Assembly: GCA_964017195.1 (NCBI GenBank)
Contig: OZ024894.1
Location: 28,008,825-28,072,824, forward strand
Direction: 5' to 3'
From: Siderastrea radians
Taxonomy: Eukaryota; Cnidaria; Anthozoa; Scleractinia; Rhizangiidae
DNA length: 64,000 nucleotides
Below are positions 1 through 64,000 of the stretch, one piece after another. How positions within the stretch are numbered: the stretch's first letter is position 1; each line of letters starts with the position of its first letter. The position numbers were made by a program, and so were the translations under genes. A model generated the notes under the pieces. The model was not told where the DNA came from and searched no databases. It was given only the letters and a program-made list of their open reading frames with translations.

Positions 1-2048
1 TGGTTGCTATAGCCGATGCGTTACATGGTTTTTGGACATTAATCAAATAGTTGCCAGGTAACAGATGCATCTATATGTAAAATAGCTTTTAATAAAACAA
101 CCTTGGTTATGTTCAGAATTGTAAATCTAAGATTGTAGCATTAAAATGTTAAGGTAATAAAGTTTTACCAGGAAATTAAATCACAGCCTTGCACTGAATC
201 ATTTCCAGAAGTTTATGCCGAGGACAATAATATATCAGCGGCCAGCAGCACTTTGTTCCAAGCAAAGACCTTACTACAAGCCTAAAAAAAATGAAGAGGT
301 GCACTTAAAAGGCACAGTGACTAATTGTGATGTAACAAAATTCACCGTGTCAAACTGACCCACACATGACACTATGTGGGAATCGAATCAGGGGCAAATA
401 ATAAAAAACACAAAGAGCAATTAAGTAACTGGTTTCTTGTTGAAAAAACATTATGTTGAAAGGAAAATTTATGTGCAATGTAAAAAAATTCTTGGGAACA
501 GATCGCTATTGAACTTAAACATTGTTTAACAACTATAGAAAATTTGCTTCAAATATTTATTATCCAATTATTATTTTTATTGATGCTATTCACACACAAA
601 GAAACAGTTTCCAATTCACTGAATTAACAGACAAACCTTTCACAAACTGTGTCTGCTTGAAAACTATATGTTTTAAATGTGTGAACAGTATTTGCTCTGG
701 CATTCACAGGCCACCCCCTCCTAAAAACATGGGAGGTCAAAAATTCAGGGTAACTTGTATGTGTCTGGCACCACAACTAACTGTCTGCTAGGGGCACATG
801 ACTGTTAACAGAGATTTGACTGCAGTTGGGCAAATTATCACTTCAGATGTGGTAAAACATTTATACTGACATCCACTGCTTACTCTCCAGAGTACGATTA
901 AGGAGGCCTTCCAATGGGGTTTTGGTGACAGGTGATGTTGCTCCAAAAAAGCTACAAATGTAGCGACGATCTTGTTCCAGGGCACCAACAGCTGACAGAA
1001 ACTAGCACTGAAAGGGTGTAATTTGCAACAACAAAAACGTTTCCCTCACCAAAATTAATAGTCAAATAGTCGACAAGTGGGTTAGAAATGGGCGACAACA
1101 CGTCATCAGAAACACCCTTGGAAGGCCTCATTAAGTGATAACAAATCAGAAAATTGTAAAATAGCTTCCTTAAATAGCAAAGCTCAAGCGACACCTGTGA
1201 TGTTTAAAGGACACATTTAACACTTAAAAACCACAAGTTAGAAGTATTTTGCAAAAGGGCCATGAGCTATCGTAGAGGTTTAAACATCCAAATTTTATGA
1301 TCAAATATGGGATTTCCATAATGTTGTTCCTTTATCATTTCTGCTCTGGCATCTTGTGTGTACAGTTCAAAGCTACTGGATTTCCTGAAATAAAGAAAAA
1401 CAAGCCAAAATGAGTATTCTTTATTCATAATACAGATTTGTTCTTCAATGGACAATTGAATTTTAAAAAAGGGCTATAGCCACTAAATTAAATGCAATGG
1501 AACAATAAAAGAAAAATAATTAATGTTCCAATTCAGAATTATTGTGAGATGAGCACAAGCATAAGTGCTAGCATAATCTCAAAAGGTGTTCACGATTTTG
1601 TTAAGCACAACCTCTGACACCATGCACAAGTGCATTGCTTTAACAATACAGATGGATATTGGATGATAGGAGACAAGTCAACTGCCAAACTTGTGCTTGT
1701 CCTTACCCTTTTTCCAAGTGGGTTCCAACTTGTGAAATAACCATTTAAGATGGATTCCGCTGAAAGTTTGAGCAATGAGTGCGAAAATTAAGTACCAAAA
1801 ATCTGCTCATAGCACAGCAACATTTTGTACACTATTTAAAAGATCTTACAAAAATTCATTTGTCTTATTGACCCCTTGACTAAATTCTAAAGCATTCTCG
1901 AAAAAAATTGAAGTCAAACCTCGTAAAAATGTTCAAAACGCGCGCCATTTTGTTTTGAATGGTCGTGAAACGTCTATTTAAATTGAAATATAAATAATTT
2001 AAAATCAATTTTTCTCTCGCGGGGTCAGCTTGAGTGCTAACATTTTGA
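1..2048. other. Left flank of the PLE array, no supported gene
   Basis: AT-rich sequence. The only open frames are short (60-107 codons), overlap on both strands and show no recognisable domain or convincing splice pattern. The array begins abruptly at 2049 with the 3' terminus of a PLE copy. No target-site duplication is evident between the bases before 2049 and those after 29886. Confidence 0.5.
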
Positions 2049-2366
2049 GTAGGAGGTAGCAAGGCGTGACAGGCCGCACAATCTCTACCGGTGTGAAATA
2101 TTTGAGAACCTTTTATATTTTTGCTCTAACGAGCATATCTTTAAGAGATTTTCCTTTCTTAAAAGATATGATAGGTGGATCTTTGAAGATTTGTTTGAGT
2201 AGTGGTTGTCCCTCTATGATGTGCCATTTTTTCATTAAAACTTGTTTGATGTTTGGCACTGCTGGTTCATATTGTGTGACAAAAGGCAAAATATCTTTCG
2301 TGTCTTTTTTGTTCTGTTTAAGCGCTGACTTCCTTTCTGTGAATTTTATTTCTGATAGGTGTTTAT
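2049..2366 (-). mobile_element. 5'-truncated PLE fragment, outermost copy
   Basis: This 318-bp copy contains only the last ~90 codons of the RT plus the 3' terminus. At the diagnostic site near 2190 it has the full-unit base (AAG) rather than the short-unit base (ACG), so it derives from an autonomous copy although it abuts the short-unit array. Its 3' end lies at the left array boundary. Confidence 0.9.
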
Positions 2367-2979
2367 CAGTAGGAGGTAGCAAGGCGTGACAGGCCGCACA
2401 ATCTCTACCGGTGTGAAATATTTGAGAACCTTTTATATTTTTGCTCTAACGAGCATATCTTTAAGAGATTTTCCTTTCTTAAAAGATATGATAGGTGGAT
2501 CTTTGACGATTTGTTTGAGTAGTGGTTGTCCCTCTATGATGTGCCATTTTTTCATTAAAACTTGTTTGATGTTTGGCACTGCTGGTTCATATTGTGTGAC
2601 AAAAGGCAAAATATCTTTCGTGTCTTTTTTGTTCTGTTTAAGCGCTGACTTCCTTTCTGTGAATTTTATTTCTGATAGGTGTTTATCTATCAGATTTCGT
2701 GGGTAGCCCCTTGCGACCAAGCGTGCTCTGAAATTTACCATGTTTTCTTCAAAAGTGCATTCTGAAGAATTTGTTCTTAGGAGTCTAAGGTCTTCGCCTT
2801 TTATGAATCCTTTTTTGACACTTGGCAGGTGACAAGAGGTGTAGTGGGTGTACTGAAAGGTTTATATAGGTTTAAAATGTGTTTTTATGTCAAGGATTGA
2901 TTGTTCCCTGAATCTTTCGCCTTTTTATATGACTGTATCCAGAAATGTAGTTTCTGTGTTTGTGTGATGTAAGGTTTCA

Positions 2980-3023
2980 AGCAAGACCTAGGTTTCGAAT
3001 CTTACAGATTCTCGTCAGTTGCT
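2980..3023 (-). ncRNA. Type I hammerhead ribozyme, unit 1
   Basis: Read on the minus strand, all conserved parts are present in order: stem I strand AGCAA, core CTGACGA, stem II GAATC/GATTC closing a TGTAA loop, core GAAA, then the 8-nt palindrome ACCTAGGT, cleavage-site C, and stem I return strand TTGCT. The palindrome supplies stem III. As a monomer it leaves only a 2-nt loop, but between two copies it pairs as 8 bp, the arrangement described for dimer-acting PLE and retrozyme hammerheads. Predicted cleavage is after GGTC, immediately before TTGCT, 52 nt upstream of the RT start codon in full units. Confidence 0.94.
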
Positions 3024-3083
3024 ATTTGTGGAATGGAAGAGGTTTGAGCTCTGTACCGTTCCGTGGTTTTTGGACAAGTTTTA

Positions 3084-3156
3084 GTTTTTATATCCACCCG
3101 TGGCCGTTAGATGGATCGAAAATGGTGCGTTATGATTGGTCCTTGCCAGTCCAATC
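3084..3156 (-). promoter_or_regulatory. Promoter-like block of the PLE unit (paired CCAAT, TATA)
   Basis: On the coding strand, GATTGG and CCAATC form an inverted CCAAT pair (3134-3156). About 40 bp downstream is the TATA-like GGATATAAAAAC (3084-3095), and about 60 bp further is the hammerhead ribozyme. Pol II transcription would then start roughly 30-40 nt upstream of the ribozyme. The same block recurs in each 1068-bp unit at +717 to +789 from the unit start, and in full units (for example 14860-14872 for the CCAAT pair). One truncated copy (22991-23717) ends exactly at this TATA. Promoter function is inferred from motif order only. Confidence 0.55.
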
Positions 3157-4047
3157 AGGTGGCTGTAGGTTCGATCCGTATGATTTCGAAGCTTGTGTTG
3201 TGTTTTCTAAAAGGTTCGAATTCAAAAATATTACGTGCAAAAATGCATCCTGTTAAAATGTACAGGCATATATATGTTATACGCGTTCTAAAGGTGCTTT
3301 CTTCCAAAGATTGAAGAAATGTGTATTCTAGTTTGCGTGTATTTAGGCGTAGAACTATTGTACAGTCCAACTTTTAGACTTTGTTAATTAAGTGGTTTCA
3401 CTGGTAGAATAGGGCTCTGTCTGGAAAACATAATCAGTAGGAGGTAGCAAGGCGTGACAGGCCGCACAATCTCTACCGGTGTGAAATATTTGAGAACCTT
3501 TTATATTTTTGCTCTAACGAGCATATCTTTAAGAGATTTTCCTTTCTTAAAAGATATGATAGGTGGATCTTTGACGATTTGTTTGAGTAGTGGTTGTCCC
3601 TCTATGATGTGCCATTTTTTCATTAAAACTTGTTTGATGTTTGGCACTGCTGGTTCATATTGTGTGACAAAAGGCAAAATATCTTTCGTGTCTTTTTTGT
3701 TCTGTTTAAGCGCTGACTTCCTTTCTGTGAATTTTATTTCTGATAGGTGTTTATCTATCAGATTTCGTGGGTAGCCCCTTGCGACCAAGCGTGCTCTGAA
3801 ATTTACCATGTTTTCTTCAAAAGTGCATTCTGAAGAATTTGTTCTTAGGAGTCTAAGGTCTTCGCCTTTTATGAATCCTTTTTTGACACTTGGCAGGTGA
3901 CAAGAGGTGTAGTGGGTGTACTGAAAGGTTTATATAGGTTTAAAATGTGTTTTTATGTCAAGGATTGATTGTTCCCTGAATCTTTCGCCTTTTTATATGA
4001 CTGTATCCAGAAATGTAGTTTCTGTGTTTGTGTGATGTAAGGTTTCA

Positions 4048-4091
4048 AGCAAGACCTAGGTTTCGAATCTTACAGATTCTCGTCAGTTGCT
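4048..4091 (-). ncRNA. Hammerhead ribozyme, unit 2
   Basis: Identical to the copy at 2980-3023, exactly 1068 bp away. Confidence 0.93.
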
Positions 4092-5115
4092 ATTTGTGGA
4101 ATGGAAGAGGTTTGAGCTCTGTACCGTTCCGTGGTTTTTGGACAAGTTTTAGTTTTTATATCCACCCGTGGCCGTTAGATGGATCGAAAATGGTGCGTTA
4201 TGATTGGTCCTTGCCAGTCCAATCAGGTGGCTGTAGGTTCGATCCGTATGATTTCGAAGCTTGTGTTGTGTTTTCTAAAAGGTTCGAATTCAAAAATATT
4301 ACGTGCAAAAATGCATCCTGTTAAAATGTACAGGCATATATATGTTATACGCGTTCTAAAGGTGCTTTCTTCCAAAGATTGAAGAAATGTGTATTCTAGT
4401 TTGCGTGTATTTAGGCGTAGAACTATTGTACAGTCCAACTTTTAGACTTTGTTAATTAAGTGGTTTCACTGGTAGAATAGGGCTCTGTCTGGAAAACATA
4501 ATCAGTAGGAGGTAGCAAGGCGTGACAGGCCGCACAATCTCTACCGGTGTGAAATATTTGAGAACCTTTTATATTTTTGCTCTAACGAGCATATCTTTAA
4601 GAGATTTTCCTTTCTTAAAAGATATGATAGGTGGATCTTTGACGATTTGTTTGAGTAGTGGTTGTCCCTCTATGATGTGCCATTTTTTCATTAAAACTTG
4701 TTTGATGTTTGGCACTGCTGGTTCATATTGTGTGACAAAAGGCAAAATATCTTTCGTGTCTTTTTTGTTCTGTTTAAGCGCTGACTTCCTTTCTGTGAAT
4801 TTTATTTCTGATAGGTGTTTATCTATCAGATTTCGTGGGTAGCCCCTTGCGACCAAGCGTGCTCTGAAATTTACCATGTTTTCTTCAAAAGTGCATTCTG
4901 AAGAATTTGTTCTTAGGAGTCTAAGGTCTTCGCCTTTTATGAATCCTTTTTTGACACTTGGCAGGTGACAAGAGGTGTAGTGGGTGTACTGAAAGGTTTA
5001 TATAGGTTTAAAATGTGTTTTTATGTCAAGGATTGATTGTTCCCTGAATCTTTCGCCTTTTTATATGACTGTATCCAGAAATGTAGTTTCTGTGTTTGTG
5101 TGATGTAAGGTTTCA

Positions 5116-5159
5116 AGCAAGACCTAGGTTTCGAATCTTACAGATTCTCGTCAGTTGCT
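5116..5159 (-). ncRNA. Hammerhead ribozyme, unit 3
   Basis: Core CTGACGA and GAAA, and palindromic stem III, all intact. Confidence 0.93.
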
Positions 5160-6183
5160 ATTTGTGGAATGGAAGAGGTTTGAGCTCTGTACCGTTCCGT
5201 GGTTTTTGGACAAGTTTTAGTTTTTATATCCACCCGTGGCCGTTAGATGGATCGAAAATGGTGCGTTATGATTGGTCCTTGCCAGTCCAATCAGGTGGCT
5301 GTAGGTTCGATCCGTATGATTTCGAAGCTTGTGTTGTGTTTTCTAAAAGGTTCGAATTCAAAAATATTACGTGCAAAAATGCATCCTGTTAAAATGTACA
5401 GGCATATATATGTTATACGCGTTCTAAAGGTGCTTTCTTCCAAAGATTGAAGAAATGTGTATTCTAGTTTGCGTGTATTTAGGCGTAGAACTATTGTACA
5501 GTCCAACTTTTAGACTTTGTTAATTAAGTGGTTTCACTGGTAGAATAGGGCTCTGTCTGGAAAACATAATCAGTAGGAGGTAGCAAGGCGTGACAGGCCG
5601 CACAATCTCTACCGGTGTGAAATATTTGAGAACCTTTTATATTTTTGCTCTAACGAGCATATCTTTAAGAGATTTTCCTTTCTTAAAAGATATGATAGGT
5701 GGATCTTTGACGATTTGTTTGAGTAGTGGTTGTCCCTCTATGATGTGCCATTTTTTCATTAAAACTTGTTTGATGTTTGGCACTGCTGGTTCATATTGTG
5801 TGACAAAAGGCAAAATATCTTTCGTGTCTTTTTTGTTCTGTTTAAGCGCTGACTTCCTTTCTGTGAATTTTATTTCTGATAGGTGTTTATCTATCAGATT
5901 TCGTGGGTAGCCCCTTGCGACCAAGCGTGCTCTGAAATTTACCATGTTTTCTTCAAAAGTGCATTCTGAAGAATTTGTTCTTAGGAGTCTAAGGTCTTCG
6001 CCTTTTATGAATCCTTTTTTGACACTTGGCAGGTGACAAGAGGTGTAGTGGGTGTACTGAAAGGTTTATATAGGTTTAAAATGTGTTTTTATGTCAAGGA
6101 TTGATTGTTCCCTGAATCTTTCGCCTTTTTATATGACTGTATCCAGAAATGTAGTTTCTGTGTTTGTGTGATGTAAGGTTTCA

Positions 6184-6227
6184 AGCAAGACCTAGGTTTC
6201 GAATCTTACAGATTCTCGTCAGTTGCT
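6184..6227 (-). ncRNA. Hammerhead ribozyme, unit 4
   Basis: All core and stem positions match the unit 1 copy. Confidence 0.93.
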
Positions 6228-7251
6228 ATTTGTGGAATGGAAGAGGTTTGAGCTCTGTACCGTTCCGTGGTTTTTGGACAAGTTTTAGTTTTTATATCCA
6301 CCCGTGGCCGTTAGATGGATCGAAAATGGTGCGTTATGATTGGTCCTTGCCAGTCCAATCAGGTGGCTGTAGGTTCGATCCGTATGATTTCGAAGCTTGT
6401 GTTGTGTTTTCTAAAAGGTTCGAATTCAAAAATATTACGTGCAAAAATGCATCCTGTTAAAATGTACAGGCATATATATGTTATACGCGTTCTAAAGGTG
6501 CTTTCTTCCAAAGATTGAAGAAATGTGTATTCTAGTTTGCGTGTATTTAGGCGTAGAACTATTGTACAGTCCAACTTTTAGACTTTGTTAATTAAGTGGT
6601 TTCACTGGTAGAATAGGGCTCTGTCTGGAAAACATAATCAGTAGGAGGTAGCAAGGCGTGACAGGCCGCACAATCTCTACCGGTGTGAAATATTTGAGAA
6701 CCTTTTATATTTTTGCTCTAACGAGCATATCTTTAAGAGATTTTCCTTTCTTAAAAGATATGATAGGTGGATCTTTGACGATTTGTTTGAGTAGTGGTTG
6801 TCCCTCTATGATGTGCCATTTTTTCATTAAAACTTGTTTGATGTTTGGCACTGCTGGTTCATATTGTGTGACAAAAGGCAAAATATCTTTCGTGTCTTTT
6901 TTGTTCTGTTTAAGCGCTGACTTCCTTTCTGTGAATTTTATTTCTGATAGGTGTTTATCTATCAGATTTCGTGGGTAGCCCCTTGCGACCAAGCGTGCTC
7001 TGAAATTTACCATGTTTTCTTCAAAAGTGCATTCTGAAGAATTTGTTCTTAGGAGTCTAAGGTCTTCGCCTTTTATGAATCCTTTTTTGACACTTGGCAG
7101 GTGACAAGAGGTGTAGTGGGTGTACTGAAAGGTTTATATAGGTTTAAAATGTGTTTTTATGTCAAGGATTGATTGTTCCCTGAATCTTTCGCCTTTTTAT
7201 ATGACTGTATCCAGAAATGTAGTTTCTGTGTTTGTGTGATGTAAGGTTTCA

Positions 7252-7295
7252 AGCAAGACCTAGGTTTCGAATCTTACAGATTCTCGTCAGTTGCT
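7252..7295 (-). ncRNA. Hammerhead ribozyme, unit 5
   Basis: All core and stem positions match the unit 1 copy. Confidence 0.93.
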
Positions 7296-8319
7296 ATTTG
7301 TGGAATGGAAGAGGTTTGAGCTCTGTACCGTTCCGTGGTTTTTGGACAAGTTTTAGTTTTTATATCCACCCGTGGCCGTTAGATGGATCGAAAATGGTGC
7401 GTTATGATTGGTCCTTGCCAGTCCAATCAGGTGGCTGTAGGTTCGATCCGTATGATTTCGAAGCTTGTGTTGTGTTTTCTAAAAGGTTCGAATTCAAAAA
7501 TATTACGTGCAAAAATGCATCCTGTTAAAATGTACAGGCATATATATGTTATACGCGTTCTAAAGGTGCTTTCTTCCAAAGATTGAAGAAATGTGTATTC
7601 TAGTTTGCGTGTATTTAGGCGTAGAACTATTGTACAGTCCAACTTTTAGACTTTGTTAATTAAGTGGTTTCACTGGTAGAATAGGGCTCTGTCTGGAAAA
7701 CATAATCAGTAGGAGGTAGCAAGGCGTGACAGGCCGCACAATCTCTACCGGTGTGAAATATTTGAGAACCTTTTATATTTTTGCTCTAACGAGCATATCT
7801 TTAAGAGATTTTCCTTTCTTAAAAGATATGATAGGTGGATCTTTGACGATTTGTTTGAGTAGTGGTTGTCCCTCTATGATGTGCCATTTTTTCATTAAAA
7901 CTTGTTTGATGTTTGGCACTGCTGGTTCATATTGTGTGACAAAAGGCAAAATATCTTTCGTGTCTTTTTTGTTCTGTTTAAGCGCTGACTTCCTTTCTGT
8001 GAATTTTATTTCTGATAGGTGTTTATCTATCAGATTTCGTGGGTAGCCCCTTGCGACCAAGCGTGCTCTGAAATTTACCATGTTTTCTTCAAAAGTGCAT
8101 TCTGAAGAATTTGTTCTTAGGAGTCTAAGGTCTTCGCCTTTTATGAATCCTTTTTTGACACTTGGCAGGTGACAAGAGGTGTAGTGGGTGTACTGAAAGG
8201 TTTATATAGGTTTAAAATGTGTTTTTATGTCAAGGATTGATTGTTCCCTGAATCTTTCGCCTTTTTATATGACTGTATCCAGAAATGTAGTTTCTGTGTT
8301 TGTGTGATGTAAGGTTTCA

Positions 8320-8363
8320 AGCAAGACCTAGGTTTCGAATCTTACAGATTCTCGTCAGTTGCT
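8320..8363 (-). ncRNA. Hammerhead ribozyme, unit 6
   Basis: All core and stem positions match the unit 1 copy. Confidence 0.93.
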
Positions 8364-9387
8364 ATTTGTGGAATGGAAGAGGTTTGAGCTCTGTACCGTT
8401 CCGTGGTTTTTGGACAAGTTTTAGTTTTTATATCCACCCGTGGCCGTTAGATGGATCGAAAATGGTGCGTTATGATTGGTCCTTGCCAGTCCAATCAGGT
8501 GGCTGTAGGTTCGATCCGTATGATTTCGAAGCTTGTGTTGTGTTTTCTAAAAGGTTCGAATTCAAAAATATTACGTGCAAAAATGCATCCTGTTAAAATG
8601 TACAGGCATATATATGTTATACGCGTTCTAAAGGTGCTTTCTTCCAAAGATTGAAGAAATGTGTATTCTAGTTTGCGTGTATTTAGGCGTAGAACTATTG
8701 TACAGTCCAACTTTTAGACTTTGTTAATTAAGTGGTTTCACTGGTAGAATAGGGCTCTGTCTGGAAAACATAATCAGTAGGAGGTAGCAAGGCGTGACAG
8801 GCCGCACAATCTCTACCGGTGTGAAATATTTGAGAACCTTTTATATTTTTGCTCTAACGAGCATATCTTTAAGAGATTTTCCTTTCTTAAAAGATATGAT
8901 AGGTGGATCTTTGACGATTTGTTTGAGTAGTGGTTGTCCCTCTATGATGTGCCATTTTTTCATTAAAACTTGTTTGATGTTTGGCACTGCTGGTTCATAT
9001 TGTGTGACAAAAGGCAAAATATCTTTCGTGTCTTTTTTGTTCTGTTTAAGCGCTGACTTCCTTTCTGTGAATTTTATTTCTGATAGGTGTTTATCTATCA
9101 GATTTCGTGGGTAGCCCCTTGCGACCAAGCGTGCTCTGAAATTTACCATGTTTTCTTCAAAAGTGCATTCTGAAGAATTTGTTCTTAGGAGTCTAAGGTC
9201 TTCGCCTTTTATGAATCCTTTTTTGACACTTGGCAGGTGACAAGAGGTGTAGTGGGTGTACTGAAAGGTTTATATAGGTTTAAAATGTGTTTTTATGTCA
9301 AGGATTGATTGTTCCCTGAATCTTTCGCCTTTTTATATGACTGTATCCAGAAATGTAGTTTCTGTGTTTGTGTGATGTAAGGTTTCA

Positions 9388-9431
9388 AGCAAGACCTAGG
9401 TTTCGAATCTTACAGATTCTCGTCAGTTGCT
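9388..9431 (-). ncRNA. Hammerhead ribozyme, unit 7
   Basis: All core and stem positions match the unit 1 copy. Confidence 0.93.
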
Positions 9432-10455
9432 ATTTGTGGAATGGAAGAGGTTTGAGCTCTGTACCGTTCCGTGGTTTTTGGACAAGTTTTAGTTTTTATA
9501 TCCACCCGTGGCCGTTAGATGGATCGAAAATGGTGCGTTATGATTGGTCCTTGCCAGTCCAATCAGGTGGCTGTAGGTTCGATCCGTATGATTTCGAAGC
9601 TTGTGTTGTGTTTTCTAAAAGGTTCGAATTCAAAAATATTACGTGCAAAAATGCATCCTGTTAAAATGTACAGGCATATATATGTTATACGCGTTCTAAA
9701 GGTGCTTTCTTCCAAAGATTGAAGAAATGTGTATTCTAGTTTGCGTGTATTTAGGCGTAGAACTATTGTACAGTCCAACTTTTAGACTTTGTTAATTAAG
9801 TGGTTTCACTGGTAGAATAGGGCTCTGTCTGGAAAACATAATCAGTAGGAGGTAGCAAGGCGTGACAGGCCGCACAATCTCTACCGGTGTGAAATATTTG
9901 AGAACCTTTTATATTTTTGCTCTAACGAGCATATCTTTAAGAGATTTTCCTTTCTTAAAAGATATGATAGGTGGATCTTTGACGATTTGTTTGAGTAGTG
10001 GTTGTCCCTCTATGATGTGCCATTTTTTCATTAAAACTTGTTTGATGTTTGGCACTGCTGGTTCATATTGTGTGACAAAAGGCAAAATATCTTTCGTGTC
10101 TTTTTTGTTCTGTTTAAGCGCTGACTTCCTTTCTGTGAATTTTATTTCTGATAGGTGTTTATCTATCAGATTTCGTGGGTAGCCCCTTGCGACCAAGCGT
10201 GCTCTGAAATTTACCATGTTTTCTTCAAAAGTGCATTCTGAAGAATTTGTTCTTAGGAGTCTAAGGTCTTCGCCTTTTATGAATCCTTTTTTGACACTTG
10301 GCAGGTGACAAGAGGTGTAGTGGGTGTACTGAAAGGTTTATATAGGTTTAAAATGTGTTTTTATGTCAAGGATTGATTGTTCCCTGAATCTTTCGCCTTT
10401 TTATATGACTGTATCCAGAAATGTAGTTTCTGTGTTTGTGTGATGTAAGGTTTCA

Positions 10456-10499
10456 AGCAAGACCTAGGTTTCGAATCTTACAGATTCTCGTCAGTTGCT
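10456..10499 (-). ncRNA. Hammerhead ribozyme, unit 8
   Basis: All core and stem positions match the unit 1 copy. Confidence 0.93.
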
Positions 10500-11523
10500 A
10501 TTTGTGGAATGGAAGAGGTTTGAGCTCTGTACCGTTCCGTGGTTTTTGGACAAGTTTTAGTTTTTATATCCACCCGTGGCCGTTAGATGGATCGAAAATG
10601 GTGCGTTATGATTGGTCCTTGCCAGTCCAATCAGGTGGCTGTAGGTTCGATCCGTATGATTTCGAAGCTTGTGTTGTGTTTTCTAAAAGGTTCGAATTCA
10701 AAAATATTACGTGCAAAAATGCATCCTGTTAAAATGTACAGGCATATATATGTTATACGCGTTCTAAAGGTGCTTTCTTCCAAAGATTGAAGAAATGTGT
10801 ATTCTAGTTTGCGTGTATTTAGGCGTAGAACTATTGTACAGTCCAACTTTTAGACTTTGTTAATTAAGTGGTTTCACTGGTAGAATAGGGCTCTGTCTGG
10901 AAAACATAATCAGTAGGAGGTAGCAAGGCGTGACAGGCCGCACAATCTCTACCGGTGTGAAATATTTGAGAACCTTTTATATTTTTGCTCTAACGAGCAT
11001 ATCTTTAAGAGATTTTCCTTTCTTAAAAGATATGATAGGTGGATCTTTGACGATTTGTTTGAGTAGTGGTTGTCCCTCTATGATGTGCCATTTTTTCATT
11101 AAAACTTGTTTGATGTTTGGCACTGCTGGTTCATATTGTGTGACAAAAGGCAAAATATCTTTCGTGTCTTTTTTGTTCTGTTTAAGCGCTGACTTCCTTT
11201 CTGTGAATTTTATTTCTGATAGGTGTTTATCTATCAGATTTCGTGGGTAGCCCCTTGCGACCAAGCGTGCTCTGAAATTTACCATGTTTTCTTCAAAAGT
11301 GCATTCTGAAGAATTTGTTCTTAGGAGTCTAAGGTCTTCGCCTTTTATGAATCCTTTTTTGACACTTGGCAGGTGACAAGAGGTGTAGTGGGTGTACTGA
11401 AAGGTTTATATAGGTTTAAAATGTGTTTTTATGTCAAGGATTGATTGTTCCCTGAATCTTTCGCCTTTTTATATGACTGTATCCAGAAATGTAGTTTCTG
11501 TGTTTGTGTGATGTAAGGTTTCA

Positions 11524-11567
11524 AGCAAGACCTAGGTTTCGAATCTTACAGATTCTCGTCAGTTGCT
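11524..11567 (-). ncRNA. Hammerhead ribozyme, unit 9
   Basis: Last ribozyme of the short-unit block. The next one is 3172 bp away, that is one full unit plus the 42-bp scrap. Confidence 0.93.
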
Positions 11568-11978
11568 ATTTGTGGAATGGAAGAGGTTTGAGCTCTGTAC
11601 CGTTCCGTGGTTTTTGGACAAGTTTTAGTTTTTATATCCACCCGTGGCCGTTAGATGGATCGAAAATGGTGCGTTATGATTGGTCCTTGCCAGTCCAATC
11701 AGGTGGCTGTAGGTTCGATCCGTATGATTTCGAAGCTTGTGTTGTGTTTTCTAAAAGGTTCGAATTCAAAAATATTACGTGCAAAAATGCATCCTGTTAA
11801 AATGTACAGGCATATATATGTTATACGCGTTCTAAAGGTGCTTTCTTCCAAAGATTGAAGAAATGTGTATTCTAGTTTGCGTGTATTTAGGCGTAGAACT
11901 ATTGTACAGTCCAACTTTTAGACTTTGTTAATTAAGTGGTTTCACTGGTAGAATAGGGCTCTGTCTGGAAAACATAAT

Positions 11979-12020
11979 CAGTAGGAGGTAGCAAGGCGTG
12001 ACAGGCCGCACAATCTCTAC
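11979..12020 (-). mobile_element. 42-bp PLE 3'-terminal scrap
   Basis: The 42 terminal bases of the element 3' end stand alone between the last short unit and the first full unit. This is the most extreme 5' truncation in the array and argues for 3'-first copying onto an existing element end, although unequal exchange could also leave it. Confidence 0.88.
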
Positions 12021-12086
12021 CAGTAGGAGGTAGCAAGGCGTGACAGGCCGCACAATCTCTACCGGTGTGAAATATTTGAGAACCTT

Positions 12087-14648
12087 TTATATTTTTGCTC
12101 TAACGAGCATATCTTTAAGAGATTTTCCTTTCTTAAAAGATATGATAGGTGGATCTTTGAAGATTTGTTTGAGTAGTGGTTGTCCCTCTATGATGTGCCA
12201 TTTTTTCATTAAAACTTGTTTGATGTTTGGCACTGCTGGTTCATATTGTGTGACAAAAGGCAAAATATCTTTCGTGTCTTTTTTGTTCTGTTTAAGCGCT
12301 GACTTCCTTTCTGTGAATTTTATTTCTGATAGGTGTTTATCTATCAGATTTCGTGGGTAGCCCCTTGCGACCAAGCGTGCTCTGAAATTTACCATGTTTT
12401 CTTCAAAAGTGTTTTCTGAAGAATTTGTTCTTAGGAGTCTAAGGGCTTCGCCTTTTATGAATCCTTTTTTGACACTTGGCGGGTGACAAGAGGTGTAGTG
12501 GGTGTACTGAAAGGTTTCTGTAGGTTTAAAATGTGTTTTTATGTCAAGGATTGATTGTTCCCTGAATCTTTCGCCTTTGTATATGACTGTATCCAGAAAT
12601 GTAGTTTCTGTGTTTGAGATTTCAGCTGTGAAGTTAATTGTAGGATGATGTGAATTAGCTTGTTCGATGAATCTTTCAATGTCCGTTTTGCTGGCGTCCC
12701 ACAGTGAAAATATATCGTCAATGTAACGTTTCCAGACTGTAGGTTTTTTGACAGTTTTGCTTAGGATTTGTGTTTCAATTTTAGCCATGAATATGTTGGC
12801 AAAGGCGACAGCCATTTTCGTCCCCATCGCAGTGCCGTGTACTTGAAGATAGTTCTTTCCATTAAATTGGAAGGAATTTTCTTTAAGTATGAGACTAAGC
12901 ATTTCTCTGAGGTAGTGTGTGGGTATGGGAGGGCTATTATTGTGAAAGGTGTCGTATGCTTCGCATACTGTTTCGATACCCTCTTCTTGTGGTATATTTG
13001 TATATAGGCTCGTTACGTCCATCGAAACAAGGAATGCTTGTTTATTTACGCTGGTTCTCTCAATGAAATTTATGAAATCGGTGGTGTCTTTAAGATACGA
13101 CTCCTGTGATTTCGATATAGGTTGGAGCAGTGTATCAACAAAAGATGATATTTTTTCTGTGGGCCCATCACAACCGGAGATTATTGGTCTTCCTGTGATG
13201 GTAGGCTTGTGAATTTTTGTAAGAGTATAGAATTCTGGTATTCTAGGTGGATTTGGTGTTTGGGATAGCCATTTCTTTGTCATGTTATCAATGTGATTAC
13301 CATAGTGAAGGTCTGTAATTAAACGTGACACCTTGCTGTGTGTCTCTTTAACCATGGGGTTGTCAAGAGGCCTGTAATTGTTTTGATCGCTGAGTTGGAT
13401 TTGACCCTCTTGAATCTTGTGTATTGTATTCATGACAACAGTGGTGTTTCCCTTGTCCGCTTTCTTGAGGTTAATTTCTTTATTTTGTTTTAATTCATTT
13501 AATGCTTTTCGTTCATTGCGTGACAAGTTCTGTTTAGGCTTAATTATTTTTATATCAGCCAGATCCATTTTCACTTCTTCTAAAAAGCTCTCTAGGGCAA
13601 CTGATTTTTGAACTGGTGGGTTCCAGTTAGATTTGACATGGAAAGGGTGAACTTCTTTGCGTTTTCTGTGAAACATATATTTAAGACGCATTCGTCTTTC
13701 AAAATGTCGAAAATCCTGCAGTAATTGCCGCCGGATCTTGTTTGTGTTGGGTTTGTTCACCGGTATAAATTTTAAACCCCTGGAGATTACTTTAGTTTGG
13801 AAACAAGTAAGGTTTTTATTTGAGAGGTTTTTGATGTATTTTTCCTCCTTATTTTTTTGGTGTGAGGCTAAGTTTGTTGGTTTGTTTCTGCGTTCTTTTC
13901 GCTTTTTCGTGTCTCTTTGGGTTTTCGTGTAGTTATTTAACTCTTTATTTTGGATTTTCCCACCCTTGGTGGTGTTGACACATTTACCAGACATATGTGG
14001 GTACTCTTCAGAATCTTTATTGTCTTCGTGTAATTCTAACATCATTTGATCTACTTCAGCTCTGAGTTTATCAAGCTTCTTAAGTTTCTCACTGCGGCTA
14101 ACCGCCGTTGGCGGAGTAGCTCTGGATTTGTTTCGTTTGGTTTCTGAACCGCTTTCACTTAAACGGCGGGCCTTAGCTTTGTCTTTGATAAGCTTAATTT
14201 TTTGTTTTTCTAGACGGCGATAGTGAAATCTTGTTAGAGCGCGGATAAAACCTTGCTCTGCTTTCTCTTTGATTGTCTTTATGTCCTTCTTAAAGTCTTC
14301 ATCTGCCGGGATATTGGCCCGTGCAGAATATCTTAATGTCTTCGGACAAGTCTTTTTTTCTAAGTGTTCATTTAATTTCTTGATGGAAATTTCCGTCTTC
14401 ATAATCTTTGCTTCTGTGGAAGGGAGTGCTTGGGTGGCCTTCCGTTTATTTGCTGGCTTGGTTGGTTTTTTGTGCCCACTACTGGGTTTGGCGTCCGCTT
14501 TTGGAGGCTGGTAGCTGGGGAGTTCGTACTCATCTTCTTCTTTGTCGCTGTGCAGTTCCTTTGAACAGCCAGGCTGGTCATATGGAGTATTAAGCGGACT
14601 GGCTCCAAGGATGCTTGGAGAGAGTTCTTCATGGTACTGTTCCTCCAT
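12087..14648 (-). CDS. Penelope-like reverse transcriptase, endonuclease-less (unit A)
   Basis: 853-residue RT that would copy the element RNA into DNA. I start it at the ATG at 14648 (context AAAATGG); the frame extends 16 codons upstream but only from TTG. Residues 1-330 are basic and low-complexity, with a coiled-coil-like stretch of Lys/Leu/Glu around 185-205. The PLE-type RT follows: DKG near 398, a KIHKP motif near 470, TGRPIIS near 484, motif A MDVTSLYTNIP near 541, HGTAMGTKMA near 604, catalytic YIDDIF near 641, and a thumb-like C-terminus ending KDMLVRAKI. Where endonuclease-bearing PLEs continue into a Cys-rich linker and GIY-YIG domain, this ORF stops. All RT catalytic residues look intact, so it is potentially active. 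Confidence 0.92.
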   Translation of the reverse strand: MEEQYHEELSPSILGASPLNTPYDQPGCSKELHSDKEEDEYELPSYQPPKADAKPSSGHKKPTKPANKRKATQALPSTEAKIMKTEISIKKLNEHLEKKTCPKTLRYSARANIPADEDFKKDIKTIKEKAEQGFIRALTRFHYRRLEKQKIKLIKDKAKARRLSESGSETKRNKSRATPPTAVSRSEKLKKLDKLRAEVDQMMLELHEDNKDSEEYPHMSGKCVNTTKGGKIQNKELNNYTKTQRDTKKRKERRNKPTNLASHQKNKEEKYIKNLSNKNLTCFQTKVISRGLKFIPVNKPNTNKIRRQLLQDFRHFERRMRLKYMFHRKRKEVHPFHVKSNWNPPVQKSVALESFLEEVKMDLADIKIIKPKQNLSRNERKALNELKQNKEINLKKADKGNTTVVMNTIHKIQEGQIQLSDQNNYRPLDNPMVKETHSKVSRLITDLHYGNHIDNMTKKWLSQTPNPPRIPEFYTLTKIHKPTITGRPIISGCDGPTEKISSFVDTLLQPISKSQESYLKDTTDFINFIERTSVNKQAFLVSMDVTSLYTNIPQEEGIETVCEAYDTFHNNSPPIPTHYLREMLSLILKENSFQFNGKNYLQVHGTAMGTKMAVAFANIFMAKIETQILSKTVKKPTVWKRYIDDIFSLWDASKTDIERFIEQANSHHPTINFTAEISNTETTFLDTVIYKGERFREQSILDIKTHFKPTETFQYTHYTSCHPPSVKKGFIKGEALRLLRTNSSENTFEENMVNFRARLVARGYPRNLIDKHLSEIKFTERKSALKQNKKDTKDILPFVTQYEPAVPNIKQVLMKKWHIIEGQPLLKQIFKDPPIISFKKGKSLKDMLVRAKI

Positions 14649-14695
14649 TTTGCTTTCGACTAAGATCAACGATTCTGTTGTGATGTAAGGTTTCA

Positions 14696-14739
14696 AGCAA
14701 GACCTAGGTTTCGAATCTTACAGATTCTCGTCAGTTGCT
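14696..14739 (-). ncRNA. Hammerhead ribozyme, full unit A
   Basis: Same 44 bases as in short units, although the surrounding 5' region differs between subfamilies at several positions, so the ribozyme is conserved across both. Confidence 0.94.
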
Positions 14740-15216
14740 ATTTGTGGAATGGAAGAGGTTTGAGCTCTGTACCGTTCCGTAGTTTTTGGACAAGTTTTAG
14801 TTTTTATATCCACCCGTGGCCGTTAGATGGATCGAAAATGGTGCGTTATGATTGGTCCTTGCCAGTCCAATCAGGTGGCTGTAGGTTCGATCCGTATGAT
14901 TTCGAAGCTTGTGTTGTGTTTTCTAAAAGGTTCGAATTCAAAAATTTTACGTGCAAAAATGCATCCTGTTAAAATGTACAGGCATATTTATGTTATACGC
15001 GTTCTAAAGGTGCTTTCTTCCAAAGATTGAAGAAATGTGTATTCTAGTTTGCGTGTATTTAGGCGTAGAACTATTGTACAGTCCAACTTTTAGACTTTGT
15101 TAATTAAGTGGTTTCACTGGTAGAATAGGGCTCTGTCTGGAAAACATAATCAGTAGGAGGTAGCAAGGCGTGACAGGCCGCACAATCTCTACCGGTGTGA
15201 AATATTTGAGAACCTT

Positions 15217-17778
15217 TTATATTTTTGCTCTAACGAGCATATCTTTAAGAGATTTTCCTTTCTTAAAAGATATGATAGGTGGATCTTTGAAGATTTGTTT
15301 GAGTAGTGGTTGTCCCTCTATGATGTGCCATTTTTTCATTAAAACTTGTTTGATGTTTGGCACTGCTGGTTCATATTGTGTGACAAAAGGCAAAATATCT
15401 TTCGTGTCTTTTTTGTTCTGTTTAAGCGCTGACTTCCTTTCTGTGAATTTTATTTCTGATAGGTGTTTATCTATCAGATTTCGTGGGTAGCCCCTTGCGA
15501 CCAAGCGTGCTCTGAAATTTACCATGTTTTCTTCAAAAGTGTTTTCTGAAGAATTTGTTCTTAGGAGTCTAAGGGCTTCGCCTTTTATGAATCCTTTTTT
15601 GACACTTGGCGGGTGACAAGAGGTGTAGTGGGTGTACTGAAAGGTTTCTGTAGGTTTAAAATGTGTTTTTATGTCAAGGATTGATTGTTCCCTGAATCTT
15701 TCGCCTTTGTATATGACTGTATCCAGAAATGTAGTTTCTGTGTTTGAGATTTCAGCTGTGAAGTTAATTGTAGGATGATGTGAATTAGCTTGTTCGATGA
15801 ATCTTTCAATGTCCGTTTTGCTGGCGTCCCACAGTGAAAATATATCGTCAATGTAACGTTTCCAGACTGTAGGTTTTTTGACAGTTTTGCTTAGGATTTG
15901 TGTTTCAATTTTAGCCATGAATATGTTGGCAAAGGCGACAGCCATTTTCGTCCCCATCGCAGTGCCGTGTACTTGAAGATAGTTCTTTCCATTAAATTGG
16001 AAGGAATTTTCTTTAAGTATGAGACTAAGCATTTCTCTGAGGTAGTGTGTGGGTATGGGAGGGCTATTATTGTGAAAGGTGTCGTATGCTTCGCATACTG
16101 TTTCGATACCCTCTTCTTGTGGTATATTTGTATATAGGCTCGTTACGTCCATCGAAACAAGGAATGCTTGTTTATTTACGCTGGTTCTCTCAATGAAATT
16201 TATGAAATCGGTGGTGTCTTTAAGATACGACTCCTGTGATTTCGATATAGGTTGGAGCAGTGTATCAACAAAAGATGATATTTTTTCTGTGGGCCCATCA
16301 CAACCGGAGATTATTGGTCTTCCTGTGATGGTAGGCTTGTGAATTTTTGTAAGAGTATAGAATTCTGGTATTCTAGGTGGATTTGGTGTTTGGGATAGCC
16401 ATTTCTTTGTCATGTTATCAATGTGATTACCATAGTGAAGGTCTGTAATTAAACGTGACACCTTGCTGTGTGTCTCTTTAACCATGGGGTTGTCAAGAGG
16501 CCTGTAATTGTTTTGATCGCTGAGTTGGATTTGACCCTCTTGAATCTTGTGTATTGTATTCATGACAACAGTGGTGTTTCCCTTGTCCGCTTTCTTGAGG
16601 TTAATTTCTTTATTTTGTTTTAATTCATTTAATGCTTTTCGTTCATTGCGTGACAAGTTCTGTTTAGGCTTAATTATTTTTATATCAGCCAGATCCATTT
16701 TCACTTCTTCTAAAAAGCTCTCTAGGGCAACTGATTTTTGAACTGGTGGGTTCCAGTTAGATTTGACATGGAAAGGGTGAACTTCTTTGCGTTTTCTGTG
16801 AAACATATATTTAAGACGCATTCGTCTTTCAAAATGTCGAAAATCCTGCAGTAATTGCCGCCGGATCTTGTTTGTGTTGGGTTTGTTCACCGGTATAAAT
16901 TTTAAACCCCTGGAGATTACTTTAGTTTGGAAACAAGTAAGGTTTTTATTTGAGAGGTTTTTGATGTATTTTTCCTCCTTATTTTTTTGGTGTGAGGCTA
17001 AGTTTGTTGGTTTGTTTCTGCGTTCTTTTCGCTTTTTCGTGTCTCTTTGGGTTTTCGTGTAGTTATTTAACTCTTTATTTTGGATTTTCCCACCCTTGGT
17101 GGTGTTGACACATTTACCAGACATATGTGGGTACTCTTCAGAATCTTTATTGTCTTCGTGTAATTCTAACATCATTTGATCTACTTCAGCTCTGAGTTTA
17201 TCAAGCTTCTTAAGTTTCTCACTGCGGCTAACCGCCGTTGGCGGAGTAGCTCTGGATTTGTTTCGTTTGGTTTCTGAACCGCTTTCACTTAAACGGCGGG
17301 CCTTAGCTTTGTCTTTGATAAGCTTAATTTTTTGTTTTTCTAGACGGCGATAGTGAAATCTTGTTAGAGCGCGGATAAAACCTTGCTCTGCTTTCTCTTT
17401 GATTGTCTTTATGTCCTTCTTAAAGTCTTCATCTGCCGGGATATTGGCCCGTGCAGAATATCTTAATGTCTTCGGACAAGTCTTTTTTTCTAAGTGTTCA
17501 TTTAATTTCTTGATGGAAATTTCCGTCTTCATAATCTTTGCTTCTGTGGAAGGGAGTGCTTGGGTGGCCTTCCGTTTATTTGCTGGCTTGGTTGGTTTTT
17601 TGTGCCCACTACTGGGTTTGGCGTCCGCTTTTGGAGGCTGGTAGCTGGGGAGTTCGTACTCATCTTCTTCTTTGTCGCTGTGCAGTTCCTTTGAACAGCC
17701 AGGCTGGTCATATGGAGTATTAAGCGGACTGGCTCCAAGGATGCTTGGAGAGAGTTCTTCATGGTACTGTTCCTCCAT
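15217..17778 (-). CDS. Penelope-like reverse transcriptase (unit B)
   Basis: Translation identical to the unit A protein over all 853 residues, with the YIDDIF active site and MDVTSLY motif present and no frameshift. Its 5' neighbour on the coding strand is unit C, so a read-through transcript could carry two ORFs separated by a hammerhead. Confidence 0.92.
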   Translation of the reverse strand: MEEQYHEELSPSILGASPLNTPYDQPGCSKELHSDKEEDEYELPSYQPPKADAKPSSGHKKPTKPANKRKATQALPSTEAKIMKTEISIKKLNEHLEKKTCPKTLRYSARANIPADEDFKKDIKTIKEKAEQGFIRALTRFHYRRLEKQKIKLIKDKAKARRLSESGSETKRNKSRATPPTAVSRSEKLKKLDKLRAEVDQMMLELHEDNKDSEEYPHMSGKCVNTTKGGKIQNKELNNYTKTQRDTKKRKERRNKPTNLASHQKNKEEKYIKNLSNKNLTCFQTKVISRGLKFIPVNKPNTNKIRRQLLQDFRHFERRMRLKYMFHRKRKEVHPFHVKSNWNPPVQKSVALESFLEEVKMDLADIKIIKPKQNLSRNERKALNELKQNKEINLKKADKGNTTVVMNTIHKIQEGQIQLSDQNNYRPLDNPMVKETHSKVSRLITDLHYGNHIDNMTKKWLSQTPNPPRIPEFYTLTKIHKPTITGRPIISGCDGPTEKISSFVDTLLQPISKSQESYLKDTTDFINFIERTSVNKQAFLVSMDVTSLYTNIPQEEGIETVCEAYDTFHNNSPPIPTHYLREMLSLILKENSFQFNGKNYLQVHGTAMGTKMAVAFANIFMAKIETQILSKTVKKPTVWKRYIDDIFSLWDASKTDIERFIEQANSHHPTINFTAEISNTETTFLDTVIYKGERFREQSILDIKTHFKPTETFQYTHYTSCHPPSVKKGFIKGEALRLLRTNSSENTFEENMVNFRARLVARGYPRNLIDKHLSEIKFTERKSALKQNKKDTKDILPFVTQYEPAVPNIKQVLMKKWHIIEGQPLLKQIFKDPPIISFKKGKSLKDMLVRAKI

Positions 17779-17825
17779 TTTGCTTTCGACTAAGATCAAC
17801 GATTCTGTTGTGATGTAAGGTTTCA

Positions 17826-17869
17826 AGCAAGACCTAGGTTTCGAATCTTACAGATTCTCGTCAGTTGCT
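17826..17869 (-). ncRNA. Hammerhead ribozyme, full unit B
   Basis: Intact core and palindromic stem III, 3130 bp from the unit A copy. Confidence 0.94.
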
Positions 17870-18346
17870 ATTTGTGGAATGGAAGAGGTTTGAGCTCTGT
17901 ACCGTTCCGTAGTTTTTGGACAAGTTTTAGTTTTTATATCCACCCGTGGCCGTTAGATGGATCGAAAATGGTGCGTTATGATTGGTCCTTGCCAGTCCAA
18001 TCAGGTGGCTGTAGGTTCGATCCGTATGATTTCGAAGCTTGTGTTGTGTTTTCTAAAAGGTTCGAATTCAAAAATTTTACGTGCAAAAATGCATCCTGTT
18101 AAAATGTACAGGCATATTTATGTTATACGCGTTCTAAAGGTGCTTTCTTCCAAAGATTGAAGAAATGTGTATTCTAGTTTGCGTGTATTTAGGCGTAGAA
18201 CTATTGTACAGTCCAACTTTTAGACTTTGTTAATTAAGTGGTTTCACTGGTAGAATAGGGCTCTGTCTGGAAAACATAATCAGTAGGAGGTAGCAAGGCG
18301 TGACAGGCCGCACAATCTCTACCGGTGTGAAATATTTGAGAACCTT

Positions 18347-20908
18347 TTATATTTTTGCTCTAACGAGCATATCTTTAAGAGATTTTCCTTTCTTAAAAGA
18401 TATGATAGGTGGATCTTTGAAGATTTGTTTGAGTAGTGGTTGTCCCTCTATGATGTGCCATTTTTTCATTAAAACTTGTTTGATGTTTGGCACTGCTGGT
18501 TCATATTGTGTGACAAAAGGCAAAATATCTTTCGTGTCTTTTTTGTTCTGTTTAAGCGCTGACTTCCTTTCTGTGAATTTTATTTCTGATAGGTGTTTAT
18601 CTATCAGATTTCGTGGGTAGCCCCTTGCGACCAAGCGTGCTCTGAAATTTACCATGTTTTCTTCAAAAGTGTTTTCTGAAGAATTTGTTCTTAGGAGTCT
18701 AAGGGCTTCGCCTTTTATGAATCCTTTTTTGACACTTGGCGGGTGACAAGAGGTGTAGTGGGTGTACTGAAAGGTTTCTGTAGGTTTAAAATGTGTTTTT
18801 ATGTCAAGGATTGATTGTTCCCTGAATCTTTCGCCTTTGTATATGACTGTATCCAGAAATGTAGTTTCTGTGTTTGAGATTTCAGCTGTGAAGTTAATTG
18901 TAGGATGATGTGAATTAGCTTGTTCGATGAATCTTTCAATGTCCGTTTTGCTGGCGTCCCACAGTGAAAATATATCGTCAATGTAACGTTTCCAGACTGT
19001 AGGTTTTTTGACAGTTTTGCTTAGGATTTGTGTTTCAATTTTAGCCATGAATATGTTGGCAAAGGCGACAGCCATTTTCGTCCCCATCGCAGTGCCGTGT
19101 ACTTGAAGATAGTTCTTTCCATTAAATTGGAAGGAATTTTCTTTAAGTATGAGACTAAGCATTTCTCTGAGGTAGTGTGTGGGTATGGGAGGGCTATTAT
19201 TGTGAAAGGTGTCGTATGCTTCGCATACTGTTTCGATACCCTCTTCTTGTGGTATATTTGTATATAGGCTCGTTACGTCCATCGAAACAAGGAATGCTTG
19301 TTTATTTACGCTGGTTCTCTCAATGAAATTTATGAAATCGGTGGTGTCTTTAAGATACGACTCCTGTGATTTCGATATAGGTTGGAGCAGTGTATCAACA
19401 AAAGATGATATTTTTTCTGTGGGCCCATCACAACCGGAGATTATTGGTCTTCCTGTGATGGTAGGCTTGTGAATTTTTGTAAGAGTATAGAATTCTGGTA
19501 TTCTAGGTGGATTTGGTGTTTGGGATAGCCATTTCTTTGTCATGTTATCAATGTGATTACCATAGTGAAGGTCTGTAATTAAACGTGACACCTTGCTGTG
19601 TGTCTCTTTAACCATGGGGTTGTCAAGAGGCCTGTAATTGTTTTGATCGCTGAGTTGGATTTGACCCTCTTGAATCTTGTGTATTGTATTCATGACAACA
19701 GTGGTGTTTCCCTTGTCCGCTTTCTTGAGGTTAATTTCTTTATTTTGTTTTAATTCATTTAATGCTTTTCGTTCATTGCGTGACAAGTTCTGTTTAGGCT
19801 TAATTATTTTTATATCAGCCAGATCCATTTTCACTTCTTCTAAAAAGCTCTCTAGGGCAACTGATTTTTGAACTGGTGGGTTCCAGTTAGATTTGACATG
19901 GAAAGGGTGAACTTCTTTGCGTTTTCTGTGAAACATATATTTAAGACGCATTCGTCTTTCAAAATGTCGAAAATCCTGCAGTAATTGCCGCCGGATCTTG
20001 TTTGTGTTGGGTTTGTTCACCGGTATAAATTTTAAACCCCTGGAGATTACTTTAGTTTGGAAACAAGTAAGGTTTTTATTTGAGAGGTTTTTGATGTATT
20101 TTTCCTCCTTATTTTTTTGGTGTGAGGCTAAGTTTGTTGGTTTGTTTCTGCGTTCTTTTCGCTTTTTCGTGTCTCTTTGGGTTTTCGTGTAGTTATTTAA
20201 CTCTTTATTTTGGATTTTCCCACCCTTGGTGGTGTTGACACATTTACCAGACATATGTGGGTACTCTTCAGAATCTTTATTGTCTTCGTGTAATTCTAAC
20301 ATCATTTGATCTACTTCAGCTCTGAGTTTATCAAGCTTCTTAAGTTTCTCACTGCGGCTAACCGCCGTTGGCGGAGTAGCTCTGGATTTGTTTCGTTTGG
20401 TTTCTGAACCGCTTTCACTTAAACGGCGGGCCTTAGCTTTGTCTTTGATAAGCTTAATTTTTTGTTTTTCTAGACGGCGATAGTGAAATCTTGTTAGAGC
20501 GCGGATAAAACCTTGCTCTGCTTTCTCTTTGATTGTCTTTATGTCCTTCTTAAAGTCTTCATCTGCCGGGATATTGGCCCGTGCAGAATATCTTAATGTC
20601 TTCGGACAAGTCTTTTTTTCTAAGTGTTCATTTAATTTCTTGATGGAAATTTCCGTCTTCATAATCTTTGCTTCTGTGGAAGGGAGTGCTTGGGTGGCCT
20701 TCCGTTTATTTGCTGGCTTGGTTGGTTTTTTGTGCCCACTACTGGGTTTGGCGTCCGCTTTTGGAGGCTGGTAGCTGGGGAGTTCGTACTCATCTTCTTC
20801 TTTGTCGCTGTGCAGTTCCTTTGAACAGCCAGGCTGGTCATATGGAGTATTAAGCGGACTGGCTCCAAGGATGCTTGGAGAGAGTTCTTCATGGTACTGT
20901 TCCTCCAT
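18347..20908 (-). CDS. Penelope-like reverse transcriptase (unit C)
   Basis: Identical in translation to units A and B. Three intact, identical ORFs in a row imply duplication too recent for mutations to accumulate, or ongoing conversion. Confidence 0.92.
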   Translation of the reverse strand: MEEQYHEELSPSILGASPLNTPYDQPGCSKELHSDKEEDEYELPSYQPPKADAKPSSGHKKPTKPANKRKATQALPSTEAKIMKTEISIKKLNEHLEKKTCPKTLRYSARANIPADEDFKKDIKTIKEKAEQGFIRALTRFHYRRLEKQKIKLIKDKAKARRLSESGSETKRNKSRATPPTAVSRSEKLKKLDKLRAEVDQMMLELHEDNKDSEEYPHMSGKCVNTTKGGKIQNKELNNYTKTQRDTKKRKERRNKPTNLASHQKNKEEKYIKNLSNKNLTCFQTKVISRGLKFIPVNKPNTNKIRRQLLQDFRHFERRMRLKYMFHRKRKEVHPFHVKSNWNPPVQKSVALESFLEEVKMDLADIKIIKPKQNLSRNERKALNELKQNKEINLKKADKGNTTVVMNTIHKIQEGQIQLSDQNNYRPLDNPMVKETHSKVSRLITDLHYGNHIDNMTKKWLSQTPNPPRIPEFYTLTKIHKPTITGRPIISGCDGPTEKISSFVDTLLQPISKSQESYLKDTTDFINFIERTSVNKQAFLVSMDVTSLYTNIPQEEGIETVCEAYDTFHNNSPPIPTHYLREMLSLILKENSFQFNGKNYLQVHGTAMGTKMAVAFANIFMAKIETQILSKTVKKPTVWKRYIDDIFSLWDASKTDIERFIEQANSHHPTINFTAEISNTETTFLDTVIYKGERFREQSILDIKTHFKPTETFQYTHYTSCHPPSVKKGFIKGEALRLLRTNSSENTFEENMVNFRARLVARGYPRNLIDKHLSEIKFTERKSALKQNKKDTKDILPFVTQYEPAVPNIKQVLMKKWHIIEGQPLLKQIFKDPPIISFKKGKSLKDMLVRAKI

Positions 20909-20955
20909 TTTGCTTTCGACTAAGATCAACGATTCTGTTGTGATGTAAGGTTTCA

Positions 20956-20999
20956 AGCAAGACCTAGGTTTCGAATCTTACAGATTCTCGTCAGTTGCT
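20956..20999 (-). ncRNA. Hammerhead ribozyme, full unit C
   Basis: Intact; last ribozyme before the truncated unit D, which lacks one. Confidence 0.94.
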
Positions 21000-21410
21000 A
21001 TTTGTGGAATGGAAGAGGTTTGAGCTCTGTACCGTTCCGTAGTTTTTGGACAAGTTTTAGTTTTTATATCCACCCGTGGCCGTTAGATGGATCGAAAATG
21101 GTGCGTTATGATTGGTCCTTGCCAGTCCAATCAGGTGGCTGTAGGTTCGATCCGTATGATTTCGAAGCTTGTGTTGTGTTTTCTAAAAGGTTCGAATTCA
21201 AAAATTTTACGTGCAAAAATGCATCCTGTTAAAATGTACAGGCATATTTATGTTATACGCGTTCTAAAGGTGCTTTCTTCCAAAGATTGAAGAAATGTGT
21301 ATTCTAGTTTGCGTGTATTTAGGCGTAGAACTATTGTACAGTCCAACTTTTAGACTTTGTTAATTAAGTGGTTTCACTGGTAGAATAGGGCTCTGTCTGG
21401 AAAACATAAT

Positions 21411-22983
21411 CAGTAGGAGGTAGCAAGGCGTGACAGGCCGCACAATCTCTACCGGTGTGAAATATTTGAGAACCTTTTATATTTTTGCTCTAACGAGCAT
21501 ATCTTTAAGAGATTTTCCTTTCTTAAAAGATATGATAGGTGGATCTTTGAAGATTTGTTTGAGTAGTGGTTGTCCCTCTATGATGTGCCATTTTTTCATT
21601 AAAACTTGTTTGATGTTTGGCACTGCTGGTTCATATTGTGTGACAAAAGGCAAAATATCTTTCGTGTCTTTTTTGTTCTGTTTAAGCGCTGACTTCCTTT
21701 CTGTGAATTTTATTTCTGATAGGTGTTTATCTATCAGATTTCGTGGGTAGCCCCTTGCGACCAAGCGTGCTCTGAAATTTACCATGTTTTCTTCAAAAGT
21801 GTTTTCTGAAGAATTTGTTCTTAGGAGTCTAAGGGCTTCGCCTTTTATGAATCCTTTTTTGACACTTGGCGGGTGACAAGAGGTGTAGTGGGTGTACTGA
21901 AAGGTTTCTGTAGGTTTAAAATGTGTTTTTATGTCAAGGATTGATTGTTCCCTGAATCTTTCGCCTTTGTATATGACTGTATCCAGAAATGTAGTTTCTG
22001 TGTTTGAGATTTCAGCTGTGAAGTTAATTGTAGGATGATGTGAATTAGCTTGTTCGATGAATCTTTCAATGTCCGTTTTGCTGGCGTCCCACAGTGAAAA
22101 TATATCGTCAATGTAACGTTTCCAGACTGTAGGTTTTTTGACAGTTTTGCTTAGGATTTGTGTTTCAATTTTAGCCATGAATATGTTGGCAAAGGCGACA
22201 GCCATTTTCGTCCCCATCGCAGTGCCGTGTACTTGAAGATAGTTCTTTCCATTAAATTGGAAGGAATTTTCTTTAAGTATGAGACTAAGCATTTCTCTGA
22301 GGTAGTGTGTGGGTATGGGAGGGCTATTATTGTGAAAGGTGTCGTATGCTTCGCATACTGTTTCGATACCCTCTTCTTGTGGTATATTTGTATATAGGCT
22401 CGTTACGTCCATCGAAACAAGGAATGCTTGTTTATTTACGCTGGTTCTCTCAATGAAATTTATGAAATCGGTGGTGTCTTTAAGATACGACTCCTGTGAT
22501 TTCGATATAGGTTGGAGCAGTGTATCAACAAAAGATGATATTTTTTCTGTGGGCCCATCACAACCGGAGATTATTGGTCTTCCTGTGATGGTAGGCTTGT
22601 GAATTTTTGTAAGAGTATAGAATTCTGGTATTCTAGGTGGATTTGGTGTTTGGGATAGCCATTTCTTTGTCATGTTATCAATGTGATTACCATAGTGAAG
22701 GTCTGTAATTAAACGTGACACCTTGCTGTGTGTCTCTTTAACCATGGGGTTGTCAAGAGGCCTGTAATTGTTTTGATCGCTGAGTTGGATTTGACCCTCT
22801 TGAATCTTGTGTATTGTATTCATGACAACAGTGGTGTTTCCCTTGTCCGCTTTCTTGAGGTTAATTTCTTTATTTTGTTTTAATTCATTTAATGCTTTTC
22901 GTTCATTGCGTGACAAGTTCTGTTTAGGCTTAATTATTTTTATATCAGCCAGATCCATTTTCACTTCTTCTAAAAAGCTCTCT
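21411..22983 (-). mobile_element. 5'-truncated PLE unit D (1573 bp)
   Basis: Full-unit sequence from the 3' end up to RT residue about 354, where it stops. Seven bases with no match in the element (22984-22990) fill the gap to the next unit. Such filler at a 5' truncation is usual for target-primed reverse transcription. Confidence 0.9.
21477..22983 (-). pseudogene. Truncated Penelope-like reverse transcriptase (unit D)
   Basis: Retains all catalytic RT motifs (DKG, MDVTSLYTNIP, YIDDIF) and the C-terminus but has lost the basic N-terminal ~354 residues, the leader and the promoter region. By chance the frame stays open through the 7-bp filler into the neighbouring unit's tail, adding about eight foreign residues that begin MLPPT. 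A 509-codon ORF therefore exists but is probably not a functional gene. Confidence 0.85.
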
Positions 22984-22990
22984 ATCATTG

Positions 22991-23717
22991 CAGTAGGAGG
23001 TAGCAAGGCGTGACAGGCCGCACAATCTCTACCGGTGTGAAATATTTGAGAACCTTTTATATTTTTGCTCTAACGAGCATATCTTTAAGAGATTTTCCTT
23101 TCTTAAAAGATATGATAGGTGGATCTTTGACGATTTGTTTGAGTAGTGGTTGTCCCTCTATGATGTGCCATTTTTTCATTAAAACTTGTTTGATGTTTGG
23201 CACTGCTGGTTCATATTGTGTGACAAAAGGCAAAATATCTTTCGTGTCTTTTTTGTTCTGTTTAAGCGCTGACTTCCTTTCTGTGAATTTTATTTCTGAT
23301 AGGTGTTTATCTATCAGATTTCGTGGGTAGCCCCTTGCGACCAAGCGTGCTCTGAAATTTACCATGTTTTCTTCAAAAGTGCATTCTGAAGAATTTGTTC
23401 TTAGGAGTCTAAGGTCTTCGCCTTTTATGAATCCTTTTTTGACACTTGGCAGGTGACAAGAGGTGTAGTGGGTGTACTGAAAGGTTTATATAGGTTTAAA
23501 ATGTGTTTTTATGTCAAGGATTGATTGTTCCCTGAATCTTTCGCCTTTTTATATGACTGTATCCAGAAATGTAGTTTCTGTGTTTGTGTGATGTAAGGTT
23601 TCAAGCAAGACCTAGGTTTCGAATCTTACAGATTCTCGTCAGTTGCTATTTGTGGAATGGAAGAGGTTTGAGCTCTGTACCGTTCTGTGGTTTTTGGACA
23701 AGTTTTAGTTTTTATAT
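22991..23717 (-). mobile_element. 5'-truncated short PLE unit E (727 bp)
   Basis: Short-unit subfamily by its diagnostic bases, with the same internal deletion. It is truncated at the TATA of the promoter-like block (…TTTATATC) and carries one private base (C to T) near 23686. It shows that short units also inserted among full units. Confidence 0.9.
23604..23647 (-). ncRNA. Hammerhead ribozyme, unit E
   Basis: Ribozyme intact although the upstream promoter is lost. Confidence 0.92.
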
Positions 23718-24398
23718 CAATAGGAGGTAGCAAGGCGTGACAGGCCGCACAATCTCTACCGGTGTGAAATATTTGAGAACCTTTTATATTTTTGCTCTAA
23801 CGAGCATATCTTTAAGAGATTTTCCTTTCTTAAAAGATATGATAGGTGGATCTTTGACGATTTGTTTGAGTAGTGGTTGTCCCTCTATGATGTGCCATTT
23901 TTTCATTAAAACTTGTTTGATGTTTGGCACTGCTGGTTCATATTGTGTGACAAAAGGCAAAATATCTTTCGTGTCTTTTTTGTTCTGTTTAAGCGCTGAC
24001 TTCCTTTCTGTGAATTTTATTTCTGATAGGTGTTTATCTATCAGATTTCGTGGGTAGCCCCTTGCGACCAAGCGTGCTCTGAAATTTACCATGTTTTCTT
24101 CAAAAGTGCATTCTGAAGAATTTGTTCTTAGGAGTCTAAGGTCTTCGCCTTTTATGAATCCTTTTTTGACACTTGGCAGGTGACAAGAGGTGTAGTGGGT
24201 GTACTGAAAGGTTTATATAGGTTTAAAATGTGTTTTTATGTCAAGGATTGATTGTTCCCTGAATCTTTCGCCTTTTTATATGACTGTATCCAGAAATGTA
24301 GTTTCTGTGTTTGTGTGATGTAAGGTTTCAAGCAAGACCTAGGTTTCGAATCTTACAGATTCTCGTCAGTTGCTATTTGTGGAATGGAAGAGGTTTGA
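23718..24398 (-). mobile_element. 5'-truncated short PLE unit F (681 bp), at the inversion
   Basis: Short-unit type. Its 3' terminus reads CCTCCTATTG instead of CCTCCTACTG. The 5' side breaks shortly beyond the ribozyme and is fused directly to an oppositely oriented unit. Confidence 0.9.
24331..24374 (-). ncRNA. Hammerhead ribozyme, unit F
   Basis: Intact. It lies 24 bp from the head-to-head junction and faces the plus-strand ribozyme at 24785. Confidence 0.92.
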
Positions 24399-25441
24399 TT
24401 CTACCAGTGAAACCACTTAATTAACAAAGTCTAAAAGTTGGACTGTACAATAGTTCTACGCCTAAATACACGCAAACTAGAATACACATTTCTTCAATCT
24501 TTGGAAGAAAGCACCTTTAGAACGCGTATAACATATATATGCCTGTACATTTTAACAGGATGCATTTTTGCACGTAATATTTTTGAATTCGAACCTTTTA
24601 GAAAACACAACACAAGCTTCGAAATCATACGGATCGAACCTACAGCCACCTGATTGGACTGGCAAGGACCAATCATAACGCACCATTTTCGATCCATCTA
24701 ACGGCCACGGGTGGATATAAAAACTAAAACTTGTCCAAAAACCACGGAACGGTACAGAGCTCAAACCTCTTCCATTCCACAAATAGCAACTGACGAGAAT
24801 CTGTAAGATTCGAAACCTAGGTCTTGCTTGAAACCTTACATCACACAAACACAGAAACTACATTTCTGGATACAGTCATATAAAAAGGCGAAAGATTCAG
24901 GGAACAATCAATCCTTGACATAAAAACACATTTTAAACCTATATAAACCTTTCAGTACACCCACTACACCTCTTGTCACCTGCCAAGTGTCAAAAAAGGA
25001 TTCATAAAAGGCGAAGACCTTAGACTCCTAAGAACAAATTCTTCAGAATGCACTTTTGAAGAAAACATGGTAAATTTCAGAGCACGCTTGGTCGCAAGGG
25101 GCTACCCACGAAATCTGATAGATAAACACCTATCAGAAATAAAATTCACAGAAAGGAAGTCAGCGCTTAAACAGAACAAAAAAGACACGAAAGATATTTT
25201 GCCTTTTGTCACACAATATGAACCAGCAGTGCCAAACATCAAACAAGTTTTAATGAAAAAATGGCACATCATAGAGGGACAACCACTACTCAAACAAATC
25301 GTCAAAGATCCACCTATCATATCTTTTAAGAAAGGAAAATCTCTTAAAGATATGCTCGTTAGAGCAAAAATATAAAAGGTTCTCAAATATTTCACACCGG
25401 TAGAGATTGTGCGGCCTGTCACGCCTTGCTACCTCCTACTG
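24399..25441 (+). mobile_element. Short PLE unit G, plus strand (1043 bp)
   Basis: Short-unit copy in the opposite orientation, lacking only ~25 bp of the unit's 5' edge. It joins unit H head to tail at 25441/25442. Confidence 0.92.
24785..24828 (+). ncRNA. Hammerhead ribozyme, unit G
   Basis: Same 44 bases, now on the plus strand. The paired CCAAT motif at 24652-24674 and the TATA at 24713-24724 lie upstream. Confidence 0.93.
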
Positions 25442-26509
25442 ATTATGTTTTCCAGACAGAGCCCTATTCTACCAGTGAAACCACTTAATTAACAAAGTCT
25501 AAAAGTTGGACTGTACAATAGTTCTACGCCTAAATACACGCAAACTAGAATACACATTTCTTCAATCTTTGGAAGAAAGCACCTTTAGAACGCGTATAAC
25601 ATATATATGCCTGTACATTTTAACAGGATGCATTTTTGCACGTAATATTTTTGAATTCGAACCTTTTAGAAAACACAACACAAGCTTCGAAATCATACGG
25701 ATCGAACCTACAGCCACCTGATTGGACTGGCAAGGACCAATCATAACGCACCATTTTCGATCCATCTAACGGCCACGGGTGGATATAAAAACTAAAACTT
25801 GTCCAAAAACCACGGAACGGTACAGAGCTCAAACCTCTTCCATTCCACAAATAGCAACTGACGAGAATCTGTAAGATTCGAAACCTAGGTCTTGCTTGAA
25901 ACCTTACATCACACAAACACAGAAACTACATTTCTGGATACAGTCATATAAAAAGGCGAAAGATTCAGGGAACAATCAATCCTTGACATAAAAACACATT
26001 TTAAACCTATATAAACCTTTCAGTACACCCACTACACCTCTTGTCACCTGCCAAGTGTCAAAAAAGGATTCATAAAAGGCGAAGACCTTAGACTCCTAAG
26101 AACAAATTCTTCAGAATGCACTTTTGAAGAAAACATGGTAAATTTCAGAGCACGCTTGGTCGCAAGGGGCTACCCACGAAATCTGATAGATAAACACCTA
26201 TCAGAAATAAAATTCACAGAAAGGAAGTCAGCGCTTAAACAGAACAAAAAAGACACGAAAGATATTTTGCCTTTTGTCACACAATATGAACCAGCAGTGC
26301 CAAACATCAAACAAGTTTTAATGAAAAAATGGCACATCATAGAGGGACAACCACTACTCAAACAAATCGTCAAAGATCCACCTATCATATCTTTTAAGAA
26401 AGGAAAATCTCTTAAAGATATGCTCGTTAGAGCAAAAATATAAAAGGTTCTCAAATATTTCACACCGGTAGAGATTGTGCGGCCTGTCACGCCTTGCTAC
26501 CTCCTATTG
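25442..26509 (+). mobile_element. Complete short PLE unit H, plus strand (1068 bp)
   Basis: Complete 1068-bp unit. Its 3' edge reads CCTCCTATTG, and the next copy begins within or right after these bases. Confidence 0.92.
25853..25896 (+). ncRNA. Hammerhead ribozyme, unit H
   Basis: Intact, 1068 bp from the unit G copy. Confidence 0.93.
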
Positions 26510-27123
26510 CTTGAAACCTTACATCACACAAACACAGAAACTACATTTCTGGATACAGTCATATAAAAAGGCGAAAGATTCAGGGAACAATCAATCCTTG
26601 ACATAAAAACACATTTTAAACCTATATAAACCTTTCAGTACACCCACTACACCTCTTGTCACCTGCCAAGTGTCAAAAAAGGATTCATAAAAGGCGAAGA
26701 CCTTAGACTCCTAAGAACAAATTCTTCAGAATGCACTTTTGAAGAAAACATGGTAAATTTCAGAGCACGCTTGGTCGCAAGGGGCTACCCACGAAATCTG
26801 ATAGATAAACACCTATCAGAAATAAAATTCACAGAAAGGAAGTCAGCGCTTAAACAGAACAAAAAAGACACGAAAGATATTTTGCCTTTTGTCACACAAT
26901 ATGAACCAGCAGTGCCAAACATCAAACAAGTTTTAATGAAAAAATGGCACATCATAGAGGGACAACCACTACTCAAACAAATCGTCAAAGATCCACCTAT
27001 CATATCTTTTAAGAAAGGAAAATCTCTTAAAGATATGCTCGTTAGAGCAAAAATATAAAAGGTTCTCAAATATTTCACACCGGTAGAGATTGTGCGGCCT
27101 GTCACGCCTTGCTACCTCCTACT
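26510..27123 (+). mobile_element. Short PLE unit I, truncated at the ribozyme cleavage site
   Basis: Starts at (TTG)CTTGAAACC. If the TTG at 26507-26509 belongs to this copy, its first base is the base directly 3' of the predicted hammerhead cut. It lacks the ribozyme and promoter. Five bases (27124-27128) separate it from unit J. Confidence 0.85.
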
Positions 27124-27167
27124 CCTAGGGAACGGTACAGAGCTCAAACCTCTTCCATTCCACAAAT

Positions 27168-27211
27168 AGCAACTGACGAGAATCTGTAAGATTCGAAACC
27201 TAGGTCTTGCT
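27168..27211 (+). ncRNA. Hammerhead ribozyme, unit J
   Basis: Intact; predicted cleavage between 27206 and 27207 leaves a 52-nt leader before the ATG at 27259. Confidence 0.94.
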
Positions 27212-27258
27212 TGAAACCTTACATCACAACAGAATCGTTGATCTTAGTCGAAAGCAAA

Positions 27259-29820
27259 ATGGAGGAACAGTACCATGAAGAACTCTCTCCAAGCATCCTT
27301 GGAGCCAGTCCGCTTAATACTCCATATGACCAGCCTGGCTGTTCAAAGGAACTGCACAGCGACAAAGAAGAAGATGAGTACGAACTCCCCAGCTACCAGC
27401 CTCCAAAAGCGGACGCCAAACCCAGTAGTGGGCACAAAAAACCAACCAAGCCAGCAAATAAACGGAAGGCCACCCAAGCACTCCCTTCCACAGAAGCAAA
27501 GATTATGAAGACGGAAATTTCCATCAAGAAATTAAATGAACACTTAGAAAAAAAGACTTGTCCGAAGACATTAAGATATTCTGCACGGGCCAATATCCCG
27601 GCAGATGAAGACTTTAAGAAGGACATAAAGACAATCAAAGAGAAAGCAGAGCAAGGTTTTATCCGCGCTCTAACAAGATTTCACTATCGCCGTCTAGAAA
27701 AACAAAAAATTAAGCTTATCAAAGACAAAGCTAAGGCCCGCCGTTTAAGTGAAAGCGGTTCAGAAACCAAACGAAACAAATCCAGAGCTACTCCGCCAAC
27801 GGCGGTTAGCCGCAGTGAGAAACTTAAGAAGCTTGATAAACTCAGAGCTGAAGTAGATCAAATGATGTTAGAATTACACGAAGACAATAAAGATTCTGAA
27901 GAGTACCCACATATGTCTGGTAAATGTGTCAACACCACCAAGGGTGGGAAAATCCAAAATAAAGAGTTAAATAACTACACGAAAACCCAAAGAGACACGA
28001 AAAAGCGAAAAGAACGCAGAAACAAACCAACAAACTTAGCCTCACACCAAAAAAATAAGGAGGAAAAATACATCAAAAACCTCTCAAATAAAAACCTTAC
28101 TTGTTTCCAAACTAAAGTAATCTCCAGGGGTTTAAAATTTATACCGGTGAACAAACCCAACACAAACAAGATCCGGCGGCAATTACTGCAGGATTTTCGA
28201 CATTTTGAAAGACGAATGCGTCTTAAATATATGTTTCACAGAAAACGCAAAGAAGTTCACCCTTTCCATGTCAAATCTAACTGGAACCCACCAGTTCAAA
28301 AATCAGTTGCCCTAGAGAGCTTTTTAGAAGAAGTGAAAATGGATCTGGCTGATATAAAAATAATTAAGCCTAAACAGAACTTGTCACGCAATGAACGAAA
28401 AGCATTAAATGAATTAAAACAAAATAAAGAAATTAACCTCAAGAAAGCGGACAAGGGAAACACCACTGTTGTCATGAATACAATACACAAGATTCAAGAG
28501 GGTCAAATCCAACTCAGCGATCAAAACAATTACAGGCCTCTTGACAACCCCATGGTTAAAGAGACACACAGCAAGGTGTCACGTTTAATTACAGACCTTC
28601 ACTATGGTAATCACATTGATAACATGACAAAGAAATGGCTATCCCAAACACCAAATCCACCTAGAATACCAGAATTCTATACTCTTACAAAAATTCACAA
28701 GCCTACCATCACAGGAAGACCAATAATCTCCGGTTGTGATGGGCCCACAGAAAAAATATCATCTTTTGTTGATACACTGCTCCAACCTATATCGAAATCA
28801 CAGGAGTCGTATCTTAAAGACACCACCGATTTCATAAATTTCATTGAGAGAACCAGCGTAAATAAACAAGCATTCCTTGTTTCGATGGACGTAACGAGCC
28901 TATATACAAATATACCACAAGAAGAGGGTATCGAAACAGTATGCGAAGCATACGACACCTTTCACAATAATAGCCCTCCCATACCCACACACTACCTCAG
29001 AGAAATGCTTAGTCTCATACTTAAAGAAAATTCCTTCCAATTTAATGGAAAGAACTATCTTCAAGTACACGGCACTGCGATGGGGACGAAAATGGCTGTC
29101 GCCTTTGCCAACATATTCATGGCTAAAATTGAAACACAAATCCTAAGCAAAACTGTCAAAAAACCTACAGTCTGGAAACGTTACATTGACGATATATTTT
29201 CACTGTGGGACGCCAGCAAAACGGACATTGAAAGATTCATCGAACAAGCTAATTCACATCATCCTACAATTAACTTCACAGCTGAAATCTCAAACACAGA
29301 AACTACATTTCTGGATACAGTCATATACAAAGGCGAAAGATTCAGGGAACAATCAATCCTTGACATAAAAACACATTTTAAACCTACAGAAACCTTTCAG
29401 TACACCCACTACACCTCTTGTCACCCGCCAAGTGTCAAAAAAGGATTCATAAAAGGCGAAGCCCTTAGACTCCTAAGAACAAATTCTTCAGAAAACACTT
29501 TTGAAGAAAACATGGTAAATTTCAGAGCACGCTTGGTCGCAAGGGGCTACCCACGAAATCTGATAGATAAACACCTATCAGAAATAAAATTCACAGAAAG
29601 GAAGTCAGCGCTTAAACAGAACAAAAAAGACACGAAAGATATTTTGCCTTTTGTCACACAATATGAACCAGCAGTGCCAAACATCAAACAAGTTTTAATG
29701 AAAAAATGGCACATCATAGAGGGACAACCACTACTCAAACAAATCTTCAAAGATCCACCTATCATATCTTTTAAGAAAGGAAAATCTCTTAAAGATATGC
29801 TCGTTAGAGCAAAAATATAA
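27259..29820 (+). CDS. Penelope-like reverse transcriptase (unit J)
   Basis: Intact 853-residue ORF, same translation as units A-C despite the opposite orientation. Landmarks: DKG at about 28450, motif A near 28885, YIDDIF at 29182-29199, C-terminal VRAKI followed by TAA at 29818. The frame one base back stays open past the stop and spells a Cys-containing stretch (GRDCAACHALLPPT), discussed in the findings. This copy lacks its TATA and would depend on a neighbouring promoter. Confidence 0.92.
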   Translation: MEEQYHEELSPSILGASPLNTPYDQPGCSKELHSDKEEDEYELPSYQPPKADAKPSSGHKKPTKPANKRKATQALPSTEAKIMKTEISIKKLNEHLEKKTCPKTLRYSARANIPADEDFKKDIKTIKEKAEQGFIRALTRFHYRRLEKQKIKLIKDKAKARRLSESGSETKRNKSRATPPTAVSRSEKLKKLDKLRAEVDQMMLELHEDNKDSEEYPHMSGKCVNTTKGGKIQNKELNNYTKTQRDTKKRKERRNKPTNLASHQKNKEEKYIKNLSNKNLTCFQTKVISRGLKFIPVNKPNTNKIRRQLLQDFRHFERRMRLKYMFHRKRKEVHPFHVKSNWNPPVQKSVALESFLEEVKMDLADIKIIKPKQNLSRNERKALNELKQNKEINLKKADKGNTTVVMNTIHKIQEGQIQLSDQNNYRPLDNPMVKETHSKVSRLITDLHYGNHIDNMTKKWLSQTPNPPRIPEFYTLTKIHKPTITGRPIISGCDGPTEKISSFVDTLLQPISKSQESYLKDTTDFINFIERTSVNKQAFLVSMDVTSLYTNIPQEEGIETVCEAYDTFHNNSPPIPTHYLREMLSLILKENSFQFNGKNYLQVHGTAMGTKMAVAFANIFMAKIETQILSKTVKKPTVWKRYIDDIFSLWDASKTDIERFIEQANSHHPTINFTAEISNTETTFLDTVIYKGERFREQSILDIKTHFKPTETFQYTHYTSCHPPSVKKGFIKGEALRLLRTNSSENTFEENMVNFRARLVARGYPRNLIDKHLSEIKFTERKSALKQNKKDTKDILPFVTQYEPAVPNIKQVLMKKWHIIEGQPLLKQIFKDPPIISFKKGKSLKDMLVRAKI

Positions 29821-29886
29821 AAGGTTCTCAAATATTTCACACCGGTAGAGATTGTGCGGCCTGTCACGCCTTGCTACCTCCTATTG

Positions 29887-30336
29887 TAGCTGTCTCTCAT
29901 CAATACCAGCTGCTGTGGGTGTCAACAGGTCCAACAGATTTAATCTGACATTATATATTAAAGCTGTCTCCAAAAATAATTAACTAAAAGGTTACAAAAT
30001 TTAAAATAATGTTCGTTACTTACCCTCTCCTACCATCAACGACACACCAAAATACTCATAAATATCTTTAATTAATTTTTATCTTTACAGTTGCTGTGCA
30101 GTCCTTTCTATATATATCTCTCCTACCATCTGCTATTACCGGACCCACCCAAAATAATATCCTCTCAGTGATTTCTTTTTTTCTTAATAGCTTTTTACTA
30201 ACCTGTACTTACAGGATTTAAACTCTAAACCCCATTTGCTGTCCAACCCCTTATCCACTTTGCCACTATTTTATTTTTAAAATATATGACTCCAATCCAA
30301 TTCTAAAGCCTTATAATGAACCTACTTTTACCTAGG
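29887..30336. other. AT-rich right flank of the array
   Basis: No gene or repeat recognised. It separates the array from the last exon of the minus-strand gene model by about 450 bp. Confidence 0.45.
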
Positions 30337-30464
30337 TTAAAGATTAAAAAATAAACCTGAATTTAACTTTGACCTATAACATACATGCCCACCTTTGGCT
30401 TTTCTATCTGCCTTTGACCATGGTATTTTTACCTCAATTCGCTTTGGCAATGTAATGGGATCAC
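30337..30464 (-). CDS. Exon 3 (last visible) of unidentified minus-strand gene
   Basis: A TTTTCAG acceptor precedes GTGATCCC; joined to exon 2 in phase it gives …SSS-GDPITLPKRIEVKIPWSKADRKAKGG…. The frame runs to a TAA at 30337. A GAG/GTAAAA donor after PKRIE could end the exon earlier, so the 3' limit is uncertain. The segment is Lys/Arg-rich; no family recognised. Confidence 0.5.
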
Positions 30465-33400
30465 CTGAAAATAAGATATCATTTAACAACACTAAAAGTA
30501 AAAGGTACCCAAAGGGTACGTGTGTGGGAAACAATGTTTTAAACTTTGGTTTGCAAAGATTGAAGTATACATCTGTCGCAAAACATTTATCTGTTTCAAG
30601 GTAACACACATCATGACATGTAATCTTAATCTTATAAATGTTAGACACATTAGAGATAATGTAAGAGGAGATCATGTAACAGTAATTTAAGATACAAGTG
30701 TAATTAAGAGCAAGTTAAGAATGGCAATGATCAAATTGCATTAACAGACTTACAAGCAGATCGCAAATTAAAGCGTGGGTATCCCACACAAAAATGAGTG
30801 AAAACAATTCAAAAGCAGAAATTTATGAAAACAGTAATTGAAGTAAGTACTTGCCCAGGCCTTACAGATTTCAAGCCAAAAGTAAAAAGAAAGGGAACAG
30901 AAAATCATGAAATTGTTTTTTAGAAATAATATTTAAATGATATTTTTACATTACTCATAAGAAATTAATGCTCTTGTTAATGCAGGTATTTGAAAGTTAA
31001 GCGAGTTAAATTGACAGGAATTGGAGGGAGACTTACCACTGGATAACACAAATATTTATGTGAAAGAGGTAAATTTTTAAAATGAAGGAAATTAATGAGA
31101 ATAAATAAAGGAAGCACAGTTTAATGGGGTGACAAAATGTAATGTTGTAAACAACGTACCCACAGGATTTTACATTGTAAAAGATCAAAATAAATTTTGA
31201 AAAAAAAAAAGTGAAAGACAACTAAGTCTGGAAAGGATCCCGAATTTGGGGAAATATTATTGGAGATAAAGGTCGCGGAAAATAACCTTTCACTTCATTA
31301 TGTTGCAAAAATCAATGCCAACAAAAATTTACAAGTCTTTTATGTAGATTAATCATTACCTAATGAGAAATTGGCAGGTAACCTCAAATTCTTCACCTTG
31401 AGACGAAGAGGTTCTTCCCCTCTCAGGAACAGTGCGAAGGAAAACAATGTAACAGTCCATAACCATATACCTCGTAAACCCTATGGAGGTACACAATTTT
31501 GTATCATATAAATATTAGGCATTGTACTGGTGAATGGCATTCAGGGCTCGAAATAACGGCCGGTCAAAGGACAATGTCCGGCATGATTGGGGACTTGACC
31601 TGTCAAACGTTCGCCTTGCTGGTCATGTTGTCCGGTCACAAGTCGATAATAATAATAATAACATTGATAAAGGAAATTTTAAAACTTCAAACTTTTTATA
31701 AAGAATGTGGACCATACGGTTCCGAACTGAGGTAAGTAACATCGTCTATATAACGAACAATTCACTCAATCAGCAAAGAATAAAGTCACTTCCGGACGGC
31801 AATCTAACTTCAAAAGTCAACCAGAGTGCCGCTACTTGTAGTAAAAAAGAATTCACTTAGGGAATGCTATTTCTTAAGGTGGGGAGTGTTAACATCACAT
31901 GTTTACACATATTATATAATTATGGAAAAATTACATGTTGCAATTTTGTCCAAGCTGAAACGAGGTATGACCGAGCTAAAATGAATTTGGCCGGTTAACG
32001 TGTCCGGAGACTCTTCAGAAATTATTTCGAGCCCTGACAGCATTACAGATAAGAGCTACTAATTTATTATCTCTTGAAATAACAAACAGAGCTTCCTCAA
32101 AATATTATGTCTGACCCATCCCTACAACCAGTTCTGCTCCCTCCGTTTATTATATTATTTATTGCTGATTACCTCAATTGTATTAAGGCAGTATGCACGC
32201 ATGCGCAACAGCTGCTGAAGGGTAAATGGTGGTGCCTTCTTGGGCTCATAAGGCACCCTCCCACGCCGGGTGTCCTTGGAAGTGGGTCTTGTAGCTCTCT
32301 TCACAAGCTGCTTAATTGCATGTTTGAGTAACATCTATAACACAAAAAAAAAATATTCTAAACCAGCAAATCTCTTTTACAGATCATTCCACAGGCCACT
32401 ATGCAATTTATAAATAAAAAATAAACAAATATTAATTCACCTGGAACACTATATCAGTACAATACAATACACTGTACAATAATATTTATATCTATAGCAC
32501 TTATCCATTGAAGTGCAAAGCACTTTATAACGCTTCAAAAAATTGAAATTAATACAACCTCATAGTGAAACACCTAAATTTTGCCGTAAAAATCAAACAA
32601 AATGGAATAATATGGCTATTGAAGCAGCTATACTCTTCGAATGAAACACCTAAAAACAGATCTTAATGACAATTCTATGAGAATATTTCGAAAACGGCAA
32701 ATCAATAATTCTTAAAACTTGGATATTATCATAGTGTTTTTTTTTTCTTGAAATTTACGTAATAAAATGGGGGGTCACTTTATTTCATTTATTTCCCTGT
32801 CGAGCATTTGCTGAAGGAAACCCTGTAATGCTGTGTGCACGCTTGCGTGTGTAAGCGCTATATGACGCAAATATTATGTGCAGCAAGGATGCACAATGCA
32901 ATTCACCAGATTCGCCTTAAGTTGTAGAAGTCAATAGCAAGCAGCCACTTGTCACAAGATGAGCCAAGGTGTCTGACAGGTTCATAAGCATGCAACAGTT
33001 CTGTCAGATAACTTAGAGCTAAATTATTTAGTACCTTAAAACATACATGTATGAAATTATTCCTGAATGTATTGTAAATTTAATTTAATTAAGGGTGCGA
33101 ACAAAAGTTGTTGTTGTTGTTGTTGTATACAAGATTAATCTTCAAAATTACTCTCTACTCTACTGGTAGAGTGTTGGTAACACGATCAAACGTTTTGTTG
33201 AATCAAAACGGGATGATATAAATTTATTAATTGATTGCTAATGCATGTTTACAAAATAATTAGAAGAATTCATAAATTCTAAAACTAAATCAGTAAACTA
33301 TGCAAGTAAACAATCACACGACCTGCGACATAAAGCTAGAAAAAAGAACACTTTATAATTTGATTATTTCCTACTCAGGTGACCCGTATAAAAAGAAGTT

Positions 33401-33639
33401 ACAGAAAACAAAGTTACTTAAATCACTTAAGAAGGAGTGAACAAGAGCTACAGCTGTAACAGTATAGATATACAAACGAATCTTAGCTATATAATTTCTA
33501 AGGTTTCCATGACCAAAAATCGATTTAAAACAAATATTAGCCTGAAATGTTGTATGTTGACACTGGTGAGCTTAAATAGTAGACTAAATAACCCAATTCC
33601 AATAGCAAAAAGTATTCATTGAATCAATTTATAACCTAC
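30465..33639 (-). other. Intron 2 of the minus-strand gene model
   Basis: Donor GTAGGT at 33639 and acceptor CAG ending at 30465 match in phase. The intron holds the hAT-type MITE, a GTT microsatellite (33108-33126) and otherwise AT-rich sequence. Short ORFs here (for example 32107-32331) have no recognisable content. Confidence 0.45.
31542..32036. mobile_element. hAT-type MITE (~495 bp)
   Basis: Terminal inverted repeats CAGGGCTCGAAATAA at the left and TTATTTCGAGCCCTG at the right are perfect over 15 bp and begin CAGGG, as in hAT elements. Flanking 8-mers ATGGCATT (31534-31541) and ACAGCATT (32037-32044) match at 6 of 8 positions, fitting a decayed 8-bp target duplication. Near the ends, GGCCGG and TCCGG motifs recur as subterminal repeats. 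No transposase frame is present. Confidence 0.82.
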
Positions 33640-33843
33640 CAGATGAAGACATGGGATTTCCCTTAGGAACAACTTTTTGAGAGCCATCTTCAGCAACAAC
33701 AATAGCTTCACTGTATGGCTCTGTGTGCCCAAACCCACTAAACCAATAATTGAAGGCTGCTGCATAGCCTCTAATTACAGGAGGCTTGAGCCCTCTACAG
33801 CGTAATGTCCCAATTTTCTTTCCTTTTGTTTCACCCATCACCT
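33640..33843 (-). CDS. Exon 2 of unidentified minus-strand gene
   Basis: 204-bp exon bounded by a long T-tract plus CAG acceptor and a GTAGGT donor. With the C left over from exon 1 it reads Q-VMGETKGKKIGTL, then the stretch containing RGLKPPVIRGYAAAFNYWF. The helical pattern ending in 'IRGYxxAxxYWF' resembles the core-binding (SAM-like) domain of tyrosine recombinases such as Cryptons, but no catalytic domain is visible here, so this is only a suggestion. Exons 1, 2 and 3 all join in compatible phase, which is good evidence for a real spliced gene. Confidence 0.6.
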
Positions 33844-35143
33844 CTGAAAAAAAAAATTATCAGCACATAGAGAATATTCAACATGTTTGCTAGAAATGAA
33901 AATTTTCAGGCTATAAGACTTTTATAATAGTACAAAACAAGCTAGTATTAAAAACGTACTTAAATATATAAATAGAATGATTATGAAATTGCACATTTGC
34001 CACAAACTAGTAGAGTTATTATCTAATTGTTGGGTATAGCTGTAAGTTTCCTGAATTCCAGAGTATTTCGATAAGCTTAACTGACGTATAATGAATTCCT
34101 TTTGACTTATAATTACGATCTTACAATACGATGGCAAAAAATAATTAGCAATTTTTTTTGCCGAGAAAAATTAGTTCACCTAGCTTTTGTTCTCCCCCAG
34201 ATAAGCCTAAAAAAAAAGTGGCAGCTTTTCGCACTCCCCAAAAGGAGCAAAATCCTTCTCATCAATTGCGTTCGTTGAGTCGTCGCCATCTTGAACGGCT
34301 CGATAACCTGGGTAACCTGGCCAATCGTGCGACCCAGAGCACATGTTGCCCAGGGCGGGTTAACCCTTCTTTTCGCGAGTCTAATTATAGTCTCTGCAAG
34401 TGAAACAAGCATTTCTTTTCCTTTTCGTTTCACACAATGTCTTAATATGCACTTACCAGCAAACGGTAGTTTCAAAATTTAGCCTTCACTTTTATACCAC
34501 ATATTGCGTTAACGCAATTTGTGGTTCCAGTAGATGTACCACATTTTGCGATCGCGTTAAAACATGTCTCAATGTTATTTCACCATGTTTTGCGTTATTG
34601 CAAACGGTGGTTTAAAAAGTATGGACTATAGCCTTTAGTTTTTATACCACATATTGCGTTAACGCAATTTGTGGCTTTTGTAGATGTACCACATTTTGCG
34701 ATCGCGTTAAAATATGTCTTAACATTCTTTTACCAGGTTTTGCGTTATTGCAAACTGTGGCCGTGGTTTCAAAGCGTAATGTGAATGGTGTATAAATAAT
34801 CAATCACTGTTCTTTGGACGGAAGTCAGTTAAAAATAGTGTAAACCTACTTTTATCCTAAATTAAAGGCGCATTTAAAGCTAAAAACGTAAATTTTACAA
34901 ATCACCGCGTGTTTTAGTTGCACATCCGGCGAGCCTCAATTCATCTGCCGCACGATCACTCACGAATTAAAGTCAATAACAACGTGATTATTTCAGCTAA
35001 TTTTGTCGTAATCAACGAAATATCTAACGGATACGATGTACACTAACTAGAAAATAGCGTACGTCAAAAAGTTCACAAAGGCACGCTGACATAACCAAAT
35101 GTGCTTTGGAGTACTCGTAACCGATCGGTACTAAAATACTTAC
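33844..35143 (-). other. Intron 1 of the minus-strand gene model
   Basis: Bounded by a GTAAGT donor (35138-35143) and the CAG acceptor at 33844-33846. It contains the palindromic tandem repeat at 34455-34765. Several 60-100 codon ORFs at 34158-34615 overlap one another on both strands and are not supported as genes. Confidence 0.5.
34455..34765. repeat. 150-bp tandem repeat with TTGCGTTAACGCAA palindromes
   Basis: Copies begin at 34491 and 34641, with a partial copy just before (34455-34490). Each carries the perfect 14-bp palindrome TTGCGTTAACGCAA (34504-34517, 34654-34667) inside a longer imperfect hairpin ACCACA…TGTGGT, plus a TTGCGATCGCGTTA motif and a TTTTGCGTTATTGCAAA motif. Copies have diverged by several substitutions, so the duplication is old. 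Confidence 0.85.
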
Positions 35144-35429
35144 GCATGAAGGTTTGCAATGTGGCCGCTAAAAATGGCCTTTTGTCTGGACCGAACAAAA
35201 TCGCATCATCGCCGTTCTGTGCAGCAAACTCTTCTAATGCGATGAGCCGTAGCTCATATGTTCTGGAAGTCTTCTCGTCCAGGGCCTGACTCTCATTTTT
35301 GGCTGCGAGTCTCGCTCCAGCAGCAAGATTTGGCGCAATTAGCCCTGAGATATCTACTTCGCGGCCACAACTATTTAAGTACCGCTACACGTTTGGGCTT
35401 CGTCCCTTGTATTTTTTGTTTGTGGCCAT
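35144..35429 (-). CDS. Exon 1 of unidentified minus-strand gene, with in-frame TAG
   Basis: From ATG at 35429 the frame reads MATNKKYKGRSPNV, meets TAG (35385-35387), and continues open without another stop for 80 codons (RYLNSCGREVDISGLIAPNL…, then …FGPDKRPFLAATLQTFM) to a consensus GTAAGT donor. The reading frame is the same on both sides of the TAG, so a single nonsense change (or sequencing error) is the simplest view. If the TAG is real, this allele is a pseudogene or needs readthrough. The helical middle part (SRTYELRLIALEEFA) fits the start of a recombinase-like core-binding fold; weak evidence. Confidence 0.55.
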
Positions 35430-35843
35430 GACCAGTTTCACCGAAGGCGAGATGCATGTAATTAATAACCAAAGGATCCCAAAGAAAAAAATGCCAAAAA
35501 TAACTTTAATGAATCGAGATATTTGATTGGCTTATCCTGTAGGATTTCTACAGCACCCTGTGGTGTTTAGCTACGCATTAACTACCATAGGATAATCGTT
35601 CATTACTGTGTATTCCTAGCCAGATCCAAAGAACCCCTGAATACTTCAATTTCCTTTCCTGCGTGTACCACGTACTGCGTAGCCAAGGGGCATTACTATG
35701 TAATGGAGCAGTTTTTGTTTGTTTTCTGTTTGTCTTTTTCTGCTAATGTGGGCCCATGAATCAGGCCATGCATATTATTCTATCCCTTGTCTGCGGTCTT
35801 CATTCTGGATTTTACCCCTAGTCTTCATTTTACCCCTAGTCTG

Positions 35844-36092
35844 TAGCCTGCCTTTACCCTGGGCTTGTCACCTTGTCGTGGTGGTGAAGCCTGCACGTCT
35901 CAATGATCCCAAGAGCTATGCCGGCTGGGACTCCGGCCCCTGGTCGGTTCAACCATGCCAGATTGGTCAAAGGGGAAGGACCTGACAAAGAACAGTCCCT
36001 GGCCATCCAGGTTGGAGGTTGGGCGTAGGGCTAATCACCCCACCCCGTAAAAAACTCAGTGATTACAGAAACCCCAACCCCAACAACAATCG
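35844..36092 (+). mobile_element. LINE 5' leader
   Basis: Leader of the LINE that follows. It begins near GGGCTTGTCACCTTGTCGTGGTGGTG and contains a GCCGG…CCGGC hairpin near 35930. A second diverged copy of the same leader lies at 47103-47330, which defines it as part of the repeat family. Confidence 0.7.
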
Positions 36093-36853
36093 ATGCCTGG
36101 ACAACAGAGAGGTGCCACAGCATTCATGACACCTGGATGTGAAAGCCATTCGGAAGCATCTAGGCCGAAACCTCTTCTGGGCCCCAAGGAGACACTAAAC
36201 ATAGGATGTTGGAATGTCCGCACCATATATGAGCCAAGCAAAGCGGCTCAGATAGCACGTGAGACGGAGCAATACAACATCTGTATTTTGGGTATAAGCG
36301 AAGCTAGATGGACAGGTAGTGGCAGGTCAGGGGCCAAACTGTCTTATACTCAGGCCGCGGAGATAACCAACACCAGGGTGGAGTTGCCCTTACGTTAAAC
36401 AAAGAGACAAGCAGAGCACTTTTAGAATGGAATCCAGTGAGGTTAAGAATCCTGACAGCAAGATTTGACTCCAGGTTTGCAAAACTCTCCATAATCCAAT
36501 GCTATGCCCCGACAAACGAGGCAGAAGAGGAGACTAAGGACGTATTCTACGAACAGCTTCAAACTGTTGTGGATAACGTCCTAAAACACGACCTGCCCTT
36601 AGTTATGGGTGACATTAACGCGAAGGTTGGCTGTAATAACCAAGGGAGAGAATCCTACATGGGAAGATTTGGCACATGTGAGATGAACGAAAATGGTGAA
36701 CTTTTTGCCGACTTCTGTGGCCTGAACAACTTAGTTATTGGTCGTACAATATTCCGACACAGAAACATTCACAAGAACACCTGGGTATCCCCTGATAGAA
36801 AAACAACAAATCAAATCGGTCACATCGCTATTAACAAGAGGTGGAGAAGCTAA
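36093..36853 (+). pseudogene. LINE APE-type endonuclease domain, broken
   Basis: Two overlapping frame pieces. The first carries GCWNVRTIYEPSK and ISEARWTGSG, the start of an apurinic/apyrimidinic-type endonuclease with its catalytic Glu in SEARW. The second carries LPLVMGDINAKVG and ends NQIGHIAI. In active LINE endonucleases the last motif is usually Asp-His; here the Asp is Gly. A frameshift or stop near 36400 separates the pieces. It would have nicked target DNA at insertion; this copy is dead. Confidence 0.85.
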
Positions 36854-37570
36854 CTGTTAGACACCAGAGTATATAGGGGAGCGGATGTGGGTAGTGGCCA
36901 CTATCTTGTGGTTGCTATAATTCGGCTGAAACTTAGGAGAGCCTCAAAACCATCAGCAAGGAGGAAACTTGCTGTAGACCATTTGAAGGATGAGACTACC
37001 CAAAACAACTTCCGCCTTAATCTCCAAAATAGGTACAAAGTCCTTGCAGATACCCTAATGCAAGAGGAGGAAACTGGCATTAATATTGAAGATCTCTGGG
37101 GTAACATTAGAGGTGCCTTTACAACAACAGGAGAAGAAACCCTAGGCTATAGCAGACAAAAGAGGAAGGAGTGGATCTCCTTGGAGACTTGAGGCCTAGT
37201 AGATGAAAGAAAGGAACTAAAAAGAAGATGATCTCTGCACACCAATCCGAGATGGTGGAGCTTCAGCATCGCTATGCAGAAAAGAACAGGGAGGTAAAGC
37301 GTCGGGTGAGACAGGACGAAAGAACTTACATTGAAGGGAAAGCAGAGGATGCAGAGCTAGCAGCACGCAAGGGCGACAGCAGAATGCTCCACAAGTTCAC
37401 TAAAGAACTTAGTGGCAATACCCGCTGCCATCCTAAGCCAGTAAAGAACGCCAATGGAGAGACAGTAACTGACAAAGCTTGGCAATTGGCCCGCTGGGCA
37501 GAACACTTTGCATGCATTCTAAAAAAAAGCCCCAAGAAACCCTCCTAGGTTAAGACCAAACCCTATAGAA
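36854..37570 (+). pseudogene. LINE linker between endonuclease and RT, frameshifted
   Basis: Open pieces at 36887-37192 and 37228-37548 in different frames encode the basic linker typical of this ORF2 type (for example ARKGDSRMLHKFTKELSG). Stops after TC…SLET and after KKPS break it. Confidence 0.7.
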
Positions 37571-38748
37571 TTGCCAAAAAACACAGGCGAACCCACCCCC
37601 ATTGAGATCAGGATGACCATTAAAGAGCTCAAAAGCAACAAGGCAGCAGGTTCTGACAATTTAGCTGCGGAGCTACTCAAGACAGATATCACCACCACCA
37701 CTGACATGCTGTACGCCCTGTTTAAGAGATCTGGAAAACTGAAAGGATACCTCTTGACTGGCAGAAGGGTTTAATTGTTAAACTACCAAAGAAAAGTGAT
37801 ACAGCAGATTGTAATAGCTGGCGTGGAATTACCTTACTGTCAACTGTGTCCAAGGTGTTCACACGCATTCTTTTTAGAAGAATGCAGCAGACCGTAGATC
37901 AGTTACTGAGAGCTGAACAGGCTGGCTTCCGCAAGGGACGATCCTGTAGTGACCAGATTTTCACCCTGAGAAATATCATTGAGCAATGTGTTGAGTGGCA
38001 AGCTACAGTGTGCCTTAGTTTCACAGAGTATGAAAAGGCTTTCGATAGCCTCCATCGTGAGAGCCTTTGGGCGATACTCCATCAAAATGGTATACATCAG
38101 AGGATTATTAACCTGATCAAAGCACTTTACAGTGACTTTCACTGTAGAGTGATCCATGAGGGAGCCCTCACAGAACCATTTTGATGAACTCTGGGGTGAA
38201 ACAAGGCTGCTTGCTGTCACCTTTCTTGTTTTTACTGTCCTTGGATTGGGTTACTAAGGAGTCTTTAGCTGGACAACAACTAAGGATAAGATGGACACTC
38301 TTCACAAAGCTTGACGACCTTGAGTACGCGTATGACAATATGCTTGCTTTCAAGCACCTTTCAGTATATGAAGCGGAAGACTGAACGGCTTAACAACAGT
38401 TCAGGAAAGATAGGCCTGAAAATCAGCACAAAGAAGACCAAACAAATGGGTGTAAATCCCACCAGCCAAATGTCACTATTTGTAAACGGTCAACAAATAG
38501 AGACCGTGAGCACATTCACCTACCTGGGCAGCATCATGGATGAGAGAGGTGGGACTGATTCTGATGTCCTCTCTCGAATTAACAAGAGCAGAGCCGCATT
38601 TGCGTCACTGAAGCCTGTGTGGAGATCCACTGTTATATCTTTGAAAACCAAAATAAGGCTCTTCAACTCAAATGTTAAAACAATCCTGTTGTACAGTTCA
38701 GAGTGCTGGAAAATCTCCAAGGAAATTACCCACAAACTGAGATTGTTT
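37571..38748 (+). pseudogene. LINE reverse transcriptase domain, broken and interrupted
   Basis: RT blocks in order: IKELKSNKAAGSDNLAAELLK, QAGFRKGRSCSDQIFTLRNI, EKAFDSLHRESLW, SGVKQGCLLSPFLF, and a C-terminal part with FTYLGSIMDERGG and YSSECWKI. The motif A catalytic Asp is replaced by Glu (FTEYEKAFD), and the YADD box reads AYDN. At least three frameshifts are present. It stops at KLRLF (38748), where foreign DNA begins; the missing C-terminus resumes at 52151. Clade is uncertain; the (TAAG) tail at the far end suggests RTE-like or a related group. Confidence 0.87.
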
Positions 38749-38749
38749 T

Positions 38750-38855
38750 CTCTCGTTTAAAGAATCCTATCAACCTACCCCGCCGTGCGTTACGCAAGAA
38801 CAAAACAATAAACACATACTTATTGTGTGTCGCGTGCTCACTGGAGGCCGCACGG
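38750..38855. repeat. Repeat B, left terminal copy (106 bp)
   Basis: Matches 41055-41160 with a single C/T difference. Contains a hairpin ACAATAA…TTATTGT and GC-rich arms (GCGTGC…GCACG), features expected of a recombination end. It abuts the broken LINE directly. Confidence 0.85.
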
Positions 38856-39069
38856 TTTATTAACTGACTGAAGGCGTACAAAGAGTTGAACTTCGGGAAA
38901 AATTAGTTAACAGAAAACTAAAGAAAAATCTAGGAGAATACCAACGAGCATCCATAGGATGAAAAACCTCACTGCGCTCGTTGCGGTAACGTAGAGGAAA
39001 AACCCCAGCCCTTTGGATGGTAGTCTCCGACTTGCTGGGCTTGGTCTTATTAAGCTCCTAAAGATTCGG

Positions 39070-39985
39070 ACACTGAAAGTAACGATTGAAAATTGTCCTT
39101 GACATAACCATCTTTAGCCTCTTAAAGAGTCTGACAGCAATGCCAGCATCTGCAGCAGCAGTGGCTCCTCTGGCTCTAAGATTGTGAAGACTTATGGAGG
39201 AAACGTCAGTAATATTCCTTAAGGCGTCCTTAAAGATCTCCCTGGCTCAGGTGTAGTTTTAAGCATGACGCCAAACTTTCGTTACAGATCTTGGGGACGA
39301 GAGGGCTCTGTACAACGGTAGATCCTCACTAAAGACAATATCTGCGGCAACAATGAATCGCTCTAAAGCCTTCACAGAACAGGTTTCCTTAACTGATCGC
39401 GCGATTGCTATTCGCGCCCCATCCTGTAATTGGTCTGTCTTGGAACATTCTAAAAATATGGACACATAAGTAGGGAGAAACCTTAATGTCACTAGCCCTT
39501 AAGGCACACAACTCGCTGAAATGGAAAAACCAGCATAGCCTACAAGACATTAAGATAAGGAAGGACACCTAGCTGGAATCCTAGACATAACAAGCGCCTG
39601 CAACATTTCAGGACAGATGGGCCCTTTCTTCGATTTAGGTTTCCCCAGAATCCTTTGAGAAGCAGCTATTAGGGAATAAACCATGGGATACTCGGACCTC
39701 TTCGGCAAACCGGCCAGCTGTTGAGCCCATTCAATACTGTAGATGGCATTGACGACTGGAGGAGGAGAATTTGCTTCAATGATAAGGCACTTCAAATAGA
39801 GTGCGACATGGAAGGAGTTGGCAGGCATATGGCAGGGATAATTAGACGAAGCCCGAGGTTTCCATCGCTTAAGACCAGCCAAGTAACTACGAATAGTACC
39901 GTATGCTTTCGAAGCGAGCGCGGTTTCCTTGACACGAGTAGCCAGTGGCTGCAGATGATCAGGGATTGAGACCAGGATTTCGCAC
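39070..39985 (-). pseudogene. DIRS-like tyrosine recombinase, decayed
   Basis: On the minus strand the N-terminal core-binding part runs from ATRVKETALASKAYGTIRSYL through LKRWKPRASSNYPCHMPANSF (39975-39570). A catalytic-domain part follows (TDQLQDGARIAIAR, 39492-39259). A third piece, in another frame, has the box II pattern LHNLRARGATAAADAG with the H-x-x-R motif and a late Tyr in FNRYFQ. Frame changes and a stop after VTKVWRHA break it. In its family this enzyme would integrate a circular DNA copy. Confidence 0.85.
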
Positions 39986-40177
39986 CATATCTCCTACTGA
40001 AATACATCTAACAGGGAAAAATAACAAGAACGCAAAGGAATAAAATCATGAAAATTTAACAAGACACACACTCACACATATGTAATAATCAAAACAAAAA
40101 GCAACAACAAAGAAAATTGTAAACAAAGCATCTAAGCAAAGGCACGTAAGCAAAGGCAAAAAGCCTATATTATAGGC

Positions 40178-40627
40178 ACAAAAGTTCCTTATCTTCTCGG
40201 ACACGAAAAGTCCCTTACATTTCGGGCACAGGTCGTCCCATAAAATTCGAGCACTTATGACATCTTTCTTTATTTGGGCACAGTTGGTCCCTTCATACTG
40301 CGGGCACAGATGGTCCCTTAACATTCTAGGCACAGATGGTCCCTTAACATTCTAGGCACAGATGGTCCCTTTACATGGCGGGCACAGATGGTCCCTTCAT
40401 TTTGTGGGCACAGATGGTCCCTTTACATGGCGGGCACAGATGGTCCCTTCATATTGTAGGCACAGATGGTCTCTTCATATTGTGGGCACAGATGGTCCCT
40501 TTACATGGCGGGCACAGATGGTCCCTTCATATTGCGGGCAAGGATAGTCCCTTCATATTGCGGGCAAGGATAGTCCCTTAACATGGCGGGCACAGATGGT
40601 CCCTTCGTATAGCGGGCACAAAAAGGC
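40178..40627. repeat. 26-bp minisatellite, ~17 copies
   Basis: Unit GGCACAGATGGTCCCTTCAT plus ATTGCG, with variants (ACATGGCG, ACATTCTA, AAGGATAG). The left copies are the most diverged, the central ones nearly identical. It lies between the recombinase remnant and repeat A. Overlapping ORFs inside are repeat artefacts. Confidence 0.92.
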
Positions 40628-40808
40628 CCAGTCAAACTGATGCAAAAAAAAAAAACACAAAACAAAGCCTTAAACTATGAAAACCAAAGATGCTCCTGGA
40701 CCACAAGTACAGCTGGTCCCAGAACTGGCAATAAAGGCACCTGAAGAAAATAAAAAATAGACAAGTAAAACTGAAAATAAATAACCATGTAAACATATGT
40801 GGAAAAAA

Positions 40809-40880
40809 TAACTAACTAACTTACTAACTAACTAACTAACTAACTAAATAAATAAATAAATAAATAAACAAATAAAAAAA
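40809..40880. repeat. (CTAA)n / (AAAT)n microsatellite
   Basis: Run of ACTA units changing into AAAT units. Confidence 0.9.
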
Positions 40881-40887
40881 CGCAAAA

Positions 40888-41160
40888 AGCTGTAAAATGA
40901 AAGCTAGATTGAAGTACAGTAGCCTCCAGCGAATAGCACCAAGAGAAAGAATAAACTCCCAAACAGACCTTAAACACTCTTACAATTCCCTTGATAGTTA
41001 CATACCAACGAGAGAACATTTTTTCGCTGATTTGCAAAACGCGAAAAAATTCTACTCTCGTTTAAAGAATCCTATCAACCTACCCCGCCGTGCGTTACGC
41101 AAGAACAAAACAATAAACACATACTTATTGTGTGTCGTGTGCTCACTGGAGGCCGCACGG
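40888..41160. repeat. Repeat A-B junction, internal copy
   Basis: A (40888-41050) is nearly identical to 51989-52150; B (41055-41160) is nearly identical to 38750-38855. A ends with TTTTTCGC…GCGAAAAA, a hairpin. A 117-codon ORF (40897-41250) runs across A-B and beyond; it may be chance. This internal A-B join is what a circularised element, or a split direct repeat, would contain. Confidence 0.82.
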
Positions 41161-41397
41161 CCCAAGAGTACAAAGAAAGCTGGCAGCGCTAAAAGAAAAA
41201 ACAGGTTAATAACAACAGACACAAATAGAATACCTAACACTCAAAACTGATTCTCAACGCAAGCATTCGAAAAACTCAAGATTTGGTAGATTTTATTGTT
41301 AAATTTTGTTATTGATTTTTATACAATGTGTACATATTATATTTTTATAAAGTTATTGTTAATTAGTTGTATTTTATTGTGTCCGCAAGCTATTTTT

Positions 41398-41453
<56 letters not shown>

Positions 41454-41468
41454 ATATATATATATATA
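41398..41468. repeat. (TATC)n / (TA)n microsatellite
   Basis: About twelve TATC units followed by a TA run, directly adjoining the inverted repeat of the GIY-YIG fragment. Confidence 0.93.
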
Positions 41469-42180
41469 AATTATTCAAAAAGGTTCCAGGCTTCAAAAGT
41501 ATTTCATCGATGTGGTTGCTAGGTAGCAGTTGTGAAGATTACGTTACTTTAAGGTTTTTGAGTACAAATCTGTTTCTATGGGGGCATGAACTCGCTAATT
41601 CGTTACGTTTGTTTAAGCTGCAAAGATCTTTTTTACAGATAATAATAAACTTTTCATGGAGACAAAGGTTACATTTCTTGCTGATATTATTGTAAGGTTG
41701 ACATTTTTTTAGCACTTTCCATTTAATTTGAAAGGCTTTTTTCGCGTCTTTTAGAGTCCAAATGTGTTTTGAAAGATCAGTTTCGTTTCTTTTGTTGCTG
41801 TGCCGAAAGGATGCGTTGTGGTTTCTGTAGCGTTCTTTAAAGTTTGTTGCTAGTCCTACGTACGATTCTGTGGAAGCTTCGCTTGTCACCATTGCTTGGT
41901 AGACAACATTGGTTTGGAGGCATTGGCCTTCTAGGGGACATTCATTCTTTTTTCTACAGTTGCACCCATCGCGTGATTGCTGAGTAGGCGCTGGTGTGAC
42001 ATTTGAGAGGATGCTTTTGTTATGCGATGCGATAGTGGATTTCATGTTTGGCATGCATGAGTAACGGTCATTCGATAAAATTGCCTGAAGAGTGTGGTCA
42101 TCCATTGACTATACGAAACAGACCTGTCGCACTAAATCGATGAAATACTTTTGAAGCCTGGAACCTTTTTGAATAATTTA
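41467..42180 (-). mobile_element. PLE GIY-YIG fragment with 45-bp inverted ends
   Basis: Ends 41467-41511 and 42136-42180 are perfect 45-bp inverted repeats of each other (TAAATTATTC…CATCGAT). They enclose a single coding region and are bordered outside by TA-rich microsatellites. It may be a 5'-truncated PLE with an inverted 5' piece, a common PLE outcome, or a small mobile cassette. Confidence 0.8.
41539..42105 (-). CDS. GIY-YIG endonuclease domain of a Penelope-like element (partial)
   Basis: 188 codons open from ATG at 42105. An N-terminal SCMPNMKSTI stretch leads to a Cys-rich linker (CNCRKKNECPLEGQC), then the GIY-YIG core: VYQAMV and SYVGLA stand in for GIY…YIG, the Arg helix is KERYRNHNASF, then LSKHIWTLK, and the metal-binding Glu lies in LHEKFII. 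This is the C-terminal endonuclease of endonuclease-bearing PLEs, without its RT. It is a different family from the array PLE, which has no such domain. The frame is intact, but an independent promoter is not evident. Confidence 0.85.
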   Translation of the reverse strand: MDDHTLQAILSNDRYSCMPNMKSTIASHNKSILSNVTPAPTQQSRDGCNCRKKNECPLEGQCLQTNVVYQAMVTSEASTESYVGLATNFKERYRNHNASFRHSNKRNETDLSKHIWTLKDAKKAFQIKWKVLKKCQPYNNISKKCNLCLHEKFIIICKKDLCSLNKRNELASSCPHRNRFVLKNLKVT

Positions 42181-42240
42181 ATACTGCTCCTAAAAAGTTG
42201 AGCGCTCTCTGAAAACCGTTCCACACAAGAAATTTGAAGT

Positions 42241-42271
<31 letters not shown>

Positions 42272-42278
42272 TTATTTT
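42241..42278. repeat. (TA)n microsatellite
   Basis: TA run followed by TTTATTTA, just outside the CACTA-like terminus. Confidence 0.92.
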
Positions 42279-42879
42279 CAACACCAATTCACAGCATGAA
42301 ATCATGGATTTACGAATGTTTATATCACGCGTAAACATACGTAAATAAAAGGCCTTTTCTTTACGCATCGGTTCCGTGGTGCGTAAAGACGCGTAAATTC
42401 ACAGAACGCGTAATGGCTGCGTAAAGGGCAATAAAGATTCGTAAAGCACAAAAATGAAGATGGGTTTAATTAGCTGTTCTTATTTGTGAAAATAGAGAAC
42501 GAAATGAAATTTTTACGTCTCCATATTCATTCAGGATTTTCCCGCTGTATTTTGTCTGGCATTGCTGTCAATACTTTACAGCTCTTTAACCCTGTTTACG
42601 AATCTTTACGCACTGCTGTTTATGCTCTTTATGATTCTTTATCCTTCTTTACGCGCAATACATTTTCTAATTGACAGGTTATTTTTGCAGAAGACAAGCA
42701 AAAATGAAATATAAGGTGATCATCAACGATTTTCCCCTTGTATTTTGAGCGGCTTTGCTGTGACCACCTAATAAAATTTACGCCTCTTTTCATCCCATTA
42801 AGAATCTTTAAGCACCGTTCTTTACGCTCTTTACGACTTTTTACCCTTGATTACGCGCAAACTTTCCATAAAATTTGCA

Positions 42880-44080
42880 GTTTATTATTTAACGAAATAC
42901 AGAGAGAAACGAAATATGTGTGTCCATGACAATAGTCATGACATTTAATAAAATCATGACGGAAAGTGACTTGTCAGAAAGAGGCTACCGAAAACTCATG
43001 CATTGGGCTCTGGATTTGTCAACCTCTCATTTAATCATGTCATTCTATAAGCAATGACAAGGAATGTTAATCTTATCGTAAGGCTGTTGATCACGGATTA
43101 TAACAGAAAGCGTCTTACTGTAAACTTCAATTTATCTTTTCACGTATCTTTTCAACCTCAGGCGAAATGAAAAAAAAAATGAAATTACAAAACTGGTTTC
43201 TTGCCTAACCTCGTGAAAAAGGAAAAAATTGGGTCAAAAAGAAAAAAATTGGGTCGAAGCTGTTGTAGAAAAAATTTGCTGGAAATAATTCACTCCCCGA
43301 GGCGTAGCTCTAAGGGAACTGGAAACGAGATGAGGCGGCGGATTTGATCAGCGGTTTCCGTGTTAGCGTCACTTCGTGGCGTCCACTTTGAAATTACACG
43401 AAAGTGTGATATTTCTTCAACGTATTCGAAAGGTAAAAAACGAGAATTTACTCCATTTGATTTCTGGAATAGTGCTTTTTTGTAAAATGCTAGTGATCTG
43501 TGAACCGCTGGTGATCCCACAAAGCTTCGTAGAGAGTTTTAAAACCACCTCTATCACGCACAAATGCAAAATCGTCGTGGATTACTGTAAACAGATTTAA
43601 ACTGGCGGCATGTTTGAACTTGAACTTGAACCACGCTTCGATGAGGCTTGTTAAGCTAAGTTTTGTACTCCTATTCTGGATTGGATCTCCCCAATCACGG
43701 AAATACAGGAAACAGAGGTAAGCCGTCTTTCTTTTAGTCTCCACGCAGATGATCATGGTGTGCAGTAACTTACAATGTAGGTTTTCAATATTGTTTGCGA
43801 ACACGTTCACTCAAAGAGAACCGACATTGTAAGTTTTTAACTAACAAAAATATTCGAAATTCCATTAATGTTCTTGTAGTTTAGTTTTTGAGATCGGATT
43901 GCCTTCATCAAATGTACTTTGCTGAAGATTTGACTGTTAGAGAAAGGTTTGCAAATAAATATAGGGGCCAATTATATGAGCAGGGAATTTATATGTTTTG
44001 AAACTACTAAAAGTGACGTAGTTTATGTGGGCTCCCTGTAAATAGACTTGTCAGAATCTCGGCAAATCAAGCCAGGCCTA
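42880..44080. other. Interior of the CACTA-like element, no supported gene
   Basis: Three overlapping frames of 74-106 codons at 43290-43810 (two minus, one plus) show no domain I recognise. A TCATGAC motif pair lies near 42930. Confidence 0.4.
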
Positions 44081-44606
44081 GTTAGCAGGGCTAACCAGGG
44101 TATTATTGATCCCAGACGTTCTTTCAAATGGCTTAAATTTTGCATCACTTCACAGACCGTTGATTTCACTCTGTGGTTTCAAAATAGTAATCACGTGACC
44201 ACACATTTGTTGACCACAACCTGACCACAAAATCTGTAACGTTGAACATGGGACAAATGAATTTCAACCCGTCATCATCACATATCCTAAAATAATGCCA
44301 TCTCCTGAATTAAAATATCATCTTATACTGGTTATAAACATTATCTTAAGGGAAAATTCAGGAAAAGTGTTATCTGAGGACATGAAATGCGGCGGCTAGT
44401 ATAAATTCATTCAGCGAAAGTTGAGCGTTGTCGAGCTTGACTCAACAAATTTAGTTCTTGCGGTGAACAAACTTGTGATCACGTGATCATTTTTTTTCAA
44501 ACCGTGGAGTGAAACCAAAGGTCCGTGAAGCAACACAAAATTCAAGCCATTTGAAAGGACATCTGGGATCAATAGTATTTGGCAATACCAAAACACGCCT
44601 ATTAAC
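44081..44606. mobile_element. Fold-back MITE (~526 bp)
   Basis: Imperfect inverted arms of ~130 bp (44081-44215 and 44440-44606), both beginning GTTA. They share blocks such as GATCCCAGA, TTTCAAATGGCTT and ATCACGTGA on opposite strands. No coding capacity. Arm divergence is moderate. Confidence 0.75.
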
Positions 44607-47102
44607 ATGGAATATTGTGAAGAATATTTACATCTGAGTTCAGTTAAATGGAATCACTTCAATGGTTTTCTGTTTGGTCCTTGTAGCTCTATATGGTGCA
44701 TTTTTACAGTTTGAAGGGTTTTGCAAATCATTCAACTGTGTGTAATAAGAGAAAAAAACAACAGGAAGAAAAACTGCATTTTAAACTGGCCCAGAAATTC
44801 CCATCGCTCAGCTTCGAAACCACAAAGGCAAGCTCAGTGGCTAAAGATCTTTCTCGTACCATTCAATTGTAAATTTGTCAAAAACTTAAGACTTACCTCA
44901 AAAGTAAGTATTCTTTGCAATATTTCATGTTAACAGGGACATTTCAATAATATCCAGGGCTATACATTACATTTTGAAACTGCATACTACTGGCCACATA
45001 GTTTGTGTGGAAAGCCTGTGGACTGTTAAACATACCAAAAGTAAAATTGGGCCAAGCAATTATATGGGAAAATCTCAGCCCAGTTTGCCAGGATCCCAGC
45101 AATGTGATGCCAGAATCCCAGCTAGCCATGCTGAAAGTTTTCCATGTAAACTGTGTTTACTAGGCCAGGGTGACTTGCATCATGTACATGGAATACCAGG
45201 CTGAACAGTCATCTTGGCTTGAACCAGCCTGGTTAATCATGGGCCAGCCCAGCTCATGTAATTGGCCCTAGATGTTGGCTTTTCAAAGAAATGAAATGGT
45301 ATTATTGAAAGTACCAGTTTAGCAAACATCCCTAATTTGCCAAAAAGGTTACCAGTTCGCATGTACTTTTGTGTTTCACCCCTTGCTTGTTTGTCTTCCT
45401 GTTGTTGCAGTCTTATCATCCCTTACTCAAACATTCAACCAGTAACTTTAATATGACGTAATACATCACCTGGAAACAGCATCCCCTGAGGGCAATCTTT
45501 CGTATATGTAATCACATGAGGCCGATGAGGATAAATATTCACACATATTTTCAGTTTTCACAAAATTGCCTGAGTCATGGAGCAACAAGGGCAATTTGTG
45601 AAAACTTTGAAAATACAAGTGAAATTTATCCTTAATTCTATGAGGACTACTTTACTTTTCATAACACAGAGAGCAAAATTCTTGGAAAACTTTTCATACA
45701 CGTTGAAACACAATCAGCTGTCCCCCAGAATAAAAGTACCCACACGTAAACAATTCACAACACAAGCAGTTTAACTGTTGCTCAGCACACAGAACAAGAA
45801 AGACTGACCATTATGTACATTTTAAGAAATAAATACAATTCTATTTCATTGACAAAACACACTAAAAGCTCAAACTAGGTAAATTTTATTCACCTGAGTT
45901 ATGAAGCTTCCTCTCGCTGGAAAAATTATTGACCACATCACTCCAAAGTTTTCAGTAGTTTTAAAACAAATAACCTTTTTCTCTTTCCCATAACACTATA
46001 TGTTCACCTTTTGGAATTTCTCTTCAAGCTAACACCCGATTCCCATACCATTTTTACCAACCAACCCGGATAAAAGTCAAACTTTGAAGCGATCCTTGTG
46101 TTGAATAACTCAAAACAGTTTTTCGTTTCGAGACACCTACAAATTGCAAATGGTGCTCTTTTGCGCTCAGCCAATCAAATGCGAATAATCTTGGTACTTG
46201 GCATATCAGGAATTAGTAATTTTGCCCTCGTCCTAAAGAAAATTAAGAAAAAATGCCCTCTCTCAACCAGTCAGCATTCAGTAATTTTGCCCTCTATGTT
46301 ATAAAAAAGAAAAAATGATTGTACATGTACATGTTGGACACATTGCTCCATAATGTCAAGTGACACCCTGTAGAGTCACTCCCTCACAACATTTAACATC
46401 AATAAATTGTATGAACATAGGTGATGTGTAACTGCTGTTGTGTTATACATATTATCAAAGGTTACATGGGATCTTAGTTGTAAAGTAGACCAGCTGACAT
46501 CTGACTCAAAAACACTAATATTGCATTCTATATCTGGTAATTGACTCTTTGTCAAGTTTTGAAACTGAAAACATAACACTATAAATGAAGTGTAAAGGCC
46601 AGAAACAATTTGATGAATAACTCAGTTGGCTACACAAAATATCCTAACAAGTCCTATGGATACTTGCAATTATTGATAATTAAAATTTATAGTCATCAAA
46701 AACTGCCACACATTCTGCTATGGTTGACTTGATCAATAATTTGGAAGCTTGATTGTTGTTTTAGTTGTTTCTTGATTACTGAATATAGATTCTTAGATGT
46801 CGGTGAGCTTACATTCAGCCAACCTTGATTGCGCGCTGAACAGTTGAAACATGACCATATGTTCACTGATTTCTACATGCAGTTACTTGTACATGTACGT
46901 GTTAGTACAGTCATAGACCTTGGTGCAGAGAAACTTTGAAGGAACAAAGTTTTGTTTCATGGCATTTTAAACAATTGTTGTGTAGCTAGTACATGTACTG
47001 TACATTTAGTCATCAAATTATTCCTGGCCTGTTACTTAATTTGCAACATTAAACTTCCATTATTTTTAAAAACTTTTTGAAAGAGCGGTCGTATGGAAAA
47101 TA
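44607..47102. other. Interior of the CACTA-like element, no supported gene
   Basis: Only short frames (60-76 codons). No domains, splice-bounded exons or structured repeats recognised. Confidence 0.4.
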
Positions 47103-47330
47103 ACCTTGGGCATGTCACAATGCCGTGGTGGTGAAGCTTGCATGTCTCAGTGATCCCAAGAGCTGGCTTGCTGGGGCCTTGCCCCTGCTATATTCAGCCA
47201 TGTCCCATTGGTCGAAATTGGAGAGGCTGAACACAGTACTGCCCCAGGCCCTCCAGGATGGGTTTAAGTATGGGACCAATCATCCCAGACCCACCCCATA
47301 GAAACCGGTCTTGGTCATGAAAACCTGAAA
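47103..47330 (+). mobile_element. LINE 5' leader fragment
   Basis: Aligns by eye with the leader at 35844-36060: shared GTGGTGGTGAAGC, GTCTCA(A/G)TGATCCCAAGAGCT and CCTCCAGG blocks in the same order. It stops before the endonuclease ORF, so it is a leader-only remnant. Confidence 0.8.
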
Positions 47331-49080
47331 CATTCTCATTTTTAGTGTCATGGCCTTAAAGCTGTATCAGTGCAGCCTTATGATGGCCACGTGTAGAGTG
47401 CAACATTGATATACACTGTAGCTAAGCAATTCTATTTCAGTTTGTCATAAAGCTGTGTCTACTTTAAACGACCAAACCCATATAAACCTTTATAATTTAT
47501 GCACTAAGTTTTGGTTATGGTGAACACAACACTGGTCAAGCATCCCACATTCTATACTTCTACTGCTTTTGCCACCTATGGTGTGAATTGGGTCAGGACA
47601 CAGTTTATTCCGGTTCTTACATAACTTCTTCCACTCTGTACTTGTGTTATGTACTGATATACACTCTAAATGAGGTTGTCTCCAACCTCCGCATGTAAAT
47701 TTAACTTGCACTTTCAGAAAATTTGTGTCTTTTTTACACCCATTTGTGTGTAATTTTTAAAACATGTGTGTTTCATGCTTGAAGTTGTGTGCAACATGGC
47801 ATCCTTATACACAGGAAACCCTCATGTAATGCTGCAATTCCTGTGCCCTGTACTGTACAAAACTTAGATTAAATGCACTTTTATTGACTAATTAATTGAT
47901 ACTGTCGTGTAGGATAGTAAGTTTATCTACCATGTGCGTTGCTAACCTTGCTGTTCATTTTGTTTTCTATTGTGCAGTGAACTTTTTACTTTCCCTGACA
48001 TGCTATTAAATGACGATTTACCAGAAATATATGATTTTATGAATAGCTTAGGTCCATTTTCCATGAATTGTAAAAAATAAGGTTACCCATTGTTCTGTGA
48101 TTGGAAAAAAAGGAAAGTTCTGTGATGGGGTTGAGTCACCAATGTAATTCACATTTACCAGTTTGACTTACAAAAGTCTCCACAGTAACTGCACATTTTA
48201 ACTGTTACCTGGGTCAGTGTCTATAGGAATGATTTGTACTGTAATGGGCAATAGTATATTTTTAATACTATCCTTTCATTCCTTCCAACAGATCAGACAC
48301 CTGTTTACATAATCTGAAGTGGATCAACAAGTTCAATCCCCATCAAGGCAGGCTTAAAGAAGACCTTATCACCGATCAGAAACACTCCAAGTTATCATAA
48401 TCACTGTAAATCTGGATAAGACAGTTATAAACAAAAATCAAATAGGGCAAAAAATTGCTTTGAAACAATGTCCCTTCTACAGATTCCAATGTTTTGCTTT
48501 TGGGTGAACTACGTTGTAAAGATTGGAGGAAAAGAATAATCTGTCCTGGGTTTTAAACATTGTAGCAATGCCTATAAGCAACAAATGAACTTAAGTGCTT
48601 ATGTACTCATTATTTATTAGCATCCAAACAAAACAGCTTGTATAGTAGAACTGTAGGCGCAGGTACTAGTCATCAGATGCTCCGAAAGAGCACCGGTTTC
48701 ACTAAGTGGTTTGTTTTTTTTTTGCTAAGGTGAAACATTTTAACATTCATATCACCCAGGGCAGAATTCTCTTTTCTTTGTGCCTCTCAGCTCAGCGAAA
48801 AATGTAGGAAAAGAGAACAGTCCCAGTGAAGATATGTTTAAACGTTAATTTGAATAAAAGATGTGAAATTGTCATTGGTTGCTTTCTATAAGTCTCTCCC
48901 TGTATAATAAAACTTCATTGTGAAACCACCTTTCATGGCAGAACGTATCACAATACGTAATGAAAAGATAATAGAAATGATTTTAATTGCTCGCAAGACA
49001 TGAATTTTTTGTTCACTACAGTGCCATGAAATGCCATGACTGAGTCGGATGACGAATCACAACCACTTTTTTCAAGGGAT
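47331..49080. other. Interior of the CACTA-like element, no supported gene
   Basis: AT-rich; nothing beyond short chance frames. Confidence 0.4.
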
Positions 49081-49529
49081 AGAAGTATATTTACGATATT
49101 TAAGAACACGAAATTTCTCTGCTGAAGGCGGTTGTAAATATCATATAACCCTCACCATCCGTAAAGACTGTTTAAAAAATGCACTCTACTGAGGGTCGTA
49201 AATGTAAAGCGTTTACACGGTTTTCACCATATCCGTAAAGGCGTGCTTAGAGAACGCGTAAACATTTCCATTCTGGTAACCTTACGGAAGTCGTAAATTA
49301 TCGTAAATGAAGGCTTTACGAGTTTTTCTGATATCCGTAAAGACAACGTTTAAAGTCTCTCTAAGACGTCTTTACGCACTATCGTTCCTAATGCGTAAAG
49401 ACCTTCTGAACGGAAATGTAAAGAAGTCCGTAAAGATGCGTTTGCAGGGTCAATACGCTTTCTTTACGTAGTCATTACGGGTGCGTAAATTTAAGATTTC
49501 ATGCTGTGATTGAAACATGCCGAGGCATC

Positions 49530-50990
49530 GACCTGGAACGAAAGCTTCTTTAACAATAGATAAATCCATCCAACCGAAGGACCAAGTCGTGGAAGTGACC
49601 GCCATCATAAATCATGGGCCAAAATAAAGCAGAAGGCCAAAGGAGAATGATGAGAGTGGTAGAAGCTTTGCAGTTACGCAGATGAAGCAAAACCCGAGGA
49701 ATGAGGCAGATAGCCGGGCAAATATAATTATTCTCACCAGCCCAATTCATAAAGAACGCATCAACACCTTTAATCCATTACCAAGGATTAAATCAGCAAA
49801 AAGTTTGTAATGCAAATAATTCGCGATATGATCAACGGTGTACGGACCCCAAATAAGAACAATCGTATAGAAAATTGACCACGAAAGACCCCAGTCGTGA
49901 AGGGTCGTAAGTCCGATTAAGGAAATCAGCTTGACTATTCTCGGATCTAGGAATCCATTCCATCTCGATCGAGATGCCATGAATGCAACAAATATTAAAA
50001 ATGGACGAAGCTTAGACTGTAATTAAGACTTACTACTGCCGGAAGAAATTATCCTGGGCACGTTTTGGTTATCCGTGAACCCCTTAACGACAAAAGCCTG
50101 ACAAACGATCAAACAGGATAACAGAACCAATTTGACTGCCAAAATCTCTCTAGTCGTAAAACTGGTATTCATTTACGTGACTGACCAAGATTCAGAAACA
50201 AATTCTTGACCACACTGGACCAAGAAACCGCCAAAACCAGTGACACGAACGTCGGAATAAATGATAACAACCGAACTAGACTTTGGGATTATCTGTCTAC
50301 CATTACTAGCATCAATATTGGTGATCCAAAATGAAAGTTCCCGACGAATCTCAGAAGAAATACACAATAAATTATTATCCCAAGATGATCTCTGTTCGAT
50401 GGCTAAATAGCGACTCCCCAAAACTTTAACTTAAGAGTATGGCAATCGGGAATGAAAAAAAAAAAAACATCCGTAAGTCAAAATGTAGAACTGAGCCAAG
50501 GAAGGTTAATTTCAGTACTGGCACCCAACATGACTTTTCATCATTCGAAGTGAAACCTGATGAGGCAAGATCCTGACGCGACGAACCTTGATGTTAAGCT
50601 TAAAAGCACGATCCCCTCCGAGACCATCGCGGTCTAAATAAACTAAAGTCAAATGACCACTTCTTTTCCAATACTTGACTAACTGACGCATAACTGTGGT
50701 AAAGACATAAGAAGCCGAGGTCAAATAGCAAGACTTCAATTCCGTAGAATTTTCTAATCCCTTCTGCAGAAGGCCACTTGAAAGACAGAAACTTCGTGCG
50801 TTCATCGCAAAACGTCAATATGATGATAAGCCAACTTGAGATAGAAAGAAAATGTGAACATCCTGGGAGAAAAAATTTGGAGAACTGATCCTAAGTCTTC
50901 GTATCTGACTTTCTTCTTGACGATAAATCTGTTAAGGTGAGATAAATCTAACTTAAGACGAAGTTTTCCTCTGACGACTGCTTAACAACA
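49530..50990 (-). pseudogene. DIRS-like RT and RNase H, decayed
   Basis: Minus-strand pieces in several frames. RT: a CFTTVMRQLVKYWKRSG-like stretch and VYLD-R-DGLGGDRAFKLN, which in DIRS RTs is normally YLDDG, so a codon has been inserted inside the active site (near 50640). RNase H: ELSFWITNID and VIIYSDVRVTGFGGF (50421-50173), where the usual SDAS motif is altered. Following parts are WGPYTVDHIANYL (49980-49747) and NWAGENNYICP…LWPSALFWPM (49750-49550), the typical tail of DIRS RNase H regions. It ends where the CACTA-like element begins. Confidence 0.83.
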
Positions 50991-51399
50991 TGCACGGGAT
51001 TGCAAAAATCAAGATAACTAATACCTCTCTGATACAACCACGGACAAGCAACTCATAAACGGCTCCTCAACAAAAGCTTCACATGCCGAACCGTGGAAGA
51101 CCTAGTGTCGATAAAATAGGGCAACGGCGACTCTAGAAAAAATAATTTTGTAACCATGTTCAATTAAGCCAAGAACAAAAGCTGAAGCTTAAATAACATC
51201 ACGCTAAAAGGAAAAAATTCAAAAGTAATTTACCTTGAACAAAAACTAGAATCATCAACACCTTGTTCAAATTTGTATTGATCCATGAAATCAAGATCTC
51301 AAATGATCTGCTGGAATCGCTGAAAAAACCGCCCTTGGGTACGAAAATAATTAGCACAGAGTGTCAGCGCAAAGACCACTCCCAAACCTAGAAGAATCA

Positions 51400-51960
51400 A
51401 GGGAAGAAGACGACATTGAAAAGGCAGGCTTGAGCTAGATTTACGCTTCTCTTCTTGAAGAACCCCGATATTGGCCGCGGCTCTTTTCTCTGCCTTTTTA
51501 ATTTTTGAGGCGTCAGCGTCATTGACAGCTAAATCGTCAGCAACATACTCTTGAACCGTAGCCCATCTAAAATCAGACTTTTCTGCTAATTTGACATTTT
51601 TTGTCTATTATTAAATCAACAAAATACCTTCGTTCAGCTCCTTCTTTGCTTTCGAAATGTTCCCGCCTGCGCTTTGAGGGCTGATACGTTTCTCTTGACC
51701 ACCTTCTGGTTGAACTTGAATTGTTGGTAGTTTCCTTCCTTTTTGAAGACGTACGAATCTGGCTGAAATTCGGACGCAATCTACGATGCCAAGTCAGACT
51801 GCGCTTTGAATAAACTATTTTGAAGACCGTGGATTTGGGTATTTACAGCCGTAAGAATAGCATCCTTCTGAACATTTAAAAAAGAAAGGACAGCCAGAGA
51901 AACAGCGCCAGAAGAATCACAACAAGCAATGCCAGAAAACTTCAGGTACGTTCACAACCA
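51400..51960 (-). pseudogene. Possible gag-like 5' region of the DIRS-like element
   Basis: A basic, Ser/Arg-rich frame at 51779-51573 (RTSSKRKETTNNSSS…) lies upstream of the RT, where a gag-like ORF is expected. There is no specific motif; the assignment is positional only. Confidence 0.35.
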
Positions 51961-51988
51961 TCCATAAAGGATACGGGAGAAACACAAA

Positions 51989-52150
51989 AAGCTGTAAAAT
52001 GAAAGCTAGACTGAAGTACAGTAGCCTCCAGCGAATAGCACCAAGAGAAAGAATAAACTCCCAAAGAGACCTTAAATACTCTTACAATTCCCTTGATAGT
52101 TACATACCAACGAGAGCACATTTTTTCGCTAATTTGCAAAACGCGAAAAA
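51989..52150. repeat. Repeat A, right terminal copy (162 bp)
   Basis: Nearly identical to 40888-41050, including the terminal TTTTTCGC…GCGAAAAA hairpin. It ends exactly where LINE coding sequence resumes. Confidence 0.88.
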
Positions 52151-52541
52151 TTTAATTCTATACACAAATGCCTCGGGGTCATCCTACGGATCAGATGGCC
52201 CATGAAGATCAGCAACAAAAGTGTAAGGGAGAAATGCAACCAAGAAGACATCATGGTTGAACTGGCCAACAGAAGATGGACCTGGATCGGCCACGTCCTG
52301 AGAAAGCCAACAAACGACAACACCAAAGAAGCCCTATATTGGACCGCAGATGGCAGACGCAGACGAGGCAGGCCTCGGTTGACATGGAGAAGATCGGTGG
52401 AAGCAGAGCTAAAGGGAAGACTGGGCCTCGCTTGGGGTAAGGCATCGAGAATTGCACAAGACAGGGAAAGTTGGGGGGATCTAGTGGAGGCCTTATGCGC
52501 CACATGGCGTAAAGAGGGCCTACTAAGTAAGTAAGTAAGCT
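52151..52541 (+). pseudogene. LINE C-terminal domain, resumed after the insertion
   Basis: Begins FNSIHKCLGVILRIRWPMKIS, continuing directly from KLRLF at 38748. It carries the C-terminal RRWTWIGHVLRKPT…GRRRRGRPRLTWRRSVEAE segment typical of this LINE type and ends in a (TAAG)n tail near 52525-52541. This piece is open through its stop. Confidence 0.9.
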
Positions 52542-53637
52542 GCAGCCGGCAGTCTGCAGTCTGCGTTTTACATTGACTGCTTTAATTTCGTACAGCACTC
52601 TCGAGGCTTTCTGACCACCCTCCACCTCAGTTGTTAATGGTCACTTACATGTATAACATTTTAACATTTTAATAGCTTGATGAGGTGGATGATGGATTGC
52701 TGAACATCAAGCCTGCAGACCACATCAACAGATTTCCAGGGAAACTAGCTTTCAGTAAGCAGCAACTTCAATCAATTTTTACATGAAACTTTGAGAACAG
52801 CCTGGGTTTGCTTCAGATGAAGCCGGCAATCAAATAAACCTGGTTGTAGCAAAGTCTCGTCCTACTCCTTCATTACTTCACTAGGACCCTCTCCATCTAC
52901 TTCCTTTATTGTGTCTGTTTTGATGTAAAAGCCTTTGTCGAGCCATCTATTGGGGGCAACATTCCATCAAAGTTTACAAAGAGCACCTGCATACTCCATG
53001 GTGTGGGCAATTACACAACACTCCCTTCCATTTTACATGAAAATTGTGCTTATTCCTTAAATGATATCCTTTATTTATTTATTTTAGATCTACGACCAAA
53101 ATCGTCATCAATGCCAATCAGTGCCAAGGGAAATAAGTTTACATTTGTGGATGAAGTGGGACTGGTTTTTTGCTAAAACCCCAAGCACTTATGAAAGAGA
53201 ATAACATGTGATGCATCATACTGTCTACTGTTCGAAATACTTATACATTAACAATAACTAATGTAAATTGCTTTAAAGACATTTATACATACATGTGTTA
53301 TACATGTATTTCCAGGAATGAAACCTACAAAGGCAGGTGTTATATTTCTCTTTAATCACTTGCTGTAGAGTACTACTACCTTGAACAATTACCAAGGAAA
53401 GAAAAGTTGATTCATGGGGGAAGATTCTAAGATCGCATTATAAACGAGTACAGTACGTCAAATGGGCTTGAGGGGGAAGGGTGGTGGTTTTTTTGTTCAA
53501 AGTAGCACAGTGATTGAGTTCACAGGTTTTAGGGTTACAGTTACTTGTGCCAACTGCAAAAGAATGTTCTCTAAGCCTTCTTGTAAATCCTATTAAATTA
53601 TAAAAATGGTCACCGTCTTTTGTAATTGTTAAAAGTC
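52542..53637. other. Intergenic, no supported feature
   Basis: Short frames only; nothing recognised. Confidence 0.4.
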
Positions 53638-54002
53638 GTGACTTGTCATGATTATTGAACTAAAAAACCACCATTTGTTGTGTTTGGTCATCAGCTGTCA
53701 TGACTTTGCTTTATTCACTACCACTTATCATGACAATTGCATGATGAGCCTCAAATTGTCATGATCAGAACCAAAATGTCATGACTTCACCAAGATTGTT
53801 ATGACTTGTCGTGACAAATCATGACTAATCACATTTTGTCACAAACGGTCATCATGTGTCATGACTGTGTCATCAGCAGTCATCACTTGGTCGTGACAGG
53901 TCATGATATCTTTGTGACAATTCATGAATTATCATAAAAAATCATGATTTGGCATGAAATGTGATAAAACATCATGATAAGTCATAAAATTTCATGACCA
54001 CT
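53638..54002. repeat. TCATGA / TGTCATGAC-rich block
   Basis: About 365 bp with more than a dozen TCATGA palindromes and many one-base variants (GTCGTGAC, ATCATGAT, TTCATGAA). Spacing is irregular at roughly 15-35 bp, so it is not a simple tandem repeat. Confidence 0.8.
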
Positions 54003-57000
54003 TTTTACACGGAGACTCTTTCCAGGTAAAAGTTTCCACTTTCCTGAAAGTAAGCCAGACACTTTCGCAGAAAAGAGGGAAACAAACCAATCAAAGAAAA
54101 AGAAAGAGAGAACAGGGATCGATTTAGGTTCATTTTTGGCGCATGCTCCAAAAATAAAAATCACCCAAAATTACCTCAAGTTAGATGAAAAAATGTATAG
54201 TTTATTTAGAAATTGGCCCTTTTAGCCATTGAAATGCAAATCAACACCATAACAGCAGAAAAAGGAAGTTGTGGCTAAAAAGTCCGGTTTCATTTAACGG
54301 AAAAAAGACCGGCTTTAAAGGGATAACAATGAAACCTTGATTGAGCACTTTATTCCTGCATCCAACTTCCCTGTACTCGTGCAACGGCGTTTTCAAAAGT
54401 TGGGTTATTTTACGACAATCATACGTCTTGGGTCATCGAAAATCTCCGTAATCCATCGGTTCATCTTCGGAAGAACTTAGAACATCTTAGGAATTCTTCG
54501 AAAGACTTAGGATCATATTCAAAATCCTTTGGAAAATTTTAGGTCATCTAAAAATATCCAACTTGATTAAATTCCGTTTTACAGATGAAGTATGAAAGTT
54601 GTACGCTCCGATTAATGGGCTCCTGACTTATGTCCGGCCACAGTCCGATAAAGCACCTCAATAACAGTCCCACGGACGAAATCTCGCGGTTGTTGTTGTT
54701 TCTTTATTATAGAAATAATGTTTTCAAATTGTTTCTGCTAGGCGCGTTTTGTATTGTTTTTTTTTTCATTTCCGTTTAATCCTGGTAGTGGTGAACGCTT
54801 GTTACTCTTTGTATGATCATAACAATGTAAAGTTAAAAAAAAATCTCGTTAAATATTCGGAGAATTTGTGCATTAAAAACAAAAGAAAACGAAAATCAAC
54901 TTTCAAATGGCAATTCAAGCAAAACTGTTACATCTGCTTTCTGGAAGAAAAATACAGCACCGAAGAGGTTGAAAAGCAATGGAAAAACATGAAGAAAACC
55001 TGAATAGACCGCTGGTTCCAGCTATATTACCAATGGAATCTACCATTTTTATTGGGAATTCTGTGACGAAAAGACTGGAATACAGTTTTGACTAGTCAAC
55101 TTAGTCTTTCCTTGGAAACAATTGTTTAATTCCTAAATTAACTGATTCATCACACGACATTTACGAGACCCAGTTAACTTATCATTGCGCCATACAAGAA
55201 TATTATGTAATCAAACCGAAAATACGAACTTCATTCGTACTCAACCAAACATTAGACCGCTCTTTCGAATGTGGTTGCAGGTCATCCAACAGAAGTATAA
55301 GAAATTATTTCCCCTACGTCATAACGGCTTACCTCTAAGAAACGCCTTGTTGTGATTATTGTCATTATTACTATTATTATTATTATTATTATTATTATTA
55401 CAAGTGGGACCGGAAAACAATGTTATAATAATTATTTAATTATTAGTAATACATCTCTCATTAAATTAGAACCTGTTTGATAAACTTTAAATAAGCCCCT
55501 GTCGTAGGTCATGAACTTAAATATTGGGCGCAATGTTTGTTCACCTTGCCTCAGGTGAATCAATTCATTCATCTGTTTAACTACCAAACAGTCGATCAAT
55601 CAACCACTCAACCACTCGGTTGATGAATCAGTCAATCAGCCAATTAAAAATAAAAAATCAATCAATTATTCAATCAACCAATCCGTGACTAACACTGTTG
55701 CCATTGGGAATAACAAATGCTCCACTAATCATTATTCGATGCACAGATTATGACTCACTCTGTCACGTACTCAAGACCGTGATGGAAGTAAATCTTGTGC
55801 TTTCAATTTTATTTTTGGTTTGATTATTAGCCTTTACACTGCATCTAATGTCACCAATGAGCAATGTTACTGATTGTCATAATCTGGTAGCAAAGAAAAG
55901 CAAAAAAGAAAAACCTCTTCCTAAATCATTTCAGAATAGTCTGAAACCTATCAGGAAGTGAACTGACAAGAAGGGATCAGACTGTGGAGAATCAGTCAAT
56001 TGAAATAGTTTTCCCCATAAAGTGCATTCAATGAAATAGGTCTGAATTTTCATCTCTGGGATGGTGGGGGTGCTCCCAAACAAAAGTTATAGGACGGTGC
56101 TTTTATCAGATATTTTGAAGTAAAGCCCTAAAAGGTACCAAGGTATTGTTTTGTAGGCGTGGCTTCAAGTTACTTTTACTCCTAAGGGGTACTCCAGGAT
56201 TCATTCCATTCTCACACATCAACCACTTAGTAGTACGGAGGGAGCATTAAGTGTATGCCGAAACTCATAAGGAGTTGTTCAATTCCTTATGACTTTCTGG
56301 TGTATGTGTTACAGTCAAACTAATCAATGACATCGAAATATTTAGCAGAAAAAGACAAAAAATACACAACCTTATTTCAAAACTACCCTTCAAATTTTTT
56401 ATTTGAATTGATAATGTTTGTCTGGGAATATAGCTTAGAGTACACATTTCTTAACCAAAGCCTCACAAAAAACTGCCTTTTTCTCCTGACATCAGGTTGA
56501 TGGAATAAACACCTGAAAAGGAAAACAAAGCAAATTTACATGTAAATTATCTCAATTGCCAATAGTAGGCCCATGGCTTTTTGGAGGTTTTAAATCTTTT
56601 GCTGAAAAAGGTAATATTTACAGATAGGCTAGCCTAACTGGGGAGCTCATAAGGACTCAGGACTCTTCCAAACGTCGCGCTACTGCCGTGCCGAACTCAA
56701 AGCCATGCATTGTGGAGTATTTGGAACAACCCGCAATATATCAAGACTCCATTTTGTTTTTATTGACAATTTTAAGTGACTCCAGACTTACCCATAGTTC
56801 TATGTTGTACTTTTTCCCATATGATTATTGGCAACATCCCTCGATACAAGACTTCCCTCTAACCCGGGTTTATTGAAGTAAATATAGTTTATTTTTTTCA
56901 GACTAGAGGAAATTAAAAGCCAATTTAATTTGGCCTTGGCCACAAAGAATTCAAGGGTGTTAGCCAAATGGCAACCCTGCAAATTTAAATGGAATAACTA

Positions 57001-57362
57001 GTGAAAGTTGAGAAGAAGTATATATATCCACCTTCTTTTAACTCTATTATCTTAAGCGTATTTTCCTAAGAGTCAACAACAAATAACCTGTAATAAAAGT
57101 TACACCTTATTCAAAATATAAATTTGTTGTTTGTCATCAAAACATGCCAAAACTATAATCCAAATTTTTGTTTAAAAGGCAAGAACTGTTTGGAATGCTA
57201 ATTTTAACAGCAACACTGTAACTGAAGCTTAATGAAAACAAAAAGGATGCTTTGTTGCCCTTTCACTTGCCCAGCGGATAACATATGAACATTCGTAGTC
57301 GAGTGAACAAAAACTACTGTACGTCTGTCGGCTGTTTACAACCGGAATGACCTTTTAATTAT
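54003..57362. other. Intergenic, no supported gene
   Basis: Contains a (TTA)n microsatellite at about 55364-55400 and a degenerate TCAATCAA-rich stretch at about 55575-55690. Frames of 60-84 codons show no recognisable content. Confidence 0.4.
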
Positions 57363-57366
57363 TTAA

Positions 57367-59176
57367 GGAGACTCGCAACAGTTTTTTTGGCCTTGGAGTG
57401 TATCTTTTGAAGTCAAAATTTCGCATAGAAGATAAACTTCGATTTCCTTGATACTACACCACCTTTTCAAAATATGATCAAAGTTTATTTTCTCACTGGT
57501 TTCCTAGCAACAGCTGTCACCATAGCAACGGTAATGAACAACCCCTCATTTTAAATAAGGTCGAATATCTCGAAAACTAATCAGACACTTTATGACGAAA
57601 CTTAAACTATTTGAACTACTCAACCTACACAACTTGTATGCGAAATTAGGGGAAAATCTGTAAGAGCGTTTTCACGTAAACCATGATTCATTTTTTACGG
57701 GCTGATTTTGGTCATTCCTGCAACTTTCTCCAATATTTCAAGAAAGATAAAACTTAACAGTTTCTCTTTTCAGCTGAAGGATCTTTTATGATATCAGAAC
57801 ATTCTTAATGTACATTAAGCTTCCTAGGTTGCTGCGATTTTAAGATATTTATATTTAAAAACTGCTAATTAAAATGCAGCGCAAATCAGCCAAAAAGTCC
57901 GTAATTTGCATATATAGAAATATTTCTAAACTGCCCTTACAGATTTTTCTCTTAAATTGATTAACGTTAGAATAATAATTCTTTTTGATGTTCCAGCAAG
58001 TTTTAGGCTGAATAAACATTTCTGTTATTAGATAAGAAGGCTGAATCTTGGTCAAGTTTCAGTCGTTGTTAACTTTCAACGAGCAACAGCTTTATTTCGT
58101 TTTTCCTGGTCTATTTCTCGGTTATTCACGTGCAATGAATAATTATACACGCTGCGCTTGTGTCCACTTTGCGTTTATAATTCCTTCTCATAATAAAAGA
58201 AAATATTCGTCTTCTGAGCTTGTTTCTCGTCATTTTTCGGCCCCAGTGTAATGCCATCGTGGGCGTTAACATGTATGCAATCCGTAATTAAAAAAGCTAA
58301 AACGTCAGTCAGTGTTTAAAGAATAATGGCAAAGAGTCTCCAGGAAGAAGCTCAGAAGACGAGAATTTTTATTATTATGAGAAGGAATTATAAATGCACG
58401 AGAGGACACAAGCGCAGCGTGTATAAATATCCATTGCACGGGAATAACCGTGAAATAGACCAGGAAAAACAAATAAAACTGTTGCTCGTTGAAAGTTAAT
58501 AACGACTGAAACCTGACCGAGAGCCTTCTTATCTAATAACAGAAATGTTTATTCAGCCTAAAACGTGCTGGAACATCAAAAAGAATTATTATTCTAACGT
58601 CAATCAATTTAAGAGAAAAATCTGTAAGGGCAGTTTAGAAATATTTCTATTTATGCAAATTACGGACTTTTTGGCTGATTTGTACTGCATTTAAGCAGTT
58701 TTTAAATATATATATATCCTTAAATCGCAGCCACCTAGGAAGCTCAATGTACATTAAGAATGTTTTGATATCATAAAAGATCCTTCAACTGAAAAGGGAA
58801 ACTGTTAAGTTTTATCTTTCTTGAAATATTGGAGAAAGTTGCAGGAATGACCAAAATCAGCCCGAAAAAAATGAATCATGGTTTACGTGAAAACGCTCTT
58901 ACAGATTTTTCCCTAATTTTGCATACAAGTTGTGTAGGTTGAGTAGTTCAAATGGTTCAAGTTTCGTCATAAGGTGTCTGACTAGTTTTCGAGATATTCG
59001 ACATTATTTAAAATGAGGGGTTGTCCATTACCGTTGCTATGGTGATAGATGTTGCTAGGGAACCAGTGAGAAAATAATCTTTGATCATTTGTTGAAAAGG
59101 TGGTGTAGTATCAAGGAAATCGAAGTTTATCTTCTATGCGAAATTTTGACTTCAAAAAAAAACTGTGCGAGCCTCC
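57367..59176. mobile_element. TTAA-target fold-back element 1 (1.8 kb)
   Basis: Flanked by TTAA at 57363-57366 and 59177-59180. Termini GGAGACTCGCAACAG and CTGTGCGAGCCTCC are inverted copies with few differences. The inverted arms extend ~850 bp each (about 57367-58230 and 58340-59176) around a ~110-bp centre, so most of the element is palindromic. TTAA target duplication points to the piggyBac or Kolobok superfamilies. No transposase is encoded; mirrored short ORFs are palindrome artefacts. Confidence 0.85.
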
Positions 59177-59180
59177 TTAA

Positions 59181-62100
59181 GAGCCATTTTCTGAGAATAT
59201 CGAGAATCGAAAGACACTCACCAAAAAATCGAATTTTTTTTTATTTTGCCAAAACATTCCTTTGGGTAAGCTAATTCAAGAAAAAATAATCCAAAGTTCC
59301 AACGAGTTATTTAACCGACGAAAATTTAAAAAGTTTGAAAAATGCATAAACGGGCGGTTTTAGGGTCTCTGAACAGGTCAAATTCTCACTCAACTTTAGG
59401 AAGCCGATGAGAGCGTAAAAAAGATTCTTTTAAAACGAAACAAACCACGAACATTATTTAATCTTTTTACTTTAAAACAGTGTAATTAATTTGCCGATGT
59501 TTGTTTTCCAACATTTTCAAGCGGCGTTCTTATCGTGCCGCTCTAAACCTCGTTTATCACAAGGTCAAATGAAGGCCAACTTCAGCCGCTTAAAACGGCA
59601 TCTGGTATATATCTTTCAACGATTACGACTACACAACAACAAAGCTCTGTCATTGCACTTTTAACCAGGAAAGTTACAGCTTTGGAAATTAAATACTTCC
59701 CCGTCAGTAAATTTTACTGTTTAGTGATCCGAGCGGGAAGAATTGTATGCAAATTACAGATTTAATTCCTGGAATACTGCTAACAATTACAAAGGTCCTT
59801 TAAGATAGGCTCACCATAAGTTAAACATGCACGCACAATGTTTTTCCGAAAGAAGGCTCGGCTTTCTGGAGTGGTGCTGAGTCTTACTATGTTAAAACAA
59901 AGCAGATTTTTAACGGCATTTCAACAAGATGGGAATCCACTCATTCAACTGAACCAAGATAACGTCGAAAACACTGATACAACGTATTATGCCGCCTACC
60001 TTGCGAACCGAAAAAGCAGCAATACCATAGAAAAACATTCCAAACTGTAAACAAACGATTTTCAGTTTCCTGATTGAGCGAACATATTTTAAACTCATCG
60101 CGTAGAGGAATAAACGAAAACGCAGATGACCTGTGCACTGACTCTCACGTGTCACACCACACTGACAGAGAGAGTCACGTATTCGATTTCTGTCATGTAA
60201 TTTGAGATGTAAATACAGGAATAAAAACTTGGTGGAAAATTTAAAAAAAAAAAAACTTGCACTACATGGACTACAAAGGAGTTTTTTACAGTCACAACTC
60301 TTTCTATAAAGTGGGTTAATTCTGCAATGTACGTGCCGTTGTAACTTTACCACTACTTTAATTACAGGTCATGAAATAAAATAAATATTACAGTAAGTTA
60401 CGTTCAGAGTGTGTTAGTACTGATAAATCATTAAATGGTGTCGTGTAGTTTTTCCACTCTTCTGGAGAGGGTTACTGCCTTTGGATTAAGCTGTGATTAC
60501 CCAGGCCATGTTGAAGTTGTTTCCCTAAAAGAATGCACAAGAGACATCTCGCGGCTTCTAAGTGCAGATAAAGTGGTTGACAGTGAATTCAAGTTGTTGT
60601 TAGCCCGAGCAGCTAATGTTATTGCTTTTTGTTTTGGAGTTACTGTGTTCCATAATTTTGGCCACAGATACTTCGTAGCACTCGGTATCCCTTAATCTAG
60701 GTTTTGCTGGTTCAGGACTTCAAAAGTCGCTAGTCCCGTGCCCTCCGGTGGTGGGGGGGGGGGGGGGAGGGGGATTTTGGCCGATGTTTGGGTGTAGGGG
60801 TGACGCTGCAGGTTTGACGCCCTGACCTTCAGTTGGGACAGAAAAACGAAATGGAATGTCAATCGTACTGACCATACCCAGTTGGGGAATACGCGCATAA
60901 AACTATATACCATGTTTAGGGGCAGAGACTGAAAACCATACCCTGTTCTTCCCAACCGGATATGGTCAGTGCGATCGACATTCCATGTCGCTTATCTGTC
61001 TTAAACAGAGTCAGGGTGTTAAACCTGCAGCGTCCCACCTACACCCAAACATTGGCCAAAAGCCCCCCTTCCTCCCCAACCCTCCCCCCTCCCGCCGTCG
61101 GAGGCAGGGGAGTAGCGACTTATGAAGTCCTGATCTCAGCAGAACCTAGATTAAGGGACGCCTACTGCCAGCAAAAAACAGCCACAGCTAAGGCTGACTG
61201 CTGACTGGAAAGCGCTCAATCTGCGTTCTTATTGAAAGCTACAGGGGAGCTTGTACAAGTTGGATCACGTACGTTTACCTAGTTAGCTGTGGTTGTTAAA
61301 AGTGCAGCTATTTCAGGAGGAACACTACATCATACTTTAGAGCGGCGCCAGCAAATACCAAACCGCGCTCTGCTGCGAGGACATATTGTCAGTGACAGGT
61401 GGGACTCTTCTACTGAAAAAAAAAATGCCTTAAAAACAAAAAATCAAAGATAGATATACTTTGAACTCTAAGCTTCCAACCTCATGACACAAAAACCATA
61501 GAAGCGCAAGCTGAAACGACAAAGCGAGAAAAGGTGTCATGTGGGCGAGTTCTCGCATGGGCCCGCGTAGCTTCCTTGTCTCGCTCCCTCGAACTGCTGC
61601 TAAGGAAGATTACATCGGAGTTCAATTTTCGGCGTCTGAAATCACATCGTGCTCTTATCAATAACTATTGTGCTACAGTTGAGCGAGTTAAGGCTAAGCA
61701 TCCCCCCCCCCCCCGCCCAAACGGGAGAGGTACTCCCTTGGACTGTACTAGGACGTGCTGCTGGACAGGGTACACACCCAAACATTGGCCAAAAGCCCCC
61801 CTCCCCCCCCCTGCCACCGGAGGGCACGGGAGTAGCGAGTTTTGAAGTCCTGAACTGCAGAACCTAGATTAAGGGATGCCGAGTGCTATGAAGTATCTGT
61901 GGCCAAAATTATGGAACACAGTAACTCCAAAACAGAAAGCAATAACATTTGCTGCTCGGGCTAACAACAACTTGAATTCACTGTCAACCACTTTATCTGC
62001 ACTTAGAGGCCGCGAGATGTCTCTTGTGCAGTGCATTCTTTTAGGGGAACAACTTCAACGCGGCCTGGATAATCACAGCTTAATCCACAGGCAGTAACCC

Positions 62101-63403
62101 TCTCCAGAAGAGCGGAAAAACTACACGACGCCATTTAATGATTTATCAGTACTAACACACTCTGGACCGTAACTTACTGTAATATTTATTTTATTTCATG
62201 ACCTGTAATTAAATTACTGGTAAAGTTACAACAGCACGTACATTGCAGAATTAACCCACTTTATAGAAAGAGTTGTGACTGTAAAAAACTCCTTTGCAGT
62301 CCATGTAGTGCAAGTTTTTTTTTGTTTTTTTTAATTTTCCACCAAGTTTTTATTCCTGTATTTATATCTCAAATCACATGACAGAAATCGAATACGTGAC
62401 TCTCTCTGTCGGTGTGGTGTGACACGTGAGAGTCAGTGCACAGGTCATCTGCGTTTTCGCTTATTCCTCTACGCGATGAGTTTAAAATATGTTCGCTCAA
62501 TCAGGAAACTGAAAATTCGTTTGTTTACAGTTTGGAATGTTTTTCTATGGTATTGCTGCTTTTTCGGTTCGCAAGGTAGGCGGCATAATACGTTGTATCA
62601 GTGTTTTCGACGTTATCTTGGTTCAGTTGAATGAGTGGATTCCCATCTTGTTGAAATGCCGTTAAAAATCTGCTTTGTTTTAACATAGTAAGACTCAGCA
62701 CCACTCCAGAAAGCCGAGCCTTCTTTCAAAGATCAGGAAAAACATTGTGCGTGCATGTTTAACTTATGATGAGCCTATCTTAAAGAACCTTTGTAATTGT
62801 TAGCAGTATTCTAGGAATTAAATCTGTAATTTGCATACAATTCTTCCCGCGCGGATCACTATACAGTAAAATTTACTGACGGGGAAGTATTTAATTTCCA
62901 AAGCTGAAACTTTCCTGGTTAAAAGTACAATGACAGAGCTTTGTTGTTGTGTAGTCGTAATCATTGAACAATACATACCAGATGCCGTTTTAAGCTGCCG
63001 AAGTTGGCCTTCATTTGACCTTGTGATAAACGAGGTTAACAGCGGCACGATAAGAACGCCGCTTGAAAATGTTGGAAAACAAACATTGGCAAATTAATTA
63101 CACAGGTTTAAAGTACAAAGGTTAAATAATGTTCGTGCTTTGTTTCGTGTTAAAAATTTTTTTTTTACGCTCTCACCGGCTTCCTAAAGTTGAGTGAGAA
63201 TTTGACCCCTTTAGAGACCCTAAAACCGCCCGTTTATGCATTTTTCAAACTTTTTTTAATTTTCGTCGGTTAAATAACTCGTTGCAACTTTGGATTATTT
63301 TTGCTTGAGTTAGCTTACCCAAAGGGATGTTTTGGCAAAATAAAAAAAAATTCGATTTTTTTGTGAGTGTCTTTCGATTCTCGATATTCTCAGAAAATGG
63401 CTC
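59181..63403. mobile_element. TTAA-target fold-back element 2 (4.2 kb)
   Basis: Flanked by TTAA (59177-59180, shared with element 1, and 63404-63407). Termini GAGCCATTTTCTGAG and CTCAGAAAATGGCTC are perfect inverted copies. Arms of roughly 1.5 kb (59181-60700, 61870-63403) enclose a ~1.2-kb centre with its own inverted blocks. A frame of 86 codons at 60435-60695 has a diverged mirror image near 61880-62140; no protein family recognised. Confidence 0.85.
60689..61882. repeat. Central nested inverted segment with poly-G tracts
   Basis: Bounded by CCCTTAATCTAGGTT and its inverse (61863-61876). A ~110-bp motif with GCCAATGTTTGGGTGTAG-type sequence and a G- or C-run (G16 near 60755) occurs three times: 60710-60830 forward, 61025-61145 and 61700-61862 inverted. 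Confidence 0.75.
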
Positions 63404-63824
63404 TTAAGCACTGGACTAACGATAAATATGAAACATCAAGCTAATGATTGATCGGAAAAGCTCTAAAAAGCTGTTCACTGAACACAAATAATAAGCTCAA
63501 CTAAGCATATTTCACAACAAAAGTCATGTTAAAAGCACCACTTATAATAACACGTACCTAACACTGTAGGCATTTGTAGCCTGTTTGACTTGGCAGTTGA
63601 CCCAAATGTCTGAGCAATGCAGCAAAAAGTGAAGTGTTTCCCACTTTCCGAGAAACTATCAACAATTCTTAAGTGGAAATGCGCGACAGAAAGCTATGAA
63701 AACAATATATTCTGTGAGATTGCGGGTAACTGCTTGGTGTAGGCACTCACGTAGTGGTCCGTGCTGTGCGGCCACGCCTAAAAAGGGCACCAATCTCTCT
63801 CAATAACCCGTGACATTGGTGCCC

Positions 63825-63969
63825 AGTACTCCGCGTGCCTGCAAATTCACATCCCTAAGCTATATGAAAACGAATTTTTTCAAAAAACTGCTAACGGAGT
63901 ACTCCGCGTGCCTGCAAATTCACATCCCTAAGCTATATGAAAACGAATTTTTTCAAAAACTGCTAACGG
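63825..63969. repeat. 73-bp direct tandem duplication
   Basis: Copy 1 at 63825-63897 and copy 2 at 63898-63969 differ only by one A in an A-run. The unit begins AGTACTCCGCG and ends CTGCTAACGG. The near identity points to a recent duplication. Confidence 0.92.
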
Positions 63970-64000
63970 AGTTAACAGCATAGTCTGAAACCAAATACGC

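Follow-up and report, generated by a model that had tools for sequence, protein, structure and literature searches.

What do hammerhead ribozymes (HHRs) do for the Penelope-like elements (PLEs) that carry them, and do the inserted copies record it? Minimal HHRs of PLEs were reportedly described by Cervera and de la Pena in 2014 and by Lunse, Weinberg and Breaker in 2017. In the available extract of PMC7761336, the repeated region of PLEs is described as carrying a type I HHR whose stem III is nearly absent and which is presumed to cleave as a dimer, and the role of the ribozyme is termed a mystery. The question is raised by a locus of the stony coral Siderastrea radians, which lies in a window (the whole stretch of DNA analysed) of 64,000 nt (GCA_964017195.1, contig OZ024894.1, positions 28,008,825-28,072,824 of the forward strand).

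The PLE array spans positions 2048-29883 of the window and consists of eight joined copies of two RNA types, F and M. We numbered the units from U1, the first base past the HHR cut. The F unit, the full-length form, comprises 3130 nt and encodes a reverse transcriptase (RT) without a GIY-YIG endonuclease; the M unit is an internally deleted PLE form of 1068 nt, and the two sequences diverge at U23. On the minus strand, copy v (2048-2367) is an F fragment, U2360-U2679, with its 3' end abutting host DNA at the left. Copy iv (2365-12021, 9657 nt) runs through 9.04 laps of M, from U2682 back to U2638, and copy iii (12021-22984, 10964 nt) through 3.5 laps of F, from U2680 back to U1107, both with no difference from their units. 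Copy ii (22991-23718), an M copy, extends from U2680 back to about U3021 with one difference, and copy i (23716-24398), also M, from U2682 (exact match to U2677) back to U3068 with one difference, located at the junction; these are the only two differences that separate the eight copies from their units. Copy i meets copy vi head-to-head at 24398. The plus strand carries copy vi (24398-26506; M, 1.97 laps, U2705 to U2677), copy vii (26507-27123; M, starting at U1, with CCTA joined to TTGCTTGAAACC, and ending at U2679) and copy viii (27129-29883), an F monomer with an intact HHR, starting at U3053 and ending at U2677 against host DNA; all three are free of differences. The tracts of 9657, 10964, 2109 and 2755 nt thus match their own units perfectly, no tract mixes F with M, and the two arms of the locus are not mirror images of each other. 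A perfect 42-bp tandem duplication (11979-12063) lies at the iii/iv junction. Tandem or partial tandem copies, head-to-head copies and 5' truncation, all familiar from PLEs, were found in the window and at other loci.

The RT open reading frame (ORF) at 18347-20908 (minus strand) encodes 853 amino acids from its ATG and 876 from stop to stop, and the same ORF is intact at 12087-14648 and 15217-17778 (minus) and at 27259-29820 (plus). The encoded RT is telomerase-like, as in PLEs. A tblastn search with three GIY-YIG-bearing homologs found nothing better than E 0.1 past the RT end in the unit. Among the 120 homologs listed, 61 carry the RT C-terminal motif, and 59 of these 61 end there, one continuing by a single residue and one by 56. 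Because no GIY-YIG was found past the RT and the homologs mostly stop at this motif, the coral element is, as judged from its sequence, an endonuclease-deficient rather than a canonical PLE. The M unit is larger than a retrozyme, a small non-coding unit with an HHR that spreads through circRNA, and is PLE-derived. No PLE relatives were found in viral contigs, and a search of solved structures by sequence gave no match. Prokaryote genomes yielded two contaminant PLE contigs (L005 and L006), whose frames continue, by eye, into a GIY-YIG-like stretch; L005 has a single CTGANGA, which belongs to no HHR, and L006 has none. The ends of L006 overlap by 77 nt, as expected of a tandem unit. The window contains no TTAGGG or CCCTAA doublets; TTAGGG/CCCTAA repeats were seen at a junction of another copy (L049).

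Seventeen identical HHRs, 14 on the minus and three on the plus strand, had been called in a sequence-only reading, and all of them are present. A pattern search and a descriptor scan (CTGANGA; stem II of at least 3 bp; GAAA; stem III of at least 3 bp; H17; stem I of at least 4 bp) located them; the descriptor returned exactly these 17 from the window and none from 40 first-order Markov sequences. The 44-nt cores, running from AGCAA to TTGCT, are given here with the first base past the cut in brackets. Those on the minus strand lie at 2980-3023 (2984), 4048-4091 (4052), 5116-5159 (5120), 6184-6227 (6188), 7252-7295 (7256), 8320-8363 (8324), 9388-9431 (9392), 10456-10499 (10460), 11524-11567 (11528), 14696-14739 (14700), 17826-17869 (17830), 20956-20999 (20960), 23604-23647 (23608) and 24331-24374 (24335), and those on the plus strand at 24785-24828 (24824), 25853-25896 (25892) and 27168-27211 (27207); the predicted cut falls, for instance, between 2985 and 2984 in the first and between 24823 and 24824 in the fifteenth. 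All 17 possess the CUGANGA and GAAA core, three stems, an NUH cleavage triplet and an open end at stem I, as minimal type I HHRs do. The core, the 20 nt preceding it and U1-U22 past the cut are identical in 17/17, and the stretches extended to U23 fall into two forms because F and M part there. The 17 HHRs were copied recently from two parents and do not count as 17 independent observations. The reading of one HHR per PLE unit with a preserved 5' region was correct: the parts without an HHR (copy v, the outermost part of copy iii and copy vii) all start 3' of it, copy vii exactly at the cut site. An 18th ACCTAGGT, at 30330, was rejected as an HHR, and four exact CTGANGA..GAAACCTAGGTC matches in viral contigs (L001-L004), with no stem I by eye, were attributed to chance. 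Genome-wide, the 16-mer ACCTAGGTTTCGAATC occurs 137 times (79 + 58) in 804.8 Mb, where its reversed control does not occur. We listed 100 of the 137 places; among these matches, contig C376 has at least 27 HHRs spaced 1054 nt apart. In five of seven older copies, stem I is weakened by changes at U1-U3, which weighs against the explanation favoured below.

The core anatomy proposed earlier stood, although stem II, given as GAATC/GATTC, can be read as 6 bp. Rfam models gave no match at the gathering threshold in the whole window and, for 2000-32000, no hammerhead at E≤10. With a stretch of 101 nt as the query, Hammerhead_HH9 reached 17.9 bits against a cut-off of 52 (E 0.022) and RAGATH-1-hammerhead 17.3 bits against 56.3 (E 0.59). 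A covariance score below threshold had been named as grounds for refuting the HHR, and formally even the best score falls there; for a stem III of 3 bp and 2 nt, however, a low Rfam score says little about activity. Because of these scores, we file the HHR as a minimal or dimeric variant outside the Rfam families. The anatomy, the telomerase-like RT and the literature on PLE HHRs, as far as it is represented by the extract of PMC7761336, support its assignment to the type I HHRs with a minimal stem III and its place within a PLE. The palindromic stem III had been described as poor in a monomer and ideal between two copies. The former agrees with the probability of the HHR fold in ViennaRNA, 0.0007 for the 51-nt core and 4e-5 in a 140-nt context. 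For two cores, the minimum free energy structure is a double hammerhead with an 8-bp stem III (-25.8 versus 2 x -9.2 kcal/mol), but such a gain is ordinary, with 88 of 200 shuffles doing equally well.

Insertion 5' ends provide a direct and cheap genomic test of cutting, as ribozyme-cut templates predict copies beginning exactly at the cut. The exact matches flanking the junction of copy vii do not overlap and place its start at U1, but this start could lie anywhere from U1 to U4 because TTG follows CCTA at two other terminal junctions (23721 and 29883). An unlinked F copy on contig C7 also starts exactly at U1, with a 3-nt filler, AGG, and without the TTG overlap. Of three genome-wide matches to the exact pattern of a non-C followed by U1-U22, two are true starts, namely these copies, and the third is an intact HHR with C changed to T before the cut. 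The insertion of copy vi into an older unit at TTG, which would account for copy vii, was set aside as less likely: the upstream half that this would leave is not present on the opposite side, and the C7 copy lacks an overlap of this kind. Our list of 42 5' ends, compiled by hand and including U2472 in L053, has two ends at U1 and four at U3053; the others are scattered, with near misses at U4-6 and U12. It omits the U2614 boundary of older copies, where the sequence has diverged and no insertion end is seen, two short pieces (26 nt in L048, at U3104, and 35 nt in L057), breaks within L043, within L044 and, at U155, within the C7 copy, copies reaching the edge of the fetched locus, and the redundant loci L007 and L058-L060. 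Two U1 ends among the 42 have P 9e-5 under a uniform null; the loci were fetched with HHR-centred queries and the list is therefore biased towards ends near U1, and with only the 13 ends inside the query window P is 4.9e-4. Single footprints are modest (P 0.003-0.03 for copy vii, 0.02 for C7). The four U3053 ends have P 1e-9. With TATAAAA at U3023-3029 of the F unit (21062-21068, minus strand), its first base 30 nt before U3053, we infer that U3053 is the transcription start; of the four copies, two have the extra G expected of a copied cap before U3053, one lacks it and one is ambiguous in this respect. Copies starting at the uncut U3053 outnumber those at U1, so that cutting is not required. 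The two copies starting at the cut site nevertheless suggest that the HHR cuts in the living animal and that the cut RNA is sometimes copied into DNA.

At the 3' end, all eight window copies have their last matching base within U2677-2682, a site that recurs at other loci and would be the internal start of reverse transcription (U2677-U2680 lies at 18281-18284, minus strand, in one F unit); the RNA structure there is unremarkable (z -1.1). All six same-strand junctions in the window join a 5' end to U2677-2682. The same type of join is found at other loci, and junctions of like kind recur on C2, C313, C376 and C419. The explanation that we find probable as a whole is that transcripts cleave themselves and that the RT, starting internally and proceeding through chained template jumps, copies a minority of the cut RNA. 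Transcription would start at U3053 behind the TATA box and, from tandem copies, read through several units. Two adjacent HHRs would pair via their palindromic stem III and cleave just ahead of U1, as the structure and the footprints suggest, and the telomerase-like RT would begin at U2677-2682 on any RNA at hand. An uncut template would then yield copies from U3053 with the HHR kept, and a ribozyme-cut template copies from U1 with the HHR lost, of which copy vii would be the footprint. At the 5' end of its template, the RT may jump to the U2680 site of another RNA, producing chained copies; one chain presumably grew from each side of a break until the two met head to head at 24398, an order that we infer. 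The least certain step is that the long single-type tracts (M x9, F x3.5 and M x2) would be repeated laps of ribozyme-made RNA circles. Rolling-circle copying of such HHR-made PLE RNA circles by an endonuclease-free RT, from a fixed internal site, at both break ends and with template jumping, is doubtful as a complete account. If true, an autonomous retrotransposon would multiply in this way and leave readable traces of three kinds of template, uncut, ribozyme-cut and circular, next to one another.

Tandem arrays also arise from multi-unit transcripts or by unequal crossing-over, and an origin of these arrays from linear multi-unit transcripts or satellite-like DNA amplification instead of circles has close to an even chance; it is compatible with HHR cutting and with the other alternatives. 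PLEs are known to occur in tandem or as partial tandem repeats, the C376 array looks satellite-like, and the units on C419 alternate between 1068 and 1066 nt, which speaks against circles because a one-unit circle would not alternate. Crossing-over, however, predicts neither the lack of F/M mixing within the window tracts nor the common 3' start site, and working HHRs should cut multi-unit linear RNA. Successive independent nested insertions without a template-jump chain are conceivable, though we lean against them: copy iii would have left a target duplication of 42-43 bp at U2638-2680, in line with the perfect duplication at the iii/iv junction, whereas the target duplications published for PLEs, in the sources as available, measure 8-10 bp. 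Any such series would have to be very recent because the copies differ from their units at two positions only, and the uniform junctions, here and at other loci, argue against it.

It is unlikely that the HHR is an inherited PLE feature, inactive or irrelevant, and that the U1 starts are chance truncations or microhomology joins. The overall scatter of 5' ends, the TTG overlap at copy vii, the near but inexact ends and the modest improbability of each U1 footprint alone would fit this, as would the finding, in the available text on Poseidon PAc of Anolis carolinensis (Frangieh et al. 2024, PMC11167929), that HHR mutants did not affect insertion in vitro. Against it stand two exact starts at a site named beforehand, at two unlinked loci and in two element types, one of them without overlap. 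Assemblies typically go wrong at perfect repeats and at an inverted centre, but a collapsed, expanded or fold-back palindromic contig is very improbable given the unlike arms and the like junctions on four other contigs; the unit counts in the assembled array may be wrong.

The coral HHR resembles the minimal HHRs of PLEs in being type I, lying in the repeated region and having hardly any stem III (PMC7761336, in extract), and differs in that copies were found with a 5' end coinciding with the cut site. PAc, according to the same text (PMC11167929), is likewise a tandem PLE with an HHR around the ORF start and with reverse transcription that begins internally; in vitro, both DNA strands were extended, and the text reports no RNA-seq ends at the HHR cut. 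However, PAc has a GIY-YIG endonuclease, whereas none was found in the coral element. Its reverse transcription starts 111-118 bp into the ORF, in the coral apparently 63-68 nt past the stop codon. The HHR cut of PAc lies 26 bp within the ORF, that of the coral element, by prediction, 52 nt before the ATG. Animal non-LTR retrozymes, which are also present in a coral, share tandem units with a type I HHR, and copying from RNA circles has been proposed for them in the accessible part of the report (Cervera and de la Pena 2020, PMC7229834); they are non-autonomous and measure about 170-400 nt, whereas M derives from a PLE by internal deletion and F encodes an RT of its own. Athena and the Terminons of rotifers, as portrayed in extracts of PMC3846280 and PMC6431247, also have an RT without GIY-YIG, and Terminons also HHR motifs and long head-to-tail arrays, but these elements are tied to telomeres, in contrast to the coral window with its lack of telomeric doublets.

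HHRs in PLEs were already known; what is new is the record left by insertion ends. Two coral copies agree with the prediction for the cut site, alongside copies beginning at the apparent transcription start, and the same census of 5' ends can be applied to any genome with such elements. For insertion that needs no endonuclease and proceeds from both sides of a break, and for circle-like copying by a relative of telomerase, the locus supplies a concrete case.

All 17 hammerhead ribozymes (HHRs) claimed by the sequence-only reading were found in the window (17/17), identical to one another. The core reads AGCAA CUGACGA GAAUC UGUAA GAUUC GAAA CC UA GGUC with the cut before UUGCU, and stem III consists of ACC/GGU with a 2-nt loop. 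The same reading considered the stem III palindrome poor in a monomer and ideal between two copies. The monomer fold is indeed poor, with a computed probability of 0.0007 for 51 nt and 4e-5 for 140 nt, and two cores together have as their minimum-energy fold a double hammerhead whose stem III is 8 bp long. However, the energy gained by dimerization is ordinary, being equalled by 88 of 200 shuffles, so the support for the putative dimer is its shape and not its energy. The proposed covariance check gave no Rfam match at the gathering threshold, only sub-threshold matches to two hammerhead families. We found no HHR motif in DNA of independent relatives among the viral contigs and prokaryote genomes searched. 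The original observation is right, and the HHR reading is of a known kind.

We numbered the Penelope-like element (PLE) unit from the base right after the HHR cut (GGTC/TTGCTTG, U1) to the final base ahead of the next cut (U3130), using 17831-20960 on the minus strand as the reference unit. The 3130-nt form with the reverse transcriptase (RT), F, has a single ORF of 853 residues counted from the ATG at U53, the stop ending at U2614, and four copies in the window are intact. The RT model (mean pLDDT 77.5, pTM 0.64) finds its best structural matches in telomerase RTs. Its named relatives are those of Oculina patagonica (93% identical across 57% of the query), Montipora, Acropora, and Pocillopora, which makes a stony coral the most likely host. 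A GIY-YIG endonuclease was not found downstream of the RT in the F unit. The RT C-terminal motif is present in 61 of the 120 homologs listed, and the protein ends exactly there in 59 of these; a crude pattern picked up a GIY-YIG-like motif in three distant ones. We read this as a putative group of endonuclease-deficient PLEs. The 1068-nt form, M, fuses U1-U22 to U2085-U3130 and differs from F by 11 bases in the shared part.

Elsewhere, the window contains a stand-alone GIY-YIG remnant of another element (41539-42108, minus strand; PF01541 22.3 bits, just under the cut-off of 22.6); the endonuclease-less PLE lies about 12 kb away. It also carries a decayed LINE-like element at 36063-38760, with an RT frame (RVT_1, 52.4 bits) and, recognized by eye, an endonuclease-like frame, as well as a 26-bp tandem repeat of 13.3 copies at 40276-40620, and large inverted repeats at 57405-59157 (arms 93% identical) and 59176-63408 (arms 94% identical).

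Eight joined copies, i-viii, occupy 2048-29883 of the window (G000:C8:28008825-28072824 in the 804.8-Mb assembly). Copies v, iv, iii, ii, and i lie on the minus strand and vi, vii, and viii on the plus strand, the 5′ ends of i and vi facing each other at 24398. F and M are not mixed within any tract of the locus. Copies v, iv, iii, vi, vii, and viii show no difference from their own unit, and ii and i one each, that of copy i sitting at its junction. All eight 3′ ends fall at U2677-2682, which reads CTACTG in 13 internal passages and CTATTG in three of the eight terminal ones. At all six same-strand junctions, the 5′ end is joined to this point of the next copy. The multi-lap tracts (9.04, 3.5, and 1.97 laps) share this 3′ starting point, and their 5′ stops are unrelated (U2638, U1107, U2705).

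Copy vii starts at U1. An F copy on contig C7 has its first base exactly at U1, preceded by a filler of 3 nt, and lies opposite a copy starting at U2993. The genome-wide pattern "not C, then U1-U22", a count covering U1 starts only, matched these two and a copy on C313, where the whole HHR is present with a C to T change before the cut. Close but inexact starts occur at U4-6 on C376 (two bases common to both sides) and at U12 on C12. Among 42 listed 5′ ends, four lie at U3053 and two at U1; the U1 site was named in advance, the U3053 site was not. When only the 13 ends within the query window are counted, finding two at U1 has P 4.9e-4 under a crude uniform null, with loci collected by HHR-centred queries. 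For copy vii alone, P lies between 0.003 and 0.03 according to the unit length and the TTG overlap; for the C7 copy alone it is about 0.02.

Copy viii (L035) starts at U3053, at a C-G step 30 nt past the first base of TATAAAA (U3023), as do the copies at L036, L039, and L040; L053 starts at U3054. A copied cap would give an extra G before the start. Such a G precedes U3053 in viii and L036, is absent from L040, and at L039 perhaps belongs to the neighbouring copy. We infer that U3053 is the transcription start. Copies starting there retain the HHR, and their template was therefore uncut. Starts at U3053 and U3054 are also seen at a second locus with F and M units (G000:C8:28000684-28005619), whose HHRs lie 5-8 kb to the left of the window.

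Taken together, these sequences probably reflect self-cutting transcripts, the cut RNA being sometimes reverse transcribed internally, in chains built by template jumps. This reading is slightly tempered by the modest single-footprint P values and by a genome-wide count that covers U1 starts alone. Cut linear RNA (U1-U3130) copied from U2680 would yield U1-U2680, as in vii, and uncut RNA starting at U3053 would yield U3053-U2680, as in viii. A copy passing U1 into U3130 and round again would need a circle or a multi-unit RNA, and the 5′ stops of the three multi-lap tracts (n = 3 only) are as expected for an endless template. On C2 (L055), four consecutive F pieces each stop at U2678 or U2679, and the following piece has a different 5′ start every time. 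This looks as though the RT, on reaching the 5′ end of one RNA, jumped to the U2680 site of another. Besides this locus, copies meet head to head on C2, C7, C12, C313, C376, and C419, and at the second C8 locus. PMC3846280 describes head-to-head copies for other PLEs, and PMC11167929 reports both strands extended in vitro for Poseidon of Anolis carolinensis (PAc). Since the element is without an endonuclease, pre-existing breaks would be its natural targets. At L049 (G000:C376:113250-114700, from 462), about 3.5 CCCTAA repeats fill a head-to-head PLE junction, which fits an endonuclease-free RT joining broken or telomeric ends.

Several observations speak against this picture. M units on C419 (G000:C419:106580-112038) are spaced alternately by 1068 and 1066 nt over six positions, a two-unit higher-order repeat suggesting two-unit templates or DNA-level homogenization. 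Among the matches listed, 27 HHR sites in G000:C376:116039-143458 lie 1054 nt apart. This is a third unit length, and the array could be satellite amplification. The model of one copy chain growing from each side of a break, the two meeting head to head at 24398, leaves L048 (G000:C376:93200-95200, 660-720) unaccounted for, where opposite PLE copies face each other with their 3′ ends across a 26-nt HHR-derived piece. In seven older copies of about 96-98% identity, U1-U3 changes weaken stem I in five, one of which (L044) has an additional change at U3106; the whole HHR core is kept in two. The 123-nt region around the HHR has 11 substitution sites, omitting one indel and the junction base U3052, and four are the cut-site bases U3130, U1, U2, and U3 (post hoc P 4e-5; substitutions in L060, L037, L038, L041, L043, and L044). 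Constraint may be relaxed at these bases, or cutting and rejoining may have left scars there.

PLE copies starting at the HHR cut are not reported in the surveyed portions of PMC11167929, PMC7229834, PMC7761336, PMC3846280, PMC6431247, PMC6155905, PMC8490949, and PMC10085705, a survey outside which the founding PLE-HHR papers lie, and priority is not established. The analysis adds to the original observation a pair of footprints exactly at the cut site, found alongside others at the start site in a PLE without an endonuclease, and a model of circle-like copying that can be tested.
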